DNA of 64,000 nucleotides from Candidatus Calescibacterium sp. Its GTDB lineage: Bacteria; Calescibacteriota; Calescibacteriia; Calescibacteriales; Calescibacteriaceae. The notes below the pieces were generated by a model. That model had not been told where the DNA came from. It saw nothing but the letters and a program-made list of their open reading frames with translations, and did no database searches. Position 1 is the first letter of the stretch, and each line of letters begins with the position of its first letter. This document shows positions 1-64,000 of the stretch, one piece after another. A program made the translations under genes and the position numbers. The stretch lies in assembly GCA_025060505.1 (NCBI GenBank), contig JANXBU010000007.1, positions 47,856 through 111,855 on the forward strand, written 5' to 3'.

Positions 1-65
1 AAGCTAGACCAAAAAAACACTACAAAAAGGAAAAAAAATGAAGGAATACATAATTTTTAGGTGAT

Positions 66-1343
66 ATGGGACATTCAGACAGGGAGCGCTGTTCTTTCTG
101 CGGGAAAAGCAGAGAAGAAGTAAAACGCCTTATAAGTGGAATGAATAACGCTTATATTTGTTTTGACTGTGTGAAGATATGTAATGATATGGTTGAAAGT
201 TATGAAGAAAACGAGATCCCAGAGGATTTGTTCCCGCGCGAAGGTGCTGCGAGAGCTAAAAACCTGACTCCTAAGAAAATAAAAGAATACCTTGATCAGA
301 ATATAATTGGTCAGGAGGTTGCCAAAAAGTTTGTCTCTGTTGCTATATACAATCATTACAAAAGGATAAGACTCAAAGATTCAACAATAGAGAAGAGTAA
401 TCTTATGTTTGTTGGTCCAACTGGAACCGGTAAAACTCTCCTTGCAAAAACCATAGCCAAAATACTTGATGTTCCAATGGTTATAGTCGATGCAACAAGC
501 TTTACCGAAGCTGGATATGTTGGAGATGATGTTGAGAACATACTTTACTATCTTTATATAAATTCCGGATATGATCTTGCAAAAACACAGATTGGAGTTG
601 TTTACATAGATGAGATTGATAAGATAGCGAGAAAATCCGGTGAAGTTTCTTCTTCAACTCGTGATGTTTCAGGTGAAGGTGTTCAACATGCGTTGCTCAA
701 AATAATTGAAAGCAATGGCGTGAATATTCCAATCAGAGGTAAAAGAGGACTTTCAGATACGATGTTTGTAGATACAACTAATATACTTTTTATAGCAGGA
801 GGAGCTTTTTCTGGAATAGAAAATATTATATCTCAGAGACTTGGTAAAAAATCAATAGGATTCAAGGATTCAGATAGCAAGTCAAAGTTAAATAATGAGA
901 AATCAAGTGAAATTGAATCTGATAGAGAGGGTGAGGTGTTATACAATTTATCTCAAGATGATCTGATAAAATTTGGTATGATACCAGAGTTAATAGGAAG
1001 ATTTCCTGTTATAGTTCCATTTCATAACCTTAATGAATCCGATATAAGGAGGATATTGACTGAACCGAAGAATTCATATCTCAAGCAGTATATAAAGCTA
1101 ATTGAGTCAGAGGGTGTAACTTTAACGATTACAGATAGTGCTATAGGAGAAATTGTTAAGAAGGTTGTATCTAAAAAAGTTGGAGCCAGAGGTATAAAAT
1201 CTGTTTTAGATGAGATCATGCTTGATATAATCTTTGAGGTTCCGGAAAATCCTAATATAAAGGAAGTTGTGATAACTCCGGAAGTAGTCAGAGGTGGTAA
1301 GCCAATCTTTGTTGAAGGTAAAAAGAGGAGAAGTTTGTATTAG
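66..1343 (+). CDS. clpX: ATP-dependent Clp protease ATP-binding subunit ClpX
   Basis: AAA+ unfoldase that recognises tagged proteins in the cytoplasm and feeds them to the ClpP peptidase. The N-terminal zinc-binding domain has cysteines at residues 9, 12, 32 and 35. The Walker A motif GPTGTGKT is at about 117-124, the pore loop GYVGDD at 150-155 and the Walker B motif VVYIDEID at about 178-185. The C-terminal small domain includes the sensor-2 segment VGARGI. At 425 residues it is of normal length. No clpP or tig is next to it, but the gene lies at the window edge so upstream genes are out of view. A CATAAT hexamer lies 11 nt before the ATG and AGGTGA almost touches the start, so the leader is very short. 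Identity is certain from the motifs. Confidence 0.97.
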   Translation: MGHSDRERCSFCGKSREEVKRLISGMNNAYICFDCVKICNDMVESYEENEIPEDLFPREGAARAKNLTPKKIKEYLDQNIIGQEVAKKFVSVAIYNHYKRIRLKDSTIEKSNLMFVGPTGTGKTLLAKTIAKILDVPMVIVDATSFTEAGYVGDDVENILYYLYINSGYDLAKTQIGVVYIDEIDKIARKSGEVSSSTRDVSGEGVQHALLKIIESNGVNIPIRGKRGLSDTMFVDTTNILFIAGGAFSGIENIISQRLGKKSIGFKDSDSKSKLNNEKSSEIESDREGEVLYNLSQDDLIKFGMIPELIGRFPVIVPFHNLNESDIRRILTEPKNSYLKQYIKLIESEGVTLTITDSAIGEIVKKVVSKKVGARGIKSVLDEIMLDIIFEVPENPNIKEVVITPEVVRGGKPIFVEGKKRRSLY

Positions 1344-1449
1344 AGTAAGGAGTTTGTTTAAATTTGAAATATCTGGTTCTATCTGAAAACTTCGTAATGT
1401 TTTTCCAATCTTTCCCTTTCAGTATTTTGGATGACAATTCCTTTATATT

Positions 1450-2421
1450 ATGGGTACAAGGAGTTTCTTGCGTTATAATGAAAATATAAGCAAGTTTCTT
1501 GGAATTTTACGGAGTAGTTCTGATATAGTTTCTGGTGAAACAGTTGCAAAGGAGCTCGGGATAACTCGCTCTCAGGTATTTAAGATTGTTAGGAAACTTC
1601 AGGAGCTTGGATACAGGTTTGAGCGAAAGAGAGGTTATAAGCTTTTATTTACTCCTGATATTCCATTTCCTTGGGAGATAGGTCAAAATATTGTTTTTTT
1701 CAATAGTATTCACAGTACTCAGGATGAGGCAAAGAAGCTTTTTGAAGCATCAAAAATAAAAGAAGACTACTGGGTTCTTGCACGCACTCAAACTAAAGGT
1801 AGAGGTAGAATGGGACGCATCTGGGAATCTCCGGAAGGAAATTTTTATGGATCTGTTGTTCTCAAGGCAGAAACTCCAATGAGAGATATCGTGAAAATAT
1901 CTTTAATAGGTGGTATTTCTGTTTTCAGGACAATAAAAAAACACTATGAAATTGATCAAGAAATAAAAATAAAGTGGCCAAATGATGTATGGATTATACT
2001 TGGAGATGGAAAAGCAAGGAAAATATCTGGCTGCATAGCTGAAGCTTTTGGAGAAATGGAAATAGCAAAATATATTATTCTTGGGATCGGAGTTAATGTT
2101 AAAGTCTCCCCGATTGATGGTGTTTCTATTTGTCTGAAAGATATTACTAAGAAAGAGGTTTCCCTTATTGATTTTGTGAGGAAACTAAAAAATGAGCTTG
2201 GAACTGTTTGGAAGGAATTTTCAGATGGAAAATGGAATCAGCTTAAATCTGAGATAGAAAATAACATGTGGCGTGGTAGAGTAAAGATAAAATATGACTC
2301 AAGGGAGTTTGAGGGTATAAGCTCTGGGATCGCGGAAGACGGCTCACTTTTAGTTCAGAAAGATGACGCTACTTTCGAAAGTGTGTATTACGGGGACGTT
2401 CTTATCAAAGTTATATCTTAG
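1450..2421 (+). CDS. birA: Biotin-protein ligase / biotin operon repressor BirA
   Basis: Activates biotin to biotinyl-AMP and transfers it to the carrier lysine of biotin-dependent enzymes. Residues about 12-60 form a winged helix-turn-helix (SGETVAKELGITRSQVFKIV), the DNA-binding part of bifunctional BirA proteins. The catalytic domain follows with GRGRMGR at 117-123 and KWPND at 174-178, and an SH3-like C-terminal domain ends the 323 residues. It may therefore also act as a biotin-responsive repressor; no operator or bio gene is visible nearby. The start is uncertain. ATG 1450 directly abuts a TATATT hexamer, while an in-frame TTG at 1468 has AAGGAG 4 nt upstream. Transcription from that hexamer would begin downstream of the ATG, which favours the TTG. 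Confidence 0.92.
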   Translation: MGTRSFLRYNENISKFLGILRSSSDIVSGETVAKELGITRSQVFKIVRKLQELGYRFERKRGYKLLFTPDIPFPWEIGQNIVFFNSIHSTQDEAKKLFEASKIKEDYWVLARTQTKGRGRMGRIWESPEGNFYGSVVLKAETPMRDIVKISLIGGISVFRTIKKHYEIDQEIKIKWPNDVWIILGDGKARKISGCIAEAFGEMEIAKYIILGIGVNVKVSPIDGVSICLKDITKKEVSLIDFVRKLKNELGTVWKEFSDGKWNQLKSEIENNMWRGRVKIKYDSREFEGISSGIAEDGSLLVQKDDATFESVYYGDVLIKVIS

Positions 2422-2459
2422 TTTTCTTTTTTCAGGCTTCAACTCCTTATCTTTTATTT

Positions 2460-3623
2460 TTACCAGATTTTCCCTTCACCTCTGATATACTTTGAAATTA
2501 TCTCATATGTTTCTTCATCTGACATCTGGACTGGTGGATGTTTCATGGTGAACGCAGAAACAACTTGAATAGGACCACTTAATTTTTCTTCAAGAGCTAC
2601 TTTTGCAAATCTTATTGTGTCTATTACAACAGCGGCGGAGTTTGGAGAATCTTCTACTTTGAGCTTTACATCTATCTCTATTTTTGCTCCTCCAAAACCT
2701 CTTCCTTCCATTCTTATGTAGCATATTTTTGTATCGTTCAGAAAGGGTATATAGTCAGACGGTCCGATATGGACTGTGTCATAAACTCTTTCGTTGTTTA
2801 TAAAATTTTCTCCGAGTACAGATGTTACAGCTTCGGTTTTTGAAATCTTTTTCGATTTGAGACGCGATCTATCTAACATGTTTAGGAAATCAGTATTTCC
2901 TCCAAAATTGAGCTGGTATGTTCTTTCAAACTTTACACCTCTCATTTTGAATAGGTTTGCAATTGCTCTGTGAAGGATTGTTGCCCCAAGCTGAGATTTT
3001 ATATCATCTCCTATTACTGGAAGTCCAGCTGATTTGAACTTCTCTGCGTAATGCTTGTCAGAAGCTATAAACACGGGTATGCAGTTTATAAAAGCTACTC
3101 CGGCTTCAATTGCTGCATCTGCGTAGAACCTCGTTGCTCTTTCCGATCCAACAGGTAGAAAATTTACGAGAATTTCTGCTCCGGATTCTTTCAAAACCTT
3201 GACAACATCAACGGGTTTTTTGTCAGACACCGAAAATGTTCTGTTTTTTGGGTAGTATTTCATATGTTCAGCAAATCCATCTAAAACAGGTCCCATCATA
3301 ACTTCTGTTTCACCGTTTTTTATATTTCTTTCAAATATGGTTGTACAGTTTGGCTGTTCAAGTATTGCTTGTTTTAGTTTCTTTCCTACTTTTCTTCTAT
3401 CTATATCAAATGCTGCTACAATTTCTATGTCTTCAGGTTTCCAACCTTTTATATCGGGGTGAATTAATCCTTCTTTTCTGTTCCTTGAATAGTATGATAT
3501 GCCCTGAACCAATGCACTTGCGCAATTCCCAACTCCGGATATAGCAATCTTTATTTTTTTTCTCTTGTTATCTTTTGTTTTTTCTTCTTCTGAGGACCTC
3601 GCTTTTTTGTCTATGTAAATCAT
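2460..3623 (-). CDS. ino1: myo-Inositol-1-phosphate synthase
   Basis: Converts glucose 6-phosphate to L-myo-inositol 1-phosphate with internal NAD+ redox. The dinucleotide-binding loop ISGVGNCASALVQG is near residues 29-42. Further family blocks are AAFDIDRRKVGKKL, the central VNFLPVGSE, GDDIKSQLGATI and LNFGGNTDFLNM, the conserved catalytic region. The 387 residues match the shorter actinobacterial/archaeal type rather than the eukaryotic one. In thermophiles the product feeds inositol phospholipids or the solute di-myo-inositol phosphate; which applies here is not shown. The gene is convergent with birA with 38 nt between stops. The start has AAGAGGT about 8 nt upstream, so this mRNA is leadered. 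Confidence 0.93.
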   Translation of the reverse strand: MIYIDKKARSSEEEKTKDNKRKKIKIAISGVGNCASALVQGISYYSRNRKEGLIHPDIKGWKPEDIEIVAAFDIDRRKVGKKLKQAILEQPNCTTIFERNIKNGETEVMMGPVLDGFAEHMKYYPKNRTFSVSDKKPVDVVKVLKESGAEILVNFLPVGSERATRFYADAAIEAGVAFINCIPVFIASDKHYAEKFKSAGLPVIGDDIKSQLGATILHRAIANLFKMRGVKFERTYQLNFGGNTDFLNMLDRSRLKSKKISKTEAVTSVLGENFINNERVYDTVHIGPSDYIPFLNDTKICYIRMEGRGFGGAKIEIDVKLKVEDSPNSAAVVIDTIRFAKVALEEKLSGPIQVVSAFTMKHPPVQMSDEETYEIISKYIRGEGKIW

Positions 3624-3741
3624 TTCTGATACCTCTTGAGATTTATTTTACTTTACTTTACTAAGTACTTTTTTTGCAAACTTCAAAAATTTAAGATTTA
3701 TGTAAGTTTTTGAAAATCTCTCAGTTGGTTTTTCTTTGTTG

Positions 3742-3747
3742 TATATT
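3742..3747 (+). promoter_or_regulatory. -10-like element for leaderless hsp20
   Basis: TATATT ends 8 nt before the hsp20 ATG, and the overlapping TATTAT ends 6 nt before it. No Shine-Dalgarno sequence fits in that space, so the predicted transcript starts at or next to the ATG. No good -35 is visible. Confidence 0.55.
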
Positions 3748-3755
3748 ATTCAATT

Positions 3756-4199
3756 ATGGAAAGGAAGAGATTACCAAGACTTTTTTCAGAAGGTTTTTCA
3801 AGAGAAATAGAGAGGCTTATTGATGACTTCTTCTCTCCTTTCTTTCCAGAGGAAGCTACGAGATCTTTCTTTCCTTCTATGGATATAATGGAGGATGATA
3901 AGAGCTTGATAATAAAAATGGATGTGCCAGGTATGACTCAGAAGGATATCTCAGTTGAGATACAAGATGATCAACTTATTGTTAAGGGTGAAAGAAAAGA
4001 AGAAGAAGAAATAAAGAAGAAGAACCTTTATGTTTCAGAAAGAAGATATGGAAGTTTTCTGAGAAGGGTAAGGCTCCCAGAATATGTAGAGGGAGATAAA
4101 GCTCAGGCGAAAATAAAAGATGGAGTTCTTACGATAACTATACCGAAAAAGGAGGAAGCCAAAAAGAAATCAGTTTCTGTTAAGATTGAGGGAGAATAA
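3756..4199 (+). CDS. Small heat-shock protein, Hsp20/alpha-crystallin family
   Basis: ATP-independent holdase that binds unfolding proteins. The N-terminal arm (about residues 1-40) is rich in Phe and Arg. It is followed by an alpha-crystallin domain from about 41 to 137, with DKSLIIKMDVPGM, the strand DQLIVKGER and the conserved GVLTITIPKK near the C-terminus. At 147 residues it is typical. It is followed 4 nt after its stop by rpmI on the same strand, so the two are probably cotranscribed, which is an unusual partner. The start appears leaderless, with a -10-like hexamer 6-8 nt upstream. Confidence 0.93.
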   Translation: MERKRLPRLFSEGFSREIERLIDDFFSPFFPEEATRSFFPSMDIMEDDKSLIIKMDVPGMTQKDISVEIQDDQLIVKGERKEEEEIKKKNLYVSERRYGSFLRRVRLPEYVEGDKAQAKIKDGVLTITIPKKEEAKKKSVSVKIEGE

Positions 4200-4203
4200 T
4201 CAG

Positions 4204-4395
4204 ATGAACAAGACTTCAAAAACCGTTACAAAGAGGTTTAAGATAAAAAAGAGCGGAAAGATTAAATACTGGCATTCGAACTGGAATCATTACAAAATTG
4301 GCAAAAGCTCAAGCTGGAAGCGAAAAATAAGAAAGGGTGCTCACATAGATAAAAAAGGTCTACAAGATATTCTGGAAGGTTCCTTAATAAGATAG
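4204..4395 (+). CDS. rpmI: Ribosomal protein bL35
   Basis: Small basic protein of the 50S subunit. The family pattern is KRFKIKKSGKIK near the N-terminus, a central basic stretch with KSSSWKRKIRKG and a hydrophobic C-terminal helix. The 63 residues are standard. I take the ATG at 4204 because it has GGGAGA 8 nt upstream, inside the end of hsp20; an in-frame ATG at 4186 would overlap hsp20 by 14 nt. rpmI normally sits between infC and rplT. Neither is adjacent here; the partners are hsp20 upstream and psd 170 nt downstream. Confidence 0.88.
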   Translation: MNKTSKTVTKRFKIKKSGKIKYWHSNWNHYKIGKSSSWKRKIRKGAHIDKKGLQDILEGSLIR

Positions 4396-4565
4396 GGATA
4401 TTTTATATCTTTTTATCTTTTTATTTATTTACTTTTGCTCTTCTATTAATTTTTTTACCACTGAGAGGCACATATTGTTTTACTAGAGCGTTCTGACTTT
4501 AACTAGTTCGTTTGTATTTTTCTGAAAATAGCAATTCGTGCATTTTGTGAATTTTATTTGAGTTT

Positions 4566-5189
4566 ATGATCAGACCAGAGGGTGTAAAGTTTATTTTTGC
4601 ATCTTTGTTGCTTACTGCTATTGTTTATGTTTTTGCTGGCTTTCTTTTTTCTATACCTTTTTTTGTTTTGACTGCACTTGTTATAAATTTTTTCAGAGAT
4701 CCGGAAAGGTATCCTGATTCTCAAAACGAGGATGATATACTTTCTCCAGCTGATGGTAGAGTTTTTATAGTAGATGAGTCAAAACCAGAGGGTTTAGATA
4801 GTGTTTTTAAAAGAGTAGCGATATTTATGAGTCCGCTAGACGTTCATGTCAACAGAGCTCCATCCTCCGGAGTTATTAAAGAATTAGATAGCAGGTCGGG
4901 TGGTTTTGAAAGAGCTTTTCTTGAAAAGTCAGAGAAAAATGCAAGGTTGATCTGGAAAATATCAGATAGAGATGGAAACACTTTTGTTCTTGTGCAAATA
5001 GCCGGAGCGATTGCGAGAAGAATAAAAGCTTTTAAGAAAAAAGGCGATGAAGTGAAAAGAGGTGAAAGAATAGGGATGATCTATTTCGGATCAAGAGTAG
5101 ATATTTATTTACCGAAGAACTACAATATAAAAGTGAAAATTGGTGATAGGGTTTATTCTGGTAAAACGGTGTTAGCTTCTAGGTCTTGA
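4566..5189 (+). CDS. psd: Phosphatidylserine decarboxylase proenzyme, short archaeal-type
   Basis: Makes phosphatidylethanolamine from phosphatidylserine at the membrane, using a pyruvoyl group formed by self-cleavage. Residues about 8-40 form two hydrophobic segments. The conserved blocks NFFRDPER, LSPADGRV, PLDVHVNRAP and GMIYFGSRVDIYLP follow. Cleavage is expected at the Gly-Ser bond of FGSR near residues 176-178. The 207 residues match the short archaeal/soluble-type subfamily rather than the roughly 300-residue E. coli enzyme. No pssA lies next to it. A weak TTTATT hexamer ends 7 nt before the ATG, consistent with a leaderless start, and no Shine-Dalgarno sequence is seen. Confidence 0.92.
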   Translation: MIRPEGVKFIFASLLLTAIVYVFAGFLFSIPFFVLTALVINFFRDPERYPDSQNEDDILSPADGRVFIVDESKPEGLDSVFKRVAIFMSPLDVHVNRAPSSGVIKELDSRSGGFERAFLEKSEKNARLIWKISDRDGNTFVLVQIAGAIARRIKAFKKKGDEVKRGERIGMIYFGSRVDIYLPKNYNIKVKIGDRVYSGKTVLASRS

Positions 5190-5322
5190 ATTTGATTTTA
5201 CACTTTAATTTTCATTTTAACTTTTATTTTTGAAATTTTGCGGTGTTTTGTAGGATGATACTGCTGTGATAGTTTTGAGTATTCTTAAAAAATCAGTATT
5301 TCAAAAATGTTCATTTTTCTGG

Positions 5323-5331
5323 TGCAATATT
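5323..5331 (+). promoter_or_regulatory. Extended -10 element for leaderless Memo-family gene
   Basis: TGCAATATT is an extended -10 (TG, one base, AATATT) that ends 6 nt before ATG 5338. No Shine-Dalgarno sequence lies between, so a leaderless mRNA is predicted. Confidence 0.55.
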
Positions 5332-5337
5332 AACTGA

Positions 5338-6543
5338 ATGGTAATAGATCTCACACCAAAGCCAAAAATCAGGGTCAATGTTGAAATAATGCCAACTGGT
5401 GATGGGAGATTTATACTGAGAGATATTGGTGGATATGTTGATGATGTTCTGGTTGTCAATCAGCTTTCTGCAATTATTATTTCGATGTTTGATGGAACAA
5501 AATCTCCTTCTGAGATTGCAAAGTATGTGAGTTCCCTTGTGAAAGCTGATATTCCAGAGGCTGAGGTGAAAAAAATCATCGAAACTCTTGATAGTCGCGG
5601 TTTTTTGGAAACACATAATTTTTCTCTTTTAAAGTCTCAGAAGAAGGCAGAGTTCAGAGCGCTTGCTGAGAAACCTTCTAACTTTGCTGGAAAGTCTTTC
5701 CCAGCTGGAGGAAGGGAGGCGGAGGAGTTTTTTTCATCTACTATGGAACTTTTTGGAACTGATCAGAAAGATGGAAGAGTTTTTGCTGTTGTCTCTCCAC
5801 ATATTGAAATACTAAACGGTATAAAGATTTACGCAAAAACATGGAGCTTTTTAAGAAACTCCTTGAAGAATCCAGATGTTTTCTTTATATTTGGAACATC
5901 TCATGCGTACTCGGAGTATCCTATAATTCTTACAGATAAAGATTTTCAGACACCGTTTGGAACTCTGAGAACTGATAAAGATATTGTAAGAGCTATATCT
6001 AATGTTGTTGGTGATGAGTCTTTTGAAGACGAGATAATACATAAGACAGAACATTCTGTTGAATTTCAGGCGGTTTTTATAAAGTATCTTTTCCCGAATT
6101 CCAAAATTGTTCCGGTTCTCTGTTCGGCTTCTTGGGCATACAGACAAGATGGCGTAAAAAGATACATCGAAACTCTTTACAATATATATGATAAGGTTAT
6201 ATCGGGTCTGAAAGATTTTATTCTTGTCGCGGGCGCAGATTTTGCTCATATAGGTACGAGGTTTGGTGACAACCCTGTAAATCAATATGAAATATCTATT
6301 GTGAGACTAAAAGATTTTATTTCTCTACAGAAGTTCGCCGAAAATTCACAAGAGGGTTTCTTAGATAGTATTATGTTTGATCAGAATTCAAGACGAGTCT
6401 GCGGTCTTGCTCCTATATACACCGTTCTTGGTTTGACAAAGAATTTCAAAACTTACGGAAAAATAATCGGTTGGGATGTTTGGGTTGATGAAACTCTTTC
6501 TGCTGTTAGTTTCGGTTCCGCTTATCTTGGGAGAAATGACTAA
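5338..6543 (+). CDS. amrB: Memo-family protein (AmmeMemoRadiSam system B) with PqqD-like N-terminal domain
   Basis: The C-terminal part (about 145-401) is a Memo domain, a fold related to class III extradiol dioxygenases. Family motifs visible are SPHIEILNG (His155), GTSHAYSEYP (His189), EHSVEFQ, GADFAHIG and VCGLAPI, matching the metal-site histidines and cysteine of the family. The first 95 residues are a separate domain with the PqqD/winged-helix pattern: a short beta hairpin, LNQ-type helix, FDGTKSPSEIAKYV and a final helix ending DSRGFLE. Such domains often bind peptides. In AmmeMemoRadiSam systems B occurs with an AMMECR1 protein and a radical SAM enzyme; neither is adjacent here. Biochemical function is unknown. 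The Memo assignment is strong and the N-terminal assignment moderate. Confidence 0.85.
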   Translation: MVIDLTPKPKIRVNVEIMPTGDGRFILRDIGGYVDDVLVVNQLSAIIISMFDGTKSPSEIAKYVSSLVKADIPEAEVKKIIETLDSRGFLETHNFSLLKSQKKAEFRALAEKPSNFAGKSFPAGGREAEEFFSSTMELFGTDQKDGRVFAVVSPHIEILNGIKIYAKTWSFLRNSLKNPDVFFIFGTSHAYSEYPIILTDKDFQTPFGTLRTDKDIVRAISNVVGDESFEDEIIHKTEHSVEFQAVFIKYLFPNSKIVPVLCSASWAYRQDGVKRYIETLYNIYDKVISGLKDFILVAGADFAHIGTRFGDNPVNQYEISIVRLKDFISLQKFAENSQEGFLDSIMFDQNSRRVCGLAPIYTVLGLTKNFKTYGKIIGWDVWVDETLSAVSFGSAYLGRND

Positions 6544-6625
6544 TGATAAGAAATAAATAATGATAAGATCTGATTCTCACCAAAAAACTTCAAAACAGCT
6601 TGAGAAGCGATTAAATTTATAGGAT

Positions 6626-7348
6626 ATGCAATTTCTTGTTCTGTTTGTACTCTCAAGCTACATTGAGCTTTGCTACAAAGTTTATTTCGTCTTTGTTGAA
6701 GTTGGAGAAACTTGTATAAAGTATAAGATCAGGGATCAGAATGTTGAGATAAACAGTGTTTCAAGATCGACTAATGTTGGTAAGATTGTACGCAGGGTAT
6801 ATAATGTGGGATATTCTCTGGTAGACAAAGATACTCTCAAACCAAAGATTTTCAAATATTATCAACAGGAATACGGATTCATAAGGACTCAGGAATATGT
6901 ATTTGATACAAATAGAATTTTCGCAAAGATTACAAAGTACAAAGATCCAAAAGATAAAGTTGGGCAGAGAGAAGAATTATCTTATGAGTGGAACAATCAG
7001 TTCGAACCTTATTCAGCGGCTTTGTTTATATTCAAAAACAGCTCAACATCTGGGAATATAGATATTTTCTATGAAAGAAAATTTTACAACATATCATTTT
7101 CTTTTTTGAGAAAGGAATCTATAAACAATCATATTGGTGATTTTGAAGCGAACATTGTTGAGATAACACCACGGGTTGAAACTGAAGGAGCTCTTAAACC
7201 ACGGGGTAGCTGGACTATATGGGTTGACTCACAAAACCATATACCTTTGAAGATGAAGATTGATTTCACATTGGGAAGTATCAATATAGAACTCAAAGAT
7301 ATAAAAGGAGACAGAACTCTTCTCGGGAAGATTGGCAACAATATTTGA
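6626..7348 (+). CDS. DUF3108-like periplasmic protein
   Basis: A 240-residue protein with a short hydrophobic N-terminus (MQFLVLFVLSSYIEL) that may be a signal segment. The rest is beta-rich. It has the layout of the DUF3108 family: an early beta region, a central segment about residues 130-150 (SAALFIFKN) in the place where the family has its D-x-x-S-A-L-Y motif, and a final WTIWVDSQNHIPLKMKIDFTLGSI, which matches the family's closing W-V-x-x-D-x-x-x-x-P-x-x block. Function is unknown; DUF3108 proteins are envelope proteins. TTAAAT lies 9 nt before the ATG with no Shine-Dalgarno sequence. Confidence 0.62.
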   Translation: MQFLVLFVLSSYIELCYKVYFVFVEVGETCIKYKIRDQNVEINSVSRSTNVGKIVRRVYNVGYSLVDKDTLKPKIFKYYQQEYGFIRTQEYVFDTNRIFAKITKYKDPKDKVGQREELSYEWNNQFEPYSAALFIFKNSSTSGNIDIFYERKFYNISFSFLRKESINNHIGDFEANIVEITPRVETEGALKPRGSWTIWVDSQNHIPLKMKIDFTLGSINIELKDIKGDRTLLGKIGNNI

Positions 7349-7427
7349 TCTGTTTCAAGGCTCTCTTGAAAAGATTTTCTTGATATGTTCGCTCAAAATT
7401 TTGATTTTCATTTTTTCTCTTGACATC

Positions 7428-7436
7428 TGATAAAAT
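7428..7436 (+). promoter_or_regulatory. Extended -10 element for leaderless class IV aminotransferase gene
   Basis: TGATAAAAT is a near-consensus extended -10. The hexamer TAAAAT ends 8 nt before ATG 7445, leaving no room for a Shine-Dalgarno sequence. A TTGACA at 7420-7425 is too close to serve as its -35. Confidence 0.65.
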
Positions 7437-7444
7437 TTCCAAAA

Positions 7445-8305
7445 ATGCGTATTTTCAGGGGCTCCGATGAAGGTCTTGAAGAGTACGATAAGTTAGACAA
7501 AAACATACTTTATCGTCTTTTTTCTGGTGTTGGACTATTTGAAACGATGAAGATCTTGAACGGATATCCTCTTTTCATTGAAGATCACATAGATAGAATG
7601 GATTCAGCTGCGAGAAAGGTATGGGGTAAGGGAATAGATAAGGAGTTCGTTTTAAGAGCTTCTGTTGATATATCAAAATACGAAAATAATATAGGAGTAT
7701 TGAAAGTTATTCTTGTTGAAGAAAATCTGAGATTCTTTTTGTTCTTCGTTCTTGATAAATATCCTTACTCTTATACAGCTGGTTTGAGATTGAAGATAAC
7801 CGAGTATGAGAGAAATCCAAAGAGTTTTTCATCTGGTCTCAAGCCTTTGAGCTACTTTGATAATGTAGTTTTGCGCGAGAAATCAAACAGGGAAGGATTT
7901 GATGAAGCTATTGTTCTTTCTGGCGGTTATATAGCTGAAGGAACAAGGTCAAATATATTTTGGATAAAAAAAGATAAAGTTTTTACACCTCCGTTAGAGC
8001 TTGGAATATTAAAAGGTATAACGAGAACAAAGGTTATTGAGTTATGCAAGAGTTTGGGTATAGAAGTTCAGGAAACAAAAGAGAAACCTGAGGAAATTTT
8101 GAGATCGGATGCTGTTTTTCTTACGAGTTCTCTTATGGGTGTTGCACCTGTTAAAGAGATAATTTTTCTTTCAAACACCCAAAGTTTCAAAAATAATGAT
8201 TTTGCTTTTATGTTGAAGGAAAAATTTTCTGAGTTTGAACGACGTTATATTTCAGATAAGCTTGGTTTTATCTCAACTCGTAGCTCACCTCACCGAAAAG
8301 TATAA
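7445..8305 (+). CDS. Class IV aminotransferase (PabC/IlvE-like)
   Basis: PLP-dependent enzyme of the branched-chain aminotransferase / 4-amino-4-deoxychorismate lyase fold. The start FSGVGLFETMKILNGYPLFIEDHIDRM is diagnostic. The Schiff-base lysine is the one in LKPLSYFDNV, and GFDEAIVLSGGYIAEGTRSNIFWI and LGILKGITRTKVIEL bind the cofactor phosphate. The 286 residues fit PabC or a short IlvE; sequence reading alone does not separate folate synthesis from amino-acid transamination, though the length and the G-V-G-L-F-E-T start lean to PabC. The 3' end overlaps the convergent mlaE gene by 38 nt, so both C-termini are coded on opposite strands of the same DNA. Confidence 0.85.
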   Translation: MRIFRGSDEGLEEYDKLDKNILYRLFSGVGLFETMKILNGYPLFIEDHIDRMDSAARKVWGKGIDKEFVLRASVDISKYENNIGVLKVILVEENLRFFLFFVLDKYPYSYTAGLRLKITEYERNPKSFSSGLKPLSYFDNVVLREKSNREGFDEAIVLSGGYIAEGTRSNIFWIKKDKVFTPPLELGILKGITRTKVIELCKSLGIEVQETKEKPEEILRSDAVFLTSSLMGVAPVKEIIFLSNTQSFKNNDFAFMLKEKFSEFERRYISDKLGFISTRSSPHRKV

Positions 8306-9008
8306 TTGATAGTATCACATTAACTATTATGAAACTGATAGATGAAATAAGAACTGTTCTTGCTGACGCTTTTCCTACTCCCTCGGTTGATTCTTCTGCT
8401 ACAAATCCAAAGAATGTTGCTATTTGCCCAGTTATGAATCCGAAGACAGCTGATTTTAAAAGTCCGCCAAGTAGATCTCTTATTTCTACAATGGTCCATA
8501 GCCCGTCTAGAAATATTCCCTCTTCCATACCTTTTATTTTGACCATATAAACAAATAGTCCTGCTAGTGACGAGGCCGATACGAGTATAAACAGAACGGA
8601 GTTACAGAAGACCGTTGCGATTATTCTTGGGAATGCTACAAAATCATACGGATTTACACCTATTGTTTCAAGGTAGGTAAATTCTCCTCTGAGTTTCATA
8701 AGTGCAATTTGTGATGAGATTGCGTTTCCAAGCACAGCTATCATTATAAGGGTTGAAATAACGGGAGCAACTTCTCTGAGCATAACAAGATTTGTTGCGG
8801 TCGGCAAGAATCTGTAAGCACCAAAGATTTCAGCCGCTTTCCATCCATGAAAGGCTGTAATTACAGCAAATGGTATACACACTCCAAGAGTTGGTGGTAG
8901 GCTAGATCTTATAAAGTCTGCGCTTGCAAGTATAGTTTCTCTGAAAAATATTTTCCTTGTGAATGCAAGTAAAAATTCAAAATTATATTTCAAAAAGTTT
9001 AAAATCAT
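8268..9008 (-). CDS. mlaE: MlaE-type ABC transporter permease
   Basis: Inner-membrane permease of the MlaE/YrbE family, which moves phospholipids between membranes with an ATPase (MlaF) and an MCE protein (MlaD). The 246 residues have about five hydrophobic segments. Family blocks visible are the FGAYRFLPTATNLVMLREVAPVIS region and ISSQIALMKLRGEFTYLETIGVNPYDFVAFPRIIA, which matches the conserved E-x-x-x-L-x-x-x-G-x-x-P-x-x-x-L/V-x-x-P cytoplasmic loop, and the later GFITGQIATFFGF. Neither an ATPase gene nor an MCE gene is adjacent; the only MCE gene in the window is at 34321. The stop side overlaps the aminotransferase gene. Confidence 0.9.
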   Translation of the reverse strand: MILNFLKYNFEFLLAFTRKIFFRETILASADFIRSSLPPTLGVCIPFAVITAFHGWKAAEIFGAYRFLPTATNLVMLREVAPVISTLIMIAVLGNAISSQIALMKLRGEFTYLETIGVNPYDFVAFPRIIATVFCNSVLFILVSASSLAGLFVYMVKIKGMEEGIFLDGLWTIVEIRDLLGGLLKSAVFGFITGQIATFFGFVAEESTEGVGKASARTVLISSISFIIVNVILSIILFGEVSYELR

Positions 9009-9056
9009 ATATATCTAGCAACGATAGAAGAAAAAATAATCAAAGGTGCAGAATTT

Positions 9057-9503
9057 ATGTTAAGTGAAGAAAAAAAAGATCTTTTATTTGAGGTTATATC
9101 TGTTGAGATAGACTGGGATATGGATTATCAGAAACTTGTTTTTGGTTGCAAAGTTAAGTTGAAGATGAGAATAGGAAATAGAATAAAGCTGGGTTTTGCT
9201 TCATCAAGAGATGGTCAGATAAATGCTTTTGATGTTGCACTCAGACAGATAATAAAGGATTTTTATCCTGAGATAGATAATGTATCTATAACAAATTTTT
9301 CTGTACAGCTTGTTGAGGGAGCAGAAAAGAAGGGAACAGCTGGGTACGTGAGAGTTAGAATTACTGTTAATTTTGAAAATGACTCAAGAGATTTTGAAGG
9401 TATGGGTGCAGATCTTGTTGCCACTGCAATAGACACGATATCAACAGCTTACAACTATGCTATATCTGAGATAATAAACAGAAAAAAAGAAGTTCTCGTT
9501 TAG
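9057..9503 (+). CDS. Stand-alone LeuA-type regulatory (allosteric) domain protein
   Basis: The whole 148-residue protein resembles the C-terminal regulatory domain of 2-isopropylmalate synthase, citramalate synthase and homocitrate synthase. The pattern is visible in order: DGQINAFDVALRQI (the family's G-P-V-D-A-x-x-x-A-L), ITNFSVQLVEGAEKKGTAGYVRVRITV (Y-x-V-x-A-x-T-x-G-x-D-A-x-x-V-x-V) and GMGADLVATAIDTISTAYNYAI (G-x-G-x-S-x-D-I-x-x-A-S-x-x-A-x-x-x-A-L-N). No TIM-barrel catalytic part is present, and the preceding gene is on the other strand. An AAGGTG Shine-Dalgarno sequence 9 nt before the ATG supports this as the true start. It may bind leucine or another amino acid or modulate a partner enzyme in trans; this is inference. 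Confidence 0.72.
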   Translation: MLSEEKKDLLFEVISVEIDWDMDYQKLVFGCKVKLKMRIGNRIKLGFASSRDGQINAFDVALRQIIKDFYPEIDNVSITNFSVQLVEGAEKKGTAGYVRVRITVNFENDSRDFEGMGADLVATAIDTISTAYNYAISEIINRKKEVLV

Positions 9504-9510
9504 TTCTTTC

Positions 9511-9516
9511 TAAAAT
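9511..9516 (+). promoter_or_regulatory. -10-like element for leaderless ppiD-like gene
   Basis: TAAAAT ends 7 nt before ATG 9524, in the short gap after the preceding gene. The gap has no Shine-Dalgarno sequence. Confidence 0.55.
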
Positions 9517-9523
9517 GTAGCTT

Positions 9524-10885
9524 ATGGGTGTTTCTGTATTCAAAGCAATAAGGTCGCCAGTAGCGAAAATCATATATATCCTGCTTGCTGCTGCATTCTT
9601 CATAGGATTTGGAGTCCTGACAGCAATCCAGCCAACTCAAACTGTTCCTAAAATAGAATATGGAAAAAATGATATATACTCTGATGAGTTCTTTCTAGTT
9701 GTCAGAGAATTTCAAAATACCGAAGGAGATGAAAATCAGCTCATGAGAAACGCTTTTGATATGATGCTTGCAAGAAAGTCTGTATCGGTTCTTATGGAGC
9801 ATCTTGGTTTCAATCTGACAGACGATATGATTTCTGCTATAGTTATGGGGTCAGCTGGATTGCAGGGACAACAAGATTACATGAATCTTATACGTTCTGT
9901 TGGAGCTACAAGGAAATCTTTTGAAAACTATGTAAGAGATTCTTACTACTTTACTAAATTCCAAGATCTGATCGTTAGAGTTCAAACAATCGGAGATCTT
10001 TCCGAGTTTCAAGAAATTATCTCCTGGATAGGAGGTTTGAGGAATCTCTCAATTGCTGAGATAAAGAAGACTTCTTTTGAGGTAAATGTATCTGATCAAG
10101 ACATAAAGAATTATTATCTTTTCAATCAATCTGATTTTAAAATTCCCGAGACAAGAGATTTTTGGATTGCACGTTTCCCTTCTTCTCAAACAGCTTCTGA
10201 TTTCTTCAACTCAAACTACGGTAAGGATTTCAAGACCTTTGACGAATTTAGATTGGCTACTGAATCTCTGGGTGGCAAACCAACAGAAATTAATATAGGT
10301 AAAGACAAAGCTACCGATGTTCTTGCTCAATTTTTCTCAGAGAACCTGACGGAGGGAACTTTACTTCAACCGCTTGAGGTTCAGGGTCAATGGTGGGTTA
10401 TATATATAAAGAAGGTTTCAAAAGAGAGGGTGAAAACCTATGAGGAAGCTCTCCCAGAGATAAAAGAAATTATTATTTCAAAAAAGCTTGTTGAAAAGGT
10501 TGAGAAGTTTATAAATGATACCAAGGAGAAAGTAAAGTCAACACAAGATTTTGAAAGCGTCTTTGATCCTATTTCAGAGAAGATATATCGTGAGAAGATT
10601 GTTGCTTACATAGGTATGTATCCAATTATAGGGGCTTCGCCTGAAATTGAAAAAAGCGTGCTTTCAAGGGAGCAGAATTTTATCTTTCCAAAACCAATAC
10701 AGAAAGAGAAAAAGATATATGTTGTTTTTATTGGAGAACATATTCCTTCACAGGATGAATTTACCAGATTTCTTATGTTTGATACAGAAAAGTTCATTCA
10801 AGATAGTGTTATATTTGTTCTTAATCAGTATGAAATCAAACCTAAATCAAAAGACGAAGCTATAAAGGTTTTATCCGGAAGATGA
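9524..10885 (+). CDS. PpiD/SurA-like membrane-anchored periplasmic chaperone
   Basis: A 453-residue protein with one N-terminal membrane anchor (residues about 14-36, IIYILLAAAFFIGFGVLTAI) and a large periplasmic part. The region around 50-165 is the helical SurA_N/PpiD-type chaperone domain, with the motif NAFDMMLARKSVSVLMEHLGFNLTDDMI. The region 185-315 lies where a parvulin PPIase domain would be (VSDQDIKNYYLFNQSDFKIPETRDF, then WWVIYIKKV at its end), but the catalytic signature residues are not evident, so isomerase activity is doubtful. The likely role is folding of outer-membrane or secreted proteins. Family assignment rests on architecture and the N-terminal motif. Confidence 0.7.
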   Translation: MGVSVFKAIRSPVAKIIYILLAAAFFIGFGVLTAIQPTQTVPKIEYGKNDIYSDEFFLVVREFQNTEGDENQLMRNAFDMMLARKSVSVLMEHLGFNLTDDMISAIVMGSAGLQGQQDYMNLIRSVGATRKSFENYVRDSYYFTKFQDLIVRVQTIGDLSEFQEIISWIGGLRNLSIAEIKKTSFEVNVSDQDIKNYYLFNQSDFKIPETRDFWIARFPSSQTASDFFNSNYGKDFKTFDEFRLATESLGGKPTEINIGKDKATDVLAQFFSENLTEGTLLQPLEVQGQWWVIYIKKVSKERVKTYEEALPEIKEIIISKKLVEKVEKFINDTKEKVKSTQDFESVFDPISEKIYREKIVAYIGMYPIIGASPEIEKSVLSREQNFIFPKPIQKEKKIYVVFIGEHIPSQDEFTRFLMFDTEKFIQDSVIFVLNQYEIKPKSKDEAIKVLSGR

Positions 10886-10904
10886 TTTTATTGTGAAGAT
10901 GTTT

Positions 10905-12188
10905 TTATTGTGGTGAATGTTCTGTTTCCTTGATGTCTATTCCAAATTTTCCTTCGTTTTCAATACTTTCTATGAATTTCTGAACAAGCTCGGTGTAGTG
11001 CTTTATTTTTCCTATTTCTTCTTCGCTTCTTGTGATCCAGACGGTTTTCATTTTAGTTCTCTGTGAGAAGTTTATATTTTTCTCATATATGTTTTGAGCG
11101 AGGTCAAGAGCTCTTTTAATTTCTTTGAGTAATTCTGCTATATAAATCTGTTTCTCTTCTTCTGTTCTCAGTTCTTTTGGGATAGGGGAGGATGTTATAT
11201 CTTCGAAAAGATACCTGTATGTTTCTCCTATCTTGAATACACCAGCTGTCATCCACCACGGATGCCTTTCTTTTACAGCCGAAAAATATTCTCTTTGAGC
11301 TTCAATGAGTTTTCTTACTTTCTTTTTGATATTTTCTGCATTGTCGTTGGGTATAAGAATTGCTTCAATAAATTGTATATTTCCACGACAAAGGTAAAGT
11401 ATTGTTTTTGTTTCGTTTTCTTCTGTTGGATTTATGAGTATCTTGTTTATTTCAGACCATATTGATTCTACTTGTTTTTTTAGTTCTTTTGAACTTTTGG
11501 TTTCTTTGAGTTCTGAATTTGTGTTGTTTAATATTCCAAGAGATTGAGTTTTGTTCAGAAGTTCTCCGAGAATTTTTTCAGTTTTATCAAGCAGCAGTAT
11601 TGTTTGGGCGAATCTTTTTCTTCTTTCATCGGAAAATTCAGCTGGATTTATTTTCACTTCCTTGCCTTGTGCCAGCTTTATTCTTGTGGATCTCAAAACT
11701 GAGTCTTCTTTTATGTCATAGTTCTCACTTGCTGTGAGTGATTCATATATTTTCAAAGCTTCGTTTTCATTTCCAAGTCTCTCTATACCAATTGCTAAAT
11801 TGAACATTACTACTTCTCTGTATTCTTTGTTTGGGGAGTTATCTACAAGAACTCTGAATATTTTTACTGCTGTTTCTATTTCTCCGTTTGAATAAAATTG
11901 CATAGCTTTGTCGAACATTTCTTCGTAGGTTCTCACATTAAGCTCTTCTTTCAGAGCATCGTACTCAAATATCAGTGGTTTTTTCGCGGGTGCTTTTGGT
12001 TCAGCTATATCTTGTTGAATATCCTTTTTTTTTGATTCTTTTTGCCCTGATTCTTCTTTTGTTTGGATTCTCTGTTCGCTCTGACATTCTTCGCATAGAA
12101 AGTCTATTTTCTCTATTTTTTTCGGTTCTTTGGCACAGCTCTGAAGAATCAGGAGGATACCAAGTATAAGGAATTTGTTCAAAAACAT
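10905..12188 (-). CDS. Lipoprotein with tetratricopeptide-like repeats
   Basis: A signal peptide of about 17 residues ends in the lipobox LQSC, so the mature protein should be lipid-anchored. A charged, low-complexity linker (residues about 20-70, rich in Lys, Glu and Gln) follows. Residues about 88-150 hold TPR-like helix pairs: YEEMFDKAMQFYSNGEIETAVKIFRVLVDNSP and VMFNLAIGIERLGNENEALKIYESLT. The rest is helical and charged. This resembles TPR lipoproteins of the envelope that scaffold assembly complexes, but no specific family is recognised. It is convergent with the chaperone gene, with 19 nt between them. AATAAT ends 6 nt before the ATG (or TAAAAT 9 nt before). Confidence 0.65.
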   Translation of the reverse strand: MFLNKFLILGILLILQSCAKEPKKIEKIDFLCEECQSEQRIQTKEESGQKESKKKDIQQDIAEPKAPAKKPLIFEYDALKEELNVRTYEEMFDKAMQFYSNGEIETAVKIFRVLVDNSPNKEYREVVMFNLAIGIERLGNENEALKIYESLTASENYDIKEDSVLRSTRIKLAQGKEVKINPAEFSDERRKRFAQTILLLDKTEKILGELLNKTQSLGILNNTNSELKETKSSKELKKQVESIWSEINKILINPTEENETKTILYLCRGNIQFIEAILIPNDNAENIKKKVRKLIEAQREYFSAVKERHPWWMTAGVFKIGETYRYLFEDITSSPIPKELRTEEEKQIYIAELLKEIKRALDLAQNIYEKNINFSQRTKMKTVWITRSEEEIGKIKHYTELVQKFIESIENEGKFGIDIKETEHSPQ

Positions 12189-12334
12189 AAAGGTATTATT
12201 TTAATTCTTTTGAATGTTTTGTCGTCTTTTCCGAGTTTTATGAATTGTCTATTATCTTTATTTATCTTTGATTCCGTTTTTCTGTTGGCATAAATTTCTG
12301 ACAAAATAAAATGTTGTTAGGTTTTCTGTAAATT

Positions 12335-12340
12335 CATAAT
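12335..12340 (+). promoter_or_regulatory. -10-like element for leaderless secD
   Basis: CATAAT ends 6 nt before the secD ATG at 12347. There is no Shine-Dalgarno sequence between them, in contrast with the perfect one in front of secF. Confidence 0.6.
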
Positions 12341-12346
12341 AGTTTT

Positions 12347-13969
12347 ATGAACTGGCGCGCCATTTTGCTGATTTTATCTATTGTACTCTTCGGTTCAATC
12401 ATAGCTTGGAGGGGTGTCAAGCTTGGTCTTGATCTTAGGGGTGGGTCTTACTTTCTTCTGAATGTCAGAACAGATCTGGCGTCTCAAAACTATGTTGAGA
12501 AATTGGCTTCAGACATCCTTTCAAAGTTCAGAGAGAGATATGGAACAGAGATTACAGATCCTGTGCTCGTTCAAGGTGAAAGAGTATATGTAAAATACAT
12601 AACAGATTTTATTGATTTCGTAAAAAAAGAGTTTCCATCTTTTGAGTATGCCAGTTTAGATTACGTTGATGGTATTAGCTATTCTATCTTTTCTCTGAAT
12701 CAGAATGAAAAGAAGGAGATTGAGGATTTAGCTGTGACGCAAGCTTTGCAGGTGATAATTTCAAGGATTGATGAATTTGGAGTTGCCGAACCACAGATAT
12801 TTAAGTTTGGTAGATCTCGCATAGTTGTTCAGCTTCCAGGTGTTACAGATCCAGAAAGGGCAAAACAGCTTATTGGTAGAACGGCTCTCTTGGAGTTCAG
12901 AATACTTGATGATCAGGCTGATTATTTTGTGAATGTAAATCCACCGGAGGGTATATATAAATCCACAGAGATAGGTTCAGGTGGTAATCAGATTAGTTAT
13001 TTTTGGGCTTACGAAAAGGATTTGGAGAAGCTGAGTAATTTCGTTCAGACTTTAACCCCCTATTCTCAGGGTCGTTTGATACTTCTCGGAAGAGATGAAA
13101 GAGAGGGTATTTTCAGAACTTATGTCCTTTCTCCGGTAGCTGAACTGACGGGTGCTTATTTGAAAGATGCAAGGGTTCGTATGAATTCAATTACTAACGA
13201 GCCCTATGTTCTTCTTGCTTTTAACTCGGAGGGAGCGAGGATTTTTGAGAATCTGACTTCTCAGAATGTTGGGAGACGTCTTGCTATAGTTTTGGAGCAA
13301 AAAGTTTTCTCTGCACCAGTTATAAGGGAAAGAATTGGAGGAGGAGTTGCTTCTATTGAAGGCAGGTTCACAATAGAGGACGCAAGAGAACTCGCGGCTG
13401 TTTTGAGGGCAGGAGCTCTGCCAGCTCCGGTTGAGTTTGAGGAGGAAAGAACAGTTGGCCCATCTTTGGGAGAAGATTCCATTAGAAAGGGACTCATTGC
13501 TTCTGCCATAGGTGCCTCTGCTACCGCTCTGTTTATGATTTTCTACTATAAAATCTCTGGACTGGTTGCAATGTTTGGTGTTCTTATTGCTCTATTGTTT
13601 ATCTTCGGAATGCTTTCTATTTTCGGAGCAACTTTGACTCTCCCCGGAATTGCAGCCATAGCCCTTACAGTTGGTATGACAGTTGATAACAACATTATAA
13701 TATTCGAAAGAATAAGGGAGGAGCTTCTGAAGAGATTTTCTATCAAACCGTCGGTTGACTCGGGACACAAGCTCGGTATGGCAACAATAATAGATGCTAA
13801 TATGACGACTTTAATTGCTGCGATATTTATTTTCCAATTTGGAACAGGTCCTGTAAGGGGGTTTGCTCTCAACTTAACATTGGGGATTTTGGGAGCATTT
13901 TACGGATCTATTTTCGCTTCAAAGTTAATAATGGATTTTCTCGTAAAAAGGAGGATTTTCAGTATTTGA
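12347..13969 (+). CDS. secD: Protein translocase subunit SecD
   Basis: RND-type inner-membrane protein that works with SecF to pull proteins out of the Sec channel using the proton gradient. The N-terminal membrane segment is followed by the conserved GLDLRGGSYFLL (residues about 27-38). A periplasmic P1 domain follows, with LPGVTDPERAKQLIGRTALLEFRIL and later LRAGALPAPVEFEEERTVGPSLG. The C-terminal half holds five membrane helices, including the TLPGIAAIALTVGMTVDNNIIIFERIREEL signature. The 540 residues are normal. It is the first gene of a secD-secF pair, 16 nt apart. Confidence 0.95.
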   Translation: MNWRAILLILSIVLFGSIIAWRGVKLGLDLRGGSYFLLNVRTDLASQNYVEKLASDILSKFRERYGTEITDPVLVQGERVYVKYITDFIDFVKKEFPSFEYASLDYVDGISYSIFSLNQNEKKEIEDLAVTQALQVIISRIDEFGVAEPQIFKFGRSRIVVQLPGVTDPERAKQLIGRTALLEFRILDDQADYFVNVNPPEGIYKSTEIGSGGNQISYFWAYEKDLEKLSNFVQTLTPYSQGRLILLGRDEREGIFRTYVLSPVAELTGAYLKDARVRMNSITNEPYVLLAFNSEGARIFENLTSQNVGRRLAIVLEQKVFSAPVIRERIGGGVASIEGRFTIEDARELAAVLRAGALPAPVEFEEERTVGPSLGEDSIRKGLIASAIGASATALFMIFYYKISGLVAMFGVLIALLFIFGMLSIFGATLTLPGIAAIALTVGMTVDNNIIIFERIREELLKRFSIKPSVDSGHKLGMATIIDANMTTLIAAIFIFQFGTGPVRGFALNLTLGILGAFYGSIFASKLIMDFLVKRRIFSI

Positions 13970-13977
13970 AAGGAGGT
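13969..13977 (+). promoter_or_regulatory. Strong Shine-Dalgarno sequence of secF
   Basis: AAAGGAGGT lies 8 nt before ATG 13986 and overlaps the secD stop codon. It shows that this organism uses classical ribosome binding inside operons. Confidence 0.85.
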
Positions 13978-13985
13978 TTAATATA

Positions 13986-15185
13986 ATGTCTGAAAAAGAT
14001 AAACTAAAAAAGAAGATTTTTAAAGAGGGAGAAAAGAAACCAGATGAAGTAAAACCGTCTCAGGTTCAGAAAGTGCAAAAGCAGGTAGAAGCTCCGGAAC
14101 CAGTTAAGGAGGAGATACCTGTTGCAGAAACAAGGCCAGAGGAGCGAAAAGAGGAAATATTGAAGATACCAGAGCTCGGAGTAGAAGTTAAATTATCTCA
14201 GAAGCAACCGATACAGCCAAAAGCTCCGAAGTTTTTCTCAATTTTTCCGCGTGGAAAAATCATAAAGTTCATGGAAAAAAGAAAGTTAGGATATATTTTT
14301 TCTGGGCTTTTGTTCATTTTTTCATTGTTTGTAATATTGTCTGGTAGGGTTCCACTCGGTGTTGATTTCAAAGGCGGGCTTTCAGCAGATGTCAAGTTTG
14401 CAAATCCCATAAGAATAGATGATGTAAGATCTCTGCTCCCGGAGGCATCAGTTCAGAGTATCGGGGAAAACGCTTTTCTTATAAAACTTCCATTAGATGT
14501 TATTGAAGCTGAGAGAACAGAGGAGGGAATCAAGAAAGATCCAGCACAGGTTTTGTCTGAAAGAATGCAGGGACTTGGTCAGTTTGAAATAATGAAAATA
14601 GAAACTGTTGGAAGTATAATAGGTCGTGAGCTCAGAGAAAAAGGTGTTTTAGCTTTTGCTTTGAGCTTGATTGGAATATTTATATATATAACTTTCCGAT
14701 TTGAGTGGAGGTTTGCAATAGGTGCGGTTTTGGCTCTAATTCACGATATTATAATTACACTTGGAATAATATCTGTTCTTGGTGTTGAACTTTCAATTGT
14801 CACTTTGGCTGGACTTCTAACTCTTGCTGGTTATTCGGTCAATGACTCCGTTATAGTTGCAGATAGGATAAGAGAAAAACTAAGGTTCGCAAGAGGCCTT
14901 TGGACATCTGAAACAATAAACAAGGCGATTACAGATACGCTACCAAGGACTATTATAACTGGTATAACTACTCTGTTTCCATCTGTTGCACTTATTATTT
15001 TTGGTGGAGAGGTTTTAAGAGATATCGGGATAACGTTTGCAGTCGGCTTAATAATTGGAACTTATTCTTCGATTTACATTTGTTCTGCCATCGCATATGA
15101 TATATATCTTTCTCAGCGTACAAAGAAGCAGGAAGATAAGCAAAAGGTTCAGTCCACAACTACTTCTTATGTAAAAGCAAATTGA
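13986..15185 (+). CDS. secF: Protein translocase subunit SecF with long charged N-terminus
   Basis: Partner of SecD. The SecF core runs from about residue 92 to 385. It has a first membrane helix, GVDFKGGLSADVKF, the P4 periplasmic domain with VGSIIGRELREKGVLAF, and the signature SIVTLAGLLTLAGYSVNDSVIVADRIRE with four more membrane helices. The first roughly 90 residues are an extra cytoplasmic region rich in Lys, Glu, Pro, Gln and Val, which most SecF proteins lack; it looks disordered. The start is fixed by a perfect Shine-Dalgarno sequence. The stop TGA overlaps the ATG of the next gene (TGATG), so translation is coupled. Confidence 0.95.
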   Translation: MSEKDKLKKKIFKEGEKKPDEVKPSQVQKVQKQVEAPEPVKEEIPVAETRPEERKEEILKIPELGVEVKLSQKQPIQPKAPKFFSIFPRGKIIKFMEKRKLGYIFSGLLFIFSLFVILSGRVPLGVDFKGGLSADVKFANPIRIDDVRSLLPEASVQSIGENAFLIKLPLDVIEAERTEEGIKKDPAQVLSERMQGLGQFEIMKIETVGSIIGRELREKGVLAFALSLIGIFIYITFRFEWRFAIGAVLALIHDIIITLGIISVLGVELSIVTLAGLLTLAGYSVNDSVIVADRIREKLRFARGLWTSETINKAITDTLPRTIITGITTLFPSVALIIFGGEVLRDIGITFAVGLIIGTYSSIYICSAIAYDIYLSQRTKKQEDKQKVQSTTTSYVKAN

Positions 15186-15655
15186 TGAGAACCTTATACA
15201 TAATTTCGGTTTTTCTCCATATACTTTCTGTTATATTCTGGCTTGGTGGAGCTACTTTTCTATCTTTTGTCTTGATACCTTCTATATCAAAGTCTCAAGA
15301 ATATCCTGCTTTATTTGAGAAGATTGCAAAAAGGTACAGCGGAATAACTTGGAGTTTGATTTTCCCACTCATACTTATCACTGGATACTTCAATGCTTAT
15401 ATGAGAACAGGTTTTTTCTCTCCGGCAAAATGGATTGAGGTTTCTTATGATACTTTTTTAAAATTTCATATATTTTTTCTTATAGTTCTTCTGAGTGCAG
15501 TTCATGATTTTTGGCTTGGTAAGAAAGCTGTTGAACATCTGAAAGCCGGAAAAAGTTCTCCGTTAAGGAAAGCTTCTGCTTGGATCGGACGAATAAACTT
15601 TGTTTTGGGCATAATTATGCTACTTCTGGGAATCAGGATTGTAAGAGGTTGGTAG
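15185..15655 (+). CDS. Small four-helix membrane protein, CopD/DUF4149-like
   Basis: A 156-residue membrane protein with about four hydrophobic segments at residues 4-30, 55-75, 95-112 and 137-153. It carries the HILSVIFWLGGATFLSFVLIPS motif, and this His-x-x-x-x-x-x-W-x-G-G arrangement is shared by DUF4149/CopD-like proteins (possible haem or copper ligands at His and Trp positions). A second His occurs in LKFHIFFLIVLLSAVHDF. It starts on the secF stop codon and is followed 7 nt later by tmk, so it belongs to the secDF-tmk run. Function is unknown. Confidence 0.6.
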   Translation: MRTLYIISVFLHILSVIFWLGGATFLSFVLIPSISKSQEYPALFEKIAKRYSGITWSLIFPLILITGYFNAYMRTGFFSPAKWIEVSYDTFLKFHIFFLIVLLSAVHDFWLGKKAVEHLKAGKSSPLRKASAWIGRINFVLGIIMLLLGIRIVRGW

Positions 15656-15662
15656 TATTGTG

Positions 15663-16346
15663 ATGGATTTTGACCTCAAAGAATGGATTTCCCGTATAAA
15701 ATCCTTAAAAGATATTCCAAGATTTATAGCTTTTGAAGGAATTGAGGGTTCCGGAAAAACAACTCAGGCGAAGCTTCTTGGTAGCTTTTTGAAAAAGTGT
15801 GGTTTTAATGTGAAGGTTGTGAGAGATCCCGGTTTTACTCCCCTTGGAGAGAAGATAAGAAAAATACTCAAGTCTGAGGTAAACATAGACTCTGTAAGTG
15901 AACTATTCTTGTTCCTCGCTGCAAGAAGGCAGCTTGTTGTTGATGTTGTGAGACCTGCTTTGAGAAAGGGAATAGTTGTGATAACAGATAGATTTACGAA
16001 TTCTACTCTTGCATATCAGGGAAGAGGTAGAGGTCTTATGCCGGAGACTCTTCCGATGCTCTGCTATATCGCAACAGGCGGGGTAGAGCCAGAGCTAACA
16101 TTTGTTCTTGATATTGATCCTGAAAAAGGACTGCAAAGAGCAAAGAAAAGATCTGAAAGCGAAAAATCAAAAGAAGATAGATTTGAGGCTCAGGATATAC
16201 AGTTTCACAGGAGAATAAGAGAGTTTTACGCTGAGCTTGCCGAGAACTCTGAAAATGTATTCATTATAGATTCATCTCAAGATATATACTCGGTTTTTGC
16301 TGACGTTGTTAGTAAGCTTTATGAATTCTCAAAAGAAAAGTTCTAA
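15663..16346 (+). CDS. tmk: Thymidylate kinase
   Basis: Phosphorylates dTMP to dTDP. The P-loop GIEGSGKTT is near residues 26-34. The DR-x-x-x-S block is DRFTNSTLAYQG, and the lid is represented by RAKKRSESEKSKEDRFE. The usual R-E-P-G loop reads RDPG, a conservative change that still provides the acidic side chain. A 20-residue N-terminal extension precedes the usual start. The ATG at 15663 is preceded in frame by a GTG at 15660, and either could be used. It is the last gene in a run with secDF. Confidence 0.93.
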   Translation: MDFDLKEWISRIKSLKDIPRFIAFEGIEGSGKTTQAKLLGSFLKKCGFNVKVVRDPGFTPLGEKIRKILKSEVNIDSVSELFLFLAARRQLVVDVVRPALRKGIVVITDRFTNSTLAYQGRGRGLMPETLPMLCYIATGGVEPELTFVLDIDPEKGLQRAKKRSESEKSKEDRFEAQDIQFHRRIREFYAELAENSENVFIIDSSQDIYSVFADVVSKLYEFSKEKF

Positions 16347-16360
16347 ATTTTTGGTAGAAT

Positions 16361-17251
16361 ATGAGATATGATTATTCAATAAAGATAACTTTTGAGAAAG
16401 TAGCTCTTGCAGTTCTGAAAATTCTTGGATAAGAATTTGTTGAGGTGAAACCTATTCCGCTTGAGATGCAGTTAGGTAAGCTTGTAGCTGATTTTTTAGC
16501 TATTGTTAAGCTCAAAGACGGAACCGAGTTTATTTTGCACATTGAATTTCAGACAAAAAACGATCCAGATATGCCAAAGAGAATGCTTGGTTATTTTTAT
16601 GTTATAGTTTCAAGATATGATCTTCCGTTAAGACAGATTGTGATTTACTTGGGAAGGGAAGAACTCAGGATGAAAAATAAGATAGAGATGAAGAATGAGG
16701 ATACATCTATTTTTTATGAATACAGAATAATAGATCTGAAAAATGTAGAAGCGGATAAATTTTTGGAATCAGATGCTCCAGATGTTTATTTGCTTGGAGT
16801 ACTTGGGAAGACTCAGAACATATCAGAAATTATAAAGAAGATAATAACAAGGCTCAGAGAAAGTTTTGAGAAAAGAGAGATAAGCAACCACAATTTGTTA
16901 GAATATATAAATAGGTTAGGGGTATTTGCAGAGCTCAGAGACATAAGAGAAGATTTAAGAAGGGAGGTAGAAAAAGCATTGATAGATATAGATATAACGA
17001 AAACGTGGTTGTATCAGGAGGGAAAACAAGAGGGACTTGAAGAAGGGATACAGCAGGGAATAAAGAAAGGCTTGAGGGAGGCATTGTTATTAGATATACG
17101 CATCAAGTTTGGTAAAATATCTAAATCAATCAAAAAAGAGATAATGCGGATTGATGATGTAAACAAACTTAGGCTCCTGAAGAAGGAAGTGATAAAATCG
17201 AAGACTTTGAAAGAATTTGAGAAAAAGCTTAAATCTATAAATAACAGCTGA
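16361..17251 (+). pseudogene. Rpn/transposase-type PD-(D/E)XK nuclease, interrupted by one stop
   Basis: The region encodes a protein of the Rpn family (recombination-promoting nuclease, formerly called putative transposase). The reading frame can be followed from ATG 16361 for 23 codons to an in-frame TAA at 16430-16432, then continues uninterrupted to 17251. After the stop come the nuclease core, with Asp in VADFLAIVK and the E-x-Q motif of FILHIEFQTKNDPDMPKRML, then IINL-type and FLESDAPDVYLLG segments, a repeat-like QEGKQEGLEEGIQQG helix and the family's end LRLLKKEVIKSKTLKEFE. A GTG at 16445 could start a shortened protein that keeps the catalytic residues. An extended -10 (TGGTAGAAT) abuts the ATG. 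A second, more decayed copy is at 62596-63185. Confidence 0.75.
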
Positions 17252-17505
17252 TGGATTTACGGATCAATAAAGCGTGTTCAGAGAAAGAGACATAACTAAA
17301 AAGGTAGAAAATGAATAAGATTCACTTTGGCTTTTTACTTTGATAGAAAGGGTTTTCTGCTCTGATAAGGTAAAACAAACCCAATAAAATCTTCTTTGTT
17401 GTTCAAAATTCGTTCATTTTTGAGAAAAATATATTCTTTTGAGTTTTCAATTTTGTCATTGAGTCTGGATCATTCTTTTTGCTTTTGTTATTTTCTAAAG
17501 AATCT

Positions 17506-18525
17506 TTATGGTGTCAGGACAACTCTACCAAAGGTTTTTCTATCCTTCAATATCTCATGAGATTTTGGAGCTTCCTTCAAGGGTATCTTTGAGTGGATTA
17601 TAGGTTTTACTTTCTTTTCTTTCAGGAGAAAGAATAATTTTTGAAGTTCGTTATGGCTTATTCCAACTGTTCCCTTAATTTTTATTTCTCTCGTTATTAT
17701 CATTCCGGGGTTCATGGAGTATCTATCTACTTTTATATTACCAACAAGTACTAGTGTTCCTGTAAGTTTCAAACTTCTGATTGCGCCTTCAAGTCCTACT
17801 GATCCTGTGTTTTCTATAACTATGTCAACTCCGCGTCCCTGTGTGATTTGAGCAACTTGTTCATTGAATTTCATGTCCTTTGAAAATATGACTTCGTCTG
17901 CTCCGAGTTCTTTTATTTTTTCTATTTTGTCTTCAGATGTAGTTACAGCTATTGTTCTGCATCCTATGCTTTTTGCTATCTGAATACAGTGTATCCCAAC
18001 ACCTCCGCTTGCTCCTGTTATAAGTATTGTTTCTCCGGCTTTCGCTTGCGCCTGAGTTATTATTGCTCTGTAAGCAGTTCCTATAGCGCAGAAGACTATG
18101 CTGAGTTCTTCCGGTGAAAGACCAATATCGGATGGAACTTTTTCGAACGCAGAGAAATGTGCTTTTACAAACTCCGCATATCCTCCTAAAGTTGTATGAA
18201 CGAATTTATCACCTCTTAGGCATAAATTGTCGTGTCCAGAAAGACAAAGATCACATCTCCCACAAAAAGTGCCATGTCTTGAGATAACAATATCTCCTTC
18301 CGAAAGCGGAGTTTCGCCTTTTACTTTCTCAACAACTCCGCATATCTCGTGTCCCGGAACAGTTGGCAGGGCTGTATATTTGAATCCTCCTTGTATATCT
18401 ATGATATCGCGGTAACAAACACCACAAGCGAGAATCTTTACTAGAACCTCTCCTTCTGAAAGTTCCGAAAGTTCAAAATCCTTATATTTTATTTCTCCGA
18501 ATTTTTCTAAAACCCAGGCTCTCAT
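17506..18525 (-). CDS. Zinc-dependent alcohol dehydrogenase (MDR family)
   Basis: Medium-chain dehydrogenase/reductase that interconverts alcohols and carbonyls with NAD(P). Catalytic zinc ligands are the Cys in CGVCYRD and the His-Glu in VPGHEICG. The structural zinc loop has CGRCDLCLSGHDNLC, with four cysteines. The Rossmann motif GASGGVGIHCIQIA lies near residues 170-183, and the coenzyme-binding fold continues with AVTTSEDKI. The 339 residues are normal. The substrate cannot be read from sequence. A 254-nt stretch with no gene precedes it downstream. TACATT ends 8 nt before the ATG, consistent with a leaderless start. Confidence 0.92.
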   Translation of the reverse strand: MRAWVLEKFGEIKYKDFELSELSEGEVLVKILACGVCYRDIIDIQGGFKYTALPTVPGHEICGVVEKVKGETPLSEGDIVISRHGTFCGRCDLCLSGHDNLCLRGDKFVHTTLGGYAEFVKAHFSAFEKVPSDIGLSPEELSIVFCAIGTAYRAIITQAQAKAGETILITGASGGVGIHCIQIAKSIGCRTIAVTTSEDKIEKIKELGADEVIFSKDMKFNEQVAQITQGRGVDIVIENTGSVGLEGAIRSLKLTGTLVLVGNIKVDRYSMNPGMIITREIKIKGTVGISHNELQKLFFLLKEKKVKPIIHSKIPLKEAPKSHEILKDRKTFGRVVLTP

Positions 18526-18533
18526 CTCTGATT

Positions 18534-18539
18534 AATGTA
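18534..18539 (-). promoter_or_regulatory. -10-like element for leaderless alcohol dehydrogenase gene
   Basis: On the minus strand TACATT ends 8 nt before the ATG at 18525. No Shine-Dalgarno sequence is present. Confidence 0.4.
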
Positions 18540-18719
18540 TTTTTGTTTTTAATTATTTTGATTTTTCCAGTGTTTTAATTTTTCGGAAATCATGTTCAAG
18601 ATCTTAGGAGCAAATTTCAATGAAATGATCATTTTTTGCTCTGTTGCAAAGTATATGATTTTCTCTAATATTTGATAATCAGAAATAGGCTACAAGTGTT
18701 TTTCTATTATCGCAAAAGA

Positions 18720-20405
18720 TTAATCAGTTTCGCTCTTTTTTTCTATTTTTGATATTGAGAATATTTCTTTTCCTGCTCTCTCAAAAGACTTTATTTTCAC
18801 CAAACTAAAGTTATATCTGTTTGATATTTTTTCTATTTCGCTGTGAGGTTTCAGCCAGCTCAAGAGAATATATTTCCCTTCATTCAGTTTAAGTATATGT
18901 GGTATCAGCTCAGGTTTTATGTTCCCCCACAAGATTGAATATGACCAATCATAGATTTTGATATTGCCTTCTGTTATTACATCAAGGTTTATGAGAGCTG
19001 AAAAATTTGATATTTCTGTTATATTTTGTTGAAATATAAAATCCTTTATCTCTTTCTGAATTTCCATTGAAGTGTTCTGAAAAGATACCCCTTCTGTTTC
19101 AAGTTTCTTGACAAATTTCGTAAGACTTTGGGTTTGTAGAAAAACATAAAAAATAGGTATTGTAAAAAACAGTACACCGTATTTTTTCTGCATCTGATTC
19201 CAGATAAAGATTCCTATACTTGATATAAAAATCGGGAATATTACCAGAAATCTTCTTGGAAATCCATAGTGTGGAAATGTTATACTTTCGAAAATTGTGT
19301 AGATAAGTATAATTGCCGAGACCAATCTCAGATTCTTGTCTATAATGCAAAATATAAAGACCAAAATAAAGACAAAGCTTATTTTTGACGCTGAATAATT
19401 GTAGTCTATTACGAGGTGTTTCCCAAAACCGATATTTCCTATAAGTTCCATAAGATCTAAAAATCCAATCTTTATTGATTCAAAGAAGTTCTGGTTTGTT
19501 TGTTGGGACAAAATGAATTTCAATGTTGTTCTCGGGAAGAACGAAAAGAAAGATATATCTCCTGCACGAGGTAAAACTTCATCTAATTCGTAGAATGCTA
19601 TACTGTGAATGATATACGGCAGGGTGAATATTAAAGTAAGTGTGCTCATAAAAGAAAAATTTCTAATTGTGTCTTTTATATCTCTGCTGAGAAAGGATAA
19701 AACTACAAGATAAGAAAGAAATAGATTTATTCCAAACTTTATGTATGAAAGAGATAGCATTCCAAGTGCGATGAAAGAAAGAAGAAAATTTCTATTGATT
19801 AGAAAATATATTGAGATGGTCAAGAGAAAGGAACACAGAAGGTAAGTAAAAGATGAAGATTGAACAAGAAACATAAGGAATGAGGAAGAGATCAGAAACA
19901 AAGAAACTCCAAAAAGTACAGAGGGGATTTCCAAACCGGATTTTCTGAAGATGAGAATAAGTATAGGAACTATAAGTATTCCAAAAATCACACAAGGTAT
20001 TCTTGCGAACAGAACTTCATACTTTATCATAAAAATATTCTGGATGGTGTATGGAAGAAATCCTGTATGAAACCATATCAGTAGTGGGAATTCTATATCA
20101 TTGAGTACAATTAAGCCCATTGGTGGCAGAGATTGCGAAACTATTTTTATTCTCCAAAGCTCTTTTGCGATTGCATTGTTGGGGGTATTTTTGTGTTCGT
20201 TGAAAAGAATTTTATACTCTCCGTTTTCTTTAATTATTCCGACTACTCTGTTTCTATCTTTTATATATATTTCGTCTTCTATTGTTCCTATCAATTCAAT
20301 TTTTGATATGAGTTGAAATATAAAGTATCCAAATGATATTACAAATATTAGAATTGATACACTTTTGGAGTTTATTTTCAGTTTGTGAATTTTGAGTTTC
20401 TCCAT
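18720..20405 (-). CDS. Polytopic membrane protein, probable GT-C glycosyltransferase
   Basis: A 561-residue protein with roughly ten hydrophobic helices between residues 17 and 420 and a soluble C-terminal part of about 140 residues. An acidic pair in the first extracytoplasmic loop (GTIEDEIYIKDR) and the overall arrangement resemble ArnT/PMT-type GT-C glycosyltransferases that use lipid-linked sugars, but I see no further diagnostic motif. The neighbours on the opposite strand are a SPASM radical SAM protein and a GT2 glycosyltransferase, which supports a role in surface glycans. TATATA ends 7 nt before the ATG. Its first codons overlap those of the divergent radical SAM gene if the latter starts at GTG 20385. 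Confidence 0.6.
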   Translation of the reverse strand: MEKLKIHKLKINSKSVSILIFVISFGYFIFQLISKIELIGTIEDEIYIKDRNRVVGIIKENGEYKILFNEHKNTPNNAIAKELWRIKIVSQSLPPMGLIVLNDIEFPLLIWFHTGFLPYTIQNIFMIKYEVLFARIPCVIFGILIVPILILIFRKSGLEIPSVLFGVSLFLISSSFLMFLVQSSSFTYLLCSFLLTISIYFLINRNFLLSFIALGMLSLSYIKFGINLFLSYLVVLSFLSRDIKDTIRNFSFMSTLTLIFTLPYIIHSIAFYELDEVLPRAGDISFFSFFPRTTLKFILSQQTNQNFFESIKIGFLDLMELIGNIGFGKHLVIDYNYSASKISFVFILVFIFCIIDKNLRLVSAIILIYTIFESITFPHYGFPRRFLVIFPIFISSIGIFIWNQMQKKYGVLFFTIPIFYVFLQTQSLTKFVKKLETEGVSFQNTSMEIQKEIKDFIFQQNITEISNFSALINLDVITEGNIKIYDWSYSILWGNIKPELIPHILKLNEGKYILLSWLKPHSEIEKISNRYNFSLVKIKSFERAGKEIFSISKIEKKSETD

Positions 20406-21497
20406 CCTAATTTATATAAGGTGCGAGTATCAAAACTTTATAACCAGAAGTATATAATTTACAAAAGATACATAAAAAGAATCGTTTCAGATTTTATCTT
20501 CACGAGGTACACTTCTTTTAGAAAGATACTGAACCTTTTTTTGGTTCTTATCAATCACTACATAATAAGAGGTAAAAAAGTTTATGCATATCCCATAAAG
20601 ATCACCGTTGATCCGACAAGTTATTGTAATTTGAGATGTCCTTTGTGTCCAACGGGAAGAGGAGATATTAGTAGGACGAAGGGTTTTATGTCCTTTGACA
20701 CCTTCAAAAAGATAATAGATGAACTCAAAGATTTCATATTTGTTGTAGATTTATTTAACTGGGGAGAGCCTTTTTTGAACAAGCAGATATTTGATTTTAT
20801 AAGTTACGCTCATTCAAAGAGAATAAAAACGAGAGTAAGCACTAATCTGAATTTTTTCAAAGATGATTTTGCACTCAAACTTATAGAAAGTGGTCTTGAT
20901 GAGCTTGTAGTTTCTATTGATGGGGCAAGCGAAGAAACATATTCAAGATACAGGATTGGAGGAAATTTTACAAAAGTTATGAATAATCTTGAGCGTATTG
21001 TTGAGACTAAAAGAAAAATGAAGTCAAAGAAACCAAAGATTCTATGGCAGTTTATAATTATGAAACACAACGAATCTGAAATAGAAAAAGCTGTAAGTAT
21101 ATCAAAAAGATTGGGAATTGAAATAAGCTTTATACCAACGAGAGCAGATATGGGTGAGGAGGTGAGACTTTCAGATGAAGAAAAAATACAGAGGTACAAA
21201 GATTGGTTTCCTTCTCAGAGATTTTCCAGATACAACGACAGAGAAAAGAAAATAAAGCCTAAAACTTGTTTGTTTTTATGGACACAGGGAACTATAAACT
21301 GGGATGGATCTGTTTCCGGATGCTGTGCTATATATCCACAATCTGCTGATTTTGGAAATATCATTTCGGATGGAGGATTTATGCGGGTCTGGAACAATCA
21401 GAAATTTCAGTATGCTCGGTACATTGTTAAAAACAGAATCCCAGATGAATCTGTAATATGTTCTGGTTGCATAAAAAATGGCTTTATAGAACCTTAG
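20385..21497 (+). CDS. Radical SAM protein with SPASM domain
   Basis: An iron-sulfur enzyme that cleaves S-adenosylmethionine to start radical chemistry. The CxxxCxxC cluster motif is CNLRCPLC, preceded by ITVDPTSY, at about residues 75-90. The GxIxxxGEP-like strand is FNWGEPF. The C-terminal SPASM region has CLFLWTQGTINWDGSVSGCCAIYP and ends SVICSGC, with cysteines for auxiliary clusters. Substrate is unknown; the adjacent GT2 and GT-C genes suggest surface polysaccharide or lipid-linked glycan work. GTG 20385 lies inside the start of the opposite gene; GTG 20421 is an alternative. The first 70 residues are basic and helical. Confidence 0.85.
   Translation: MNFEFLHPNLYKVRVSKLYNQKYIIYKRYIKRIVSDFIFTRYTSFRKILNLFLVLINHYIIRGKKVYAYPIKITVDPTSYCNLRCPLCPTGRGDISRTKGFMSFDTFKKIIDELKDFIFVVDLFNWGEPFLNKQIFDFISYAHSKRIKTRVSTNLNFFKDDFALKLIESGLDELVVSIDGASEETYSRYRIGGNFTKVMNNLERIVETKRKMKSKKPKILWQFIIMKHNESEIEKAVSISKRLGIEISFIPTRADMGEEVRLSDEEKIQRYKDWFPSQRFSRYNDREKKIKPKTCLFLWTQGTINWDGSVSGCCAIYPQSADFGNIISDGGFMRVWNNQKFQYARYIVKNRIPDESVICSGCIKNGFIEP
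20413..20418 (-). promoter_or_regulatory. -10-like element for leaderless GT-C gene
   Basis: TATATA, part of the palindrome TTATATAA at 20412-20419, ends 7 nt before the minus-strand ATG at 20405. The same palindrome could be read as a -10 for the divergent gene. Confidence 0.4.
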
Positions 21498-21561
21498 AAT
21501 TTTGAAAGGATGTAGAATTTCTCTTTATATTTTGTATATATGTCTGATGCACTTTGCAGAT

Positions 21562-22278
21562 ATGTCTGAGCTGATTTACATTCCTTCTTTCAATTGTGAA
21601 AGAACAATCGGATCCGTTATAAAGGAGATAAGAAATATTGTACCAAATTCCTTTGTTCTTGTTGTTGATGATTCAAGTACCGATAACTCTTATTTAGTTG
21701 CCAAAGATTTAGCTGATTATGTTATAAGAACTCCAACTAGGTTAGGATATGGCGGAAATCAGAAGATTGCTTTCAAGTTTTTTGTTGAAAACTCATTTGA
21801 GAAAATAGTTATGATTCACGGGGATGGTCAGCATAATCCTTTGCATATACCAAGATTTTTGGAGTGTATTGATCAGAAAAAAGCTGATCTTGTGATAGGT
21901 TCAAGAATGTTAAACAAAAGTTCTGCTATAAATGGTGGTATGCCTATTATCAAATTCATTTCAAATATTTTTCTCAGTTACATTGAAAACAAAGTCTTGG
22001 GACTTAACCTTTCAGAGTTCCATTCAGGATACAGATGTTATAGCGCTAGAGCTCTGAGAGCTATTTATAGTTTTATTCCAATGCTATCTGACGATTTTGT
22101 TTTTGACCAGCAGATTATATTTCTTATGCACAAGCTCGGTTTTAAAATATGTGAAATCCCTGTTGAGACGATTTACAATCAATTTTCTTCTCACATAAAC
22201 CTTCTACCAGGAATAAAGTATTTTTTTGAAGTTCTGATTCTATCTTCAAGATATTGTATTTTCAAGAAAGTATTGTGA
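21562..22278 (+). CDS. Family 2 glycosyltransferase, polyprenol-phosphate sugar synthase-like
   Basis: Transfers a sugar from a nucleotide donor, most like dolichol-/polyprenyl-phosphate mannosyl or glucosyl synthases. Motifs are IPSFNCERTIGSVIKEI at the N-terminus, LVVDDSSTDNS for nucleotide binding, the metal-binding HGDGQHNP (DGD/D-x-Q type) and VIGSRML. The later SGYRCYSARAL and DFVFDQQIIFLMHKLGFKICEIPVETIY match the acceptor side. The ORF is open from 21502, but the ATG at 21562 (or 21547) gives the usual family N-terminus. There are no C-terminal membrane helices. It follows the radical SAM gene by about 65 nt and probably shares its transcript. Confidence 0.85.
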   Translation: MSELIYIPSFNCERTIGSVIKEIRNIVPNSFVLVVDDSSTDNSYLVAKDLADYVIRTPTRLGYGGNQKIAFKFFVENSFEKIVMIHGDGQHNPLHIPRFLECIDQKKADLVIGSRMLNKSSAINGGMPIIKFISNIFLSYIENKVLGLNLSEFHSGYRCYSARALRAIYSFIPMLSDDFVFDQQIIFLMHKLGFKICEIPVETIYNQFSSHINLLPGIKYFFEVLILSSRYCIFKKVL

Positions 22279-22429
22279 ATAGAAAGTTTATAACAATTAT
22301 TTTTTGTTTCGGTATAAGTCAAACAATCCGGTATGTATCAAATACATATAATCTGTTGTAATCTTGAAAAGGCATTAATTTTTGGAGTCTATCGTATTGT
22401 ATTTTTTCTTTGATTTTGAATTCTCTTCC

Positions 22430-22982
22430 AAAATACTTGGAACATATCACATTTTTCAAGTCAGCCAGATACAATAAACCTTTATTGGCTATCAGGTATG
22501 ATTAATTTCGAACCGCCAACCTATACAGTGGAATATAATGGTGTATTTGAGAAATATGAAGACAAAGGAGGCATACAAACATATGTTCCGCCGGGGGTTA
22601 TTCTGAGAAGCTACTGCCAGATTGATAAGCATTCTGTTGGAAAAAATTATGAATAGGATATATCATTGCGATTGATAGATTTGCTTTTTCTGATGAAAAA
22701 AAGAAATGCAAACCTTTGAGGTAAATCAAGAAGATAATAGACAGCTACATTACTATTGTTCTCGTAATAAAATTCAAGATGCGCTCGTTGGGGTTCTGAG
22801 TTTGCTTTCTCTTGCAAAAACTCCTCTAACGGTTGGTTATCCTTAGCCGCTTATTTTGGTTGATCGACAGATGCTTGCGATAAGAAAGTTTTATTCAAAA
22901 ATATCTCAGTTACAGTACATTTACGATCTTGATGTTAAAAATGTTGCAGATGAAAAATTATCAATATTATATTGAAATTCGT
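22430..22982 (+). pseudogene. Decayed coding region, weak resemblance to NurA nuclease C-terminus
   Basis: The 803 nt between the GT2 gene and the next intact gene hold broken reading frames with coding character. One runs from ATG 22498 to TAG 22654 (52 codons, containing FEPPTYTVEYNGVFEKYE). Another runs from ATG 22706 through a single TAG at 22844 to 22982 and contains LLSLAKTPLTVGYP, then PLILVDRQMLAIRKF after the stop. Several frames must be joined to read it as one protein. The G-Y-P-x-P-L-I-L-x-D-R pattern is reminiscent of the C-terminal end of NurA-type nucleases, but this is weak. I regard it as a dead gene of uncertain family. Confidence 0.45.
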
Positions 22983-23081
22983 TTCAGCACCTGAATATCT
23001 TTATTTTCTGGTTTTTGAGGGTGGATAACGAAAACTTCAATTTCAACATTTTCTCAATATAAAAGATTAAATTTTTGCTAT

Positions 23082-23735
23082 ATGAAATTTGATTTCAAAA
23101 ATGCATTTTATGTAACGACATTCAGACATAAGGGGATAAATAATTTCGATGATGCGCAAAGAGAAATAAAGACCGTAGATGATATTACTCAAAATGTTTT
23201 CTATTCAACTGATGGTATAATCAACTCAGTTTTCATTTATTCAAAAAATGGTGTTGGTATGCATGTACCACTTGATCCAATAGAATACAAGTTGAAAGCA
23301 GATCTTGAGGAGAAGCTTATAAAAGAGGGTAGACCTATTTCTGAAATCTCTAAGTATGACCTGAGGGGAGCTTCCTTGGAGCTCGCAAAGAAAATATTTT
23401 ATTCTCAGAACAAGAACGATAAAATTATAGGTTGTGTATATACTGTTAGTGCTCTGACTCTGCAAGTTGAGGAAAGTAAGTATAGACAGGTCAGCGACGA
23501 GATACGCAGGTTATATGGTTCTTTGAGCGCGGTTCCAGAAAAGGAACGAAAGAAATACAATATATGGGAAAGTATAATAGTGATAGGCTATTTTCCGCTC
23601 GAAGGCTTGAAACAAGTAAAAATATACAAAGTTGAAAACAAAAAATTACACGATGTAACACAGCAATATGAGACTATTAAAGATGTGATTCTTCGTGAAG
23701 ACTACGAACAACTACTCGCGGAGTTCTTCAATTGA
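23082..23735 (+). CDS. Protein of unknown function (217 residues)
   Basis: An intact soluble-looking protein with no signal peptide or membrane segment. I do not recognise a family. Visible features are a beta-rich N-terminal half (FKNAFYVTTFRHKGINNFDDA, VFIYSKNGVGMHVPLDPIEY), a charged helix around LKADLEEKLIKEGRPISEI, a long central helix ending in RQVSDEIRRLYGSL and a mixed C-terminus (ESIIVIGYFPLEGLKQVKIYKV). It is flanked on both sides by decayed genes, so it may be the last intact member of a degrading accessory cluster. The start follows an AT-rich stretch with TTAAAT 9 nt before the ATG. Confidence 0.6.
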   Translation: MKFDFKNAFYVTTFRHKGINNFDDAQREIKTVDDITQNVFYSTDGIINSVFIYSKNGVGMHVPLDPIEYKLKADLEEKLIKEGRPISEISKYDLRGASLELAKKIFYSQNKNDKIIGCVYTVSALTLQVEESKYRQVSDEIRRLYGSLSAVPEKERKKYNIWESIIVIGYFPLEGLKQVKIYKVENKKLHDVTQQYETIKDVILREDYEQLLAEFFN

Positions 23736-23824
23736 TTTTTGCGTACTTTCTAATTTGGTATATTTTTCAATTTTCTGATTCAAAATAACTAAGATAAACT
23801 CGTTATGGAAACAGTCGTAGCTGA

Positions 23825-24289
23825 ATGATCCGAAGAACAAAGAGAGAACGTAGGAGGGAGAGTTTTTATATCCAGCAAACTGATGATAGCTATATAGTAA
23901 AAATTGTATTCAAATACTCTTATGAGAACCTAAGAGGTATTCGTGAAGGAGTATATGTTTCAGCTAAGAACTTTGAATCTTTCTCGGAAGTGAATTCCGG
24001 ACAGAACTCGGAAAAAACAGCTTGAATCAATACTCATAATAAATAATGTTTTACCTATTTCTATAGAGTTGCTGAGAAGTTTTGAGAGATCAATTAATAG
24101 GGAAGACAAAATCCTAAATTTTGCGGAAAATAAGTCAGGTAATTAAGTCGGGTAATTCGGAGGAAAATGGATCAGTTAATTCGGAGAGAAAATCATTCTT
24201 TTCAAAAGTTGGTAAGAGCATTACGAGTATTTTTAGGGGGAAAGGATCAAAGAATAGAAGGTATAGACGGAGGCGATGCTGAAAGTTTT
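23825..24289 (+). pseudogene. Decayed small gene, family unknown
   Basis: A 66-codon frame from ATG 23825 ends at TGA 24023. Coding-like sequence continues in a second frame (ESILIINNVLPISIELLRSF) to a stop near 24143, and in a third (SVNSERKSFFSKVGKSITSI) to about 24289. The combined product would have an Arg/Lys-rich N-terminus (RRTKRERRRE), a beta/alpha middle and an Arg-rich tail (GSKNRRYRRRR). At least two frameshifts are needed to join them, so I call it a pseudogene. Between 24123 and 24180 near-repeats of the type GTCAGGTAATT occur, which may reflect the decay. No family is recognised. Confidence 0.4.
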
Positions 24290-24326
24290 TCCAGAGGCAG
24301 TTTCTAAATTTTGATGTTTTTTATTT

Positions 24327-26096
24327 TTACTCTCCTTTCTCATTCTTTTTATTCCCGTTTCTTTCTTCCCATTTTCTTGACGGGGGAACTTTCAAAAGTG
24401 CCTTTAGTTCATCCGGAACTTCCAGGGTAGGTTCTTTACGTAGCTGAATTGAGCCATTTTTCAGTTCAATAAATTGATTGTATTTCTCTTTTGATTCGTT
24501 AGGGTAATCAAGCCGTGAGTGAGCTCCGACACTATCTTTTCTCTCAAGAGCAGAAATTGTTACGCACTCGGCACAAAGTAACATAAATTTGAGGTCAATT
24601 GCAAGATGCCAAGCTGGGTTGAACATAACATTACCATTCACTCTTATCTTTTTTTCTTTCAGTTCATAGATTTTTTCAAGAGCTTTTTTCATATCTTTCT
24701 CTTCTCTGAATATACCGACGAGATTCTGCATTGTCTTTTTCAGCTCATCGTGGATATCGTATGGTGAAACCCCATCTTTTTCTTCGAAGTATTTCAGTGA
24801 ATCTTTTATAGCAAAGTCTACTTCTCCTTTGTCTATTTTGGGCTCTTTTTTCAGTGATGAAACGTATTCAGCTGCACCTTTGCCTGCAAGTTTTCCAAAA
24901 ACAAGAAGGTCAGAAAGGGAGTTTCCACCGAGCCTGTTTGCACCGTGAAGTCCAGATGCGACCTCACCTGCTGCGAACAAACCTTGAACTCTTGTCATCT
25001 GTGTTTCTGGATCAACAACAACTCCTCCCATCGTATAATGCATAGTCGGGGCAACTTCCATTGGTTCTTTGGTTATATCTATTCCAGCAAACTGTAGAAA
25101 TTGTTTATACATACCTGGAAGCTTCTTTTTCACGACCTCGGCTGGCAGATGTGAGACATCAAGATAAACTCCACCGTGTTCCGTTCCTCTTCCTTCCTTT
25201 ATTTCAGTATATATGGAGCGAGCGACAAGGTCTCTTGTTGAAAGCTCAAGACGAACAGGGTCGTATTTTTGCATAAACCTTTCTTTTTTTGAGTTGTAAA
25301 GTCTTCCGCCTTCGCCTCTAACTGCTTCTGTAACAAGTATCCCTTTTACGCTCGGGGGCCAGACCATTCCAGTTGGGTGAAACTGTGTAAATTCCATATC
25401 TCTAAGTTCAGCTCCAGCAAAAAGAGCAAGCGCATATCCTGAACCAGTGTACTCCCAAGAGTTCGATGTTACCTCATATATTTTACCCATTCCACCGGTT
25501 GCAAGAATTATTGCGGGAGTTTTGAATATCAGAAATCTTCCAGTTTCTCGCCAGTATCCGACTGCTCCCGATACAGAATTACCGTCTTTGAGAATATGGA
25601 TAATTGTGGCTTCTTGAAAGACATCAACATTTTTGAAAGAAAGCAGTTTGTCCTGTAAAGTTCTTATCATTTCAAGTCCGGTTCTATCTCCAACATGCGC
25701 TAGTCTTCTCCAAGAGTGTCCACCAAAGGCTCTTTGTAGTATTCTTCCGTCCTCAGTTCTATCAAAGAGTGCTCCCCACTCCTGAAGTTCCAGAACACAC
25801 TCTGGTGCAAGCTGGGCGTGTTTCAGAGCAAAACGCCAGTCATTTAGAAATTTTCCACCATACATGGTGTCGCGAAAGTGTTCTTTCCAGTTGTCTTCTG
25901 GGTCAGTGTTGCCGAGAGCAGCTGCAATTCCACCTTCTGCCATAACTGTGTGTGCTTTGCCAAGTAAAGATTTACATACAACTCCTACTTTTAGACCAGA
26001 CTTTGCGGCTTCTATTGCGGCTCTTAAACCTGCCCCTCCTGCACCAACGACTAAAATGTCTACTTGGTGGATCTCATATCTATCATTTGCGCTCAT
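24327..26096 (-). CDS. sdhA: Succinate dehydrogenase/fumarate reductase flavoprotein subunit
   Basis: Oxidises succinate or reduces fumarate through covalent FAD, linking the TCA cycle to the quinone pool. The FAD-binding motif VVGAGGAGLRAAIEAA is at about residues 14-29. The flavin-linked histidine is in AHTVMAEGGIAAAL near 48. Catalytic-region motifs are QFHPTGM, RGEGGRLYN and TMHYTMGGV, and GLFAAGEVASGLHGANRLGGNSL closes the FAD domain. The 589 residues are standard. No iron-sulfur (sdhB) or membrane-anchor subunit lies next to it. Direction (succinate oxidation or fumarate reduction) cannot be told. TATGAT ends 8 nt before the ATG. Confidence 0.93.
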   Translation of the reverse strand: MSANDRYEIHQVDILVVGAGGAGLRAAIEAAKSGLKVGVVCKSLLGKAHTVMAEGGIAAALGNTDPEDNWKEHFRDTMYGGKFLNDWRFALKHAQLAPECVLELQEWGALFDRTEDGRILQRAFGGHSWRRLAHVGDRTGLEMIRTLQDKLLSFKNVDVFQEATIIHILKDGNSVSGAVGYWRETGRFLIFKTPAIILATGGMGKIYEVTSNSWEYTGSGYALALFAGAELRDMEFTQFHPTGMVWPPSVKGILVTEAVRGEGGRLYNSKKERFMQKYDPVRLELSTRDLVARSIYTEIKEGRGTEHGGVYLDVSHLPAEVVKKKLPGMYKQFLQFAGIDITKEPMEVAPTMHYTMGGVVVDPETQMTRVQGLFAAGEVASGLHGANRLGGNSLSDLLVFGKLAGKGAAEYVSSLKKEPKIDKGEVDFAIKDSLKYFEEKDGVSPYDIHDELKKTMQNLVGIFREEKDMKKALEKIYELKEKKIRVNGNVMFNPAWHLAIDLKFMLLCAECVTISALERKDSVGAHSRLDYPNESKEKYNQFIELKNGSIQLRKEPTLEVPDELKALLKVPPSRKWEERNGNKKNEKGE

Positions 26097-26104
26097 TTCT
26101 TCTT

Positions 26105-26110
26105 ATCATA
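26105..26110 (-). promoter_or_regulatory. -10-like element for leaderless sdhA
   Basis: On the minus strand TATGAT ends 8 nt before the ATG at 26096. The spacer AAGAAGAA is only a poor Shine-Dalgarno match. Confidence 0.5.
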
Positions 26111-26216
26111 AGTACTTGGGAGACAATCATAAGGATTTTCAGTTTTTCTCACTATCCTAAATTTCCAGAATTTTCTGGTTTTGTGTTTCTATGCTTAAAA
26201 TTTTGGAAACTTGACA

Positions 26217-28958
26217 ATGTTAGAGGAAACCGAATCTCAGAAGGAACAAAGAAAGAACGAAATAGAAGAGCAAAAGAGATATGACCATAAATCCATAGAG
26301 TCAAAATGGATAAAGATTTTTTCAGGCGCATTTAAAGCTGACCCTGAATCAAATAGAAGGAAATTCTGTATAACAATACCACCACCTAATATAACCGGAT
26401 CTTTGCATATAGGGCACGCTTTGAACATGACAATTCAGGATGTAATAACAAGATACAAAAGAATGCGAGGATATGAAGCTCTGTGGGTTCCCGGAACAGA
26501 TCACGCAGGAATAGCTACTCAGGTGGTGGTTCTGAGAGAACTCGAGAAAAAGGGACTTAAACGCGAGGATTTATCGGAGGATAAATTTTTACAGTTTGTT
26601 GAAGAATGGAAGCAAAAAAGTCAATCAAGAATACGAGAGCAGATGGAGAAGCTCGCTCTCTCTGTTGACTGGAGCAGAAATAGGTTTACGCTTGATCCTG
26701 GGTACAGAAAAGCTGTTTTGCATGCTTTTGCTGATCTTTATAAAAATGGATTTATTTACAAAGGAGATTACATAATAAACTGGTGTCCATCTTGCAAAAC
26801 TGCTTTAAGTGATCTTGAAGTTGAATTTGATGAAGAACAGGGAAAACTCTACTACATAATTTATCCGATTGAAGAGAATGGAAAAGAAGGTATAACAGTA
26901 GCAACAACGAGACCAGAGACACTTCTCGGAGATACTGCGGTAGCGGTTCATCCAGACGATTCAAGGTATGCAGAAATCAAGGCTGTTTATGTACCTTTGG
27001 CATGGAGAAAGGTTCCTATTATAAGGGATGAAAGAGTTGATATGACATTCGGAACTGGGGCGGTCAAAATTACACCTTCACATGACTTTGCAGACTTCGA
27101 AATAGCAAAAGATCATAACCTACCAAGATTGAAAATAATGAATGAAGAAGGAATAATAACATTTGGACAATACAAAGGACTTGAAAGATTTTCCGCAAGA
27201 AAAAAGATACTGGAAGATCTCAAGGAACTTGGATTACTATCAAAAGTTGAAGATTACAAAATAAGAATAGGCAGATGTTATAGATGCAAAACAGTAGTTG
27301 AACCTCTTCTTTCAAAACAGTGGTTTGTGAAAACCAAAGAATTAGCTGAAAGAGCAATAGAAGTTGTTAAGGAAGCGAGTAATGAGGAACCAAGAATAAA
27401 TGGTAAGAGCAAGAAAAAAGGAGTTGTAAAATTCTTAGCAAAAAATTGGGAAAATCTTTACATCTCTTGGATGAGCAGAATAAGAGACTGGTGTATTTCA
27501 AGGCAACTCTGGTGGGGACATAAAATACCAATAGCAAATTGTCTGGAATGTGGTAAGGAGTTTCTAACGGTTGATGGAACTCCCAAAAAATGTCCATACT
27601 GTGGTTCAGAGAAGATAAAAGAAGAGAAAGATGTTCTTGATACATGGTTTTCCTCAGCGCTCTGGCCATTCGCTGTACTCGGTTGGCCAGAAAAAAGCAT
27701 AGAACTTGAAAGATTCTATCCAACAGATCTGCTTGTGACAGGTTTTGACATAATATTCTTCTGGGTTGCAAGAATGATAATGACCGGACTTTATTTCACA
27801 AATGATGTTCCATTCAGATACGTATACGTTCATGGGTTAATAAGAGATGAGAAGGGACAGAAAATGTCTAAGACCAAAGGAAACGTTCTTGACCCACTTG
27901 ATTTAGTAGAGAAATACGGAGCTGATACCCTTAGATTTACTCTCTCAATACTTGCATCTCAGGTCAAGGATATAAAGCTTTCTGAAAACACAATACAAAG
28001 CTACTATCATTTTATGAACAAGATATGGAACGCTTCTCGGTTTGTCATTATGAATGCAAAATCGTATGAACAAAATTTTCAGCCAAAATCTATACCGCAG
28101 ATCTGGATTATGGGAAAACTTTCAAGTTGTATATCAAAAGTGAGTGAATATATTGAAGAAGCAAGAATCAATCAAGCTGCTACTGAAATATATGAATTTT
28201 TCTGGAACGATTTTTGTGACTGGTACATTGAAATATCAAAATTTGAGCTTCAAAACGACGAACTGAAAGAAGAAGCGCAGAACACCTTGGTTTATGTTCT
28301 TGATTCATCTTTAAGAATTATACACTTGTTCTGTCCATCTATAACCGCACATATATGGGATATTATGAAGAAAAAATATAATCCTTCTGAGTGGAGTGCT
28401 GATATAATATCTTTTGCAGAATTCCCAGAGCCGAAAAGCTTTCCACAGGAAGTTGTGGAGATGGGAGAAACGCTTATTTCACTGGTAAAGGAAATAAGAT
28501 CAATAAAAGATTATATGGGTATCAAGATTTCAGAAAAAATCAATGTTCAGCTAGTGTGTCAGGGAAGTATGGAGCTTTTTGGAGCCATAAATTCTAACAT
28601 AACTTGGCTGGAAAAACTCTCGGGATCAAAGATAGAATCTTGTCTTTCCATTGAAAAAGAAGAATTAGAAAAAAAGCTCAAAGGCCAGGGAGATAAAAAA
28701 TACATACCTTCTTCTGTCAGAAATCTACTGATTCTGGTTGAAGCTAAACAGGAAAAAATAGAAGAAGTTTATCAAAAAATTAAGAGAGAAGTCTCGGAAC
28801 TTTCGGCTGAACTTGAGAAGGTAAAAAAGAGATTGTCTAATCCAGATTTCATTGAAAAAGCAGAAGAATCAGTTATAGAAGAACATAGAAAGAAACTTGA
28901 GGAAATATCTTTCAGGCTTTCGCATCTTTACAAACAGATTGAGCTTATGAAAAAATAA
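26217..28958 (+). CDS. valS: Valyl-tRNA synthetase
   Basis: Class I synthetase that charges tRNA-Val. The HIGH motif is in PPPNITGSLHIGHALN and KMSKS is KMSKTKGN. The editing domain holds TTRPETLLGDTAVAVHPDD and GTGAVKITPSHDFADF. Zinc-ribbon-like cysteine pairs occur in NWCPSCK, GRCYRCK, CLECG and CPYCG. The C-terminal coiled coil (about the last 65 residues, KREVSELSAELEKV) is the usual ValS tRNA-binding arm. Length about 913 is normal. ATG 26217 is preceded in frame by TTG 26211; which is used is unclear. It is divergent from the sdhA-like gene. Confidence 0.96.
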   Translation: MLEETESQKEQRKNEIEEQKRYDHKSIESKWIKIFSGAFKADPESNRRKFCITIPPPNITGSLHIGHALNMTIQDVITRYKRMRGYEALWVPGTDHAGIATQVVVLRELEKKGLKREDLSEDKFLQFVEEWKQKSQSRIREQMEKLALSVDWSRNRFTLDPGYRKAVLHAFADLYKNGFIYKGDYIINWCPSCKTALSDLEVEFDEEQGKLYYIIYPIEENGKEGITVATTRPETLLGDTAVAVHPDDSRYAEIKAVYVPLAWRKVPIIRDERVDMTFGTGAVKITPSHDFADFEIAKDHNLPRLKIMNEEGIITFGQYKGLERFSARKKILEDLKELGLLSKVEDYKIRIGRCYRCKTVVEPLLSKQWFVKTKELAERAIEVVKEASNEEPRINGKSKKKGVVKFLAKNWENLYISWMSRIRDWCISRQLWWGHKIPIANCLECGKEFLTVDGTPKKCPYCGSEKIKEEKDVLDTWFSSALWPFAVLGWPEKSIELERFYPTDLLVTGFDIIFFWVARMIMTGLYFTNDVPFRYVYVHGLIRDEKGQKMSKTKGNVLDPLDLVEKYGADTLRFTLSILASQVKDIKLSENTIQSYYHFMNKIWNASRFVIMNAKSYEQNFQPKSIPQIWIMGKLSSCISKVSEYIEEARINQAATEIYEFFWNDFCDWYIEISKFELQNDELKEEAQNTLVYVLDSSLRIIHLFCPSITAHIWDIMKKKYNPSEWSADIISFAEFPEPKSFPQEVVEMGETLISLVKEIRSIKDYMGIKISEKINVQLVCQGSMELFGAINSNITWLEKLSGSKIESCLSIEKEELEKKLKGQGDKKYIPSSVRNLLILVEAKQEKIEEVYQKIKREVSELSAELEKVKKRLSNPDFIEKAEESVIEEHRKKLEEISFRLSHLYKQIELMKK

Positions 28959-29052
28959 ACGTTTCTTGCTCCTTAGAATTCTGAGATGAATTGGAAATTC
29001 TTTTCATCTTGGTCTTTTTATATAAATAAGAATGGATAAGCTGAAAGTGAAG

Positions 29053-29505
29053 TTAAAGGTTGTCTGGATAATCATCTAACGAAAAAGCAGAAGGAATATG
29101 ATTTATGTCAAATTTATTTTTATTTTTCGTCACGATCACGATATCAAACCTTATATCTCCGTCCCACTGAATTTTTGAGATGAAGTCCAGAGCTCCTTCC
29201 AGGACCTTTCCGATCTTCCTTTTGTTTATCGTTTCAATTGGATCGAAAACTTCACCGGATCTTACTTCAAAGAAGCATAATATGTTTTCAGGAGAAATTC
29301 CGACTATATCTATTTCTGAATATTTTGACCTGAAGTTCGTTGAAATGATTTTATATCCGTTTTTTTCAAGATAATCTTTGACTATATTTTCTGCATCTTT
29401 TCCTTTTTGAACTTTGTTCTTCCATTTCTTATTGGAATTATTTGCTGTTTTAAACTTCACGAAATTTGTTTTCTTAATTTGTTTCCTATTTTTCTCATTC
29501 CACAA
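29053..29505 (-). CDS. yraN: UPF0102 (YraN) family nuclease-fold protein
   Basis: Restriction-endonuclease-like fold protein of unknown role, widespread in bacteria. The conserved pattern is GKDAENIVKDYLEKNGYKIISTNFRSKYSEIDIV, then FFEVRSG, and NKRKIGKVLEGALDFI. The usual E-V-K at the putative active site reads E-V-R here. The first about 35 residues are an unusual Lys/Asn-rich extension before the family core, so the true start may be a later codon. It is the last gene of the minus-strand purF series, 21 nt after purF. Confidence 0.82.
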   Translation of the reverse strand: MWNEKNRKQIKKTNFVKFKTANNSNKKWKNKVQKGKDAENIVKDYLEKNGYKIISTNFRSKYSEIDIVGISPENILCFFEVRSGEVFDPIETINKRKIGKVLEGALDFISKIQWDGDIRFDIVIVTKNKNKFDINHIPSAFSLDDYPDNL

Positions 29506-29526
29506 AATTCACTCCAAAATTCACTC

Positions 29527-30915
29527 TTATACATTTCTGAAAAGTCTGAGTTGTTCTATGAATTCTGCATCTTCTGGTGGAACCGGATATTTTCCTGTGA
29601 AGCAAGCGACACAGAAATACTTTGACATATCTGAATTAAATTTCCCAAGAGATTTGAGCATCCCTTCAACGCTGAGATAACCAATGGAGTCGCATCCCAA
29701 GAAATTTTTTATTTCCTCTATGCTGTGGGAAGAAGCAATAAGCTCGCTAAGAGAAGGAGTATCTATTCCGTAATAACAAGGAAATTTGAACGGTGGAGAA
29801 GATATTCTGAGATGAACCTCTTTTGCTCCCGCTTCTTTGAGAAGCTTGACTATTTTTTTGGAAGTAGATCCTCTGACGATTGAATCATCTACCAGAACAA
29901 CTCTTTTACCTTTTATTATGCCCTTTACTGGATTCAGCTTTATCCTTATCTCCGAGCTCCTTTCGGAAGAAGATGGTTCTATGAAGGTTCTACCAACATA
30001 ATGGCTTCTGACAAGTCCGTATGAAAATGGTATTTTTGATTCTTCCGAAAAACCCATAGCGGCGAAAAGTCCTGAATCTGGAACTGGAGATACTATGTCT
30101 GCATCTGCGGGATGTTCTCTTGCCAATGTTCTTCCAAATTCTTTTCTGGCTTGGCATACGTCAACACCAAATACATTTGAATCTGGGCGAGCAAAATATA
30201 CAAGCTCAAAAACGCACTGCTTTTTTTCCTGAGAATCTTTGAATTTCTCTGAAATTATCCCATCCTTTGATATTCTCACTATTTCACCAGCTTCTATTTC
30301 TCTTATGAACTCTGCCCCTATTATGTCAAGTGCACAAGTTTCCGAAGCAACAATATATGATTCTTTGAATTTTCCAAGACAAAGTGGTCTGAATCCAAAT
30401 GGGTCTCTAATTGCAATAAGCTCGGTTGGTGTCATCATGACCAGAGAATATGCCCCTTTTATGCGACTGACTGCAAATTTTAACCTTGACATAATATCTC
30501 CCTTTGCAGAAGCAATAAGATGAAGTATCACCTCAGTATCCATATCTGTTGTGAAAACCGAACCGTTGCTTTCTAGATTCTTCCTCAAAGAGAAAAAATT
30601 AACAAGGTTTCCGTTATGACATATTGCTACTTTGGTGTCAAGTCCGTTCAGAACTATTGGCTGTATATTTACAAGATCTGATTTTCCTGTTGTTGAGTAT
30701 CTTATATGTCCAACAGCTATTGATGTTGATATATTTCTTGCGAATTTTCTTGCGAAGTCTGATACGAGCCCGAGTTTCTTCTCACTTAGTATCTTACCGC
30801 CTTCTTCCCATGCTATTCCTATTCCTTCCTGTCCTCTGTGTTGAAGAGCATAGAGCGAAAGAAGAAGATTATAAATTGTTTCATCTTGTCCAAATATTCC
30901 AACTATTCCGCACAT
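29527..30915 (-). CDS. purF: Amidophosphoribosyltransferase
   Basis: First committed step of purine synthesis: PRPP plus glutamine gives phosphoribosylamine. The N-terminal nucleophile is Cys2 in MCGIVGIFG, exposed by Met removal. The glutaminase half has LQHRGQEGIG, GHIRYSTTG and CHNGNLVN. The phosphoribosyltransferase half has the PRPP loop VVLVDDSIVRGSTS. Four scattered cysteines in the C-terminal half (CVFELVYF, FPCYYGID, GCDSIG, FCVACF) suggest the iron-sulfur type seen in B. subtilis. The 462 residues are normal. TAATAT ends 8 nt before the ATG. No other pur genes are adjacent. Confidence 0.95.
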   Translation of the reverse strand: MCGIVGIFGQDETIYNLLLSLYALQHRGQEGIGIAWEEGGKILSEKKLGLVSDFARKFARNISTSIAVGHIRYSTTGKSDLVNIQPIVLNGLDTKVAICHNGNLVNFFSLRKNLESNGSVFTTDMDTEVILHLIASAKGDIMSRLKFAVSRIKGAYSLVMMTPTELIAIRDPFGFRPLCLGKFKESYIVASETCALDIIGAEFIREIEAGEIVRISKDGIISEKFKDSQEKKQCVFELVYFARPDSNVFGVDVCQARKEFGRTLAREHPADADIVSPVPDSGLFAAMGFSEESKIPFSYGLVRSHYVGRTFIEPSSSERSSEIRIKLNPVKGIIKGKRVVLVDDSIVRGSTSKKIVKLLKEAGAKEVHLRISSPPFKFPCYYGIDTPSLSELIASSHSIEEIKNFLGCDSIGYLSVEGMLKSLGKFNSDMSKYFCVACFTGKYPVPPEDAEFIEQLRLFRNV

Positions 30916-30923
30916 ACAAAAAG

Positions 30924-30929
30924 ATATTA
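30924..30929 (-). promoter_or_regulatory. -10-like element for leaderless purF
   Basis: On the minus strand TAATAT ends 8 nt before the ATG at 30915, with a T-rich spacer and no Shine-Dalgarno sequence. Confidence 0.5.
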
Positions 30930-31023
30930 CTCATATCACATTTTTTTCAAATTTATTTAGGATTTTTTCACTGAGAGTTTTGAGAACGTTGATTACAAAA
31001 GGAGCACATCTTCTATTTATTTA

Positions 31024-32070
31024 TCAGAACACAGATTTTATGGCAAATATACTAAGCCATTTTTCCATAGCAAATCTATCTGTCATGCCAACTATGAAAT
31101 CAATTACTCTTTCCTCGAATTTTTCGGATACAAGAAATCCATCAGAATCTCTCTCAAAATGATCAGGATTTTTTATGTAGTATTCGTAAAGATCAAGGAT
31201 TATTCTCTCAACTTTTTTTGTTTCATTCATAACTTCTGGGGATCTATAGACTTTTTCGTTCAGAAAATCTCTGAGCTCTTCCATAGCCCTGAGCATCGTG
31301 GAAGATATAGATATATCTCCTTTTTTTAGTGACTCATATATTACATCTTTGACCATGTTGTCTATTCGCTCACCATATTTTTCTCCTATGATTTTTTTGA
31401 TGTTTTGTGGAACATCTTTCATTTCTAAGAGTCCGGCTCTGAAAGCATCGTCAAGATCATGGTTAAGATAAGCTATGATATCGCTTATTCTTACAACTTT
31501 TCCTTCGGCTGTTATTGGGAGAAATTCTGGGTTTTGAGGGAAAATATCGCCCATACCTTTTGAATGTTTAAGTATACCATCAATGACTTCAAGAGTGAGG
31601 TTTAATCCTTTGCCATTTTTTTCTATTTTTTCAACTACTCTTACAGATTGTTTTGCGTGATGGAAGTTTGGAATTATCTTTCGCATAGCAAACTCGCCTG
31701 CATGCCCAAACGGAGTATGCCCAAGATCGTGTCCAAGAGCAATCGCTTCTGTTAAATCTTCATTTAGCCTCAGAGCTCTTGCTATGGTTCTTGCTATCTG
31801 CATAACTTCAAGTGTGTGCGTCAATCTTGTTCTATAATGATCACCTTTTGGTAAAATGAGCACTTGGGTTTTTCTTTTGAGTCTCCTGAAAGCTTTTGAG
31901 TGCAAAATTCTATCTCTGTCGACCTGAAAACAGGTTCTTATGCTGCAGGGCTCTTCTGTGATTTTTCTTCTACCAGCTCCACGGCTTTTTTGTGCAATTG
32001 GTGAAAGAAATTTTTCCTCTATCTCCTCTGTTTGAACTCTTAGAGGTTTCTGATTTTCGGGAAAGCTCAT
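31024..32070 (-). CDS. dgt: dGTPase-like HD-domain nucleotide triphosphohydrolase
   Basis: Hydrolyses deoxynucleoside triphosphates to the nucleoside and tripolyphosphate. The family start SRGAGRRKITEEPCSIRT is followed by FQVDRDRILHSKAFRRLKRKTQVL and DHYRTRLTHTLEVMQIAR. The HD metal site is IALGHDLGHTPFGHAGE, and ISDIIAYLNHDLDDA supplies the last Asp. The 348 residues place it with the type 2 dGTPase-like proteins rather than the longer E. coli Dgt. It sits 47 nt after the DUF151-PDZ gene and 108 nt before purF on the same strand, suggesting a nucleotide-metabolism neighbourhood. Confidence 0.9.
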   Translation of the reverse strand: MSFPENQKPLRVQTEEIEEKFLSPIAQKSRGAGRRKITEEPCSIRTCFQVDRDRILHSKAFRRLKRKTQVLILPKGDHYRTRLTHTLEVMQIARTIARALRLNEDLTEAIALGHDLGHTPFGHAGEFAMRKIIPNFHHAKQSVRVVEKIEKNGKGLNLTLEVIDGILKHSKGMGDIFPQNPEFLPITAEGKVVRISDIIAYLNHDLDDAFRAGLLEMKDVPQNIKKIIGEKYGERIDNMVKDVIYESLKKGDISISSTMLRAMEELRDFLNEKVYRSPEVMNETKKVERIILDLYEYYIKNPDHFERDSDGFLVSEKFEERVIDFIVGMTDRFAMEKWLSIFAIKSVF

Positions 32071-32117
32071 CGTTCTTGTTCACTTGATAAGATTTGTCTT
32101 AAATTATCCGTTCTGAA

Positions 32118-32960
32118 TTATTTTGGAATTTCCAACTTGATGTTTCTTCTTTCTCCATTTCTTATTATAGATAACTCAACTTCTTTTGATTTTGTTATTT
32201 CTTCTCTAACTATGTTTATGGCTCGTTCATCAAGTGTTTCTTTCCCGTTGATTCGTATTATTATGTCTCCTCTCCTGAGCTTTCCATCAGCTGGCGATCC
32301 TTTTTTGACATCAGATATTACTATTCCCTTTGAGCCAAAGAAGTTTTCAAGCTCTGGAGTTATAAGTTGCAGAGATACACCAATAACTTGCCATATTCTG
32401 GATGCTTTTTCTTCATCTGGAACTCTTATTGAAACATCAAGAATCTTTTGAGTTATGTAAATTGGTGTTCCTGATCTCAGAGCAAGTGCTATTGCATCAG
32501 ATGGTCTTGAGTCAATATTTAAAGTTTTATCTCCGATCCTTGCTTTTATTACAGCAAAATATGTGTTTTCTCTTACATCTGTTATGCTGACTTTTTCTAT
32601 CTTTGCACCAAATTTTTCAACCATATCTTTCATAAGATCGTGCGTCATTGGTCTTGGTGGTTTTATGTTTTTTATAACCATATCAATCGACATAGCTTCT
32701 GCGAAACCAATCCATATGGGAACAAATCTGTTTTCATCTTCTGTGATAAGTATTACGACTGGGTTTTGAGTTATTCTATCGAATATCACACCTTTTACAG
32801 ATACTTTGTATTCTCGTAAGCTCGGTTCATCTGATACTCTTTTAATATCGGAAGGAGAATGATCACTATCTTTTTCAGGAGTTGAGACAGAACAAGGATT
32901 CTTTATTAACCATCCCGATGAAGACAGAAAAAGCAAGGAAAAAATAAAAATTCTCTTCAT
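32118..32960 (-). CDS. Exported DUF151 (bifunctional nuclease family) protein with C-terminal PDZ domain
   Basis: Residues 1-20 (MKRIFIFSLLFLSSSGW) look like a signal peptide, followed by a Ser/Asp-rich linker. Residues about 50-190 are a DUF151 domain: VKGVIFDRITQNPVVIL, FVPIWIGFAEAMSI, PPRPMTHDLMKDMVEKFGAKI and IDSRPSDAIALALRSGTPIY, the family's signature. Residues about 205-280 are a PDZ domain with GIVISDVKKGSPADGKLRRGDIIIRINGKET. DUF151 proteins have been reported as nucleases in plants and as a fold of unknown role in bacteria. The exported PDZ fusion suggests a periplasmic or envelope job instead, which is inference. Confidence 0.82.
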   Translation of the reverse strand: MKRIFIFSLLFLSSSGWLIKNPCSVSTPEKDSDHSPSDIKRVSDEPSLREYKVSVKGVIFDRITQNPVVILITEDENRFVPIWIGFAEAMSIDMVIKNIKPPRPMTHDLMKDMVEKFGAKIEKVSITDVRENTYFAVIKARIGDKTLNIDSRPSDAIALALRSGTPIYITQKILDVSIRVPDEEKASRIWQVIGVSLQLITPELENFFGSKGIVISDVKKGSPADGKLRRGDIIIRINGKETLDERAINIVREEITKSKEVELSIIRNGERRNIKLEIPK

Positions 32961-33023
32961 ATCTTGAGAAATTTAATCATTTTCCTAAAAGTTTTGTTGT
33001 TAAGAAATTTATTGGTGTGAGTA

Positions 33024-34106
33024 TTATTTTCCGGAGTTCTGAACTACGTATTTTAGCACATTTCCAACGTAGATCATATCTCCTTCTGTGTAGTATCCCA
33101 TGTGAGCTATTCTGATTATTTTGCCTTTGAGCTTGTCTTGTCCGCCAGCGACCCAAGCTCCGAGTTCTCTCATTTTTTTTCTTTTTTCTTCTGCGTTATC
33201 TATTTCTATTGTTGTGAGACCTGCAGCAGGTCTTTTAGCGTATATTCTGAGACCGAGTCCCTCAACCATGCCTCTTAAAATTGAAGCGAGTCTTTTGTGT
33301 CTTTCAAACACATTTTCAAGTCCTTCTTCGTCTATTATCATTCTCAGAGATTCTCTAAGACCCTTTATTAGAGATATTGCTGGTGTCCAAGCCGTTTCTC
33401 CTTCTTTTTGAGACTTCATTTCCTTTTTTATACTGAAATAAAATTTGGGGAGATCAGATTTTTCCATAAACTTCATTGCTCTTTCTGAGGCAGAGATCAT
33501 GGCTAGGCCTGGAGGAAGCATCAGGGCTTTTTGGGAACCTGTAAGGAGAATGTCTATGTCCCATCCATCCATATTTATATCAAAGACTGCTACTCCTGTT
33601 ATTCCATCAACAACAAACAAAGCGTCGTCTCCTTTTTTCTCTCTGACTACTTTTGCTACATCTCTAACTGGGTGCTCCACACCAGTAGAGGTTTCGCAAG
33701 CTTGTATAAAAACTCCCTTTATCTTTCCATCTTTTTCAAGAGCTTTTCTTACATCTTCTGGATCAACGGCCTCACCCCAAGGAACTACAATTTCCTCAAC
33801 TTCAAGTCCGTAAGCTTTGCATATGTTTGACCATCTTTCTCCAAATTTTCCTCCGTTTATTACGAGTGCTTTATCTCCTTTTGAGAAGAAATTTACAACG
33901 GCAGCTTCCATCGCACCAGTCCCAGAAGATGCGAAAACAATGACATCTTGCTTTGTTTTGAAAAGCTTTTTGAGTTTTTCTCTTACTTCAAAAAATATTT
34001 CTCTGAAGTCCTGACTTCTGTGGTGTATTATGGGTTCAGACATAACTTTCAGAACTCTTGGAGGAACCTCGGCTGGTCCAGGTGTAAATAAAGTGAATTT
34101 TTTCAT
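33024..34106 (-). CDS. Class V aminotransferase (serine-glyoxylate / alanine-glyoxylate type)
   Basis: PLP enzyme that transfers amino groups between serine or alanine and glyoxylate/pyruvate. The family start FTPGPAEVPPRVL is followed by IIHHRSQDF and SSGTGAMEAAVVN. The PLP pyridine is held by VVDGITGVAVFDI, and the Schiff-base Lys is in LLTGSQKALMLPPGLA. The C-terminal small domain ends GLTTIEI and IIRIAHMGYY, which are typical. The 360 residues are normal. The substrate cannot be separated between serine-pyruvate and alanine-glyoxylate types. First gene of a minus-strand series of five. Confidence 0.9.
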   Translation of the reverse strand: MKKFTLFTPGPAEVPPRVLKVMSEPIIHHRSQDFREIFFEVREKLKKLFKTKQDVIVFASSGTGAMEAAVVNFFSKGDKALVINGGKFGERWSNICKAYGLEVEEIVVPWGEAVDPEDVRKALEKDGKIKGVFIQACETSTGVEHPVRDVAKVVREKKGDDALFVVDGITGVAVFDINMDGWDIDILLTGSQKALMLPPGLAMISASERAMKFMEKSDLPKFYFSIKKEMKSQKEGETAWTPAISLIKGLRESLRMIIDEEGLENVFERHKRLASILRGMVEGLGLRIYAKRPAAGLTTIEIDNAEEKRKKMRELGAWVAGGQDKLKGKIIRIAHMGYYTEGDMIYVGNVLKYVVQNSGK

Positions 34107-34320
34107 AACTCTTGTATTTAAGACCTAAGTTTTCCAAATATGGAAATTTCAGCTTTTTAGTGATTCTTCAAGTTTTGATTTTACTATCAAAGTGGATCAA
34201 CATTAAACTGAGCACTCGTGCTGCTCCAAGTTGAACATATCTGATGAAAAGATGACCGAAGACCAATAAAATTTTCTACATTGTTAAATACTTACTCTTA
34301 GCAATTAAATTTTATAGCAG

Positions 34321-35643
34321 ATGCTCGGTTATCCGAAGAAGTCTGTTGTTGCTTCTATTATATTTTTCGTTCTCGCTATTGGAATAATAATTTTTATACT
34401 CAGGGTTCCTCTCAAAGTTGGAGAATATGTTGGATTCTCTTTGAAGATAATATCTCCAACCGCAGAGGGATTGGGTGTTGGGAGTCCAGTTCTCATAAGC
34501 GGGGTTCAGGTAGGTAAAATCAAGAAAATAGAGCTTTCGGAGGATGGTAAAAGAGCAATAATAACAGTTGATATAAAAGGTGGTACAAAAATAGCCAGAG
34601 ATTCAAAAGTTGAGTTCCGTATGAAGGGAATACTCGGAGATAGAGTCATTGTATTCATTCAGGGGGAGAAATTAGATGAGCCATTGGAGGACGAAGATAT
34701 AATATTTGTTGGAGAGGAGAGAACAGAAATTTCTCAGATAACAACAAGTATAGAAGCAACAGCCCAAAAACTCTCAGAAACTCTTGATTCTGTGAAAGCT
34801 CTTTCAGAAAAAGTAGTAGAGCTTGTTGATAACCTTAATGAATTGGTCATTGATATAAGATCAAAAGAAATAGACGAAGATCTGAAAGGTTCCTCCGAAA
34901 AGCTTGAAGAGACGATCTCAGAAGCATACAAGGCTGTAAAAAATGTGAATCAACTTATATCAGATATAAGAAGCATTGTAGGTAAAATTGACCCAAAAGT
35001 TTCCGATTTCTCTGAGGATATAACTCAGATATCTGAGAACATAAGATCAATATCAGATGATATAAGGAAGATGGTTCAGAGAGCTCAGAGCAATGGTATG
35101 CTTGAATTGGCAATAGGTGATGATAGTAAGAAAATCGAGAAGATTATAGATGACCTTGATAATTTGAGTCCAAAGATTGTAGGTATAGCTGAGAAAGCTC
35201 AAAGTATAGCTGAAAGGGCTGAGAATCTGACATCAAAAATAGATGCAGAGATTGGAGGAAAAGTAGAAGGGGGAATCAATGAGAGTAAACCTGTTTTTTC
35301 TCAGCAGATACAAACAAGAATCAAAAACGAGCGAGCATTTTTTGAATTTGGAATAATATCTCCTCCGGGTGAAGATAGGTTGTCCATCAATACAATGGTA
35401 GGTGCAAGTATATCAAAATATCTGGAGATTGGAATAGGTTTTATGAGAAGTAAGCCTTCACTGCTAGCAGAAGTAAAACCTGTAAATTATCTATTTCTCA
35501 GAACAGAAGGTATTGGTTTTACTTCTCCTAACATAAGAACTTTGGTCGGTGGGAGATACAAGATAATCGGAGTTTATGGTGGTGCCGAGAACGTACTAAA
35601 TAAGAACAGATTCTTTCTACTCGGGGTAGAAGTCAGAAACTGA
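34321..35643 (+). CDS. mlaD: MCE-domain (MlaD-like) lipid transport protein
   Basis: Residues about 7-28 form one membrane anchor. An MCE domain follows (about 38-130) with LKIISPTAEGLGVGSPVLISGVQVGKIKKIEL and VEFRMKGILGDRVIVF, the family's pore-loop region. Residues about 135-310 are a long helical coiled coil, as in larger MCE proteins that form tunnels. The last roughly 100 residues are beta-rich (FFEFGIISPPGEDRLS, YLEIGIGFM, VNYLFLRTEGIGF), possibly an outer-membrane-contacting part. No permease or ATPase is adjacent; the only permease in the window is mlaE at 8268. The 440 residues are large for MlaD. Confidence 0.86.
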   Translation: MLGYPKKSVVASIIFFVLAIGIIIFILRVPLKVGEYVGFSLKIISPTAEGLGVGSPVLISGVQVGKIKKIELSEDGKRAIITVDIKGGTKIARDSKVEFRMKGILGDRVIVFIQGEKLDEPLEDEDIIFVGEERTEISQITTSIEATAQKLSETLDSVKALSEKVVELVDNLNELVIDIRSKEIDEDLKGSSEKLEETISEAYKAVKNVNQLISDIRSIVGKIDPKVSDFSEDITQISENIRSISDDIRKMVQRAQSNGMLELAIGDDSKKIEKIIDDLDNLSPKIVGIAEKAQSIAERAENLTSKIDAEIGGKVEGGINESKPVFSQQIQTRIKNERAFFEFGIISPPGEDRLSINTMVGASISKYLEIGIGFMRSKPSLLAEVKPVNYLFLRTEGIGFTSPNIRTLVGGRYKIIGVYGGAENVLNKNRFFLLGVEVRN

Positions 35644-35727
35644 ATGTTTGTTTGTCGGATTCTCCAAAGCTATCAAAAGTTTCTGTAACACCTGTTATGT
35701 TTTGAACCAAATCAAAATTAAAAATCT

Positions 35728-36837
35728 GTGATAGAAATAAATGAAGTAAGAAACATCTATGACCTTTACAAATTTATAGACTTTGAAATCAAGCTCAAAT
35801 CAAAAGATAAGAATTTCATTGCACCTTTAATTATTGAAAGGTTTCTGTATATAAAAAAGAATCCATTTTTTGAACATGGGAAGGCAAAGTTTTTTTTAGC
35901 TAAAAAAGGTAAAGAAGTTGTCGGAAGAATATCAGCGCATGTAGATTATCTGCAGTTAGAAAGGGGAAGGATTGGATTTTTTGGTTTTTTTGACTTTATT
36001 GATTCAAAGGATGTTGCGCAGGTGCTTCTGAAAACTGCGGAAGATTTTGCAAGATCTGAAGGATTGGAAAAAATAAGGGGTCCTTTTTCTTTCAATATAA
36101 ATGGAGAGTGCGGAGTTCTTGTTGAAGGATTTGATTTTCCACCATACATAATGATGACTCATAATCCAAAATACTATGATGATATAATAAAATCTTGTGG
36201 ATTTCAAAAAGTCAAAGATCTTTTTGCTTGGAGAGTGACGAAGAAAATAACAGATCAGAAAGCATCTTCATTGCTCAGATCAATATGGAAGAGTTCTCAA
36301 GAACGTTTCAAGGTTGTGGAAATAACAAAAGAAAACCTGCGTCAATCTGTGAAGGAAGCAATTGAAATATTTAACGATGCGTGGAGTGATAACTGGGGTT
36401 TTGTTCCAATAACGGAAAAGGAGGGAGAAAATCTGGCAGATTCTCTGAAATTAGTTCTTGATCCAAAAATAGCTTTCTTTGCTCAGGCGGATGGTAAAAA
36501 TCAGGCAGTTTGTATAGCTGTTCCAAACATAAACGAAGCATTGAAAAATCTTTCCGGAGGCAAGAGATTATATGACTACATAAAACTCTTTTTGAGATTG
36601 AGAAAGATAAGATCAATAAGGGTTATGATTTTGGGAGTAAGAAAATCTGCAAGATCGAAATATCCTTATCTTCCGTTTTTTCTTGTGGGGGAGGTTATAA
36701 AAAGGGGTGCAGAAAGAGGTTATCAAGAAGCAGAGATGTCCTGGACATTAGAGGACAATGAGAGAATAAACAAAATAATACATATCACAGGAGCAGAAAG
36801 GTATAAAGTATATAGGATTTATGAGAAGGAATTATGA
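35728..36837 (+). CDS. GNAT-like protein of the YghO/uncharacterised N-acyltransferase group
   Basis: A 369-residue soluble protein starting at GTG. It matches a widespread uncharacterised group of about 370-390 residues: an early block IAPLIIERFLYIKKNPFFEHGKAKFFLAKK, then VGRISAHVDYLQLERGRIGFFGFFDF, the signature FNINGECGVLVEGFDFPPYIMMTHNPKYYDDII and a C-terminal half with ILGVRKSARSKYPYLPFF and AEMSWTLEDNERINKII. The group is predicted to be double GNAT-fold acyltransferases; no substrate is known. It follows the MCE gene by 84 nt on the same strand. Confidence 0.72.
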   Translation: MIEINEVRNIYDLYKFIDFEIKLKSKDKNFIAPLIIERFLYIKKNPFFEHGKAKFFLAKKGKEVVGRISAHVDYLQLERGRIGFFGFFDFIDSKDVAQVLLKTAEDFARSEGLEKIRGPFSFNINGECGVLVEGFDFPPYIMMTHNPKYYDDIIKSCGFQKVKDLFAWRVTKKITDQKASSLLRSIWKSSQERFKVVEITKENLRQSVKEAIEIFNDAWSDNWGFVPITEKEGENLADSLKLVLDPKIAFFAQADGKNQAVCIAVPNINEALKNLSGGKRLYDYIKLFLRLRKIRSIRVMILGVRKSARSKYPYLPFFLVGEVIKRGAERGYQEAEMSWTLEDNERINKIIHITGAERYKVYRIYEKEL

Positions 36838-36905
36838 ATTTGCTACAATTTGCAGATATTTTCAAGTAATGTAAAGGGATTGAAAACTGAGACTTTATAT
36901 ATTTT

Positions 36906-37277
36906 TCAATCTTTTCTTTCTGGGTCGATTAATTTCTTGTTCTGAAAATCTATTTTCAGATGACGCCCACACTTGAAACATCTTATATAATCTCTTACGT
37001 TTGTGAAAAATAACTTCTTCCCGCAGTTTGGACAAACCGAAACGAAATATTGAGAATAAATATACACAACAGCAACGAACGCAACAGCTATGAAAACTAA
37101 AACAGATATCCCTAAAACATTTGATTTTATTGGAGAAAAAACAAGCGGGGAAGCAGCTGTCCATATTAAAAAGAAAAAATATGTAGAAAGGAGCAATGTC
37201 AGCACGCCAATTTTTAGAAACTTTACTCCAGATTCTTTTGAAAAAGCTGATTCTTTCCCCTTGCTGTACTCAAACAT
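36906..37277 (-). CDS. Small two-helix membrane protein with C-terminal zinc ribbon
   Basis: A 123-residue protein with two hydrophobic helices (about residues 21-46 and 53-77) and a short cytoplasmic tail with two cysteine pairs, CPNCG and CFKCG, spaced 17 residues apart. This is a zinc-ribbon pattern. No known family. It lies after the mreBCD genes on the same strand. TATGTA ends 8 nt before the ATG, suggesting its own leaderless transcript. It is convergent with the GNAT-like gene. Confidence 0.6.
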   Translation of the reverse strand: MFEYSKGKESAFSKESGVKFLKIGVLTLLLSTYFFFLIWTAASPLVFSPIKSNVLGISVLVFIAVAFVAVVYIYSQYFVSVCPNCGKKLFFTNVRDYIRCFKCGRHLKIDFQNKKLIDPERKD

Positions 37278-37348
37278 ACCTTATATACATAAAATTCTTA
37301 ACAAATAAAACTTTAAATACAAGATTGTATTGTGTTGTTTATTGAGAC

Positions 37349-37855
37349 TTACTCTGTCCAGAACACAAACTTATCTCTTCTTTCAGATTTAACGAAAGGG
37401 AATACAACTGCTGAAAAAACAAAGGTTAATCCAACTTTGAGCAGAACACACAAAATATCTTCGGCTATGCTTACTTCTCCGATATTTTTTAGAGGAAAGT
37501 TCAGTAATATCCAAGCCACCGATAGAATAAGGGTTATTTTCAGAACGCTTCCGAATTCAGATTTGAATAAAGAAGGGAAAAGAGAAACAAAAAGAGCAAG
37601 AGCTATTATTGAGAATGAGAAAAGGAATTCACCACCGAAAAAGGTTCTCAGAATCGCTATAATTCCGGCTATAAGTATCATTCCATAGCTTTTGGATCTG
37701 TCAGATGAAATCCAGTAGGCCAATATCGTGATAAATATGTCTGGAAAGAAACATAAGTATCCCCAAACAGAGTATGGAAAAGCGATTAGAAATACAAAAA
37801 ATGAAACGAACAGAAGCTTGACTCTATCTATTTCAGATCTTTCTTTATGATACAT
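37349..37855 (-). CDS. mreD: Rod shape-determining protein MreD (probable)
   Basis: A 168-residue protein with five or six hydrophobic segments and little else, matching MreD in size and topology. MreD proteins are poorly conserved, so the call relies mainly on the position right after mreC in the mreB-mreC-mreD order (34 nt gap). It would be the membrane partner of MreC in the elongasome that places cell-wall synthesis along the rod. Confidence 0.72.
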   Translation of the reverse strand: MYHKERSEIDRVKLLFVSFFVFLIAFPYSVWGYLCFFPDIFITILAYWISSDRSKSYGMILIAGIIAILRTFFGGEFLFSFSIIALALFVSLFPSLFKSEFGSVLKITLILSVAWILLNFPLKNIGEVSIAEDILCVLLKVGLTFVFSAVVFPFVKSERRDKFVFWTE

Positions 37856-37889
37856 TTATATCTCAGAAAGTATTGTATTTTTCAAAAAA

Positions 37890-38618
37890 CTAATTTTGGT
37901 TTTCTGCTTCTATTTCTTTGATGTTTGTCACATACACAGCTCCTGAGAGGTCAGATAAAGCTATTATTTTTTTGTCTTTTGATACATAGGCTACTGGTAT
38001 ACCGAATGGTGAATTGTTTTTGCTGCCAGCTGTTACCAGAAGTGTATTGGGAGGAACTTTCTCAAAATCAATTCCTCCATATGTTGCAAATATTTTCATT
38101 TTTCCTGATGGATCTCCCTGTAGTATCGCTCTGAAGCCAAGTCCCAAAAATATCACATCAACATAGAACATCTGAGAAAATACTGTAATAACTTCGCTTG
38201 TATCTAAACCTACATCTACAACTCTGCCAATTACAAATCCATCTTTAAGAACAAAAGAATATTTTTCAATTCCGTCTTTTTGACCAAGTGATACGAAGAA
38301 TTTCTGTGGGAAGCTATCTTGCGGTATCATTGAGATCTTTCCTATGTTTATATCAACTTTCTGATTGACTATTTTTATAGTGTTTATGGTGCTTTTAATT
38401 TGCTCGAGTAAGAAGGAATTTTGGAATTCAAAGCTTGTTTGTAAAGTTTCTTTTGATTTAATTAGCTGTTTTTGAAGGTCCTGTCCGCACAGATCCTGAT
38501 GGCTTGTATAAAGTGATTGAATCTTTTCCATCCCGGGAATTTTGATAAAGAGATTAGCTTCATATATTATGTAGCAAAGTGCTACAAGTGCGGCGGAGAT
38601 AATTATTCTTAGAATCAT
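37890..38618 (-). CDS. mreC: Rod shape-determining protein MreC
   Basis: A 242-residue protein with an N-terminal membrane anchor (residues 3-22), a helical coiled-coil stretch to about 105 and a beta-rich C-terminal domain with QKFFVSLGQKDGIEKYSFVLKDGFVIGRVVDVGLDTSEVITV, followed by IDFEKVPPNTLLVTAGSKNNSPFGIPVAYV, the MreC core pattern. It links MreB filaments inside the cell to wall enzymes outside. Its ATG overlaps the mreB stop codon (ATGA), so the two are translationally coupled. Confidence 0.88.
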   Translation of the reverse strand: MILRIIISAALVALCYIIYEANLFIKIPGMEKIQSLYTSHQDLCGQDLQKQLIKSKETLQTSFEFQNSFLLEQIKSTINTIKIVNQKVDINIGKISMIPQDSFPQKFFVSLGQKDGIEKYSFVLKDGFVIGRVVDVGLDTSEVITVFSQMFYVDVIFLGLGFRAILQGDPSGKMKIFATYGGIDFEKVPPNTLLVTAGSKNNSPFGIPVAYVSKDKKIIALSDLSGAVYVTNIKEIEAENQN

Positions 38619-39664
38619 CTAGCAGATGCATTGACTCTGGCGAGCAATCTTATATCCTCAAGAACTTTTGCGCAACCTTTGACGACCCCGAGTAAAGCAT
38701 CTTCTGATATATGTGCTTTTATGCCAGTTTCCCGTTCAACGAGGATCCCAAGCCCTCTGAGTAAGGATCCTCCACCCGAGAAGAATATTCCCTTTTCATA
38801 TATATCAGCAGATAATTCTGGTGGAGTTTTTTCCAGTGTCATCTTTATTGCGGAGATAACAGCTCTAACTTGTTCCGCACAAGCTTCGACTACATCTTTC
38901 TGGGTGACTATTATGTTTCTTGGAATTCCGGTTACCGCATCTCTTCCGAAGACTTCCATTGATTTTTCAGGTTCTATTTCAATTGCAGCTCCTATGTTTA
39001 TTTTTATTTGTTCTGCGGTTCGTTCTCCGATGTGTAGACTATATTTTCTCCTTATGTAATTTACTATTGCTTCATCGAATTCATCTCCTGCTACTTTCAG
39101 AGATGTGGAGCATACAATTCCGGCCATGGATATAACAGCCACTTCTGTTGTTCCGCCACCAATATCAACTATCATGTTCCCGATAGGTTGATCTACGGGG
39201 AGTCCAACTCCAATTGCTGCTGCCATGGGTTCTTCTATCAGAAAAACATCAGCGGCTCCAGCGAGTTCTGCTGCTTCTATAACAGCTCTTTTTTCAACAG
39301 GAGTTATTAAGGAGGGAACTCCGATAACAACACGTGGTCTGAAAAATCTGTTGCCTCCTTCCATTGCTTTTTTGATAAAATAAGAAAGCATGGCTTCGGC
39401 AACTTCAAAGTCTGCTATAACTCCGTCTCGCAGGGGTCTTATTGCTTTTACATCTGCTGGAGTTCTTCCAAGCATTTTTTTTGCTTCGTTTCCAACTGCG
39501 ACTACGTTCTTGACACCTTTGTATTCCATCACGGCAACAACAGAGGGCTCGTTTATTATGAGACCTTTTTTGGAGTGCCAAACCAGAGTATTAGCTGTTC
39601 CAAGATCTATCGCTAAGTCTCCGCTTGCTCTGAATATCCTTGAGAGAAAATTGAAGAGCTTCAC
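38615..39664 (-). CDS. mreB: Rod shape-determining protein MreB
   Basis: Actin-like ATPase that forms membrane filaments directing lateral wall growth. Phosphate-binding loop LAIDLGTANTLVW at the N-terminus, then VIGVPSLITPVEKRAVIEAAELAGA, IVDIGGGTTEVAVISM and FFSGGGSLLRGL. The frame is open upstream into tRNA-Thr, so the longer ORF is not real. The GTG at 39664 gives the usual family N-terminus and lies only 9 nt after the tRNA-Thr discriminator base. No separate promoter is visible between tRNA and gene, so mreB mRNA may be made by 3' processing of the tRNA. The 349 residues are normal. Confidence 0.95.
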   Translation of the reverse strand: MKLFNFLSRIFRASGDLAIDLGTANTLVWHSKKGLIINEPSVVAVMEYKGVKNVVAVGNEAKKMLGRTPADVKAIRPLRDGVIADFEVAEAMLSYFIKKAMEGGNRFFRPRVVIGVPSLITPVEKRAVIEAAELAGAADVFLIEEPMAAAIGVGLPVDQPIGNMIVDIGGGTTEVAVISMAGIVCSTSLKVAGDEFDEAIVNYIRRKYSLHIGERTAEQIKINIGAAIEIEPEKSMEVFGRDAVTGIPRNIIVTQKDVVEACAEQVRAVISAIKMTLEKTPPELSADIYEKGIFFSGGGSLLRGLGILVERETGIKAHISEDALLGVVKGCAKVLEDIRLLARVNASAR

Positions 39665-39673
39665 TTCACAAAG

Positions 39674-39745
39674 AGCCCATGAGGGGACTTGAACCCCTGA
39701 CCTCCTCCTTACCAAGGAGACGCTCTACCCCTGAGCTACATGGGC
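39674..39745 (-). tRNA. tRNA-Thr(GGT)
   Basis: Minus-strand cloverleaf: acceptor stem GCCCATG paired with CATGGGC, D arm GCTC/GAGC, anticodon loop TTGGTAA with anticodon GGT, and T arm AGGGG/CCCCT with TTCAAGT. The discriminator is T at 39674. The CCA end is not encoded (next bases are CTT). It is 2 nt downstream of tRNA-Gly and directly upstream of mreB. Confidence 0.95.
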
Positions 39746-39747
39746 AA

Positions 39748-39822
<75 letters not shown>

Positions 39823-39970
39823 AATACAACAAAGTAAAAATAACAAACGAATAAACAGAAATACAAAATTACAAAAATTCCCGAAACCTTCTGCGAAATA
39901 ATCTATGCACAAAGACTTAATTTCGCACAAAAATTTTCCAATTTATCAAAAAAATAAAATAACAGACAAA

Positions 39971-39976
39971 TTTAAA
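39971..39976 (+). promoter_or_regulatory. -10-like element for leaderless MaoC-like gene
   Basis: TTTAAA ends 7 nt before ATG 39984. No Shine-Dalgarno sequence is present; the hexamer is a weak -10 match. Confidence 0.35.
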
Positions 39977-39983
39977 ACTCTAT

Positions 39984-40322
39984 ATGTTCAAGGTAGGTTT
40001 AAAACAACTTGTAATGTATGCGGGAGCTTCGGGAGATCTAAACCCTATACACTACGATTTTGAGATAGCTAAAAACTCCGGATTCCCAAAACCAATAGTC
40101 CACGGAATGCTTTCCGCGGCTTTATGCGTTGGTCAAGCAATATCAAAACTCAAAATAGACCCAACAAAGATTAAAAAAGTGAAAGCAAAGTTCGTAAAGC
40201 CTGTTATTATGGATGAAAATATAGATTTTAAAATTTCAAGCGACGAACATAATGTGAAATTATATCTCTTGAAGGAAAACGGAGAGGTTGCTTGTGAATG
40301 CGAGATAACAAAAGCAGATTGA
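39984..40322 (+). CDS. MaoC-like hotdog dehydratase, HadB type
   Basis: A 112-residue single hotdog-fold hydratase/dehydratase. The hydratase motif is YAGASGDLNPIHYDFEIAKNSGFPKPIVHGMLSAALC, with the catalytic Asp and His of the R-specific hydratase family in D-x-N-P-I-H. It resembles the HadB subunit of (3R)-hydroxyacyl-ACP dehydratases, which normally pairs with a second hotdog subunit; no HadA-like partner is adjacent. It may act in fatty-acid synthesis. The following nucleoside hydrolase gene starts 8 nt after its stop. Confidence 0.85.
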   Translation: MFKVGLKQLVMYAGASGDLNPIHYDFEIAKNSGFPKPIVHGMLSAALCVGQAISKLKIDPTKIKKVKAKFVKPVIMDENIDFKISSDEHNVKLYLLKENGEVACECEITKAD

Positions 40323-40330
40323 GTGAAGGT

Positions 40331-41245
40331 ATGAATAAAAAAGTTTTGATCTTTGATTGCGATCCGGGCATAGATGACGCAATTGCTTTGGCTTTCTTTT
40401 CCGGAGTAATAAAACAGAACAAAAATAACTACGATGAATATTACATTATATCAACATGGGGAAATGTACCTCTTGAAAAAACTCTGAAAAACTCAATAAT
40501 ATGTAAAAAGATTTTCGATATACCTGTGCAAATAGTGAGAGGAAAAGATAAATCAATCAGAGGTGATGTGATATTCGCTGAAAAAGTACACGGAAAAGAT
40601 GGACTCGGTGGATATTCTGAAAAATATTTTGAAATTGCAAAGGAAGAAAAAATAACCGACCTCAAGTTTTTTTTGGATAATCTTGAAAACCAAAGTTCAG
40701 AGATAGAAATAATAGCTACCGGGCCGCTTTCTTCAACATATGATATACTTTCAAGAAAGAGGCTAAGGGAAAGAATTCAGAAGGTTGTATGGATGGGTGG
40801 AGCTTTCTTTGAAGACGGAAATATAACCCCTTATGCTGAATTTAATTCATACTGCGATCCAGAAGGAGTTGAAATTTTAATTGAATTCGCAAAAGAGAAA
40901 AAATGTGTGTATTTTGTCCCGCTTGATTCCACGAAAAAAACTCAGATAAAAAGAGATGATTTTCTGCATATTCTGGAAACAGTCAAAAACAAAAAGGTCA
41001 GAGAGTTTATTTCAGATATAACAGAAAATGCAAAGGTACTTATTCTGCACGATCCCCTTGCAGTTTTTGCTTTTTTCTTTCCGGATTTGGTAAAAACTTT
41101 TACTTCTTATGCAGAAGTTGACAAAAAAGCTTTTAGAGGCAGAATATACTCTATAATAAGTCCAAATCAGTATCTGGAAGTTGTATATGATTTTGATAGG
41201 GAAAACTTTTTTAGGTCTTTAGTATCTAGTTTGAACAGTATTTAG
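40331..41245 (+). CDS. Inosine/uridine-preferring nucleoside hydrolase family protein
   Basis: Splits the N-glycosidic bond of ribonucleosides for base salvage. The Ca-binding N-terminus is LIFDCDPGIDDAIAL. Other blocks are ATGPLSSTYDIL and VVWMGGAFFEDGNITPYAEFNSYCDPEGVEIL, including the family's N-x-x-x-D-P-x-A region, and a C-terminal HDPLAVFAF for the last metal ligand. The 304 residues are normal. I choose ATG 40331 over an in-frame ATG at 40298 that would overlap the MaoC-like gene, because it gives the usual family start. Confidence 0.88.
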   Translation: MNKKVLIFDCDPGIDDAIALAFFSGVIKQNKNNYDEYYIISTWGNVPLEKTLKNSIICKKIFDIPVQIVRGKDKSIRGDVIFAEKVHGKDGLGGYSEKYFEIAKEEKITDLKFFLDNLENQSSEIEIIATGPLSSTYDILSRKRLRERIQKVVWMGGAFFEDGNITPYAEFNSYCDPEGVEILIEFAKEKKCVYFVPLDSTKKTQIKRDDFLHILETVKNKKVREFISDITENAKVLILHDPLAVFAFFFPDLVKTFTSYAEVDKKAFRGRIYSIISPNQYLEVVYDFDRENFFRSLVSSLNSI

Positions 41246-41426
41246 TCAATTGTTTTAAAACTACATCTCAGTTATGATGAAAACTGCCAGAAGAGAGTTT
41301 GGAAACTTCTTGACAATTTTGTTATATGAATTTTTGGCAGAGCACTTGAACAGTATAGCATACGATATGCAACATAGTATGTTCAGTATATACTAGGTTT
41401 CAGTTTGTTTTGGGAGTTTTGAATTT

Positions 41427-43886
41427 TTATTTCCCTTTTACGAAGGGATTTTGGACTCCCTGAACTAGTTGTTGCGAGATTGCTTGGAAGAAAGTCATAA
41501 TGTTTCTTGTATATGCAATCAGCTGGTTTGCTCTTGCCCATCTTTCATACAGGAAGGCTCTATAAGATTCGATCTCTTCTTCGATTTTTGCTAATTTCTG
41601 GTCAATACCGGTGAGTTCAGATTCGATTCTATCTTTTGAAGCACCTATTGCTCCCTTTGAAGATATGAGTTCTCCTATCTCTCTTCTCATGTGCTCACCG
41701 AAACCGAGTTTTGCGGATTCTTTGTTCTCCTCTCGCTTGAGTATACCTAAGAATTGTAGAAGATTCGGATCTCCACCCCAAGCAGTTGGATCTGTTTTGA
41801 CACCTCCTATTTCTATGTAATACTTCGCTCCTTCTTGCTTCACACTTGCTATGTTTGAACCTGCTGCTGTGTTTATTTTGTTGACAATTGCTGTAAGAGA
41901 ATCGGTTGATATATCTATTCCTGTAACTGTTACACTTCCTCCGCTATCAAGGGGAATAACTAGATTCCCAGATATGTTGTTTGCAGTATCCTGAGTTGAT
42001 GTATCGCTGTCGACTGAATTTCTTGCAACCGCTGTATCTGAGAAGAACATATCTGTTCTTACAGTTGTTGTGTTTATTTGGTTTTTTATCTTGAAATTGG
42101 TTGAGGATGCTAAACCAAGTGAAGTGAGCAAGTTCCCGCTTACCTCAGCAATAGAAGGAAGTCCACCAGAGATTTTCTCAATAACGAGTTTTTTATTTGC
42201 GCCAACGTTTTTTACATAAGCTCTAACAGAATCAAGAGCGGAGCTTATCTTCAATGCGATGTCTTTCAGATTATCGGTTGGATTTATTAAAATGCTTTTA
42301 CCTTCAACGAGAATTTCTCCAGAAAGTCCAAGAGGTGTAGTATCAGATGAAAACGCGTTACTTACAAACTTTTCTGATACAGCTGATGTCAAAGCTCTTA
42401 CTGTGGTTTCAAAATCTGTCTGGAGAGCTTCTGATAACTTTGCTTGATTTAGTGAAAGTTTTCCTTCTCTGTCTATTGAGAACCCAAGATCTTGTATTGA
42501 TATAACTCTGACAGAGCCATCTGGTTGTCCAACTTCTACCAATCCAGAAAATGCTCTTCTCATCGCAGATTTTGTGGCAGATATGGAAAAGTCAGCTGAA
42601 AGTGGTCCGGCTTTTCCTGTTTTCTCGTTGAATTTGACTTGCTGATTTATGAAATCTATGAGTTTATTCCAAGCCTCAACAAAATCGTTGAAGTATTTTG
42701 TTATTCTTGTAGTATCTCTTGTTATTGAGACTTGTATAGTGTCAGTAGAAGCTTTCAAAGCATTGAAAGTTATACCTGAGATACCGGTTTCCTCTGGGGT
42801 AAAAGAGTTATCTTGTGATGTAAAAGTTGTTCCGTCAACAGATATCTGAGCATTTTGTCCAGCATTAACGACATTTTGAAAGTTTCTTGAAAGAACCCCG
42901 AGTGTTTTTAGAACTGTTGTAGCGTTATCGTCAAACGTAGATGCGTTTATTTTTAATCTGTAAACATTTCCCTCCTGAATAATCTCGGCTGCTGTAGACG
43001 AACCAAGAGCTGTATCTATTGCGTTTTCTATATCTTGCAGTGTCATTGTGTTCAGGTCTATGTTAACAGGGGTTCCATTTATGAGTACTGTTCCAGACGG
43101 AGCAGATCCGGGAGTAAAACCTATCAGTTTTCCAACCTCGTTTCCTGTTCCGTCCTTTTTGGTAAAGGCATCTGATAGAGCTGATGTTCCGGATGGTGTT
43201 TTTATTATATCTGGGCCAGCAGAGAAGAAGCCAAGTTGTTGTAGAGCGTTTCCAGAGGAGTCTACAAGTGTTATGTATTCTTTGTTTGTTCCGGTTTTTG
43301 ATGCTGAAATTACAAGCTGAACTCCGCTACCAACATTTTGTATGTATGCACTTAACCCTGTTCCAAGCTCATTGATTTTATCTCTAAGTTGTTTTAGTGT
43401 CCAGTTGGGATCTACTGTAAGAACCTTTGCATTTGCGGTATCAGTTCCTTTTATAACTATTCTTGAACCTGATGTAACACCGAGAGAGCTTAATGTAATA
43501 TTGGAATTTGCAAATGTGTTTGATCCAACTTTCCATGCTTGCGCTACCTGATTGACCTGAACATCAAAGTCCCCCTGAACAGCTTCGGAGCTCGTAGAAA
43601 CAGATAATATGTTTTTTGGATCTTCCGATCCAGTCATGTTTCTTAAATTGGGTGCAAAGACCCTATAGGATAAAGCAGAGCCTATTGCCTGAGATGTCGA
43701 AAGAAAATCAAGAGCAAGTTTTCTCAAAGTGGATATAGCATCTGATCTATCTTGAATTAAGCTCTTTCTTTCTTGAATAGGTTGAGTTAAAATCTTTCTT
43801 CTGAGTTCAACAAGGTTTTCTACTATGTCCGAAACATTAAATGGAGAAAGTATGTTTGGCATGAATACGTTTCCGAGTTCTGCCAT
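41427..43886 (-). CDS. fliD: Flagellar filament cap protein FliD, long form
   Basis: Caps the growing flagellar filament and helps flagellin fold. The N-terminal FliD domain has SPFNVSDIVENLVELRRKILTQPIQERKSLIQDRSDAISTLRKLA. The C-terminal domain ends with helical KDRIESELTGIDQKLAKIEEEIESYRAFLYERWARANQLI. At 819 residues it is much longer than the usual 450-670. The middle holds about four copies of a hook-IN-like unit (WTLKQLRDKINELG; LQDIENAIDTA; LKDIALKISSA; LTAIVNKINTA), each followed by a short beta pair. The start has a perfect AAGGAGGT 10 nt upstream. It is the only flagellar gene in the window. Confidence 0.9.
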   Translation of the reverse strand: MAELGNVFMPNILSPFNVSDIVENLVELRRKILTQPIQERKSLIQDRSDAISTLRKLALDFLSTSQAIGSALSYRVFAPNLRNMTGSEDPKNILSVSTSSEAVQGDFDVQVNQVAQAWKVGSNTFANSNITLSSLGVTSGSRIVIKGTDTANAKVLTVDPNWTLKQLRDKINELGTGLSAYIQNVGSGVQLVISASKTGTNKEYITLVDSSGNALQQLGFFSAGPDIIKTPSGTSALSDAFTKKDGTGNEVGKLIGFTPGSAPSGTVLINGTPVNIDLNTMTLQDIENAIDTALGSSTAAEIIQEGNVYRLKINASTFDDNATTVLKTLGVLSRNFQNVVNAGQNAQISVDGTTFTSQDNSFTPEETGISGITFNALKASTDTIQVSITRDTTRITKYFNDFVEAWNKLIDFINQQVKFNEKTGKAGPLSADFSISATKSAMRRAFSGLVEVGQPDGSVRVISIQDLGFSIDREGKLSLNQAKLSEALQTDFETTVRALTSAVSEKFVSNAFSSDTTPLGLSGEILVEGKSILINPTDNLKDIALKISSALDSVRAYVKNVGANKKLVIEKISGGLPSIAEVSGNLLTSLGLASSTNFKIKNQINTTTVRTDMFFSDTAVARNSVDSDTSTQDTANNISGNLVIPLDSGGSVTVTGIDISTDSLTAIVNKINTAAGSNIASVKQEGAKYYIEIGGVKTDPTAWGGDPNLLQFLGILKREENKESAKLGFGEHMRREIGELISSKGAIGASKDRIESELTGIDQKLAKIEEEIESYRAFLYERWARANQLIAYTRNIMTFFQAISQQLVQGVQNPFVKGK

Positions 43887-43896
43887 AGATTTTGTT

Positions 43897-43904
43897 ACCT
43901 CCTT
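43897..43904 (-). promoter_or_regulatory. Strong Shine-Dalgarno sequence of fliD
   Basis: On the minus strand AAGGAGGT lies 10 nt before ATG 43886. The gene appears to stand alone, so this is a leadered transcript in contrast to many neighbours. Confidence 0.85.
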
Positions 43905-43987
43905 GCTTCTCTGAAATAAACCTTACATTATATATTAATAACTTATCGGATTAAATAGAAAGAAGTTTATAGATTTTTTACCTTTCT

Positions 43988-46069
43988 ATGATAATAAAGT
44001 CTACCCTCTTGATATTAATGCTTTCCTTTATTCTTTTGATTTTTGCATTATATTCCTGTGGTAAAACTCAGGAAGTTGAATTTGCAAGGAAATTTGAGGA
44101 AATAGAACAACTGTTCCAAAGAATTTATGAAGAGGCGGAGGAGAGGGTTGATCTGAATTTCAAGGATGTATTGACTCAATGTGTAGTCCCTCGGATGCAG
44201 TATGATCTTGAATTATTTCTGAACCCAATATCTGAACCAGAGAGGATTTCATCTGCTTTGTATATAAGCAGAGAGTTAGATATCCCAACTATAATCTCTC
44301 TTGGATTGAAAGGTATTTTTGATTATGATTGTGATGAAGATGAATGTAAAATAAGCAATACAAAGGTGATCAAGCACAGCATATATTTGGAGGAAAGAAA
44401 AGTTCAGGAGGGATACAGATTTGAAAGAGTCTCTGTTGAATCGGAGTATGCAAAGTTTGAGGCAATATCGTATTATTCTCCGACTTCGGAGATTGTTTCA
44501 GAAATAAAAATTCAGTGGGAAGATGGTTTCAATGAAAACATAACATATGCTTCAAGAATTACTCAGGTAGGTGAGTCCAAAACAGGAAGGTTTATAATCA
44601 TATCTGAAGAAAAATCATGTTATACAATCATTACGTCGGACTCACTATCATCCAGAAGCTTTGAAATATTACTGAGGAATAAGAAAGGATATGAAAAATT
44701 TTCCGGTGAATTAGAAAGTAATTCTTTGTGCTCTCAGAAGCCAAAAGGGTATATTGATAAAATTCAAGGAATAGAAGAAATAGGAAATAAATGTGATTCA
44801 GTTTTTGAATCTTCAAATGTAGAAACAATTTTCAGAAGAATTCAGCAGGTGGCCGAAGATGATGGCACCTGGTTCAAACAGGCGAGAAAAATGTCGGAGC
44901 AATTTGATATGTTCAGGGATGAAATAAAACTCATTGAGATTGCAAGAGAGCTTGAAAGTTTTTCCAAAGATTTTTCATTCTCGGTTTTATACGAAGATAA
45001 TAAATTGAACGAACTTCTTTCAAAATTAGATCAGATAGAATCAAATTTGAAAAGTATTGAGATTGCTTTTCCAATAGATCTCATCATGCATACACCTTAC
45101 GATTTTTCGGTACCTGTTTCATTTCAGTTTAATGAAACAGAAAAATTGCTTTTTCTGGCGTATTTGAACTTTCAAAGATTTATTCTCAAGTATTTTGAAT
45201 CTGCCAATCTTGAATTAGACGAGAATACAAAGAACCAAATTTTGAATACAATAAGATCTTCTCCGAATCTAACACTTAAAGATAAAGTTGAATTGCTCGT
45301 AAAATCTTTGAAGTCTTCATCTGAATTTCTTTCAATAAAAGATCAAGCAGAAAGACAGAAAGCTTACGAATATTTCATGTCAGCTCTTACTAATTTGATT
45401 CAGTTTTCACAAAGTTTAACATTGCCGGAAAAAACGGGCTTTGCAAAGTTTATAAAAGGTGTACCTGCTATACCAAGTTCAATAACCGAGATTGCTGATG
45501 TATATATACAACATAAGGATTTATCTTATTACCTTGAAATAATCTCAGCGTTTCTGAAAGCTATATACTCTTACTCTGGTAAGCAGCAAAGTTTCTTAAC
45601 ATATTTTTTTGAAAGAATATCTCAAAAATGGCGTTACGATATGTTTCAGATAAATCTGAAGAATCTTATTATGAGCAGTACCAGAGCTATTCTTCCTGCA
45701 ATGTATGTTGAAAGAGACAGTTTTATTATTGAGTGGGAATGCGGTATAGACGGCATAATATATGCTTATCAGATATTTCCAAGGAGTTTGACGTGTCAGG
45801 AAATTTTGGTGGATTCGAAACATTTTTTTCATCCTCAGTATATAACTGATGGAAATGAGATAAGGTCTAATCCTTTCTATAATAATGGTCTGGAACGAGA
45901 TGGAATAAGAACAAGAGCACCGTACATATTTTTCTCTGATCCGACTTTTTCTGGGGCAATCAAAATCACCAGATCAGATCTTTTGGAAGTTTGTGGAAAC
46001 ATTCCAACAGAAAAAGATAAGAAAATTTGTGAAATGGCTGAGTTGATTGCGTTTTTATCAAGCGAATGA
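43988..46069 (+). CDS. Large lipoprotein of unknown function
   Basis: A 693-residue protein with an N-terminal signal (MIIKSTLLILMLSFILLIFALYSCG) ending in an imperfect lipobox L-Y-S-C. The region about 30-290 is beta-rich with many Glu and Tyr. A C-terminal part (about 290-690) is largely helical, with segments such as FDMFRDEIKLIEIARELESF and LRSSPNLTLKD-type helices. Pairs of cysteines (DYDCDEDECK, WECGIDG, LTCQE, EVCGN, KICEMA) could form disulfides. No family is recognised. It is divergent from fliD, about 100 nt apart, but nothing in it looks flagellar. Confidence 0.6.
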   Translation: MIIKSTLLILMLSFILLIFALYSCGKTQEVEFARKFEEIEQLFQRIYEEAEERVDLNFKDVLTQCVVPRMQYDLELFLNPISEPERISSALYISRELDIPTIISLGLKGIFDYDCDEDECKISNTKVIKHSIYLEERKVQEGYRFERVSVESEYAKFEAISYYSPTSEIVSEIKIQWEDGFNENITYASRITQVGESKTGRFIIISEEKSCYTIITSDSLSSRSFEILLRNKKGYEKFSGELESNSLCSQKPKGYIDKIQGIEEIGNKCDSVFESSNVETIFRRIQQVAEDDGTWFKQARKMSEQFDMFRDEIKLIEIARELESFSKDFSFSVLYEDNKLNELLSKLDQIESNLKSIEIAFPIDLIMHTPYDFSVPVSFQFNETEKLLFLAYLNFQRFILKYFESANLELDENTKNQILNTIRSSPNLTLKDKVELLVKSLKSSSEFLSIKDQAERQKAYEYFMSALTNLIQFSQSLTLPEKTGFAKFIKGVPAIPSSITEIADVYIQHKDLSYYLEIISAFLKAIYSYSGKQQSFLTYFFERISQKWRYDMFQINLKNLIMSSTRAILPAMYVERDSFIIEWECGIDGIIYAYQIFPRSLTCQEILVDSKHFFHPQYITDGNEIRSNPFYNNGLERDGIRTRAPYIFFSDPTFSGAIKITRSDLLEVCGNIPTEKDKKICEMAELIAFLSSE

Positions 46070-46236
46070 GTTTACACTTCGTTATATATGTTCAGTATGT
46101 TTGTTCTCCGATATGTTTGTTTTTGTATATTCTACTGCACATTATTTTTGGGTTACCAGATGTCTTTACAGTTTGTAGCTAATCATAACGAAGAAGTTTT
46201 TTGAAATTTTATTTTCAATGTTTTGTGCAGAAGGTT

Positions 46237-46845
46237 TTATGCAAATAGCAGAGCTTTTCTTAACCTTTCTGCTGAATCAACATCGTTTATATTCATCAGT
46301 TTGAGAGATACATAGAGTTTTGTACCATTTTTTAGTTTCTTGAATGACCTGATTTGTGTCTTGTAGTATTTTCCATCTTGGGTCATCAGATAAATTTCTG
46401 AACCTTCTTTGAGTTTATGAAATTTGTCGGGATCTATGAGAGAAGCTACTTGACCTTGCAAACCTCTTGGTTTTGTTATGAATCCTATCTGATCAAGCCC
46501 GGACGGTAATTTTTGGACTTCCTGTATGAATTCTGGTGTGATGCCGATCTCAATTTTTATCTTTCTTGTGAGATCTGATTCTTTCACATAAACATCTTGT
46601 GAGATGAATTTCATAGCATCATTCAGATCTCTGATTTTTGAAAGTGAGAGTATAAAAAATTCTTTATATTTTTTGGCTCGCTTTATTCTTAACTCCTCAA
46701 TTTTTCCTTCATCATTTTTTATAAAAATTCTCGGAACAGAATCAAGGTCTATTCTTCTTTTTGGGACAAGAATTAATTTCCCTTTTTCTCCATGCGCTTT
46801 TTTTATGAAACCAATGTATATATATTTTTCTCCGGCGTAGATCAT
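46237..46845 (-). CDS. RimM-like protein with two N-domains and no PRC barrel
   Basis: RimM is a 30S maturation factor with one N-terminal beta-barrel and one PRC-barrel. Here residues about 9-90 are a RimM-type N domain (IGFIKKAHGEKGKLILV) and residues about 118-202 are a second copy (IGFITKPRGLQGQVASL). The copies align along their length: both continue with an I-x-I-x-x-x-D-G-K strand, then IRSFKK or IKRAKK and a helix N-D-A/D-S-A-E. The expected PRC barrel is absent. The protein may replace RimM or be a derived paralogue; no trmD, rpsP or rplS is adjacent. It is third in an HNH-nth-RimM-like operon, 6 nt after nth. Confidence 0.65.
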   Translation of the reverse strand: MIYAGEKYIYIGFIKKAHGEKGKLILVPKRRIDLDSVPRIFIKNDEGKIEELRIKRAKKYKEFFILSLSKIRDLNDAMKFISQDVYVKESDLTRKIKIEIGITPEFIQEVQKLPSGLDQIGFITKPRGLQGQVASLIDPDKFHKLKEGSEIYLMTQDGKYYKTQIRSFKKLKNGTKLYVSLKLMNINDVDSAERLRKALLFA

Positions 46846-46851
46846 TTGATA

Positions 46852-47478
46852 CTATTGACTCCTGAAAAATTCGCAGTAATTTTTTATATCACAAGCACTA
46901 CAGTTTGGCTTTTTCGCGTGACAAATTTTTTTCCCGTGTCTCATTAGAGCAAGGGAAAATTTTGTGAGATTTTCTTCTGGGACTATTTTTTTTATGGTCT
47001 CTTCTATTTCCAATGGTTCTGCATCTTGGGGAACTATTCCGAGTCTCTTTGATACTCTTTGAACATGCGTGTCGGTTATTACAGCTGGTTTTCCAAAAGC
47101 AGCACCAAGTATCATATTAGCAGTTTTGCTTCCTACTCCTTTTATCTTGATTAGTTCTTCATATGAGTCTGGAACATTTCCTCCATAATTTTTCTGAATA
47201 AGTCTTGAAGCATCTATTATTGTTTTTGCTTTCTTATACCAGAAATTTATTCTTGATATGTATGGTTTAAGATCTTCAGGATTCAGTTTTGAGAATTTTT
47301 CCGGTGAATCGAATTTTTGGAATAGATTTTCTGTACATGAATTTACGACTTCGTCTTTTGATTGCGCTGCCAGTATAGAGGCAACAAGAAGCTCAAACGG
47401 ATTTTTGAACTTCAGGTCCAATTTTTCATCTGGATATATCTGTAAAATTTTGCTGACCAGGATAGAAAAATCATTCAT
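46852..47478 (-). CDS. nth: Endonuclease III
   Basis: DNA glycosylase/AP lyase that removes oxidised pyrimidines. The helix-hairpin-helix is LIKIKGVGSKTANMILG, with the catalytic Lys in S-K-T-A. The catalytic Asp is in ITDTHVQRVSKRLG. The 4Fe-4S cluster motif C-x6-C-x2-C-x5-C is CHAKKPNCSACDIKNYC at the C-terminus. I choose ATG 47478 because it overlaps the stop of the HNH gene as ATGA; an in-frame ATG at 47499 would lie inside that gene. The 208 residues are normal. Confidence 0.94.
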   Translation of the reverse strand: MNDFSILVSKILQIYPDEKLDLKFKNPFELLVASILAAQSKDEVVNSCTENLFQKFDSPEKFSKLNPEDLKPYISRINFWYKKAKTIIDASRLIQKNYGGNVPDSYEELIKIKGVGSKTANMILGAAFGKPAVITDTHVQRVSKRLGIVPQDAEPLEIEETIKKIVPEENLTKFSLALMRHGKKICHAKKPNCSACDIKNYCEFFRSQ

Positions 47479-48017
47479 CTCGGTATAAATGGTTCCCATT
47501 CTGAGTAAAATATCAGGTCAATATCTCTTGCATTCAGAACGTTTACAAAGGGTATTCTTGGTTCTTTGAGTAGAAGCATTCCTGCTTCCTCTGGTGTTCT
47601 ATCCCCCTTCTTTATGTTGCAAGACATACAGGCTGTAACAACATTTGACCACTCAGTTTTGCCACCTCTTGACCTTGGAACTACATGATCTATTGTGAGA
47701 TTTTTGTAAGAAAATTTTTGACCGCAGTACTGGCATCGAAAAGCATCTCTCATAAACACTCCAAGGCGAGATATTTTCGGACGGTTGAACCTTGGACCAA
47801 CATCTGTTTCGGCAATTATTATCTTTGGTATCCTTATTCTCCTTGAAACTGTGGATATATAGTCTTCTCCATCTGATGGTTCAAGTTCTATCCACTCCCA
47901 TATATCGTAAGTGAAATTATCTTCATCAAGTACGTAGGCAGATTCTCTGAAAAGAAGCGAGAAAGCGTGTCTTATATTTGTGACATAACAGGGGATATAA
48001 TTTTTGTTCAATACCAA
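47475..48017 (-). CDS. HNH endonuclease family protein
   Basis: A McrA-like HNH nuclease with the zinc knuckles CQYCG and CMSCNIKKG flanking the catalytic NLTIDHVVPRSRGGKTEWSNVV. The N-terminal block VLNKNYIPCYVTNIRHAFSLLF is typical of the widespread bacterial HNH proteins of about 170-190 residues. Their role is unknown; linkage to nth here suggests DNA repair. The frame starts at TTG 48017, but it is open upstream to a TGA at 48111, and a strong Shine-Dalgarno and ATG at 48114 lie just out of frame, so the true start is unsettled. Confidence 0.82.
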   Translation of the reverse strand: MVLNKNYIPCYVTNIRHAFSLLFRESAYVLDEDNFTYDIWEWIELEPSDGEDYISTVSRRIRIPKIIIAETDVGPRFNRPKISRLGVFMRDAFRCQYCGQKFSYKNLTIDHVVPRSRGGKTEWSNVVTACMSCNIKKGDRTPEEAGMLLLKEPRIPFVNVLNARDIDLIFYSEWEPFIPR

Positions 48018-48383
48018 AACGGCTCTTTTGACAATCTTCTTTCGATTATCTCCGAATAAAAAACCGTTTCGGCCAAAAAAATCATCTATATTATCTTTTA
48101 TGATGAAGGCTCATCAAACCTCCTTTCTTCATTTTATTATATAATAAATTTTACCTATGAATAATTTATTTTTTTGATCAATAATTAAGTATAATACTTG
48201 TTTTGCAGGTAGGATAAATAGACAAAAATTCACCGAAAACTCTGTTTTTATTTGCAATGCAATATGTCAGCTAGTGATTGAGTTTGATGTTTGAATCATT
48301 TTGATTTTTTGGTTGAATTTCCAATAAATTTGCTAAAAAAGATAAAACTTTTAAAAATAGCTATATTTTGGTATTTTTCAGTT
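48018..48383 (+). other. Divergent intergenic region with palindromic promoter
   Basis: The 366 nt between the HNH operon and pnp contain the perfect palindrome TTTATTATATAATAAA at 48133-48148, with TATAAT on both strands. On the minus strand it is followed by AAAGGAGG and ATG 48114, which opens only a seven-codon frame. On the plus strand the pnp extended -10 lies at 48369-48377. The rest is AT-rich without further features. Confidence 0.6.
48369..48377 (+). promoter_or_regulatory. Extended -10 element for leaderless pnp
   Basis: TGGTATTTT is an extended -10 whose hexamer TATTTT ends 6 nt before the ATG at 48384. There is no Shine-Dalgarno sequence. This fixes the pnp start inside a longer open frame that begins at 48291. 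Confidence 0.6.
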
Positions 48384-50603
48384 ATGAGGATAGGCACTAA
48401 AATAGATGGTGTAGATCTAGAGGTAATAGTTGGAGAGGTAGCTGGTCAAGCAGATGGTGCATCTATGGTAAGATATAACGACATTGTAGTATTTACTGCT
48501 GCGACTTCGTCGAAAAAGAATGTTCCAGGTGTTGACTTCTTACCATTGACAGTGGAGTTCAGAGAGAAGTCTTACGCTGTTGGAGAGATACCCGGAGGAT
48601 TTTACAAAAGAGAAGGGAAGCCTACTGAAAAGGAAATTCTTGTTTCGAGATTAATCGATAGATCTGTAAGACCTCTTTTTCCTGATGGGTATGTAGAAGA
48701 TACTCAGATAATATCTTATGTTCTTTCATCAGATGGAAGTAATATGGAAGATATAATTGCAATAAACACAACCGCTATAGCTCTGCTGGTGTCTGACATA
48801 CCATTTTATATACCTGTTGCTGCGGTAAGAATCGGAATGGTTGGAGACAAATTTGTAGTTAATCCAACAAGAGATGATGAAAGAAAAACTCTTGATCTTG
48901 TTGTTGCAGGAAACGAGCAGGGTTTTGTTATGGTTGAAGGTAGAGCGAATTTCATACCAGAGGAGAAGTTCCTGAAAGCTCTTGATTTAGCGCATCAGAA
49001 GATAAAAGAGATAATCAATTTTCAAAAGAAGGTCTTAGAGGTAGCCGGAAAACCAAAAAGAGAGTTCAAACCCATAACTTTCTCGGAAGAAATAATACAA
49101 AAAATTTCATCAAAGTATGATTACAGAGATGTTGTTTTGCAGACTAATAAGAAATCGAGAAGAGAGAAAGAGAAACAGATTCTTGAGGAGATACTGAAAA
49201 ACTTGGACGAGTTTTATCCAAAAGATGAGAATTTTTCTGATGAAGAGAGGAAAGCAATAGTTCAGCATTCTTTTTTCGAATACATAAGGCGAGGTATAAG
49301 GAGGACCATAGTTTTGGAGAAAAGAAGAATAGACGGAAGAGGTCCGGATGATATAAGAGAAATAAATGTTCAGTTAGGAGTTCTACCGCGTGCTCATGGT
49401 TCCGCAATATTTACAAGAGGTGAGACTCAGGCGTTGGTCTCTGTTACTCTCGGGACCCCAAAAGATATACAAACGGTCGAGTTCTTCGGAGTTGCTTCGG
49501 AAGTAGAAACAAAAAGGTTTATGCTACACTACAATTTCCCTCCGTTCTCGTCAGGAGAGGTTAAACCAATAAAGGGACCTTCTAGACGTGAGATAGGACA
49601 CGGATACCTTGCTGAAAAAGCTCTTGCCCCGCTTATACCTGATGAAGAGAAATTTCCATACACAATAAGGGTTGTTTCCGATATTCTTTCCTCAAATGGT
49701 TCAACTTCTATGGCATCTGTTTGTGGTGGAAGTTTAGCACTTTTCGATGCAGGAGTTCCTGTACCACATCATGTAGCCGGTGTAGCTATGGGTGTTATAA
49801 CCGAACCAGAAGGATATGAGGTTATAACAGATATTTTGGGAGATGAAGATCACATTGGCGATATGGATTTCAAAATAGCTGGATCCAAAAATGGTATAAG
49901 TGCTGTTCAAATGGATTTAAAAGTTTTCAGTATATCTCCAGAGATATTGGCGGATGCGGTTTCAAGAGCGAAAAAAGCGAGAGACAAAATAATAGATTTA
50001 ATGACAGATCACATATCAAGTCCAAAAACTATCTCAGTTTACGCTCCAAAGTTTTCAAAGGTCAAAATAGATGTTGATAAGATCGGCTCACTAATAGGGC
50101 CAAATGGAAGAAATATAAAGATGATAGTTGAAAAGACGAAATCTGATGTTGAAATAGATCAGGATGGTAATGTCAAAGTTTTTGCTCCAAACGAACAGAA
50201 ACTCAGAGAAACTCTTGACCTTATAAATTACTTTACAGCTGATGTTGAAGTTGGAAAAACTTACAAAGCCAAAGTAAAAAGAATTTTACCAAATGGTGCT
50301 CTTGTTCAGTTGATTCCATCACTCCAGTATGCCTTTATGCACATATCGCAAGTAGATACGAAAAGAATTAGTAAAGTAACAGAATCTTTGAAGCCAAATG
50401 AAGAAATTGAAGTGAAAGTTACAAAAATAGAGGAGGATGGCAGAATTCTGGTTTCAAGAAGAGAAGCAATGGAGGAACAACAACAAATTGAGCATAAACA
50501 CTATCCAGAGCGTAAACATCATGTAGAACACAAACATCATCATACTGAGCAAAGACATCGTAGGAATGAGGAAACACATTGGAAGCATAAGAAAAAGGGA
50601 TAG
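48384..50603 (+). CDS. pnp: Polynucleotide phosphorylase with His-rich C-terminal tail
   Basis: Degrades RNA 3' to 5' using phosphate. Two RNase PH domains are present (KNVPGVDFLPLTVEFREKSYA; HYNFPPFSSGEVKPIKGPSRREIGHG; VSDILSSNGSTSMASVCGGSLALFDAGVP), with the catalytic DILGDEDHIGDMDFK. A KH domain follows (DVDKIGSLIGPNGRNIK) and an S1 domain (GKTYKAKVKRILPNGALVQL). The last about 44 residues form an odd tail with 11 histidines and many Lys, Arg and Glu. I start at ATG 48384, the family's MRIG-type N-terminus, giving 739 residues. A decayed gene overlaps its 3' end. Confidence 0.96.
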   Translation: MRIGTKIDGVDLEVIVGEVAGQADGASMVRYNDIVVFTAATSSKKNVPGVDFLPLTVEFREKSYAVGEIPGGFYKREGKPTEKEILVSRLIDRSVRPLFPDGYVEDTQIISYVLSSDGSNMEDIIAINTTAIALLVSDIPFYIPVAAVRIGMVGDKFVVNPTRDDERKTLDLVVAGNEQGFVMVEGRANFIPEEKFLKALDLAHQKIKEIINFQKKVLEVAGKPKREFKPITFSEEIIQKISSKYDYRDVVLQTNKKSRREKEKQILEEILKNLDEFYPKDENFSDEERKAIVQHSFFEYIRRGIRRTIVLEKRRIDGRGPDDIREINVQLGVLPRAHGSAIFTRGETQALVSVTLGTPKDIQTVEFFGVASEVETKRFMLHYNFPPFSSGEVKPIKGPSRREIGHGYLAEKALAPLIPDEEKFPYTIRVVSDILSSNGSTSMASVCGGSLALFDAGVPVPHHVAGVAMGVITEPEGYEVITDILGDEDHIGDMDFKIAGSKNGISAVQMDLKVFSISPEILADAVSRAKKARDKIIDLMTDHISSPKTISVYAPKFSKVKIDVDKIGSLIGPNGRNIKMIVEKTKSDVEIDQDGNVKVFAPNEQKLRETLDLINYFTADVEVGKTYKAKVKRILPNGALVQLIPSLQYAFMHISQVDTKRISKVTESLKPNEEIEVKVTKIEEDGRILVSRREAMEEQQQIEHKHYPERKHHVEHKHHHTEQRHRRNEETHWKHKKKG

Positions 50604-51520
50604 AAAGGTAATATCTGTTTCACTTCTGTTAGCAATTTCATTTGCATGGTATACAAAACACTAGAAGGTCCCCAAGCTATGTTGAAAGACTGAAAAATAT
50701 ATGGTTCAGAGGATTTTGTTCTTCTAACGGAAATTCTGCCAATATGATTTCATAACAGAAGAGTTCCAGAAAGTATTGGCGATATTTTTTTGCTGCAATT
50801 TTGGGAACAAAGAACTAAAAATTGTAGAGCGAATTGGAGAAACGGATAGCTCGTTCAGACCACATGGAATAGATTTCTTTTCCGGAAAACTTTATGTGAT
50901 ACTAAATGATGAGAAAGAAAAATTGCATCCAGTTGCGGTTTATACTATGGAATGAGTAGAATCTGATATTGAGTTACATTGGAGACGCTTAGTTCACCAA
51001 ACGATCTTAAAATGTTTTCTGAAAGACTATTTTTTGTCGCAAATGATATGAAGAAAAAAGAGAGTTTTTAGCAAATCTTTGCAAAATTGTTGTTCGGTAT
51101 AAAAAAGGTTCTATGTTGTTTTGTGGTACAAAAAGATGGAAAATACGGGTATGTTGCAGAGCATTTCGGATTCATAAATGGAATAGAAATTAAAGATAGA
51201 TACCTTGGAAATTAGAAATAGATACCTTTATGTTTCTGCAACACTGGAGAATAAGATACACGGGTTTGCAATAAATAAAGATCTTACTTTATCTGATGAG
51301 AAACTAGTAGAACATATTAAGAGGTCCTGATAACCTTATTATGCAAAAAGAGAGAATTTTCGTAACATCTTTTCCTTCTCTTTGGAGTTCCTTACATTCA
51401 GGAAATTCCAGAAATTTATATTCATCAGTAGAACATGAGATTGATATAGAGAACAGAAGTTAAGAAGATATTTTTTTGACAATAGTGGAAGAATAAGTGC
51501 TACATTGGTTATTTAGATAA
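50566..51520 (+). pseudogene. Decayed paraoxonase/arylesterase-family gene
   Basis: The 1008 nt after pnp contain pieces of a paraoxonase-like (PON, calcium-dependent lactonase) protein in several frames. In order: from ATG 50566 a signal-anchor-like segment (VISVSLLLAISFAWYTKH) to a stop; IYGSEDFVLLTEILP near 50690, the family's calcium-binding G-S-E-D; FRPHGIDFFSGKLYVILNDE near 50855; NDMKKK near 51040; AEHFGFINGIEIKDRYL near 51160; and DRYLYVSATLENKIHGFAIN to 51270, matching the G-K-Y-V-Y-I-A-E-x-x-x-x-K-I-H-V segment. Several stops and frameshifts separate them. A short direct repeat (ATAGATACCTT at about 51195 and 51221) interrupts it. No intact copy is in the window. Confidence 0.72.
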
Positions 51521-51611
51521 TAAATTATAGTAGAATGTGCATAGGTAAGTTTTTTGATCCTTTTACACTTACATGCGATGTTTACTGATTTTGAGAATTT
51601 AGAAAAAGGAT

Positions 51612-52511
51612 TTATCTTATAGACACAGCTAACCCTCCTGTGAAAGAGGAGAATTTACCTATGTTGTAATCGAAGTTCAGACGAATGAAAGCTAATCTGA
51701 TTGCTATTCCGAAAGCTGCTCTGAAACTGTTCTCGCCATCAACAGATAGTTGTATATTTTCTCCTGTACCTTCGAATTCATATTCTAGATCAAAGGATGT
51801 TTTCTCAAAACCGATTCCTAGATATGGTGAGACTACTGTAATAAAATCGGTTGATGCATGAATGTTAAAGCTTAGGGTGTTTCCGTTGACTACTTCTCCT
51901 AATCTTAGGATCTGATAGGCAAATTGAGGTGCGATATTTACGAATTCCGATACCCCCGGTATAATATCTGTAAATTCCCACTTTATTCCTCCTCCCGCAA
52001 GGATTAAGTCATCTTTAAGAACTGCTGGAAGAAACATCCCTCTGACCATTATTTCTGTCCCTTTGTATATTCCTACACTTGCTTGGAGAACGCCGAGTGG
52101 TGCAAGCGGAAGATTTATTCCCCCAGGTATTTTTGGAAGTGAGGTGACAGTAACACCAGATGGAGCACTGACTAACTCAAGATCTGTTTCTTTATTTTCT
52201 CCAAGAACTGTTTGAGCTTTTCCCTTGGTTTTCGCTTTAACTGTTACATCGGTTCCTCCAGATCTAACGGGTACATCAAAGGTTCCCTCAAATGTCTTGG
52301 CTTCATCTGGTATAGGTACAATCATAACTTTTATGCCTATATCAAAACCAAGTGGTTCGTGGGCATTAGCAGTGTGGAATAGTTCTCCGCCCATAGCTGT
52401 ACCAATGGAGGTAACGAGTGGTTGAACATATGGAACTGCGATGTCTTTACCAACTTTCTTGATAAGGTCAGATGGAGAGTCTGCAAAGACCTTGTTTGTT
52501 GAAAGGATCAC
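51612..52511 (-). CDS. Outer-membrane beta-barrel-like protein, DUF6588-like
   Basis: A roughly 290-residue exported protein ending in alternating beta strands: NSFRAAFGIAIRLAFIRLNFDYNIGKFSSFTGGLAVSIR, with a C-terminal Arg rather than Phe. The middle has GVLQASVGIYKGTEIMVRGMFLP and LAGGGIKWEFTDIIP. It resembles DUF6588-type barrel proteins, a tentative match. The open frame starts at GTG 52511, which truncates the signal peptide; in-frame codons upstream encode RKWQTVILFSAVILSTNKVFA, a full signal sequence, but no canonical start codon is in that frame. An ATG at 52572 with AAGGAG upstream is one base out of frame. Confidence 0.6.
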   Translation of the reverse strand: MILSTNKVFADSPSDLIKKVGKDIAVPYVQPLVTSIGTAMGGELFHTANAHEPLGFDIGIKVMIVPIPDEAKTFEGTFDVPVRSGGTDVTVKAKTKGKAQTVLGENKETDLELVSAPSGVTVTSLPKIPGGINLPLAPLGVLQASVGIYKGTEIMVRGMFLPAVLKDDLILAGGGIKWEFTDIIPGVSEFVNIAPQFAYQILRLGEVVNGNTLSFNIHASTDFITVVSPYLGIGFEKTSFDLEYEFEGTGENIQLSVDGENSFRAAFGIAIRLAFIRLNFDYNIGKFSSFTGGLAVSIR

Positions 52512-52761
52512 AGCTGAAAAGAGGATAACAGTCTGCCATTTTCTTGTATTAATTTCTGTTTGAAAAGCATGACTCCTTAACCATACTTGTAATTCTTATA
52601 AATTCATCTTTTCCAGAAATATTTCGGAATTTCTCTTGGGAGTTCATAATTCAGATGGTATAATTGAAAAATTGAGGTATTCTATTTGAGAAACACTGGA
52701 CGAAATTAGGTTTCTGTTTTTATGGTTATAATCAAGTATTTTAGTTCTTTTGCATTTGGGT

Positions 52762-53109
52762 TTAATCTTTTGATATATCCATTTTCTCCACTGTTGGGTA
52801 ATCAAATCCCATTTTTTTGGCAATGTTGTATAGTGATTTTGGGTTTTCAATGAGCATAAGCTCAGCTTCCGCTCTTGATTCTTTATCTTTAAGATTTTCT
52901 AGTTCGTTGACCAACTTGGTTATTTTGTATCCGTTGCTTATGACATTTGCTTTTATGTAGACCGTAAGGAATAACGGAAGAAACATCAAAACACAACCTA
53001 TGATGTAGCCTATGAACCTATTAGTTTCTTCTTTGCTATCTATTTTCTGTTTTGCTTTACCCTTGAAAACTTTTGATGAGTCTTCAAGTATATATTTTAT
53101 ATCCCCCAT
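52762..53109 (-). CDS. FtsL/DivIC-like small bitopic protein
   Basis: A 115-residue protein: basic cytoplasmic N-terminus, one membrane helix (about residues 33-52), then a short coiled coil (ITKLVNELENLKDKESRAEAEL) and the ending ENPKSLYNIAKKMGFDYP. This order, and the N-P-x-x-L-x-x-I-A-x-x-M/L-G-F ending, is typical of FtsL and septum-formation initiator proteins. It is not in a cell-division cluster (no mraW or ftsI adjacent), so the assignment is by pattern only. Confidence 0.5.
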   Translation of the reverse strand: MGDIKYILEDSSKVFKGKAKQKIDSKEETNRFIGYIIGCVLMFLPLFLTVYIKANVISNGYKITKLVNELENLKDKESRAEAELMLIENPKSLYNIAKKMGFDYPTVEKMDISKD

Positions 53110-53443
53110 CGCATAGTCTTATTTTAAAAAACTCATTTCAACTTTTCTCTGGTGTGCTGATGATTTTGTTTTAAGCAATGATGTTTTTTTGAATCAGGAT
53201 CTTTTCAAAATCTTGAAACCGATACCTTGTAAAAGTCTCTTTTATTATAGTAAACATAAAGTTTATTCAGTAGAACAGTTTTCAAAAGCTATCCCAAGAT
53301 AGTTCCTGTAATTGTGGCAACAGGCTTTTTTTCACTCTGTTTCAAACATCATATTCTTCTCTGAATGTCTCAGGTTTGAATATGCGCCCGTGGAGAGAAG
53401 AATGATTGTGATAAGTTAAGCTTTTGCTATTTGATCTGCTGTT
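53110..53443 (+). other. Intergenic stretch without recognisable feature
   Basis: The 334 nt between the FtsL-like gene and the DUF255-like gene hold no frame with coding character, no tRNA and no clear repeat. A TTTATTATAG segment near 53245 is -10-like. Confidence 0.5.
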
Positions 53444-54769
53444 TCAAGTTAGCAGATGTATTAGGTAGAAAGGATTTACTTGTATGAAGTTGATGAGGTA
53501 GGTTTTCATTTGGGTTGCGTCAAATCCAAGATTTTCAAGGGCTTTGGTCATTATTATATTGCCCAGAATATCTATTTTTCTTTTTTTGATGAAGCCAAAT
53601 CCATTTGGGTCGAATTCAAAAAACAATCTTTTACCTTTTTTGTGATTTATTAAAGAAATAAGTTCAAGAGTTTTCTCTTTATATGGTTGTTCCCCTGTTG
53701 CTCTAAATATTGAAGAATATGCATAAGCACCGTAAGCTATGTCTATTATAAGGTTGCTCACATCTTTTTTATCGGAGTGATAGACTTTATAAATTTTGCC
53801 GTTTTTCTTTTCTACGAGATTTGCTTCGATTTTTTCCATTATTGATTTTGCGTCGTTAGTTTTACCTAACATGCAGAGTTCACTGGCTATTGCAGCATTA
53901 ACATTAAAAAATATTCTCGGATTTAATTTTGGTTTTGGCCTGATGTTCCTTATACTCTCGGTGGATTTGTAATATTCGTTATCTTCAGCGAAAGCTGAGG
54001 AATAAACTTCAGAGTTTTTCATTGAATTGCAGAACTCTAGTATGCTTTCTGATTTTTCTTTATATTTTGCTTCTTCCTCTCCGAGTTTATTGAGTAATCT
54101 TGCGTACTTTACATTCAAGAAAGATTCTTTATAAGTTGAGAAAACAGTAGGATTTTCAAGAGTAGAACCAGCGAATATGCCTTTACCAACTTTATCTTCG
54201 TTTTTTTCAAGTATTGAAACAACATCATAAGCTTTTGTTTTATTTCCTTTCTTCAGGAGGTATTCAAGGATAATCAGAAGCCAATATGTGCTGAAATATC
54301 CGGGCTTGATTAGTTTGTCTATTATACCGTCTGCCAATGTTTCGGCTTGTTTCAATAAATTTTTCTCGTCTTCTACGAAAATTTCGTCTGTATCTTCTTC
54401 TAAGTCTTCTGAAGCAATTTTTTCTATGATATTTTTTTCTCTGTTTATAAGAACTCCCAATTCTATCATAAACTTTATGAATGTTTCGTAGTCAGCTGTT
54501 CCACCACCAGCGATTATTTTCCCATCTTTTGTTGTTATGACAACTGATGGAGTGGATTTGATTCCGTATTTTATGAAAATATCCGGTCTTTCATCGGAGT
54601 CTACCAAAATTGGCATATACATATTGGAATACGATTCCATACCCTTTCTTCCGAAGACACCTTTTTCCATCCAATCGCTTTCTTCCTGACCAAACCTTCT
54701 TATGAATATGAGCTTGAATCTATCGTCTGTCGAGATTTTTTGATCGTCCCACTCAAACCAATTTACCAT
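53444..54769 (-). CDS. DUF255/YyaL-like protein lacking the thioredoxin cysteines
   Basis: The N-terminal about 110 residues match the thioredoxin-like domain of the DUF255 family: VNWFEWDDQ at the family's W-x-x-W position, ILVDSDERPDIFIKYGIKSTPSVVITTKDGKIIAGG for the V-D-x-E-E-R-P-D-I and T-P-x-x-V segments. The C-H-W-C-H active site is replaced by RRFGQEESDW, with no cysteine. The rest is helical, like the six-hairpin part of YyaL, but the whole is 441 residues rather than about 600-700. Function is unknown; redox chemistry through cysteines is excluded. Confidence 0.6.
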   Translation of the reverse strand: MVNWFEWDDQKISTDDRFKLIFIRRFGQEESDWMEKGVFGRKGMESYSNMYMPILVDSDERPDIFIKYGIKSTPSVVITTKDGKIIAGGGTADYETFIKFMIELGVLINREKNIIEKIASEDLEEDTDEIFVEDEKNLLKQAETLADGIIDKLIKPGYFSTYWLLIILEYLLKKGNKTKAYDVVSILEKNEDKVGKGIFAGSTLENPTVFSTYKESFLNVKYARLLNKLGEEEAKYKEKSESILEFCNSMKNSEVYSSAFAEDNEYYKSTESIRNIRPKPKLNPRIFFNVNAAIASELCMLGKTNDAKSIMEKIEANLVEKKNGKIYKVYHSDKKDVSNLIIDIAYGAYAYSSIFRATGEQPYKEKTLELISLINHKKGKRLFFEFDPNGFGFIKKRKIDILGNIIMTKALENLGFDATQMKTYLINFIQVNPFYLIHLLT

Positions 54770-54902
54770 AAACCTTTTTATTTATGTTCATAGATATAAA
54801 TTTGATTTTTTCCGTTTATGTTATTGATTTATTGTATCCAGTACTCTTAATTTTCGTATCGGTTTGATCTTATGTTTTGCTTATGTTTCTTTCCGAGGAG
54901 AA

Positions 54903-55892
54903 TCAGAGTTCTAAATCTTCATATTTTAGTATTCCGAGATTTTCATAGTGAGGTCTGATGTAGTCGGGTAGTAGGCCGAGTTTTTTGAGGTTTGGAACAA
55001 CCCTTGCGAACATAAGCATAAGGAAGTCTTGGAATACAGGTGATCTTTCAACAATTTCTTGCATTCTTTGAGTTGGAAGTCCGACATCTTCCCAGACCAT
55101 ACTTTGATCAACGATTCTGTTTCTGAGATGTACGCAGCCTTCGTATGCGAATTCAACGAGTTCTTTTTTTTCTGTTGTTGGGAGTTGATCAATGTGTTCT
55201 TTGAGGGATATAACACCGAAGGCGACATGCCTTGCTTCGTCTTTCATAACATATCTGACTATTTCAACTAAGAGTGTTTCTTCAAATCTTTCAAGTGTGC
55301 CGAATATACCCATAGCGAGACCTTCAACAAGCACCTGCATTCCGACGAATTTGAAGTACCAGCGGGGTTCAGAGAGGATGTTTTTCATAAGTACTTCGAG
55401 GTGGGGTGTGATGGGGAACTCTTTGTTCATTTTGGTAGTGAGGTATCTGTGGAATACTTCGACGTGTCTTGCTTCATCGATGACCTGAGTAGCGGCGGTT
55501 AGCTTTTCATCGTAGAGAGGTGCGGAAGAGACAAGCTGGCTGGCAACAAGCAAAGCTCCCTGCTCACCGTGAAGAATCTGTGACATAACCCAGCTTGTGT
55601 TTGAGGTTGCGAGTTCAACTTTCTTTCTATCATCAAGCTCTTCCCACACTTCCTGAAAGGTTATAGGAAAGAAAAATGAAGTGAGAGCAAGTTTTTCTAG
55701 GTCTACTTCAATAGACCAGTCTATATCAGAGGAGGCGTTCCACTGTTCTTTTTTAGCTTTTTCATAGAGTTCAGCGAGTTTTTTGATTTCGCTTTCGTAT
55801 GAATAAACCCATATGGTTTTGAGCATACTTTCTATAACTGTTGAATATTTCCCGTTACCATTTAGTGCTTTCTTATTTGAATATTTGTTCAT
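54903..55892 (-). CDS. Ferritin-like di-iron protein (oxygenase-like, unknown substrate)
   Basis: A 329-residue helical protein with the carboxylate di-iron pattern: Glu in ILHGEQGALLVASQL, E-x-x-H in VIDEARHVEVFHRYL, Glu in VLVEGLAMGIFG and E-x-x-H in VMKDEARHVAFGV. This matches the R2-like/ferritin-like oxidase group, including the QWNASSDIDWS block of an uncharacterised subfamily. It is not a typical ribonucleotide reductase subunit (no radical-site tyrosine context recognised, and no nrdA nearby). I place the start at ATG 55892, which has GGAAGGTGG 7 nt upstream; a longer frame begins at 55937. Divergent from nuoJ. Confidence 0.75.
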   Translation of the reverse strand: MNKYSNKKALNGNGKYSTVIESMLKTIWVYSYESEIKKLAELYEKAKKEQWNASSDIDWSIEVDLEKLALTSFFFPITFQEVWEELDDRKKVELATSNTSWVMSQILHGEQGALLVASQLVSSAPLYDEKLTAATQVIDEARHVEVFHRYLTTKMNKEFPITPHLEVLMKNILSEPRWYFKFVGMQVLVEGLAMGIFGTLERFEETLLVEIVRYVMKDEARHVAFGVISLKEHIDQLPTTEKKELVEFAYEGCVHLRNRIVDQSMVWEDVGLPTQRMQEIVERSPVFQDFLMLMFARVVPNLKKLGLLPDYIRPHYENLGILKYEDLEL

Positions 55893-56148
55893 TTCTATTC
55901 CACCTTCCTGATAAGTTTTTCTATTCTTTGGTTGCATACTTACAATTTAGTTAATTTGTTTCTTGAAAGTGTCATTTATTTAAGAGCATATGGGCTCAGA
56001 TTATTCCTATGGTTTTTGTCTTCTTTTTGTTTCGCCTTTTTCATGTTGTGATAGATTACTTTTTATTAGGTTTGAGGAATTATGGTTTTTCAAATCAAAA
56101 ATTTTGTGTTTTTCATCTGTGTAAAAATGTAAAATAATTTCCAAAAAA

Positions 56149-56664
56149 ATGATTGAGAAAATTGTATTTTATGCTGCGGGTTTATCTGCTATAGTTTTCT
56201 CTTTGCTCGCAATATCAAGAAGACAGCCGATTTTTGGTGTTCTTTACCTATTTCTTACGGGGCTAACTATATCTCTGCTTTTCGCTATAAAGAACTCATT
56301 TTTTCTTGCACTGATACAGATAATAGTTTATGTCGGAGCTGTTTTGGTTCTTTTTGTGTTTGTTATAGCTATGATGAACCTGAAAATATCAGAGCTTTTT
56401 TTCGGAGCTTTCAGAAGATGGAGATACCTTGTTGTTATTGTATCAATTCCAATCCTACTTATACTAGGATCTGCGATATTCTCTCAGTTATCTTTGAGAG
56501 AACAGAAATTTACATATTTTACTGCAAAAGATGTTGGTGGAGCACTTTACAAAGACCTTTTCTTTCAGTTTGAATATCTTTCTATATTCCTTATTGTTGC
56601 CATAGTTATAACTGTCTTTGTTGGTTCAAGATTTGAAAAAGATGAAAAAATACAAAGGAGGTAG
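56149..56664 (+). CDS. nuoJ: NADH-quinone oxidoreductase subunit J
   Basis: Membrane subunit of complex I. A 171-residue protein with five hydrophobic segments and the conserved AIKNSFFLALIQIIVYVGAVLVLFVFVIAMMNL block. First gene of nuoJKLMN. TAAAAT ends 13 nt before the ATG, so the leader is only a few nucleotides and has no Shine-Dalgarno sequence. The other nuo genes (A-I) are not in the window. Confidence 0.92.
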   Translation: MIEKIVFYAAGLSAIVFSLLAISRRQPIFGVLYLFLTGLTISLLFAIKNSFFLALIQIIVYVGAVLVLFVFVIAMMNLKISELFFGAFRRWRYLVVIVSIPILLILGSAIFSQLSLREQKFTYFTAKDVGGALYKDLFFQFEYLSIFLIVAIVITVFVGSRFEKDEKIQRR

Positions 56665-56667
56665 TTT

Positions 56668-56991
56668 ATGGAGACAGGCGGAGTTATGGGTGGAGTAAGT
56701 GGTTATGAGTATGCAATTTTAGGACTTATTCTCTTGATTATAGGGTTAGCGGGGGTTGTTCTGAGGAGAAATATAATTTTTCTTTTGATCTCGATTGAGA
56801 TAGCTATAAATGGTGTTTTTCTTCTTTTTTTTGGGGCAAGTTTGAAGGTTGGGTATATATCACAGGCAATAGTGCTTGTTCTTATGGCTATTGCAGCGGC
56901 TGAGGCAGCGGTTGGACTTGCATTGGCGATATCTATTTTCAGAATAGCGAAGACTGTAAATATAGACGAACTTTCTGAAATGAAGCAATGA
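56668..56991 (+). CDS. nuoK: NADH-quinone oxidoreductase subunit K
   Basis: A 107-residue, three-helix complex I subunit. The key Glu residues in the middle of helices are in LLISIEIAINGVFLLF and MAIAAAEAAVGLALAI, the proton-channel glutamates. AAAGGAGGT lies 5 nt before the ATG, a strong Shine-Dalgarno sequence. Its stop overlaps the nuoL ATG (ATGA). Confidence 0.94.
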   Translation: METGGVMGGVSGYEYAILGLILLIIGLAGVVLRRNIIFLLISIEIAINGVFLLFFGASLKVGYISQAIVLVLMAIAAAEAAVGLALAISIFRIAKTVNIDELSEMKQ

Positions 56992-58850
56992 ATGGAGAAT
57001 TGAAAGGTATTATTATAGCTTTCGCGCCGTTTTTGGGTTTTCTTGTGAATGCTATACTGCTGCTTATAGAGACAAGAAAATCTATATCCTCAAAAGAACA
57101 TACGCATGCAAAGGGACATCACGGAGCAGGTCACTCGGAGGGTGAGTTCGGTATTACCAAAAAAATATCTGCTTTTGTATCACCGCTTGCACCTTTTGCT
57201 TCTTTTGTAGCGACTTTACTTATTCTACCTGAGAAATCTCAAATAAATATCTTCAACTGGATTCCTCTTGAAAATGTGAATGTTTCTTTCTCTGTTCTCA
57301 TAGATGAGCTTTCAAAAACAGCTCTGCTTTACGTCACGGGTGTCTCAACTTTGATACATATCTACTCAATTGGATATATGAAGCATGATGAGGGTTTTGT
57401 AAGATACTTTATGTTTCTGAATCTCTTTGTGTTCTTTATGATTCAGATTGTTGTTGCAGACAATTTGGTTCAGCTCTTTTTGGGTTGGGAGGGTGTTGGA
57501 CTATGCTCATATTTTCTCATTGGATTTTGGTATTCTGGATATGAGAACGCAAGGGCCGGTTTCAAAGCTTTTATAACTAACAGAATAGGAGATTTTGGTT
57601 TCATCGTAGGAATAGTTTTGTTTTTGGTGTACACCGGAGGAGTAGATTATAACAAGGTTTCTCTGCTAAGACCTGAGCAATTTTTTGCGGTGGCGTTTTT
57701 CTTGTTCATGGGAGCTGCTGGAAAAAGCGCACAGGGACCACTTTGGCTGTGGCTTCCGGATGCAATGAGAGGTCCGACTCCGGTTTCTGCACTCATACAC
57801 GCTGCAACAATGGTCACTGCCGGAGTTTATATGGTTGTGAGACTTGAGGATTTGTTTTTCAGAGCGAAAGAGCTCGTATTTTACACTGGTATAATAACTG
57901 CGATACTTATGGGAATATTTGGTCTTTTTGAAAGAGACATAAAAAGAATTCTTGCGTTCTCTACTCTCTCTCAGCTTGGACTCATGTTCGCAGGAGCAGC
58001 AACCGAAAAAACATACACAGGGATGTTCCATGTTTTTGAGCACAGTTTCTTCAAAGCGGCTTTGTTTTTGATCTCTGGAATTCTTATGCATGAATTTGAT
58101 AACGAAACAGATATATACAAGCTAAAAGAAAGAAAACCGGCTGAAAGGGGTATGATTCTCTCTGCCGGTGGGTTTCTCATATGTACACTTGCTATGAGTG
58201 GGGTTTTTCCTCTATCTGGGTTTTGGTCAAAAGAGGCAATAATTTCTGCTGTTGCTGAAACTTTCGGGAACACCGGAACATATCTCATGCTTATTGCAAG
58301 CTTTATTACACCAGTTTATATGTTCAGAGCGTTTTTTGTGACCTTCGGTGGTCAGAGGTGGAAATTTTCTCTATCTCCTTCTCACGATGGAGGATCTCTT
58401 ATGTTCTTTCCTGTTCTTATTCTCGTTATACTTTCTGTGATTGGTGGAATATTCAATGTGGGAGCGTGGCTTGGGGAAAAATATGGATATTCTGAGCAAA
58501 TTCATCACGCTGTAAGCCCTGTTTTGGTTCATATAATCGTTTTTGCTGGTGTTGCCATATCTTATTTGGTCTGGGGTAGAGGAAAGGAGATATCTGAGAG
58601 AGCAAAGATTTTGTGGAACAGATTTTATCTGAATGAAGCTGAGGAGGGAATATTTATAGTATCGGGTCGTTTTCTCAAATATGTTTCGTTTAATATTTTT
58701 GAGAAAGTTGTAATAGAGGGCTTTTACTCTGTTGTTTCGTTTTTGACTCGTGTTGGAGGAGTCTTAGTTTCTGCTTTGCATGGTGGAACTCCTGCGAGAG
58801 TTGCTCTTATGCTTATTTTGGGCTTGCTTATTGCACTTTTGATTATTTGA
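56988..58850 (+). CDS. nuoL: NADH-quinone oxidoreductase subunit L
   Basis: The largest proton-pumping complex I subunit, 620 residues with about 15-16 membrane helices. Conserved blocks include VQLFLGWEGVGLCSYFLIGFWY, WLPDAMRGPTPVSALIHAATMVTAGVYMVVR and LAFSTLSQLGLMF. An early His-rich loop (KEHTHAKGHHGAGHSEG) is often seen in bacterial NuoL. Translation is coupled to nuoK. Confidence 0.95.
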   Translation: MNGELKGIIIAFAPFLGFLVNAILLLIETRKSISSKEHTHAKGHHGAGHSEGEFGITKKISAFVSPLAPFASFVATLLILPEKSQINIFNWIPLENVNVSFSVLIDELSKTALLYVTGVSTLIHIYSIGYMKHDEGFVRYFMFLNLFVFFMIQIVVADNLVQLFLGWEGVGLCSYFLIGFWYSGYENARAGFKAFITNRIGDFGFIVGIVLFLVYTGGVDYNKVSLLRPEQFFAVAFFLFMGAAGKSAQGPLWLWLPDAMRGPTPVSALIHAATMVTAGVYMVVRLEDLFFRAKELVFYTGIITAILMGIFGLFERDIKRILAFSTLSQLGLMFAGAATEKTYTGMFHVFEHSFFKAALFLISGILMHEFDNETDIYKLKERKPAERGMILSAGGFLICTLAMSGVFPLSGFWSKEAIISAVAETFGNTGTYLMLIASFITPVYMFRAFFVTFGGQRWKFSLSPSHDGGSLMFFPVLILVILSVIGGIFNVGAWLGEKYGYSEQIHHAVSPVLVHIIVFAGVAISYLVWGRGKEISERAKILWNRFYLNEAEEGIFIVSGRFLKYVSFNIFEKVVIEGFYSVVSFLTRVGGVLVSALHGGTPARVALMLILGLLIALLII

Positions 58851-58883
58851 TTTTAGGTTGGATCATTAGAAGGAGAAAAAAAC

Positions 58884-60335
58884 ATGCTTGATGTAGTAAA
58901 GATAACTTTGATACTTCCTTTTTTAGGAACTCTTGTCTCTTTGTTTATACGGACACCATGGGTTGGAGTTATTTTCTCGGCTGCGACTTTCATAACTTCT
59001 CTTATTATACCGATAGGATATAGTGATTTCATTACAATTTCAAAATATCTCGGGTTCAGTATTTCTCTTTATGTAGATGGATTGAACATCCTTCTTATTG
59101 TTCTTACAACCGGTCTTTTTCTTCTGGTTTTCTTGTACTCTTTGGTTGAGAGGCGCGAGAGAAAAGATGAATACGTTTTTCTTTTCCTTCTTCTTGAAGC
59201 TCTTATTCTTCCAACTTTCTTTACGAAAAATATTTTAGCTTTCTATTTTTTCTTCGATGCAATACTTGTTCCGATGTTCTTCATAATAGGAATTTGGGGA
59301 ACTGGAAGAAAGATATATTCAGCTTACAAATTTGTTTTATTCACATTCTTCGGAAGCATATTTTTTCTGGTATCAACAATATACATAGGTAAGTTGGTTT
59401 ATGCTGAAACTGGAAGGCTATCTTTTGAGCTCGAAGATTTTATTCGGGTTGTTCAGAATTTAGACCACACAACAAAGCTGATTCTGTTTCTTGGATTTTT
59501 CATAGCTTTTGCTGTAAAGATTCCGCTTGTTCCGGTTCACGTATGGCTTCCTGATGCACATACGGAAGCTCCTACTGGTGGCAGTGTTATTCTTGCTGGA
59601 ATACTTCTCAAAATAGGGTCTTATGCTTTTCTGAGATTTGCTGTTCCGGTGTTTCCGGATATAGTCAAAGACTATGCTTTTTACATTGCTCTGATTTCTG
59701 TTTTAGGTATAGTTTATGGAGCTTTTTTGGCTCTGGCTCAGCAAGATATAAAAAGGCTTATCGCTTACTCATCTGTTTCGCATATGGGATATGTTATGCT
59801 CGGTTCCGTTGCTCTTGTTGGAGATAAAATCTCTTATGAAGGACTTCAGGGAGCTGTTTTGCAGATGGTGAATCACGGAGTTGCAACCGGTGCTCTGTTT
59901 TTTCTTGTAGGAATGATCTATGAAAGAACTCACACGAGAATGATTGATGACTACTCTGGGATAGCTAAAAAAGTTCCAATCTTCACAACATTTTTCATTA
60001 TTTTCACTTTGTCGTCCATTGGTTTTCCTTCAACAGGAGGGTTTATAGGCGAGCTTCTTGTGATAATAGGAGCAATAAAGTATGATACTGTGCTCGGGAT
60101 AATAACTGCTTCCGGAGCAATACTTTCTGCTGGATATATGCTTTACCTTGTTCTGCGAGTTTTCTTTGGTGAGCTCAAAAAATCCGATGTAATTGAGGAG
60201 CTTGAAGATGTCAGGGGTATTGAAGTTTTTGTTTTATCTGTTCTTTCGGTTTTAGTTTTCCTTATTGGAATTTTCCCTTCACCATTTATGGAGGTAATAA
60301 AAGGAGGTATTGAATTTGTATGGAAACATCTGTAG
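58884..60335 (+). CDS. nuoM: NADH-quinone oxidoreductase subunit M
   Basis: A 483-residue antiporter-like complex I subunit. Blocks include FFDAILVPMFFIIGIWG, VKIPLVPVHVWLPDAHTEAPTGGSVILAGILLKIGSYAFLRF and DIKRLIAYSSVSHMGYVMLG. AAGGAG lies 8 nt before the ATG. Its end overlaps nuoN by 16 nt. Confidence 0.95.
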   Translation: MLDVVKITLILPFLGTLVSLFIRTPWVGVIFSAATFITSLIIPIGYSDFITISKYLGFSISLYVDGLNILLIVLTTGLFLLVFLYSLVERRERKDEYVFLFLLLEALILPTFFTKNILAFYFFFDAILVPMFFIIGIWGTGRKIYSAYKFVLFTFFGSIFFLVSTIYIGKLVYAETGRLSFELEDFIRVVQNLDHTTKLILFLGFFIAFAVKIPLVPVHVWLPDAHTEAPTGGSVILAGILLKIGSYAFLRFAVPVFPDIVKDYAFYIALISVLGIVYGAFLALAQQDIKRLIAYSSVSHMGYVMLGSVALVGDKISYEGLQGAVLQMVNHGVATGALFFLVGMIYERTHTRMIDDYSGIAKKVPIFTTFFIIFTLSSIGFPSTGGFIGELLVIIGAIKYDTVLGIITASGAILSAGYMLYLVLRVFFGELKKSDVIEELEDVRGIEVFVLSVLSVLVFLIGIFPSPFMEVIKGGIEFVWKHL

Positions 60336-61756
60336 TGTATGAGAAGATAAGCTTTGCAGATATACTTTCTGTATGGGGATCTTTTCTTGTTTCACTTTTT
60401 ATCTCTATAATAGGATTTCTCATTTCAAAAATAAAGAAGAATATAAACATAAGCTGGATATCAGCTCTTGTGTCTGCATTGGTTATACTCGTTTTTTCGG
60501 TTGTCGGGAGAGTATATGAGGATCCGTTTCAAGCTGTTTTTTTTGACAAAATTTTTTTTGTTTCAATTTTTCTGATTTCGGTTTTCTCTATTCTATCAGT
60601 TTTCATATCTCTTTCAGAACTTGATTATAAAGATTCTCTTTCTTCTGAGTTTTTCTTTTTTCTTATAATATCTGCTTTTGGAGCTATTCTTATGACAAGT
60701 TCTCAGGATTTTCTGACGCTATTTTTGTCAAAGGAGCTGATGTCTTTTCCGATATATGCAATGGTATATGCTTTCAGAGATAAGATTGGTGTTGAGTCTG
60801 CTTTGAAATACTTTGTAGCTGGAGCTATTTTCTCTCTTATATACCTTGTTGGTTTTTCTTTCTTTCTTATGTCAGAGGAGGTTATAAGAGTAGCGGAGCC
60901 AAAGGGAATTTTGGGAGTATTTGGAATATATCTTATAATTTTCTCTCTTCTTTTCAAGGGAGGAACAGCACCGTTTCATTTCTGGGTTCCGGATGTTTAT
61001 CAGGGAGCTCCGGCTTCTGTTGTTTCTTTTGCAGGTTCAGTTGTCAAATTCTCTTCTTTCGTAGCAGCTCTGAGAGTGATTGACATAACGAAAATAGAAT
61101 TTTTCGTACCACTTGAAGCTCTTGCGATAATTTCCATAGTTGTCGGAGTTCTGGGAGCCCTTGTACAAAAAGAGATAAAAAGGCTTGTTGCTTACTCGTC
61201 TATATCGCATTCTGGATTTATAATCTTCTTTCTTTTTTCATCTGGGAATGCTGATGTGAAAAATTATCTACTTTTTTACCTTGCAACTTATGGGATAGCT
61301 ACTGCTGGAATATTCGGTCTGATTTCTCTGTTTAAAAAGAATCTGGTTTATCTTGAAGATTTTGTTGGATTATCAAGAAAACATAGATACATTTCTTTGC
61401 TAATAGGAATATTTATCTTATCTTTTGCTGGAATTCCTATGACTGCTGGATTTTTTGCAAAGTATATGTCTTTTCTCTCAGCTTTTTATACCGAAAGAAT
61501 TTTGGCAGTTGTATTTGGAGCAATAGGTAGTATTGCTTCATTATATTTTTATTTCCAACCTATGTCAAGGTCTTTTATGGAAAGTGTAGAGAATACAAGC
61601 TCACAAGTAACAGCTTCACAAGAAGGAGAAGATAAGGTTTATATAAGCCCATTTGTTTTATTCTTGATATCTGTTTTAGCCTTGATTTTGATAGTTCTTG
61701 GTTTCATTCCCGGTTTATTTTTCAGATTGATCGGAGGAATTCCGCTATCTTTTTGA
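60320..61756 (+). CDS. nuoN: NADH-quinone oxidoreductase subunit N
   Basis: A 478-residue antiporter-like complex I subunit. Blocks include FKGGTAPFHFWVPDVYQGAPASVVSFAGSVVK and EIKRLVAYSSISHSGFII. The start is inside the end of nuoM, with AAAGGAGGT 11 nt upstream. The 3' end overlaps the convergent uracil-DNA glycosylase gene by 35 nt. Confidence 0.94.
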   Translation: METSVVYEKISFADILSVWGSFLVSLFISIIGFLISKIKKNINISWISALVSALVILVFSVVGRVYEDPFQAVFFDKIFFVSIFLISVFSILSVFISLSELDYKDSLSSEFFFFLIISAFGAILMTSSQDFLTLFLSKELMSFPIYAMVYAFRDKIGVESALKYFVAGAIFSLIYLVGFSFFLMSEEVIRVAEPKGILGVFGIYLIIFSLLFKGGTAPFHFWVPDVYQGAPASVVSFAGSVVKFSSFVAALRVIDITKIEFFVPLEALAIISIVVGVLGALVQKEIKRLVAYSSISHSGFIIFFLFSSGNADVKNYLLFYLATYGIATAGIFGLISLFKKNLVYLEDFVGLSRKHRYISLLIGIFILSFAGIPMTAGFFAKYMSFLSAFYTERILAVVFGAIGSIASLYFYFQPMSRSFMESVENTSSQVTASQEGEDKVYISPFVLFLISVLALILIVLGFIPGLFFRLIGGIPLSF

Positions 61757-62525
61757 AATCTTCATTAAATATATCCATGACTCCCGGATTTCTCAGGACA
61801 TAGGCTGGGTGGAATGTGACAAAGACTGTGTAATCCGATCTTTTGTAAAAGTTTCCGCGAAGTTCGGTTATTTTCTCATCTCGCATAAGCAGAACTTTTG
61901 CAGCGGGGGCTCCGAGAGCAACAACAAGCTGAGGATCTATGATGTTCAATTCTTCAAGAAGGTAGGGAGAGCATTTTTCTATTTCGTTTTTTTCGGGAGT
62001 TCTGTTCTGGGGCGGTCGACATCTCACTATGTTTGTGATAAAAACTTCGGAACGATCAAGTCCAAGTATATCCTTTATTTTTGACATCAGTAGATTCCCG
62101 GATTTCCCAACGAAAGGTTTTCCTTTTTTATCTTCTTCATATCCCGGAGCTTCTCCAACGAAAACAACTCTCGCGGTTGGACTTCCATCTCCCGGAACCG
62201 CTTTTTTTCTCTCCTTGTGAAGTTCGCACATTTTGCAGTTAATTATTCTCATTGCTATATCTTCAAGCAGCTTTCTTTTCTCTTCTTTTATCTCCATATA
62301 TGGTTCTCCAATTTTCATATGCATCTCAACTATCTCGTCATAAATGCTCTTGTTTACTTTATTTTCTTGTTTATAATCTTTTCTGATATCTTCTTGTTTT
62401 TGTTCTTTGTTTGTAATGATTAGCTCATTTTTTTTCTTTTCAGATTCTATAAAGAATTTAACATTCAAACATTGATCGAAAAATTCAAAAAGGTTCTGGA
62501 TATCTTCAAACAGTTTTTGACTCAT
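61722..62525 (-). CDS. udg: Family 4 uracil-DNA glycosylase
   Basis: Removes uracil from DNA. Motifs are VVFVGEAPGYEEDKKGKPFVGKSG (motif 1, GEAPG), FITNIVRCRPPQNRTPEKNE and VTFHPAYVLRNP (motif 2, H-P-A). Four cysteines for a 4Fe-4S cluster are in CKMC, CRPPQ and EKCSPYLLEE. This matches the Thermus/archaeal-type family 4. Residues 1-75 are an extra Lys/Glu-rich helical extension before the core, beyond the usual length of about 200. Confidence 0.93.
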   Translation of the reverse strand: MSQKLFEDIQNLFEFFDQCLNVKFFIESEKKKNELIITNKEQKQEDIRKDYKQENKVNKSIYDEIVEMHMKIGEPYMEIKEEKRKLLEDIAMRIINCKMCELHKERKKAVPGDGSPTARVVFVGEAPGYEEDKKGKPFVGKSGNLLMSKIKDILGLDRSEVFITNIVRCRPPQNRTPEKNEIEKCSPYLLEELNIIDPQLVVALGAPAAKVLLMRDEKITELRGNFYKRSDYTVFVTFHPAYVLRNPGVMDIFNEDFKKIAEFLRSI

Positions 62526-62595
62526 AGGATAAATACTTATTGCGAATTTAAGTTTTTGAGCTTAATCTGAAATGTGGTGTTGAATTTGATGGAAG

Positions 62596-63185
62596 TTGAT
62601 GTTCAATTCAATGGTTGAGGGAGATAGTACAAGCTCTGTGAAATATGGTTTCACAGTTATAAATTTATCAGAGATACCTTTTGAGAGATTTTTGGAATCC
62701 GAAAATCCCAGCGTGAATACTTTGGTAATTTTAAGCAACTATTATGATGGTAGAAGACTTCTTGAGAAGATTACTGAGTACGGGAGTAAAACAGCGTTGT
62801 TGATAGATAAAATATATTCATCAGTAAGCTATCAGACAGAGAAAGGATAGGAAATGAGCAGTGGAGGAAATACGTACGGATATAAGGGAGCTGAGAGTTT
62901 TTTGGTTTGAAAAGAAGAAAGATTAGAAAGAGGTTCTAAAGGGGGCTTAAAGATTAAAGAGGGGTTTCAAGTTGGATGAGAGCTTCAAAGAAGAATCAAA
63001 GTTGATGGTGAGAATGAAGTTTGGCAATAAAGGAGAACATTTTATTTTCAAGATCAGAAAGATAGACGATTATGTAGGCAAAATAATAAAAATAGTGAGA
63101 TTGGTTGAGAAATCAAGGAGGTTTTGAGGAAATTAGAGAATTTTTAGAAACAAGAAAAAAGCTTGATTATAATCTTTCATTATAG
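62596..63185 (+). pseudogene. Decayed Rpn-type nuclease remnant, C-terminal half
   Basis: The first part, to a stop at 62850, matches the second half of the Rpn-type protein at 16361: VINLSEIPFERFLESENPSVNTLVIL corresponds to IIDLKNVEADKFLESDAPDVYLLGVL. Frameshifts and stops follow, then LMVRMKFGNKGEHF and IRKIDDYVGKIIKIVRLVEK correspond to the C-terminal LLDIRIKFGKISK segment. A final one-base shift near 63125 leads into FEEIREFLETRKK. The N-terminal nuclease core is missing, so this is a dead fragment. Confidence 0.65.
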
Positions 63186-63339
63186 TTCATCAATTTGGTT
63201 TCTTATTCGGTAATTTATTTCCTTCAATTGCCACAAGTTCAAAATATCGAAATCAGTTAGATAGTAGATAGCATGCTTTTCGTTTCAGATCTTTGGAAAA
63301 AACTTTTCTGTAATGGTAGAGATTTACTTTTCTTTGTAA

Positions 63340-64000
63340 ATGATTGTGCTGCGCATACCAAAGATTATTTCTGTTGTCGGAGCGAGACCTCAGTTTATAA
63401 AGGCTGCTCTTGTGAGTAAAAGGTTGAGGCAACTTGGTGTTCGTGAGATTCTGATCCACACAGGTCAGCATTACGACTTTGAGATGAGCGAGATATTTTT
63501 TCAGGAGCTTGGTATTCCAAAACCAGACCATTTTCTTGGTATCGGAGGGCTTTCTCATGGCAAGATGACAGGAAGAATGATAGAGAAACTTGAAGAAGTG
63601 TTTGGTTATGAAAAACCTAAGCTTGTTGTAGTATACGGTGATACGAATTCCACATTGGCGGGAGCTTTGGCTGCGGTAAAACTCCATATTCCTGTTGCAC
63701 ATGTTGAAGCTGGAATGAGAAGTTTTCGTTTTGATATGCCAGAGGAGATAAACCGCGTTCTGACAGACAGGATATCCACACTGTTATTCTGTTCAACCAG
63801 AAACGCTTTTGAAAACCTTAAAAGAGAAGGATTCCCGTTTGCCATAAGCAAATCGCAAAAGCAAAGAATTTATATCACAGGAGATGTTATGAAGGATACT
63901 CTTCTTTTGTTCAAGAAATTTGCAAAGAAGCCCGAATTTGATATTCCGCAGAGATATGCAATAGCTACCATACACAGAGAAGAGAATACAGATAATGCAC
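63340..64000 (+). CDS. wecB: UDP-N-acetylglucosamine 2-epimerase, 5' part
   Basis: Interconverts UDP-GlcNAc and UDP-ManNAc for surface glycans. The N-terminus IISVVGARPQFIKAALVSKRL, the blocks LIHTGQHYDFEMSEIFFQELGIPKPD and VVYGDTNSTLAGALAAVKLHIPVAHVEAGMRSF, and MPEEINRVLTDRISTLLFCST are all diagnostic. The frame is open from the ATG at 63340, directly after a TAA, to the end of the window, giving about 220 residues of an expected 360-390. The remainder is outside the window. Confidence 0.95.
   Translation, partial: MIVLRIPKIISVVGARPQFIKAALVSKRLRQLGVREILIHTGQHYDFEMSEIFFQELGIPKPDHFLGIGGLSHGKMTGRMIEKLEEVFGYEKPKLVVVYGDTNSTLAGALAAVKLHIPVAHVEAGMRSFRFDMPEEINRVLTDRISTLLFCSTRNAFENLKREGFPFAISKSQKQRIYITGDVMKDTLLLFKKFAKKPEFDIPQRYAIATIHREENTDNA

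What the first reader, a model, noticed from the sequence alone, without database searches (positions are those of the whole stretch)
3742..48386. Many genes look leaderless, with a -10 hexamer 6-8 nt before the start codon
Seen: the -10-like hexamer ends 6-8 nt before the start for hsp20 (TATATT/TATTAT), the Memo gene (TGcAATATT), the class IV aminotransferase (TGaTAAAAT), the ppiD-like gene (TAAAAT), secD (CATAAT), pnp (TGgTATTTT), purF (TAATAT), sdhA (TATGAT), the alcohol dehydrogenase (TACATT), the GT-C gene (TATATA) and the MaoC-like gene (TTTAAA). These starts have no Shine-Dalgarno sequence. Internal or alternative genes (secF, nuoK, nuoM, nuoN, fliD, ferritin-like) have strong ones. 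Known: sigma-70 starts transcription about 7 nt after the -10, so this geometry gives leaderless mRNA. Such mRNA is common in Actinobacteria and Deinococcus-Thermus but not the rule in most Gram-negative bacteria. The genome may use a mixed leaderless/Shine-Dalgarno system, with extended -10 promoters replacing -35 elements.
Basis: partly seen in the sequence, partly recalled or inferred. Interest (0 to 1): 0.75.

Follow-up and report, generated by a model that had tools for sequence, protein, structure and literature searches.

The report
Leaderless gene starts in hot-spring bacteria
In this uncultured hot-spring bacterium (phylum Calescamantes) roughly two in five genes appear to have their promoter directly against the start codon, so their messages should begin at or within a few bases of the coding sequence; this way of starting genes is known from other phyla but, as far as I could find, has not been described in this one.

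Summary
The window belongs to a 2.28 Mb Calescamantes (Calescibacterium family) draft genome. In a 596 kb sample, non-SD operon-first genes carry TANNNT ending 6-9 nt before the start in 39% of cases, against 13% elsewhere upstream (p=6e-22). This also holds without the window (p=2e-19) and in two relatives (41% and 41%). It is absent in Clostridia and E. coli run the same way, and present in Deinococcus deserti. Seven other A/T hexamer patterns and 4,417 random intergenic ATGs show nothing comparable. A joint start-and-signal model puts the class at about half of operon-first genes and 30-45% of all genes; Shine-Dalgarno covers 19-26%. SD-led first genes have their -10 further upstream. So the 'mixed leaderless/SD' reading is supported. 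The 'extended -10 replaces -35' part is not: TG is at background. No TTGACA was found at the -35 place; instead an A-T-A tract block lies 26-42 nt before the -10, where UP elements lie. The hand-picked list is uneven: 7 of 11 have a strict TANNNT. The first/internal split is only partial. Leaderless genomes are a known kind; this adds an unexamined phylum. 5'-end RNA mapping is still needed.

The parts
3742..3749 (+). -10 of hsp20: TATATT (8 nt before ATG 3756), overlapping TATTAT (6 nt)
   Evidence: P(leaderless class)=0.95
5326..5331 (+). weak -10 candidate of Memo gene: AATATT, 6 nt before ATG 5338
   Evidence: P=0.66 (which prefers the register CAATAT at 7 nt); not kept in relatives
   Evidence: P=0.98
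7431..7436 (+). -10 of class IV aminotransferase: TAAAAT, 8 nt before ATG 7445
   Evidence: P=0.97
9511..9516 (+). -10 of ppiD-like gene: TAAAAT, 7 nt before ATG 9524; gene lies 20 nt after its neighbour
   Evidence: P=0.98
   Evidence: P=0.96
12335..12340 (+). -10 candidate of secD: CATAAT, 6 nt before ATG 12347
   Evidence: P only 0.30, but the four relatives carry TACTAT next to their secD start
18534..18539 (-). -10 of alcohol dehydrogenase: TACATT, 8 nt before ATG 18525
   Evidence: P=0.91
20413..20418 (-). weak -10 candidate of GT-C gene: TATATA, 7 nt before ATG 20405
   Evidence: P=0.54
   Evidence: P=0.97
26105..26110 (-). -10 of sdhA: TATGAT, 8 nt before ATG 26096
   Evidence: P=0.73
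30924..30929 (-). -10 of purF: TAATAT, 8 nt before ATG 30915
   Evidence: P=0.90; G001 and G003 carry TAAGAT 7 nt before purF
   Evidence: P=0.95
   Evidence: P=0.94
39972..39977 (+). doubtful -10 of MaoC-like gene: TTTAAA, 6 nt before ATG 39984
   Evidence: no TANNNT at spacer 5-10
48372..48377 (+). -10 of pnp: TATTTT, 6 nt before ATG 48384 (MRIGTKIDGVDLE...)
   Evidence: my gene finder chose an upstream TTG instead, a start error that dilutes the signal
13971..13976 (+). SD AGGAGG of secF (contrast case)
   Evidence: P(SD)=0.99
56656..56661 (+). SD AGGAGG of nuoK (contrast case)
58871..58875 (+). SD AGGAG of nuoM (contrast case)
   Evidence: P(SD)=0.98
60302..60307 (+). SD AGGAGG of nuoN (contrast case)
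   Evidence: P(SD)=0.97
43898..43903 (-). SD AGGAGG of fliD (contrast case; operon-first yet SD-led)
   Evidence: P(SD)=0.98

Best explanation
In this Calescamantes lineage a large share of genes (about half of operon-first genes, 30-45% of all) have the sigma-70-type -10 element (consensus TAAAAT/TATAAT, strict core TANNNT) placed so that RNA polymerase starts at, or 1-3 nt before, the start codon. The mRNA is then leaderless or nearly so, and translation should begin by recognition of the 5'-terminal AUG/GUG without Shine-Dalgarno pairing. A second set (about a fifth to a quarter of genes) is SD-led (AGGAGG) and has its -10 further upstream. Shown here: the motif, its position, its specificity, its recurrence in relatives, its absence in SD organisms, and the shift in SD genes. 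Inferred: that it is the working promoter, the transcription start, and 70S/5'-AUG translation.
For: De novo motif search with an order-3 background finds TAaAaT in non-SD first genes, spacer 6-10, log-likelihood 85 against 19-22 in simulated nulls; the same search in internal genes gives no positioned TA motif. TANNNT at spacer 6-9: own 85/219 v 12.9% (p=6.4e-22), without window 76/196 (p=1.7e-19), G003 64/158 (p=3.7e-21), G002 30/73 (p=1.8e-6); Clostridia 4/24 and E. coli 2/55 at background; D. deserti annotated starts 9/27 v 3.1%. Other [AT][AT]NNN[AT] patterns have z at most 2.9 against 14.7 for TANNNT; 4,417 random intergenic ATGs 9.9% v 9.8%. SD-led first genes lack the -10 at 5-9 nt and show it at 15-24 nt and beyond. 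Joint model: 52% and 44% of first genes in own and G003, 1-2% in Clostridia and E. coli; TTG starts 2/230 in the class. tRNA genes show TANNNT mostly 9-14 nt before the mature 5' end, fitting a promoter element unconnected with start codons. Anti-SD intact; RNAP alpha CTD and sigma region 4 present.
Against: No RNA data. The spacer mode is 7-8 nt, 1-2 nt longer than in D. deserti (6) or G002 (6), so a 1-3 nt leader is as likely as none. About 30-45% of genes fit neither class, and some of the class is overfit. Only 46 operon-first genes had orthologue-confirmed starts; 19 had TANNNT at spacer 5-10 against 7-14 in equally wide control windows, a weaker contrast. The Memo -10 is not kept in relatives. 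Non-SD internal genes in the own genome also show the peak (24% v 7%).
Confidence: 0.85

Rival explanations
1. The start-proximal A/T signal is a translation element, for example a U- or A-rich ribosomal protein S1 site or a non-canonical ribosome-binding site of the Bacteroidetes type, within an ordinary leader.
For: Upstream regions are very AT-rich, and Nakagawa et al. 2017 (PMC5397173) warn that such biases near -10 may reflect S1.
Against: The signal is the precise TANNNT hexamer, not general A or T richness: seven equally AT-rich patterns are near background. It is coupled to a T/A-tract block at a fixed distance upstream, lost in genes without the hexamer. SD-led first genes carry the same hexamer further upstream.
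Confidence: 0.08
2. The peak is an artefact of AT-rich sequence and gene-start choice.
Against: Gene starts for the main tests were chosen by coding potential only, blind to upstream motifs. Positional and random-ATG controls, other genomes and other patterns all exclude it.
Confidence: 0.02
3. These promoters are real but transcription mostly starts elsewhere (other promoters further upstream), and the start-proximal -10 is secondary.
For: About half of operon-first genes show no clear start-proximal -10; no RNA data exist here.
Against: Non-SD first genes show no second -10 peak at 20-60 nt, and without an SD a leadered transcript would lack the usual signal.
Confidence: 0.05

Closest known systems
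TA-led leaderless genes of bacteria (Zheng et al. 2011, PMC3160421)
   Same: TANNNT about 12 bp before the start, mixed with SD-led genes, enriched in some phyla; D. radiodurans up to 46.1%
   Different: Their list of groups has no Calescamantes. In their low-GC genomes (Lactococcus) a TG before the box is strong; here TG is at background
-10 region adjacent to ORFs in Deinococcus-Thermus (Zhong et al. 2025, PMC12340547)
   Same: A -10 motif a few bp before the ORF drives leaderless expression without needing a -35, shown by reporter assays there
   Different: There in GC-rich genomes and TAnnnT; here TAAAAT at 36% GC, spacer mode 7-8 rather than 6 (D. deserti), and an A/T-tract block upstream
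GeneMarkS-2 leaderless bacterial class (Lomsadze et al. 2018, as summarised in PMC9581028)
   Different: The original paper was not held, so I could not check whether any Calescamantes genome was in its set
UP element of rRNA-type promoters (E. coli; from my own knowledge)
   Same: A-tract, T-tract, A-tract in about -54 to -38 from the expected transcription start; alpha CTD present in the genome
   Different: Derived only from alignment statistics; no binding data; degenerate

Membership tests
Bacterial leaderless (TA-led / GeneMarkS-2 leaderless) genome class | TANNNT-like motif positioned about 12 bp before many starts, beyond chance | tested here: met
Bacterial leaderless (TA-led / GeneMarkS-2 leaderless) genome class | Enriched in operon-first over internal genes | tested here: met
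   39% v 24% (own), 41% v 7% (G002), 41% v 16% (G003); difference is partial in the own genome
Bacterial leaderless (TA-led / GeneMarkS-2 leaderless) genome class | SD-led genes coexist and 16S keeps an anti-SD | tested here: met
   AGGAGG class 19-26% of genes; 16S ends GGATCACCTCCTTT
Bacterial leaderless (TA-led / GeneMarkS-2 leaderless) genome class | mRNA 5' end at or within about 5 nt of the start codon | not testable with these tools
   needs 5'-end RNA sequencing
Extended -10 promoters | TGn directly before the -10 hexamer | tested here: not met
   4.6% v 4.7%; 4.8 v 5.9, 5.2 v 4.3, 7.4 v 4.5%
Classical sigma-70 promoter | TTGACA 15-19 nt before the -10 | tested here: not met
   at least 4/6 match in 6-11% at spacers 15-19, 3-8% at 10-14; de novo search finds no TTGACA
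UP-element promoter | A/T-tract block at about -59 to -38 bound by alpha CTD | tested here: inconclusive
   A-T-A block present and tied to the -10 (AAA 127 v 73 expected; pooled signal above all 200 shifted nulls, single genomes not significant alone); alpha CTD present; binding untested
Non-canonical A/U-rich ribosome-binding site (Bacteroidetes type, S1) | General A- or U-rich bias before the start, not a hexamer | tested here: not met
   only TANNNT peaks

The most novel reading that the evidence does not exclude
A deep-branching thermophilic Gram-negative-type phylum that expresses close to half of its genes leaderless, from promoters made of a -10 plus an UP-like A/T-tract block, with neither a -35 hexamer nor an extended -10, and with Shine-Dalgarno in only about a fifth to a quarter of genes.
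Probability: 0.4. Interest if true: 0.55.

Novelty: new member of a known kind. Interest (0 to 1): 0.42.

Why it matters
It adds an uncultured, deep-branching phylum to the short list of bacterial groups in which leaderless genes are a main expression mode. That bears on whether leaderless initiation is ancestral or tied to hot or extreme habitats. It also has a practical side: gene callers tuned to Shine-Dalgarno will misplace many starts in these genomes, as the pnp start here shows. The upstream A/T block without -35 or TG gives a testable promoter model.

Tried and rejected
Motif search with order-0 background: found SD first, then T-rich runs; replaced by order-3 background. Extended -10 and TTGACA: not found. 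10-nt periodic AT signal upstream: the best-fitting period was 9-14.5 nt depending on the genome, so it is a local A-T-A block, not a long periodicity. Hard-assignment start refinement collapsed to 'no signal' for the -10 class because of its prior cost and is not used for that class; the soft version worked. Orthologue-confirmed starts gave only 46 operon-first genes, low power. In the Thermus plasmid sample the de novo search returned a TTGAC-like motif, not a -10, in 21 genes; too few to use. The original GeneMarkS-2 paper is not held.
Full report
What the window is. PurF from the window is 69% identical to that of Candidatus Calescibacterium nevadense. The window lies in a 2.28 Mb, 115-contig, 86%-complete draft genome; four relatives of the same family are held. 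One of them (G004) carries the same purF upstream and start sequence as the C. nevadense record. So this is the candidate phylum Calescamantes (EM19), a likely Gram-negative-type hot-spring lineage (PMC4791363). The 16S 3' end is GGATCACCTCCTTT, with an intact anti-Shine-Dalgarno.

How it was tested. I wrote a gene finder that chooses starts by coding potential and start-codon type only, blind to upstream motifs. Genes were split into operon-first (divergent neighbour, or at least 100 nt gap) and internal (less than 25 nt after a same-strand gene). Start errors remain (for example pnp) and should dilute, not create, a positional signal.

With an order-3 background, de novo search of non-SD operon-first genes returns TAaAaT with spacer 6-10, mode 7-8 (log-likelihood 85 against 19-22 in simulated nulls); internal genes give no such positioned motif. 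TANNNT ends 6-9 nt before the start in 85 of 219 genes (39%) against 12.9% for other upstream places; without the window 76 of 196; G003 64 of 158; G002 30 of 73. Clostridia and E. coli, run the same way, are at background. Deinococcus deserti with annotated starts gives 9 of 27 against 3.1%. The peak is specific: the seven other [AT][AT]NNN[AT] patterns reach at most z=2.9, TANNNT z=14.7, and 4,417 random intergenic ATGs give 9.9% against 9.8%.

Size of the class. The plain excess (about 27 points of non-SD first genes) is a lower bound because of start errors. A soft joint model of start choice, -10 and SD gives 52% and 44% of operon-first genes for own and G003, and 1-2% for Clostridia and E. 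coli. Over all genes it gives 45%, 40% and 30% in the three genomes, with SD at 19-26%. These figures carry some overfit (a baseline of about 0.5-1% of genes per spacer position). TTG starts are nearly absent in the class (2 of 230), as expected for leaderless mRNA, though the model's start prior already disfavours TTG.

Why promoters and not a translation signal. SD-led first genes lack the -10 at 5-9 nt and show it at 15-24 nt and beyond. tRNA genes, which have no start codon, show TANNNT mainly 9-14 nt before the mature 5' end. Aligned on the -10, A-tracts are enriched at 26-30 and 37-40 nt and T-tracts at 32-36 nt before the hexamer (AAA at -29..-27: 127 v 73 expected). The same A-T-A order appears in each of the three genomes; the pooled signal exceeds all 200 shifted nulls, while the single genomes are not significant on their own, and it vanishes in first genes without the hexamer. 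That is where UP elements lie; the alpha CTD is present. This link is inference.

Extended -10: TG is at background. The list: 7 of 11 pass a strict TANNNT test. The contrast of first and internal genes: strong SD 14% v 21% in the sample, much closer than in the window; the joint model gives 20% v 34%. fliD is first and SD-led; the ppiD-like gene is close behind its neighbour.

Conservation. The relatives carry TACTAT next to the secD start (G001 and G003 at 9 nt, G004 further, G002 at 8 nt if its ATG two codons upstream of the aligned codon is the start) and G001 and G003 carry TAAGAT 7 nt before purF, in otherwise diverged DNA. Memo shows none in the relatives. Among 46 orthologue-confirmed first genes, 19 have TANNNT at spacer 5-10 in the own genome, 19 in the relative and 10 in both. 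So the mode is kept in the family, gene by gene with turnover.

Against what is known. Zheng et al. 2011 found TANNNT about 12 bp before starts in 207 of 953 genomes, up to 46.1% in D. radiodurans (PMC3160421). GeneMarkS-2 work predicts 21.6% of bacterial species with leaderless transcription in up to 40% of transcripts (PMC9581028). Zhong et al. 2025 show by reporters that a -10 next to the ORF suffices in Deinococcus-Thermus (PMC12340547). A text search for 'Calescamantes' and 'leaderless' gave no paper shown with both terms among the 20 listed. So this is a known mechanism in a newly examined phylum.

Limits. No RNA or protein data; spacer mode 7-8 allows 1-3 nt leaders; 30-45% of genes fit neither class; draft genomes; sample drawn mostly from larger contigs; controls are small (24 Clostridia, 55 E. 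coli and 27 D. deserti non-SD first genes).

Noticed in passing
38615-39715 (-): The longest ORF call begins inside tRNA-Thr (39673-39745); tRNA-Gly lies next to it. Such tRNA overlaps produced false gene starts in the sample (T-loop motif GTTCAAATCC) and were filtered.
   Followed up: yes
41427-43886 (-): FliD is 819 aa; the 231-position FliD_C model is spread over about 450 residues, which suggests a large insertion.
   Followed up: no
43988-46069 and 18720-20405: Two long proteins (693 and 561 aa) without any Pfam match; the first begins like a lipoprotein or membrane-anchored protein.
   Followed up: no
G000, G002, G003 samples: Strong Shine-Dalgarno sequences are rare in all classes (19-35% in first and internal genes by the joint model, 79-98% in Clostridia by the same method); many internal genes have neither signal.
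   Followed up: partly
L142 (G000:C29): A 483-aa sigma factor with region 3 (HPIRMPGHIIEL) and region 4.2 (TRERVRQIE) resembling housekeeping sigma, although no -35 or TG element is seen in promoters.
   Followed up: partly
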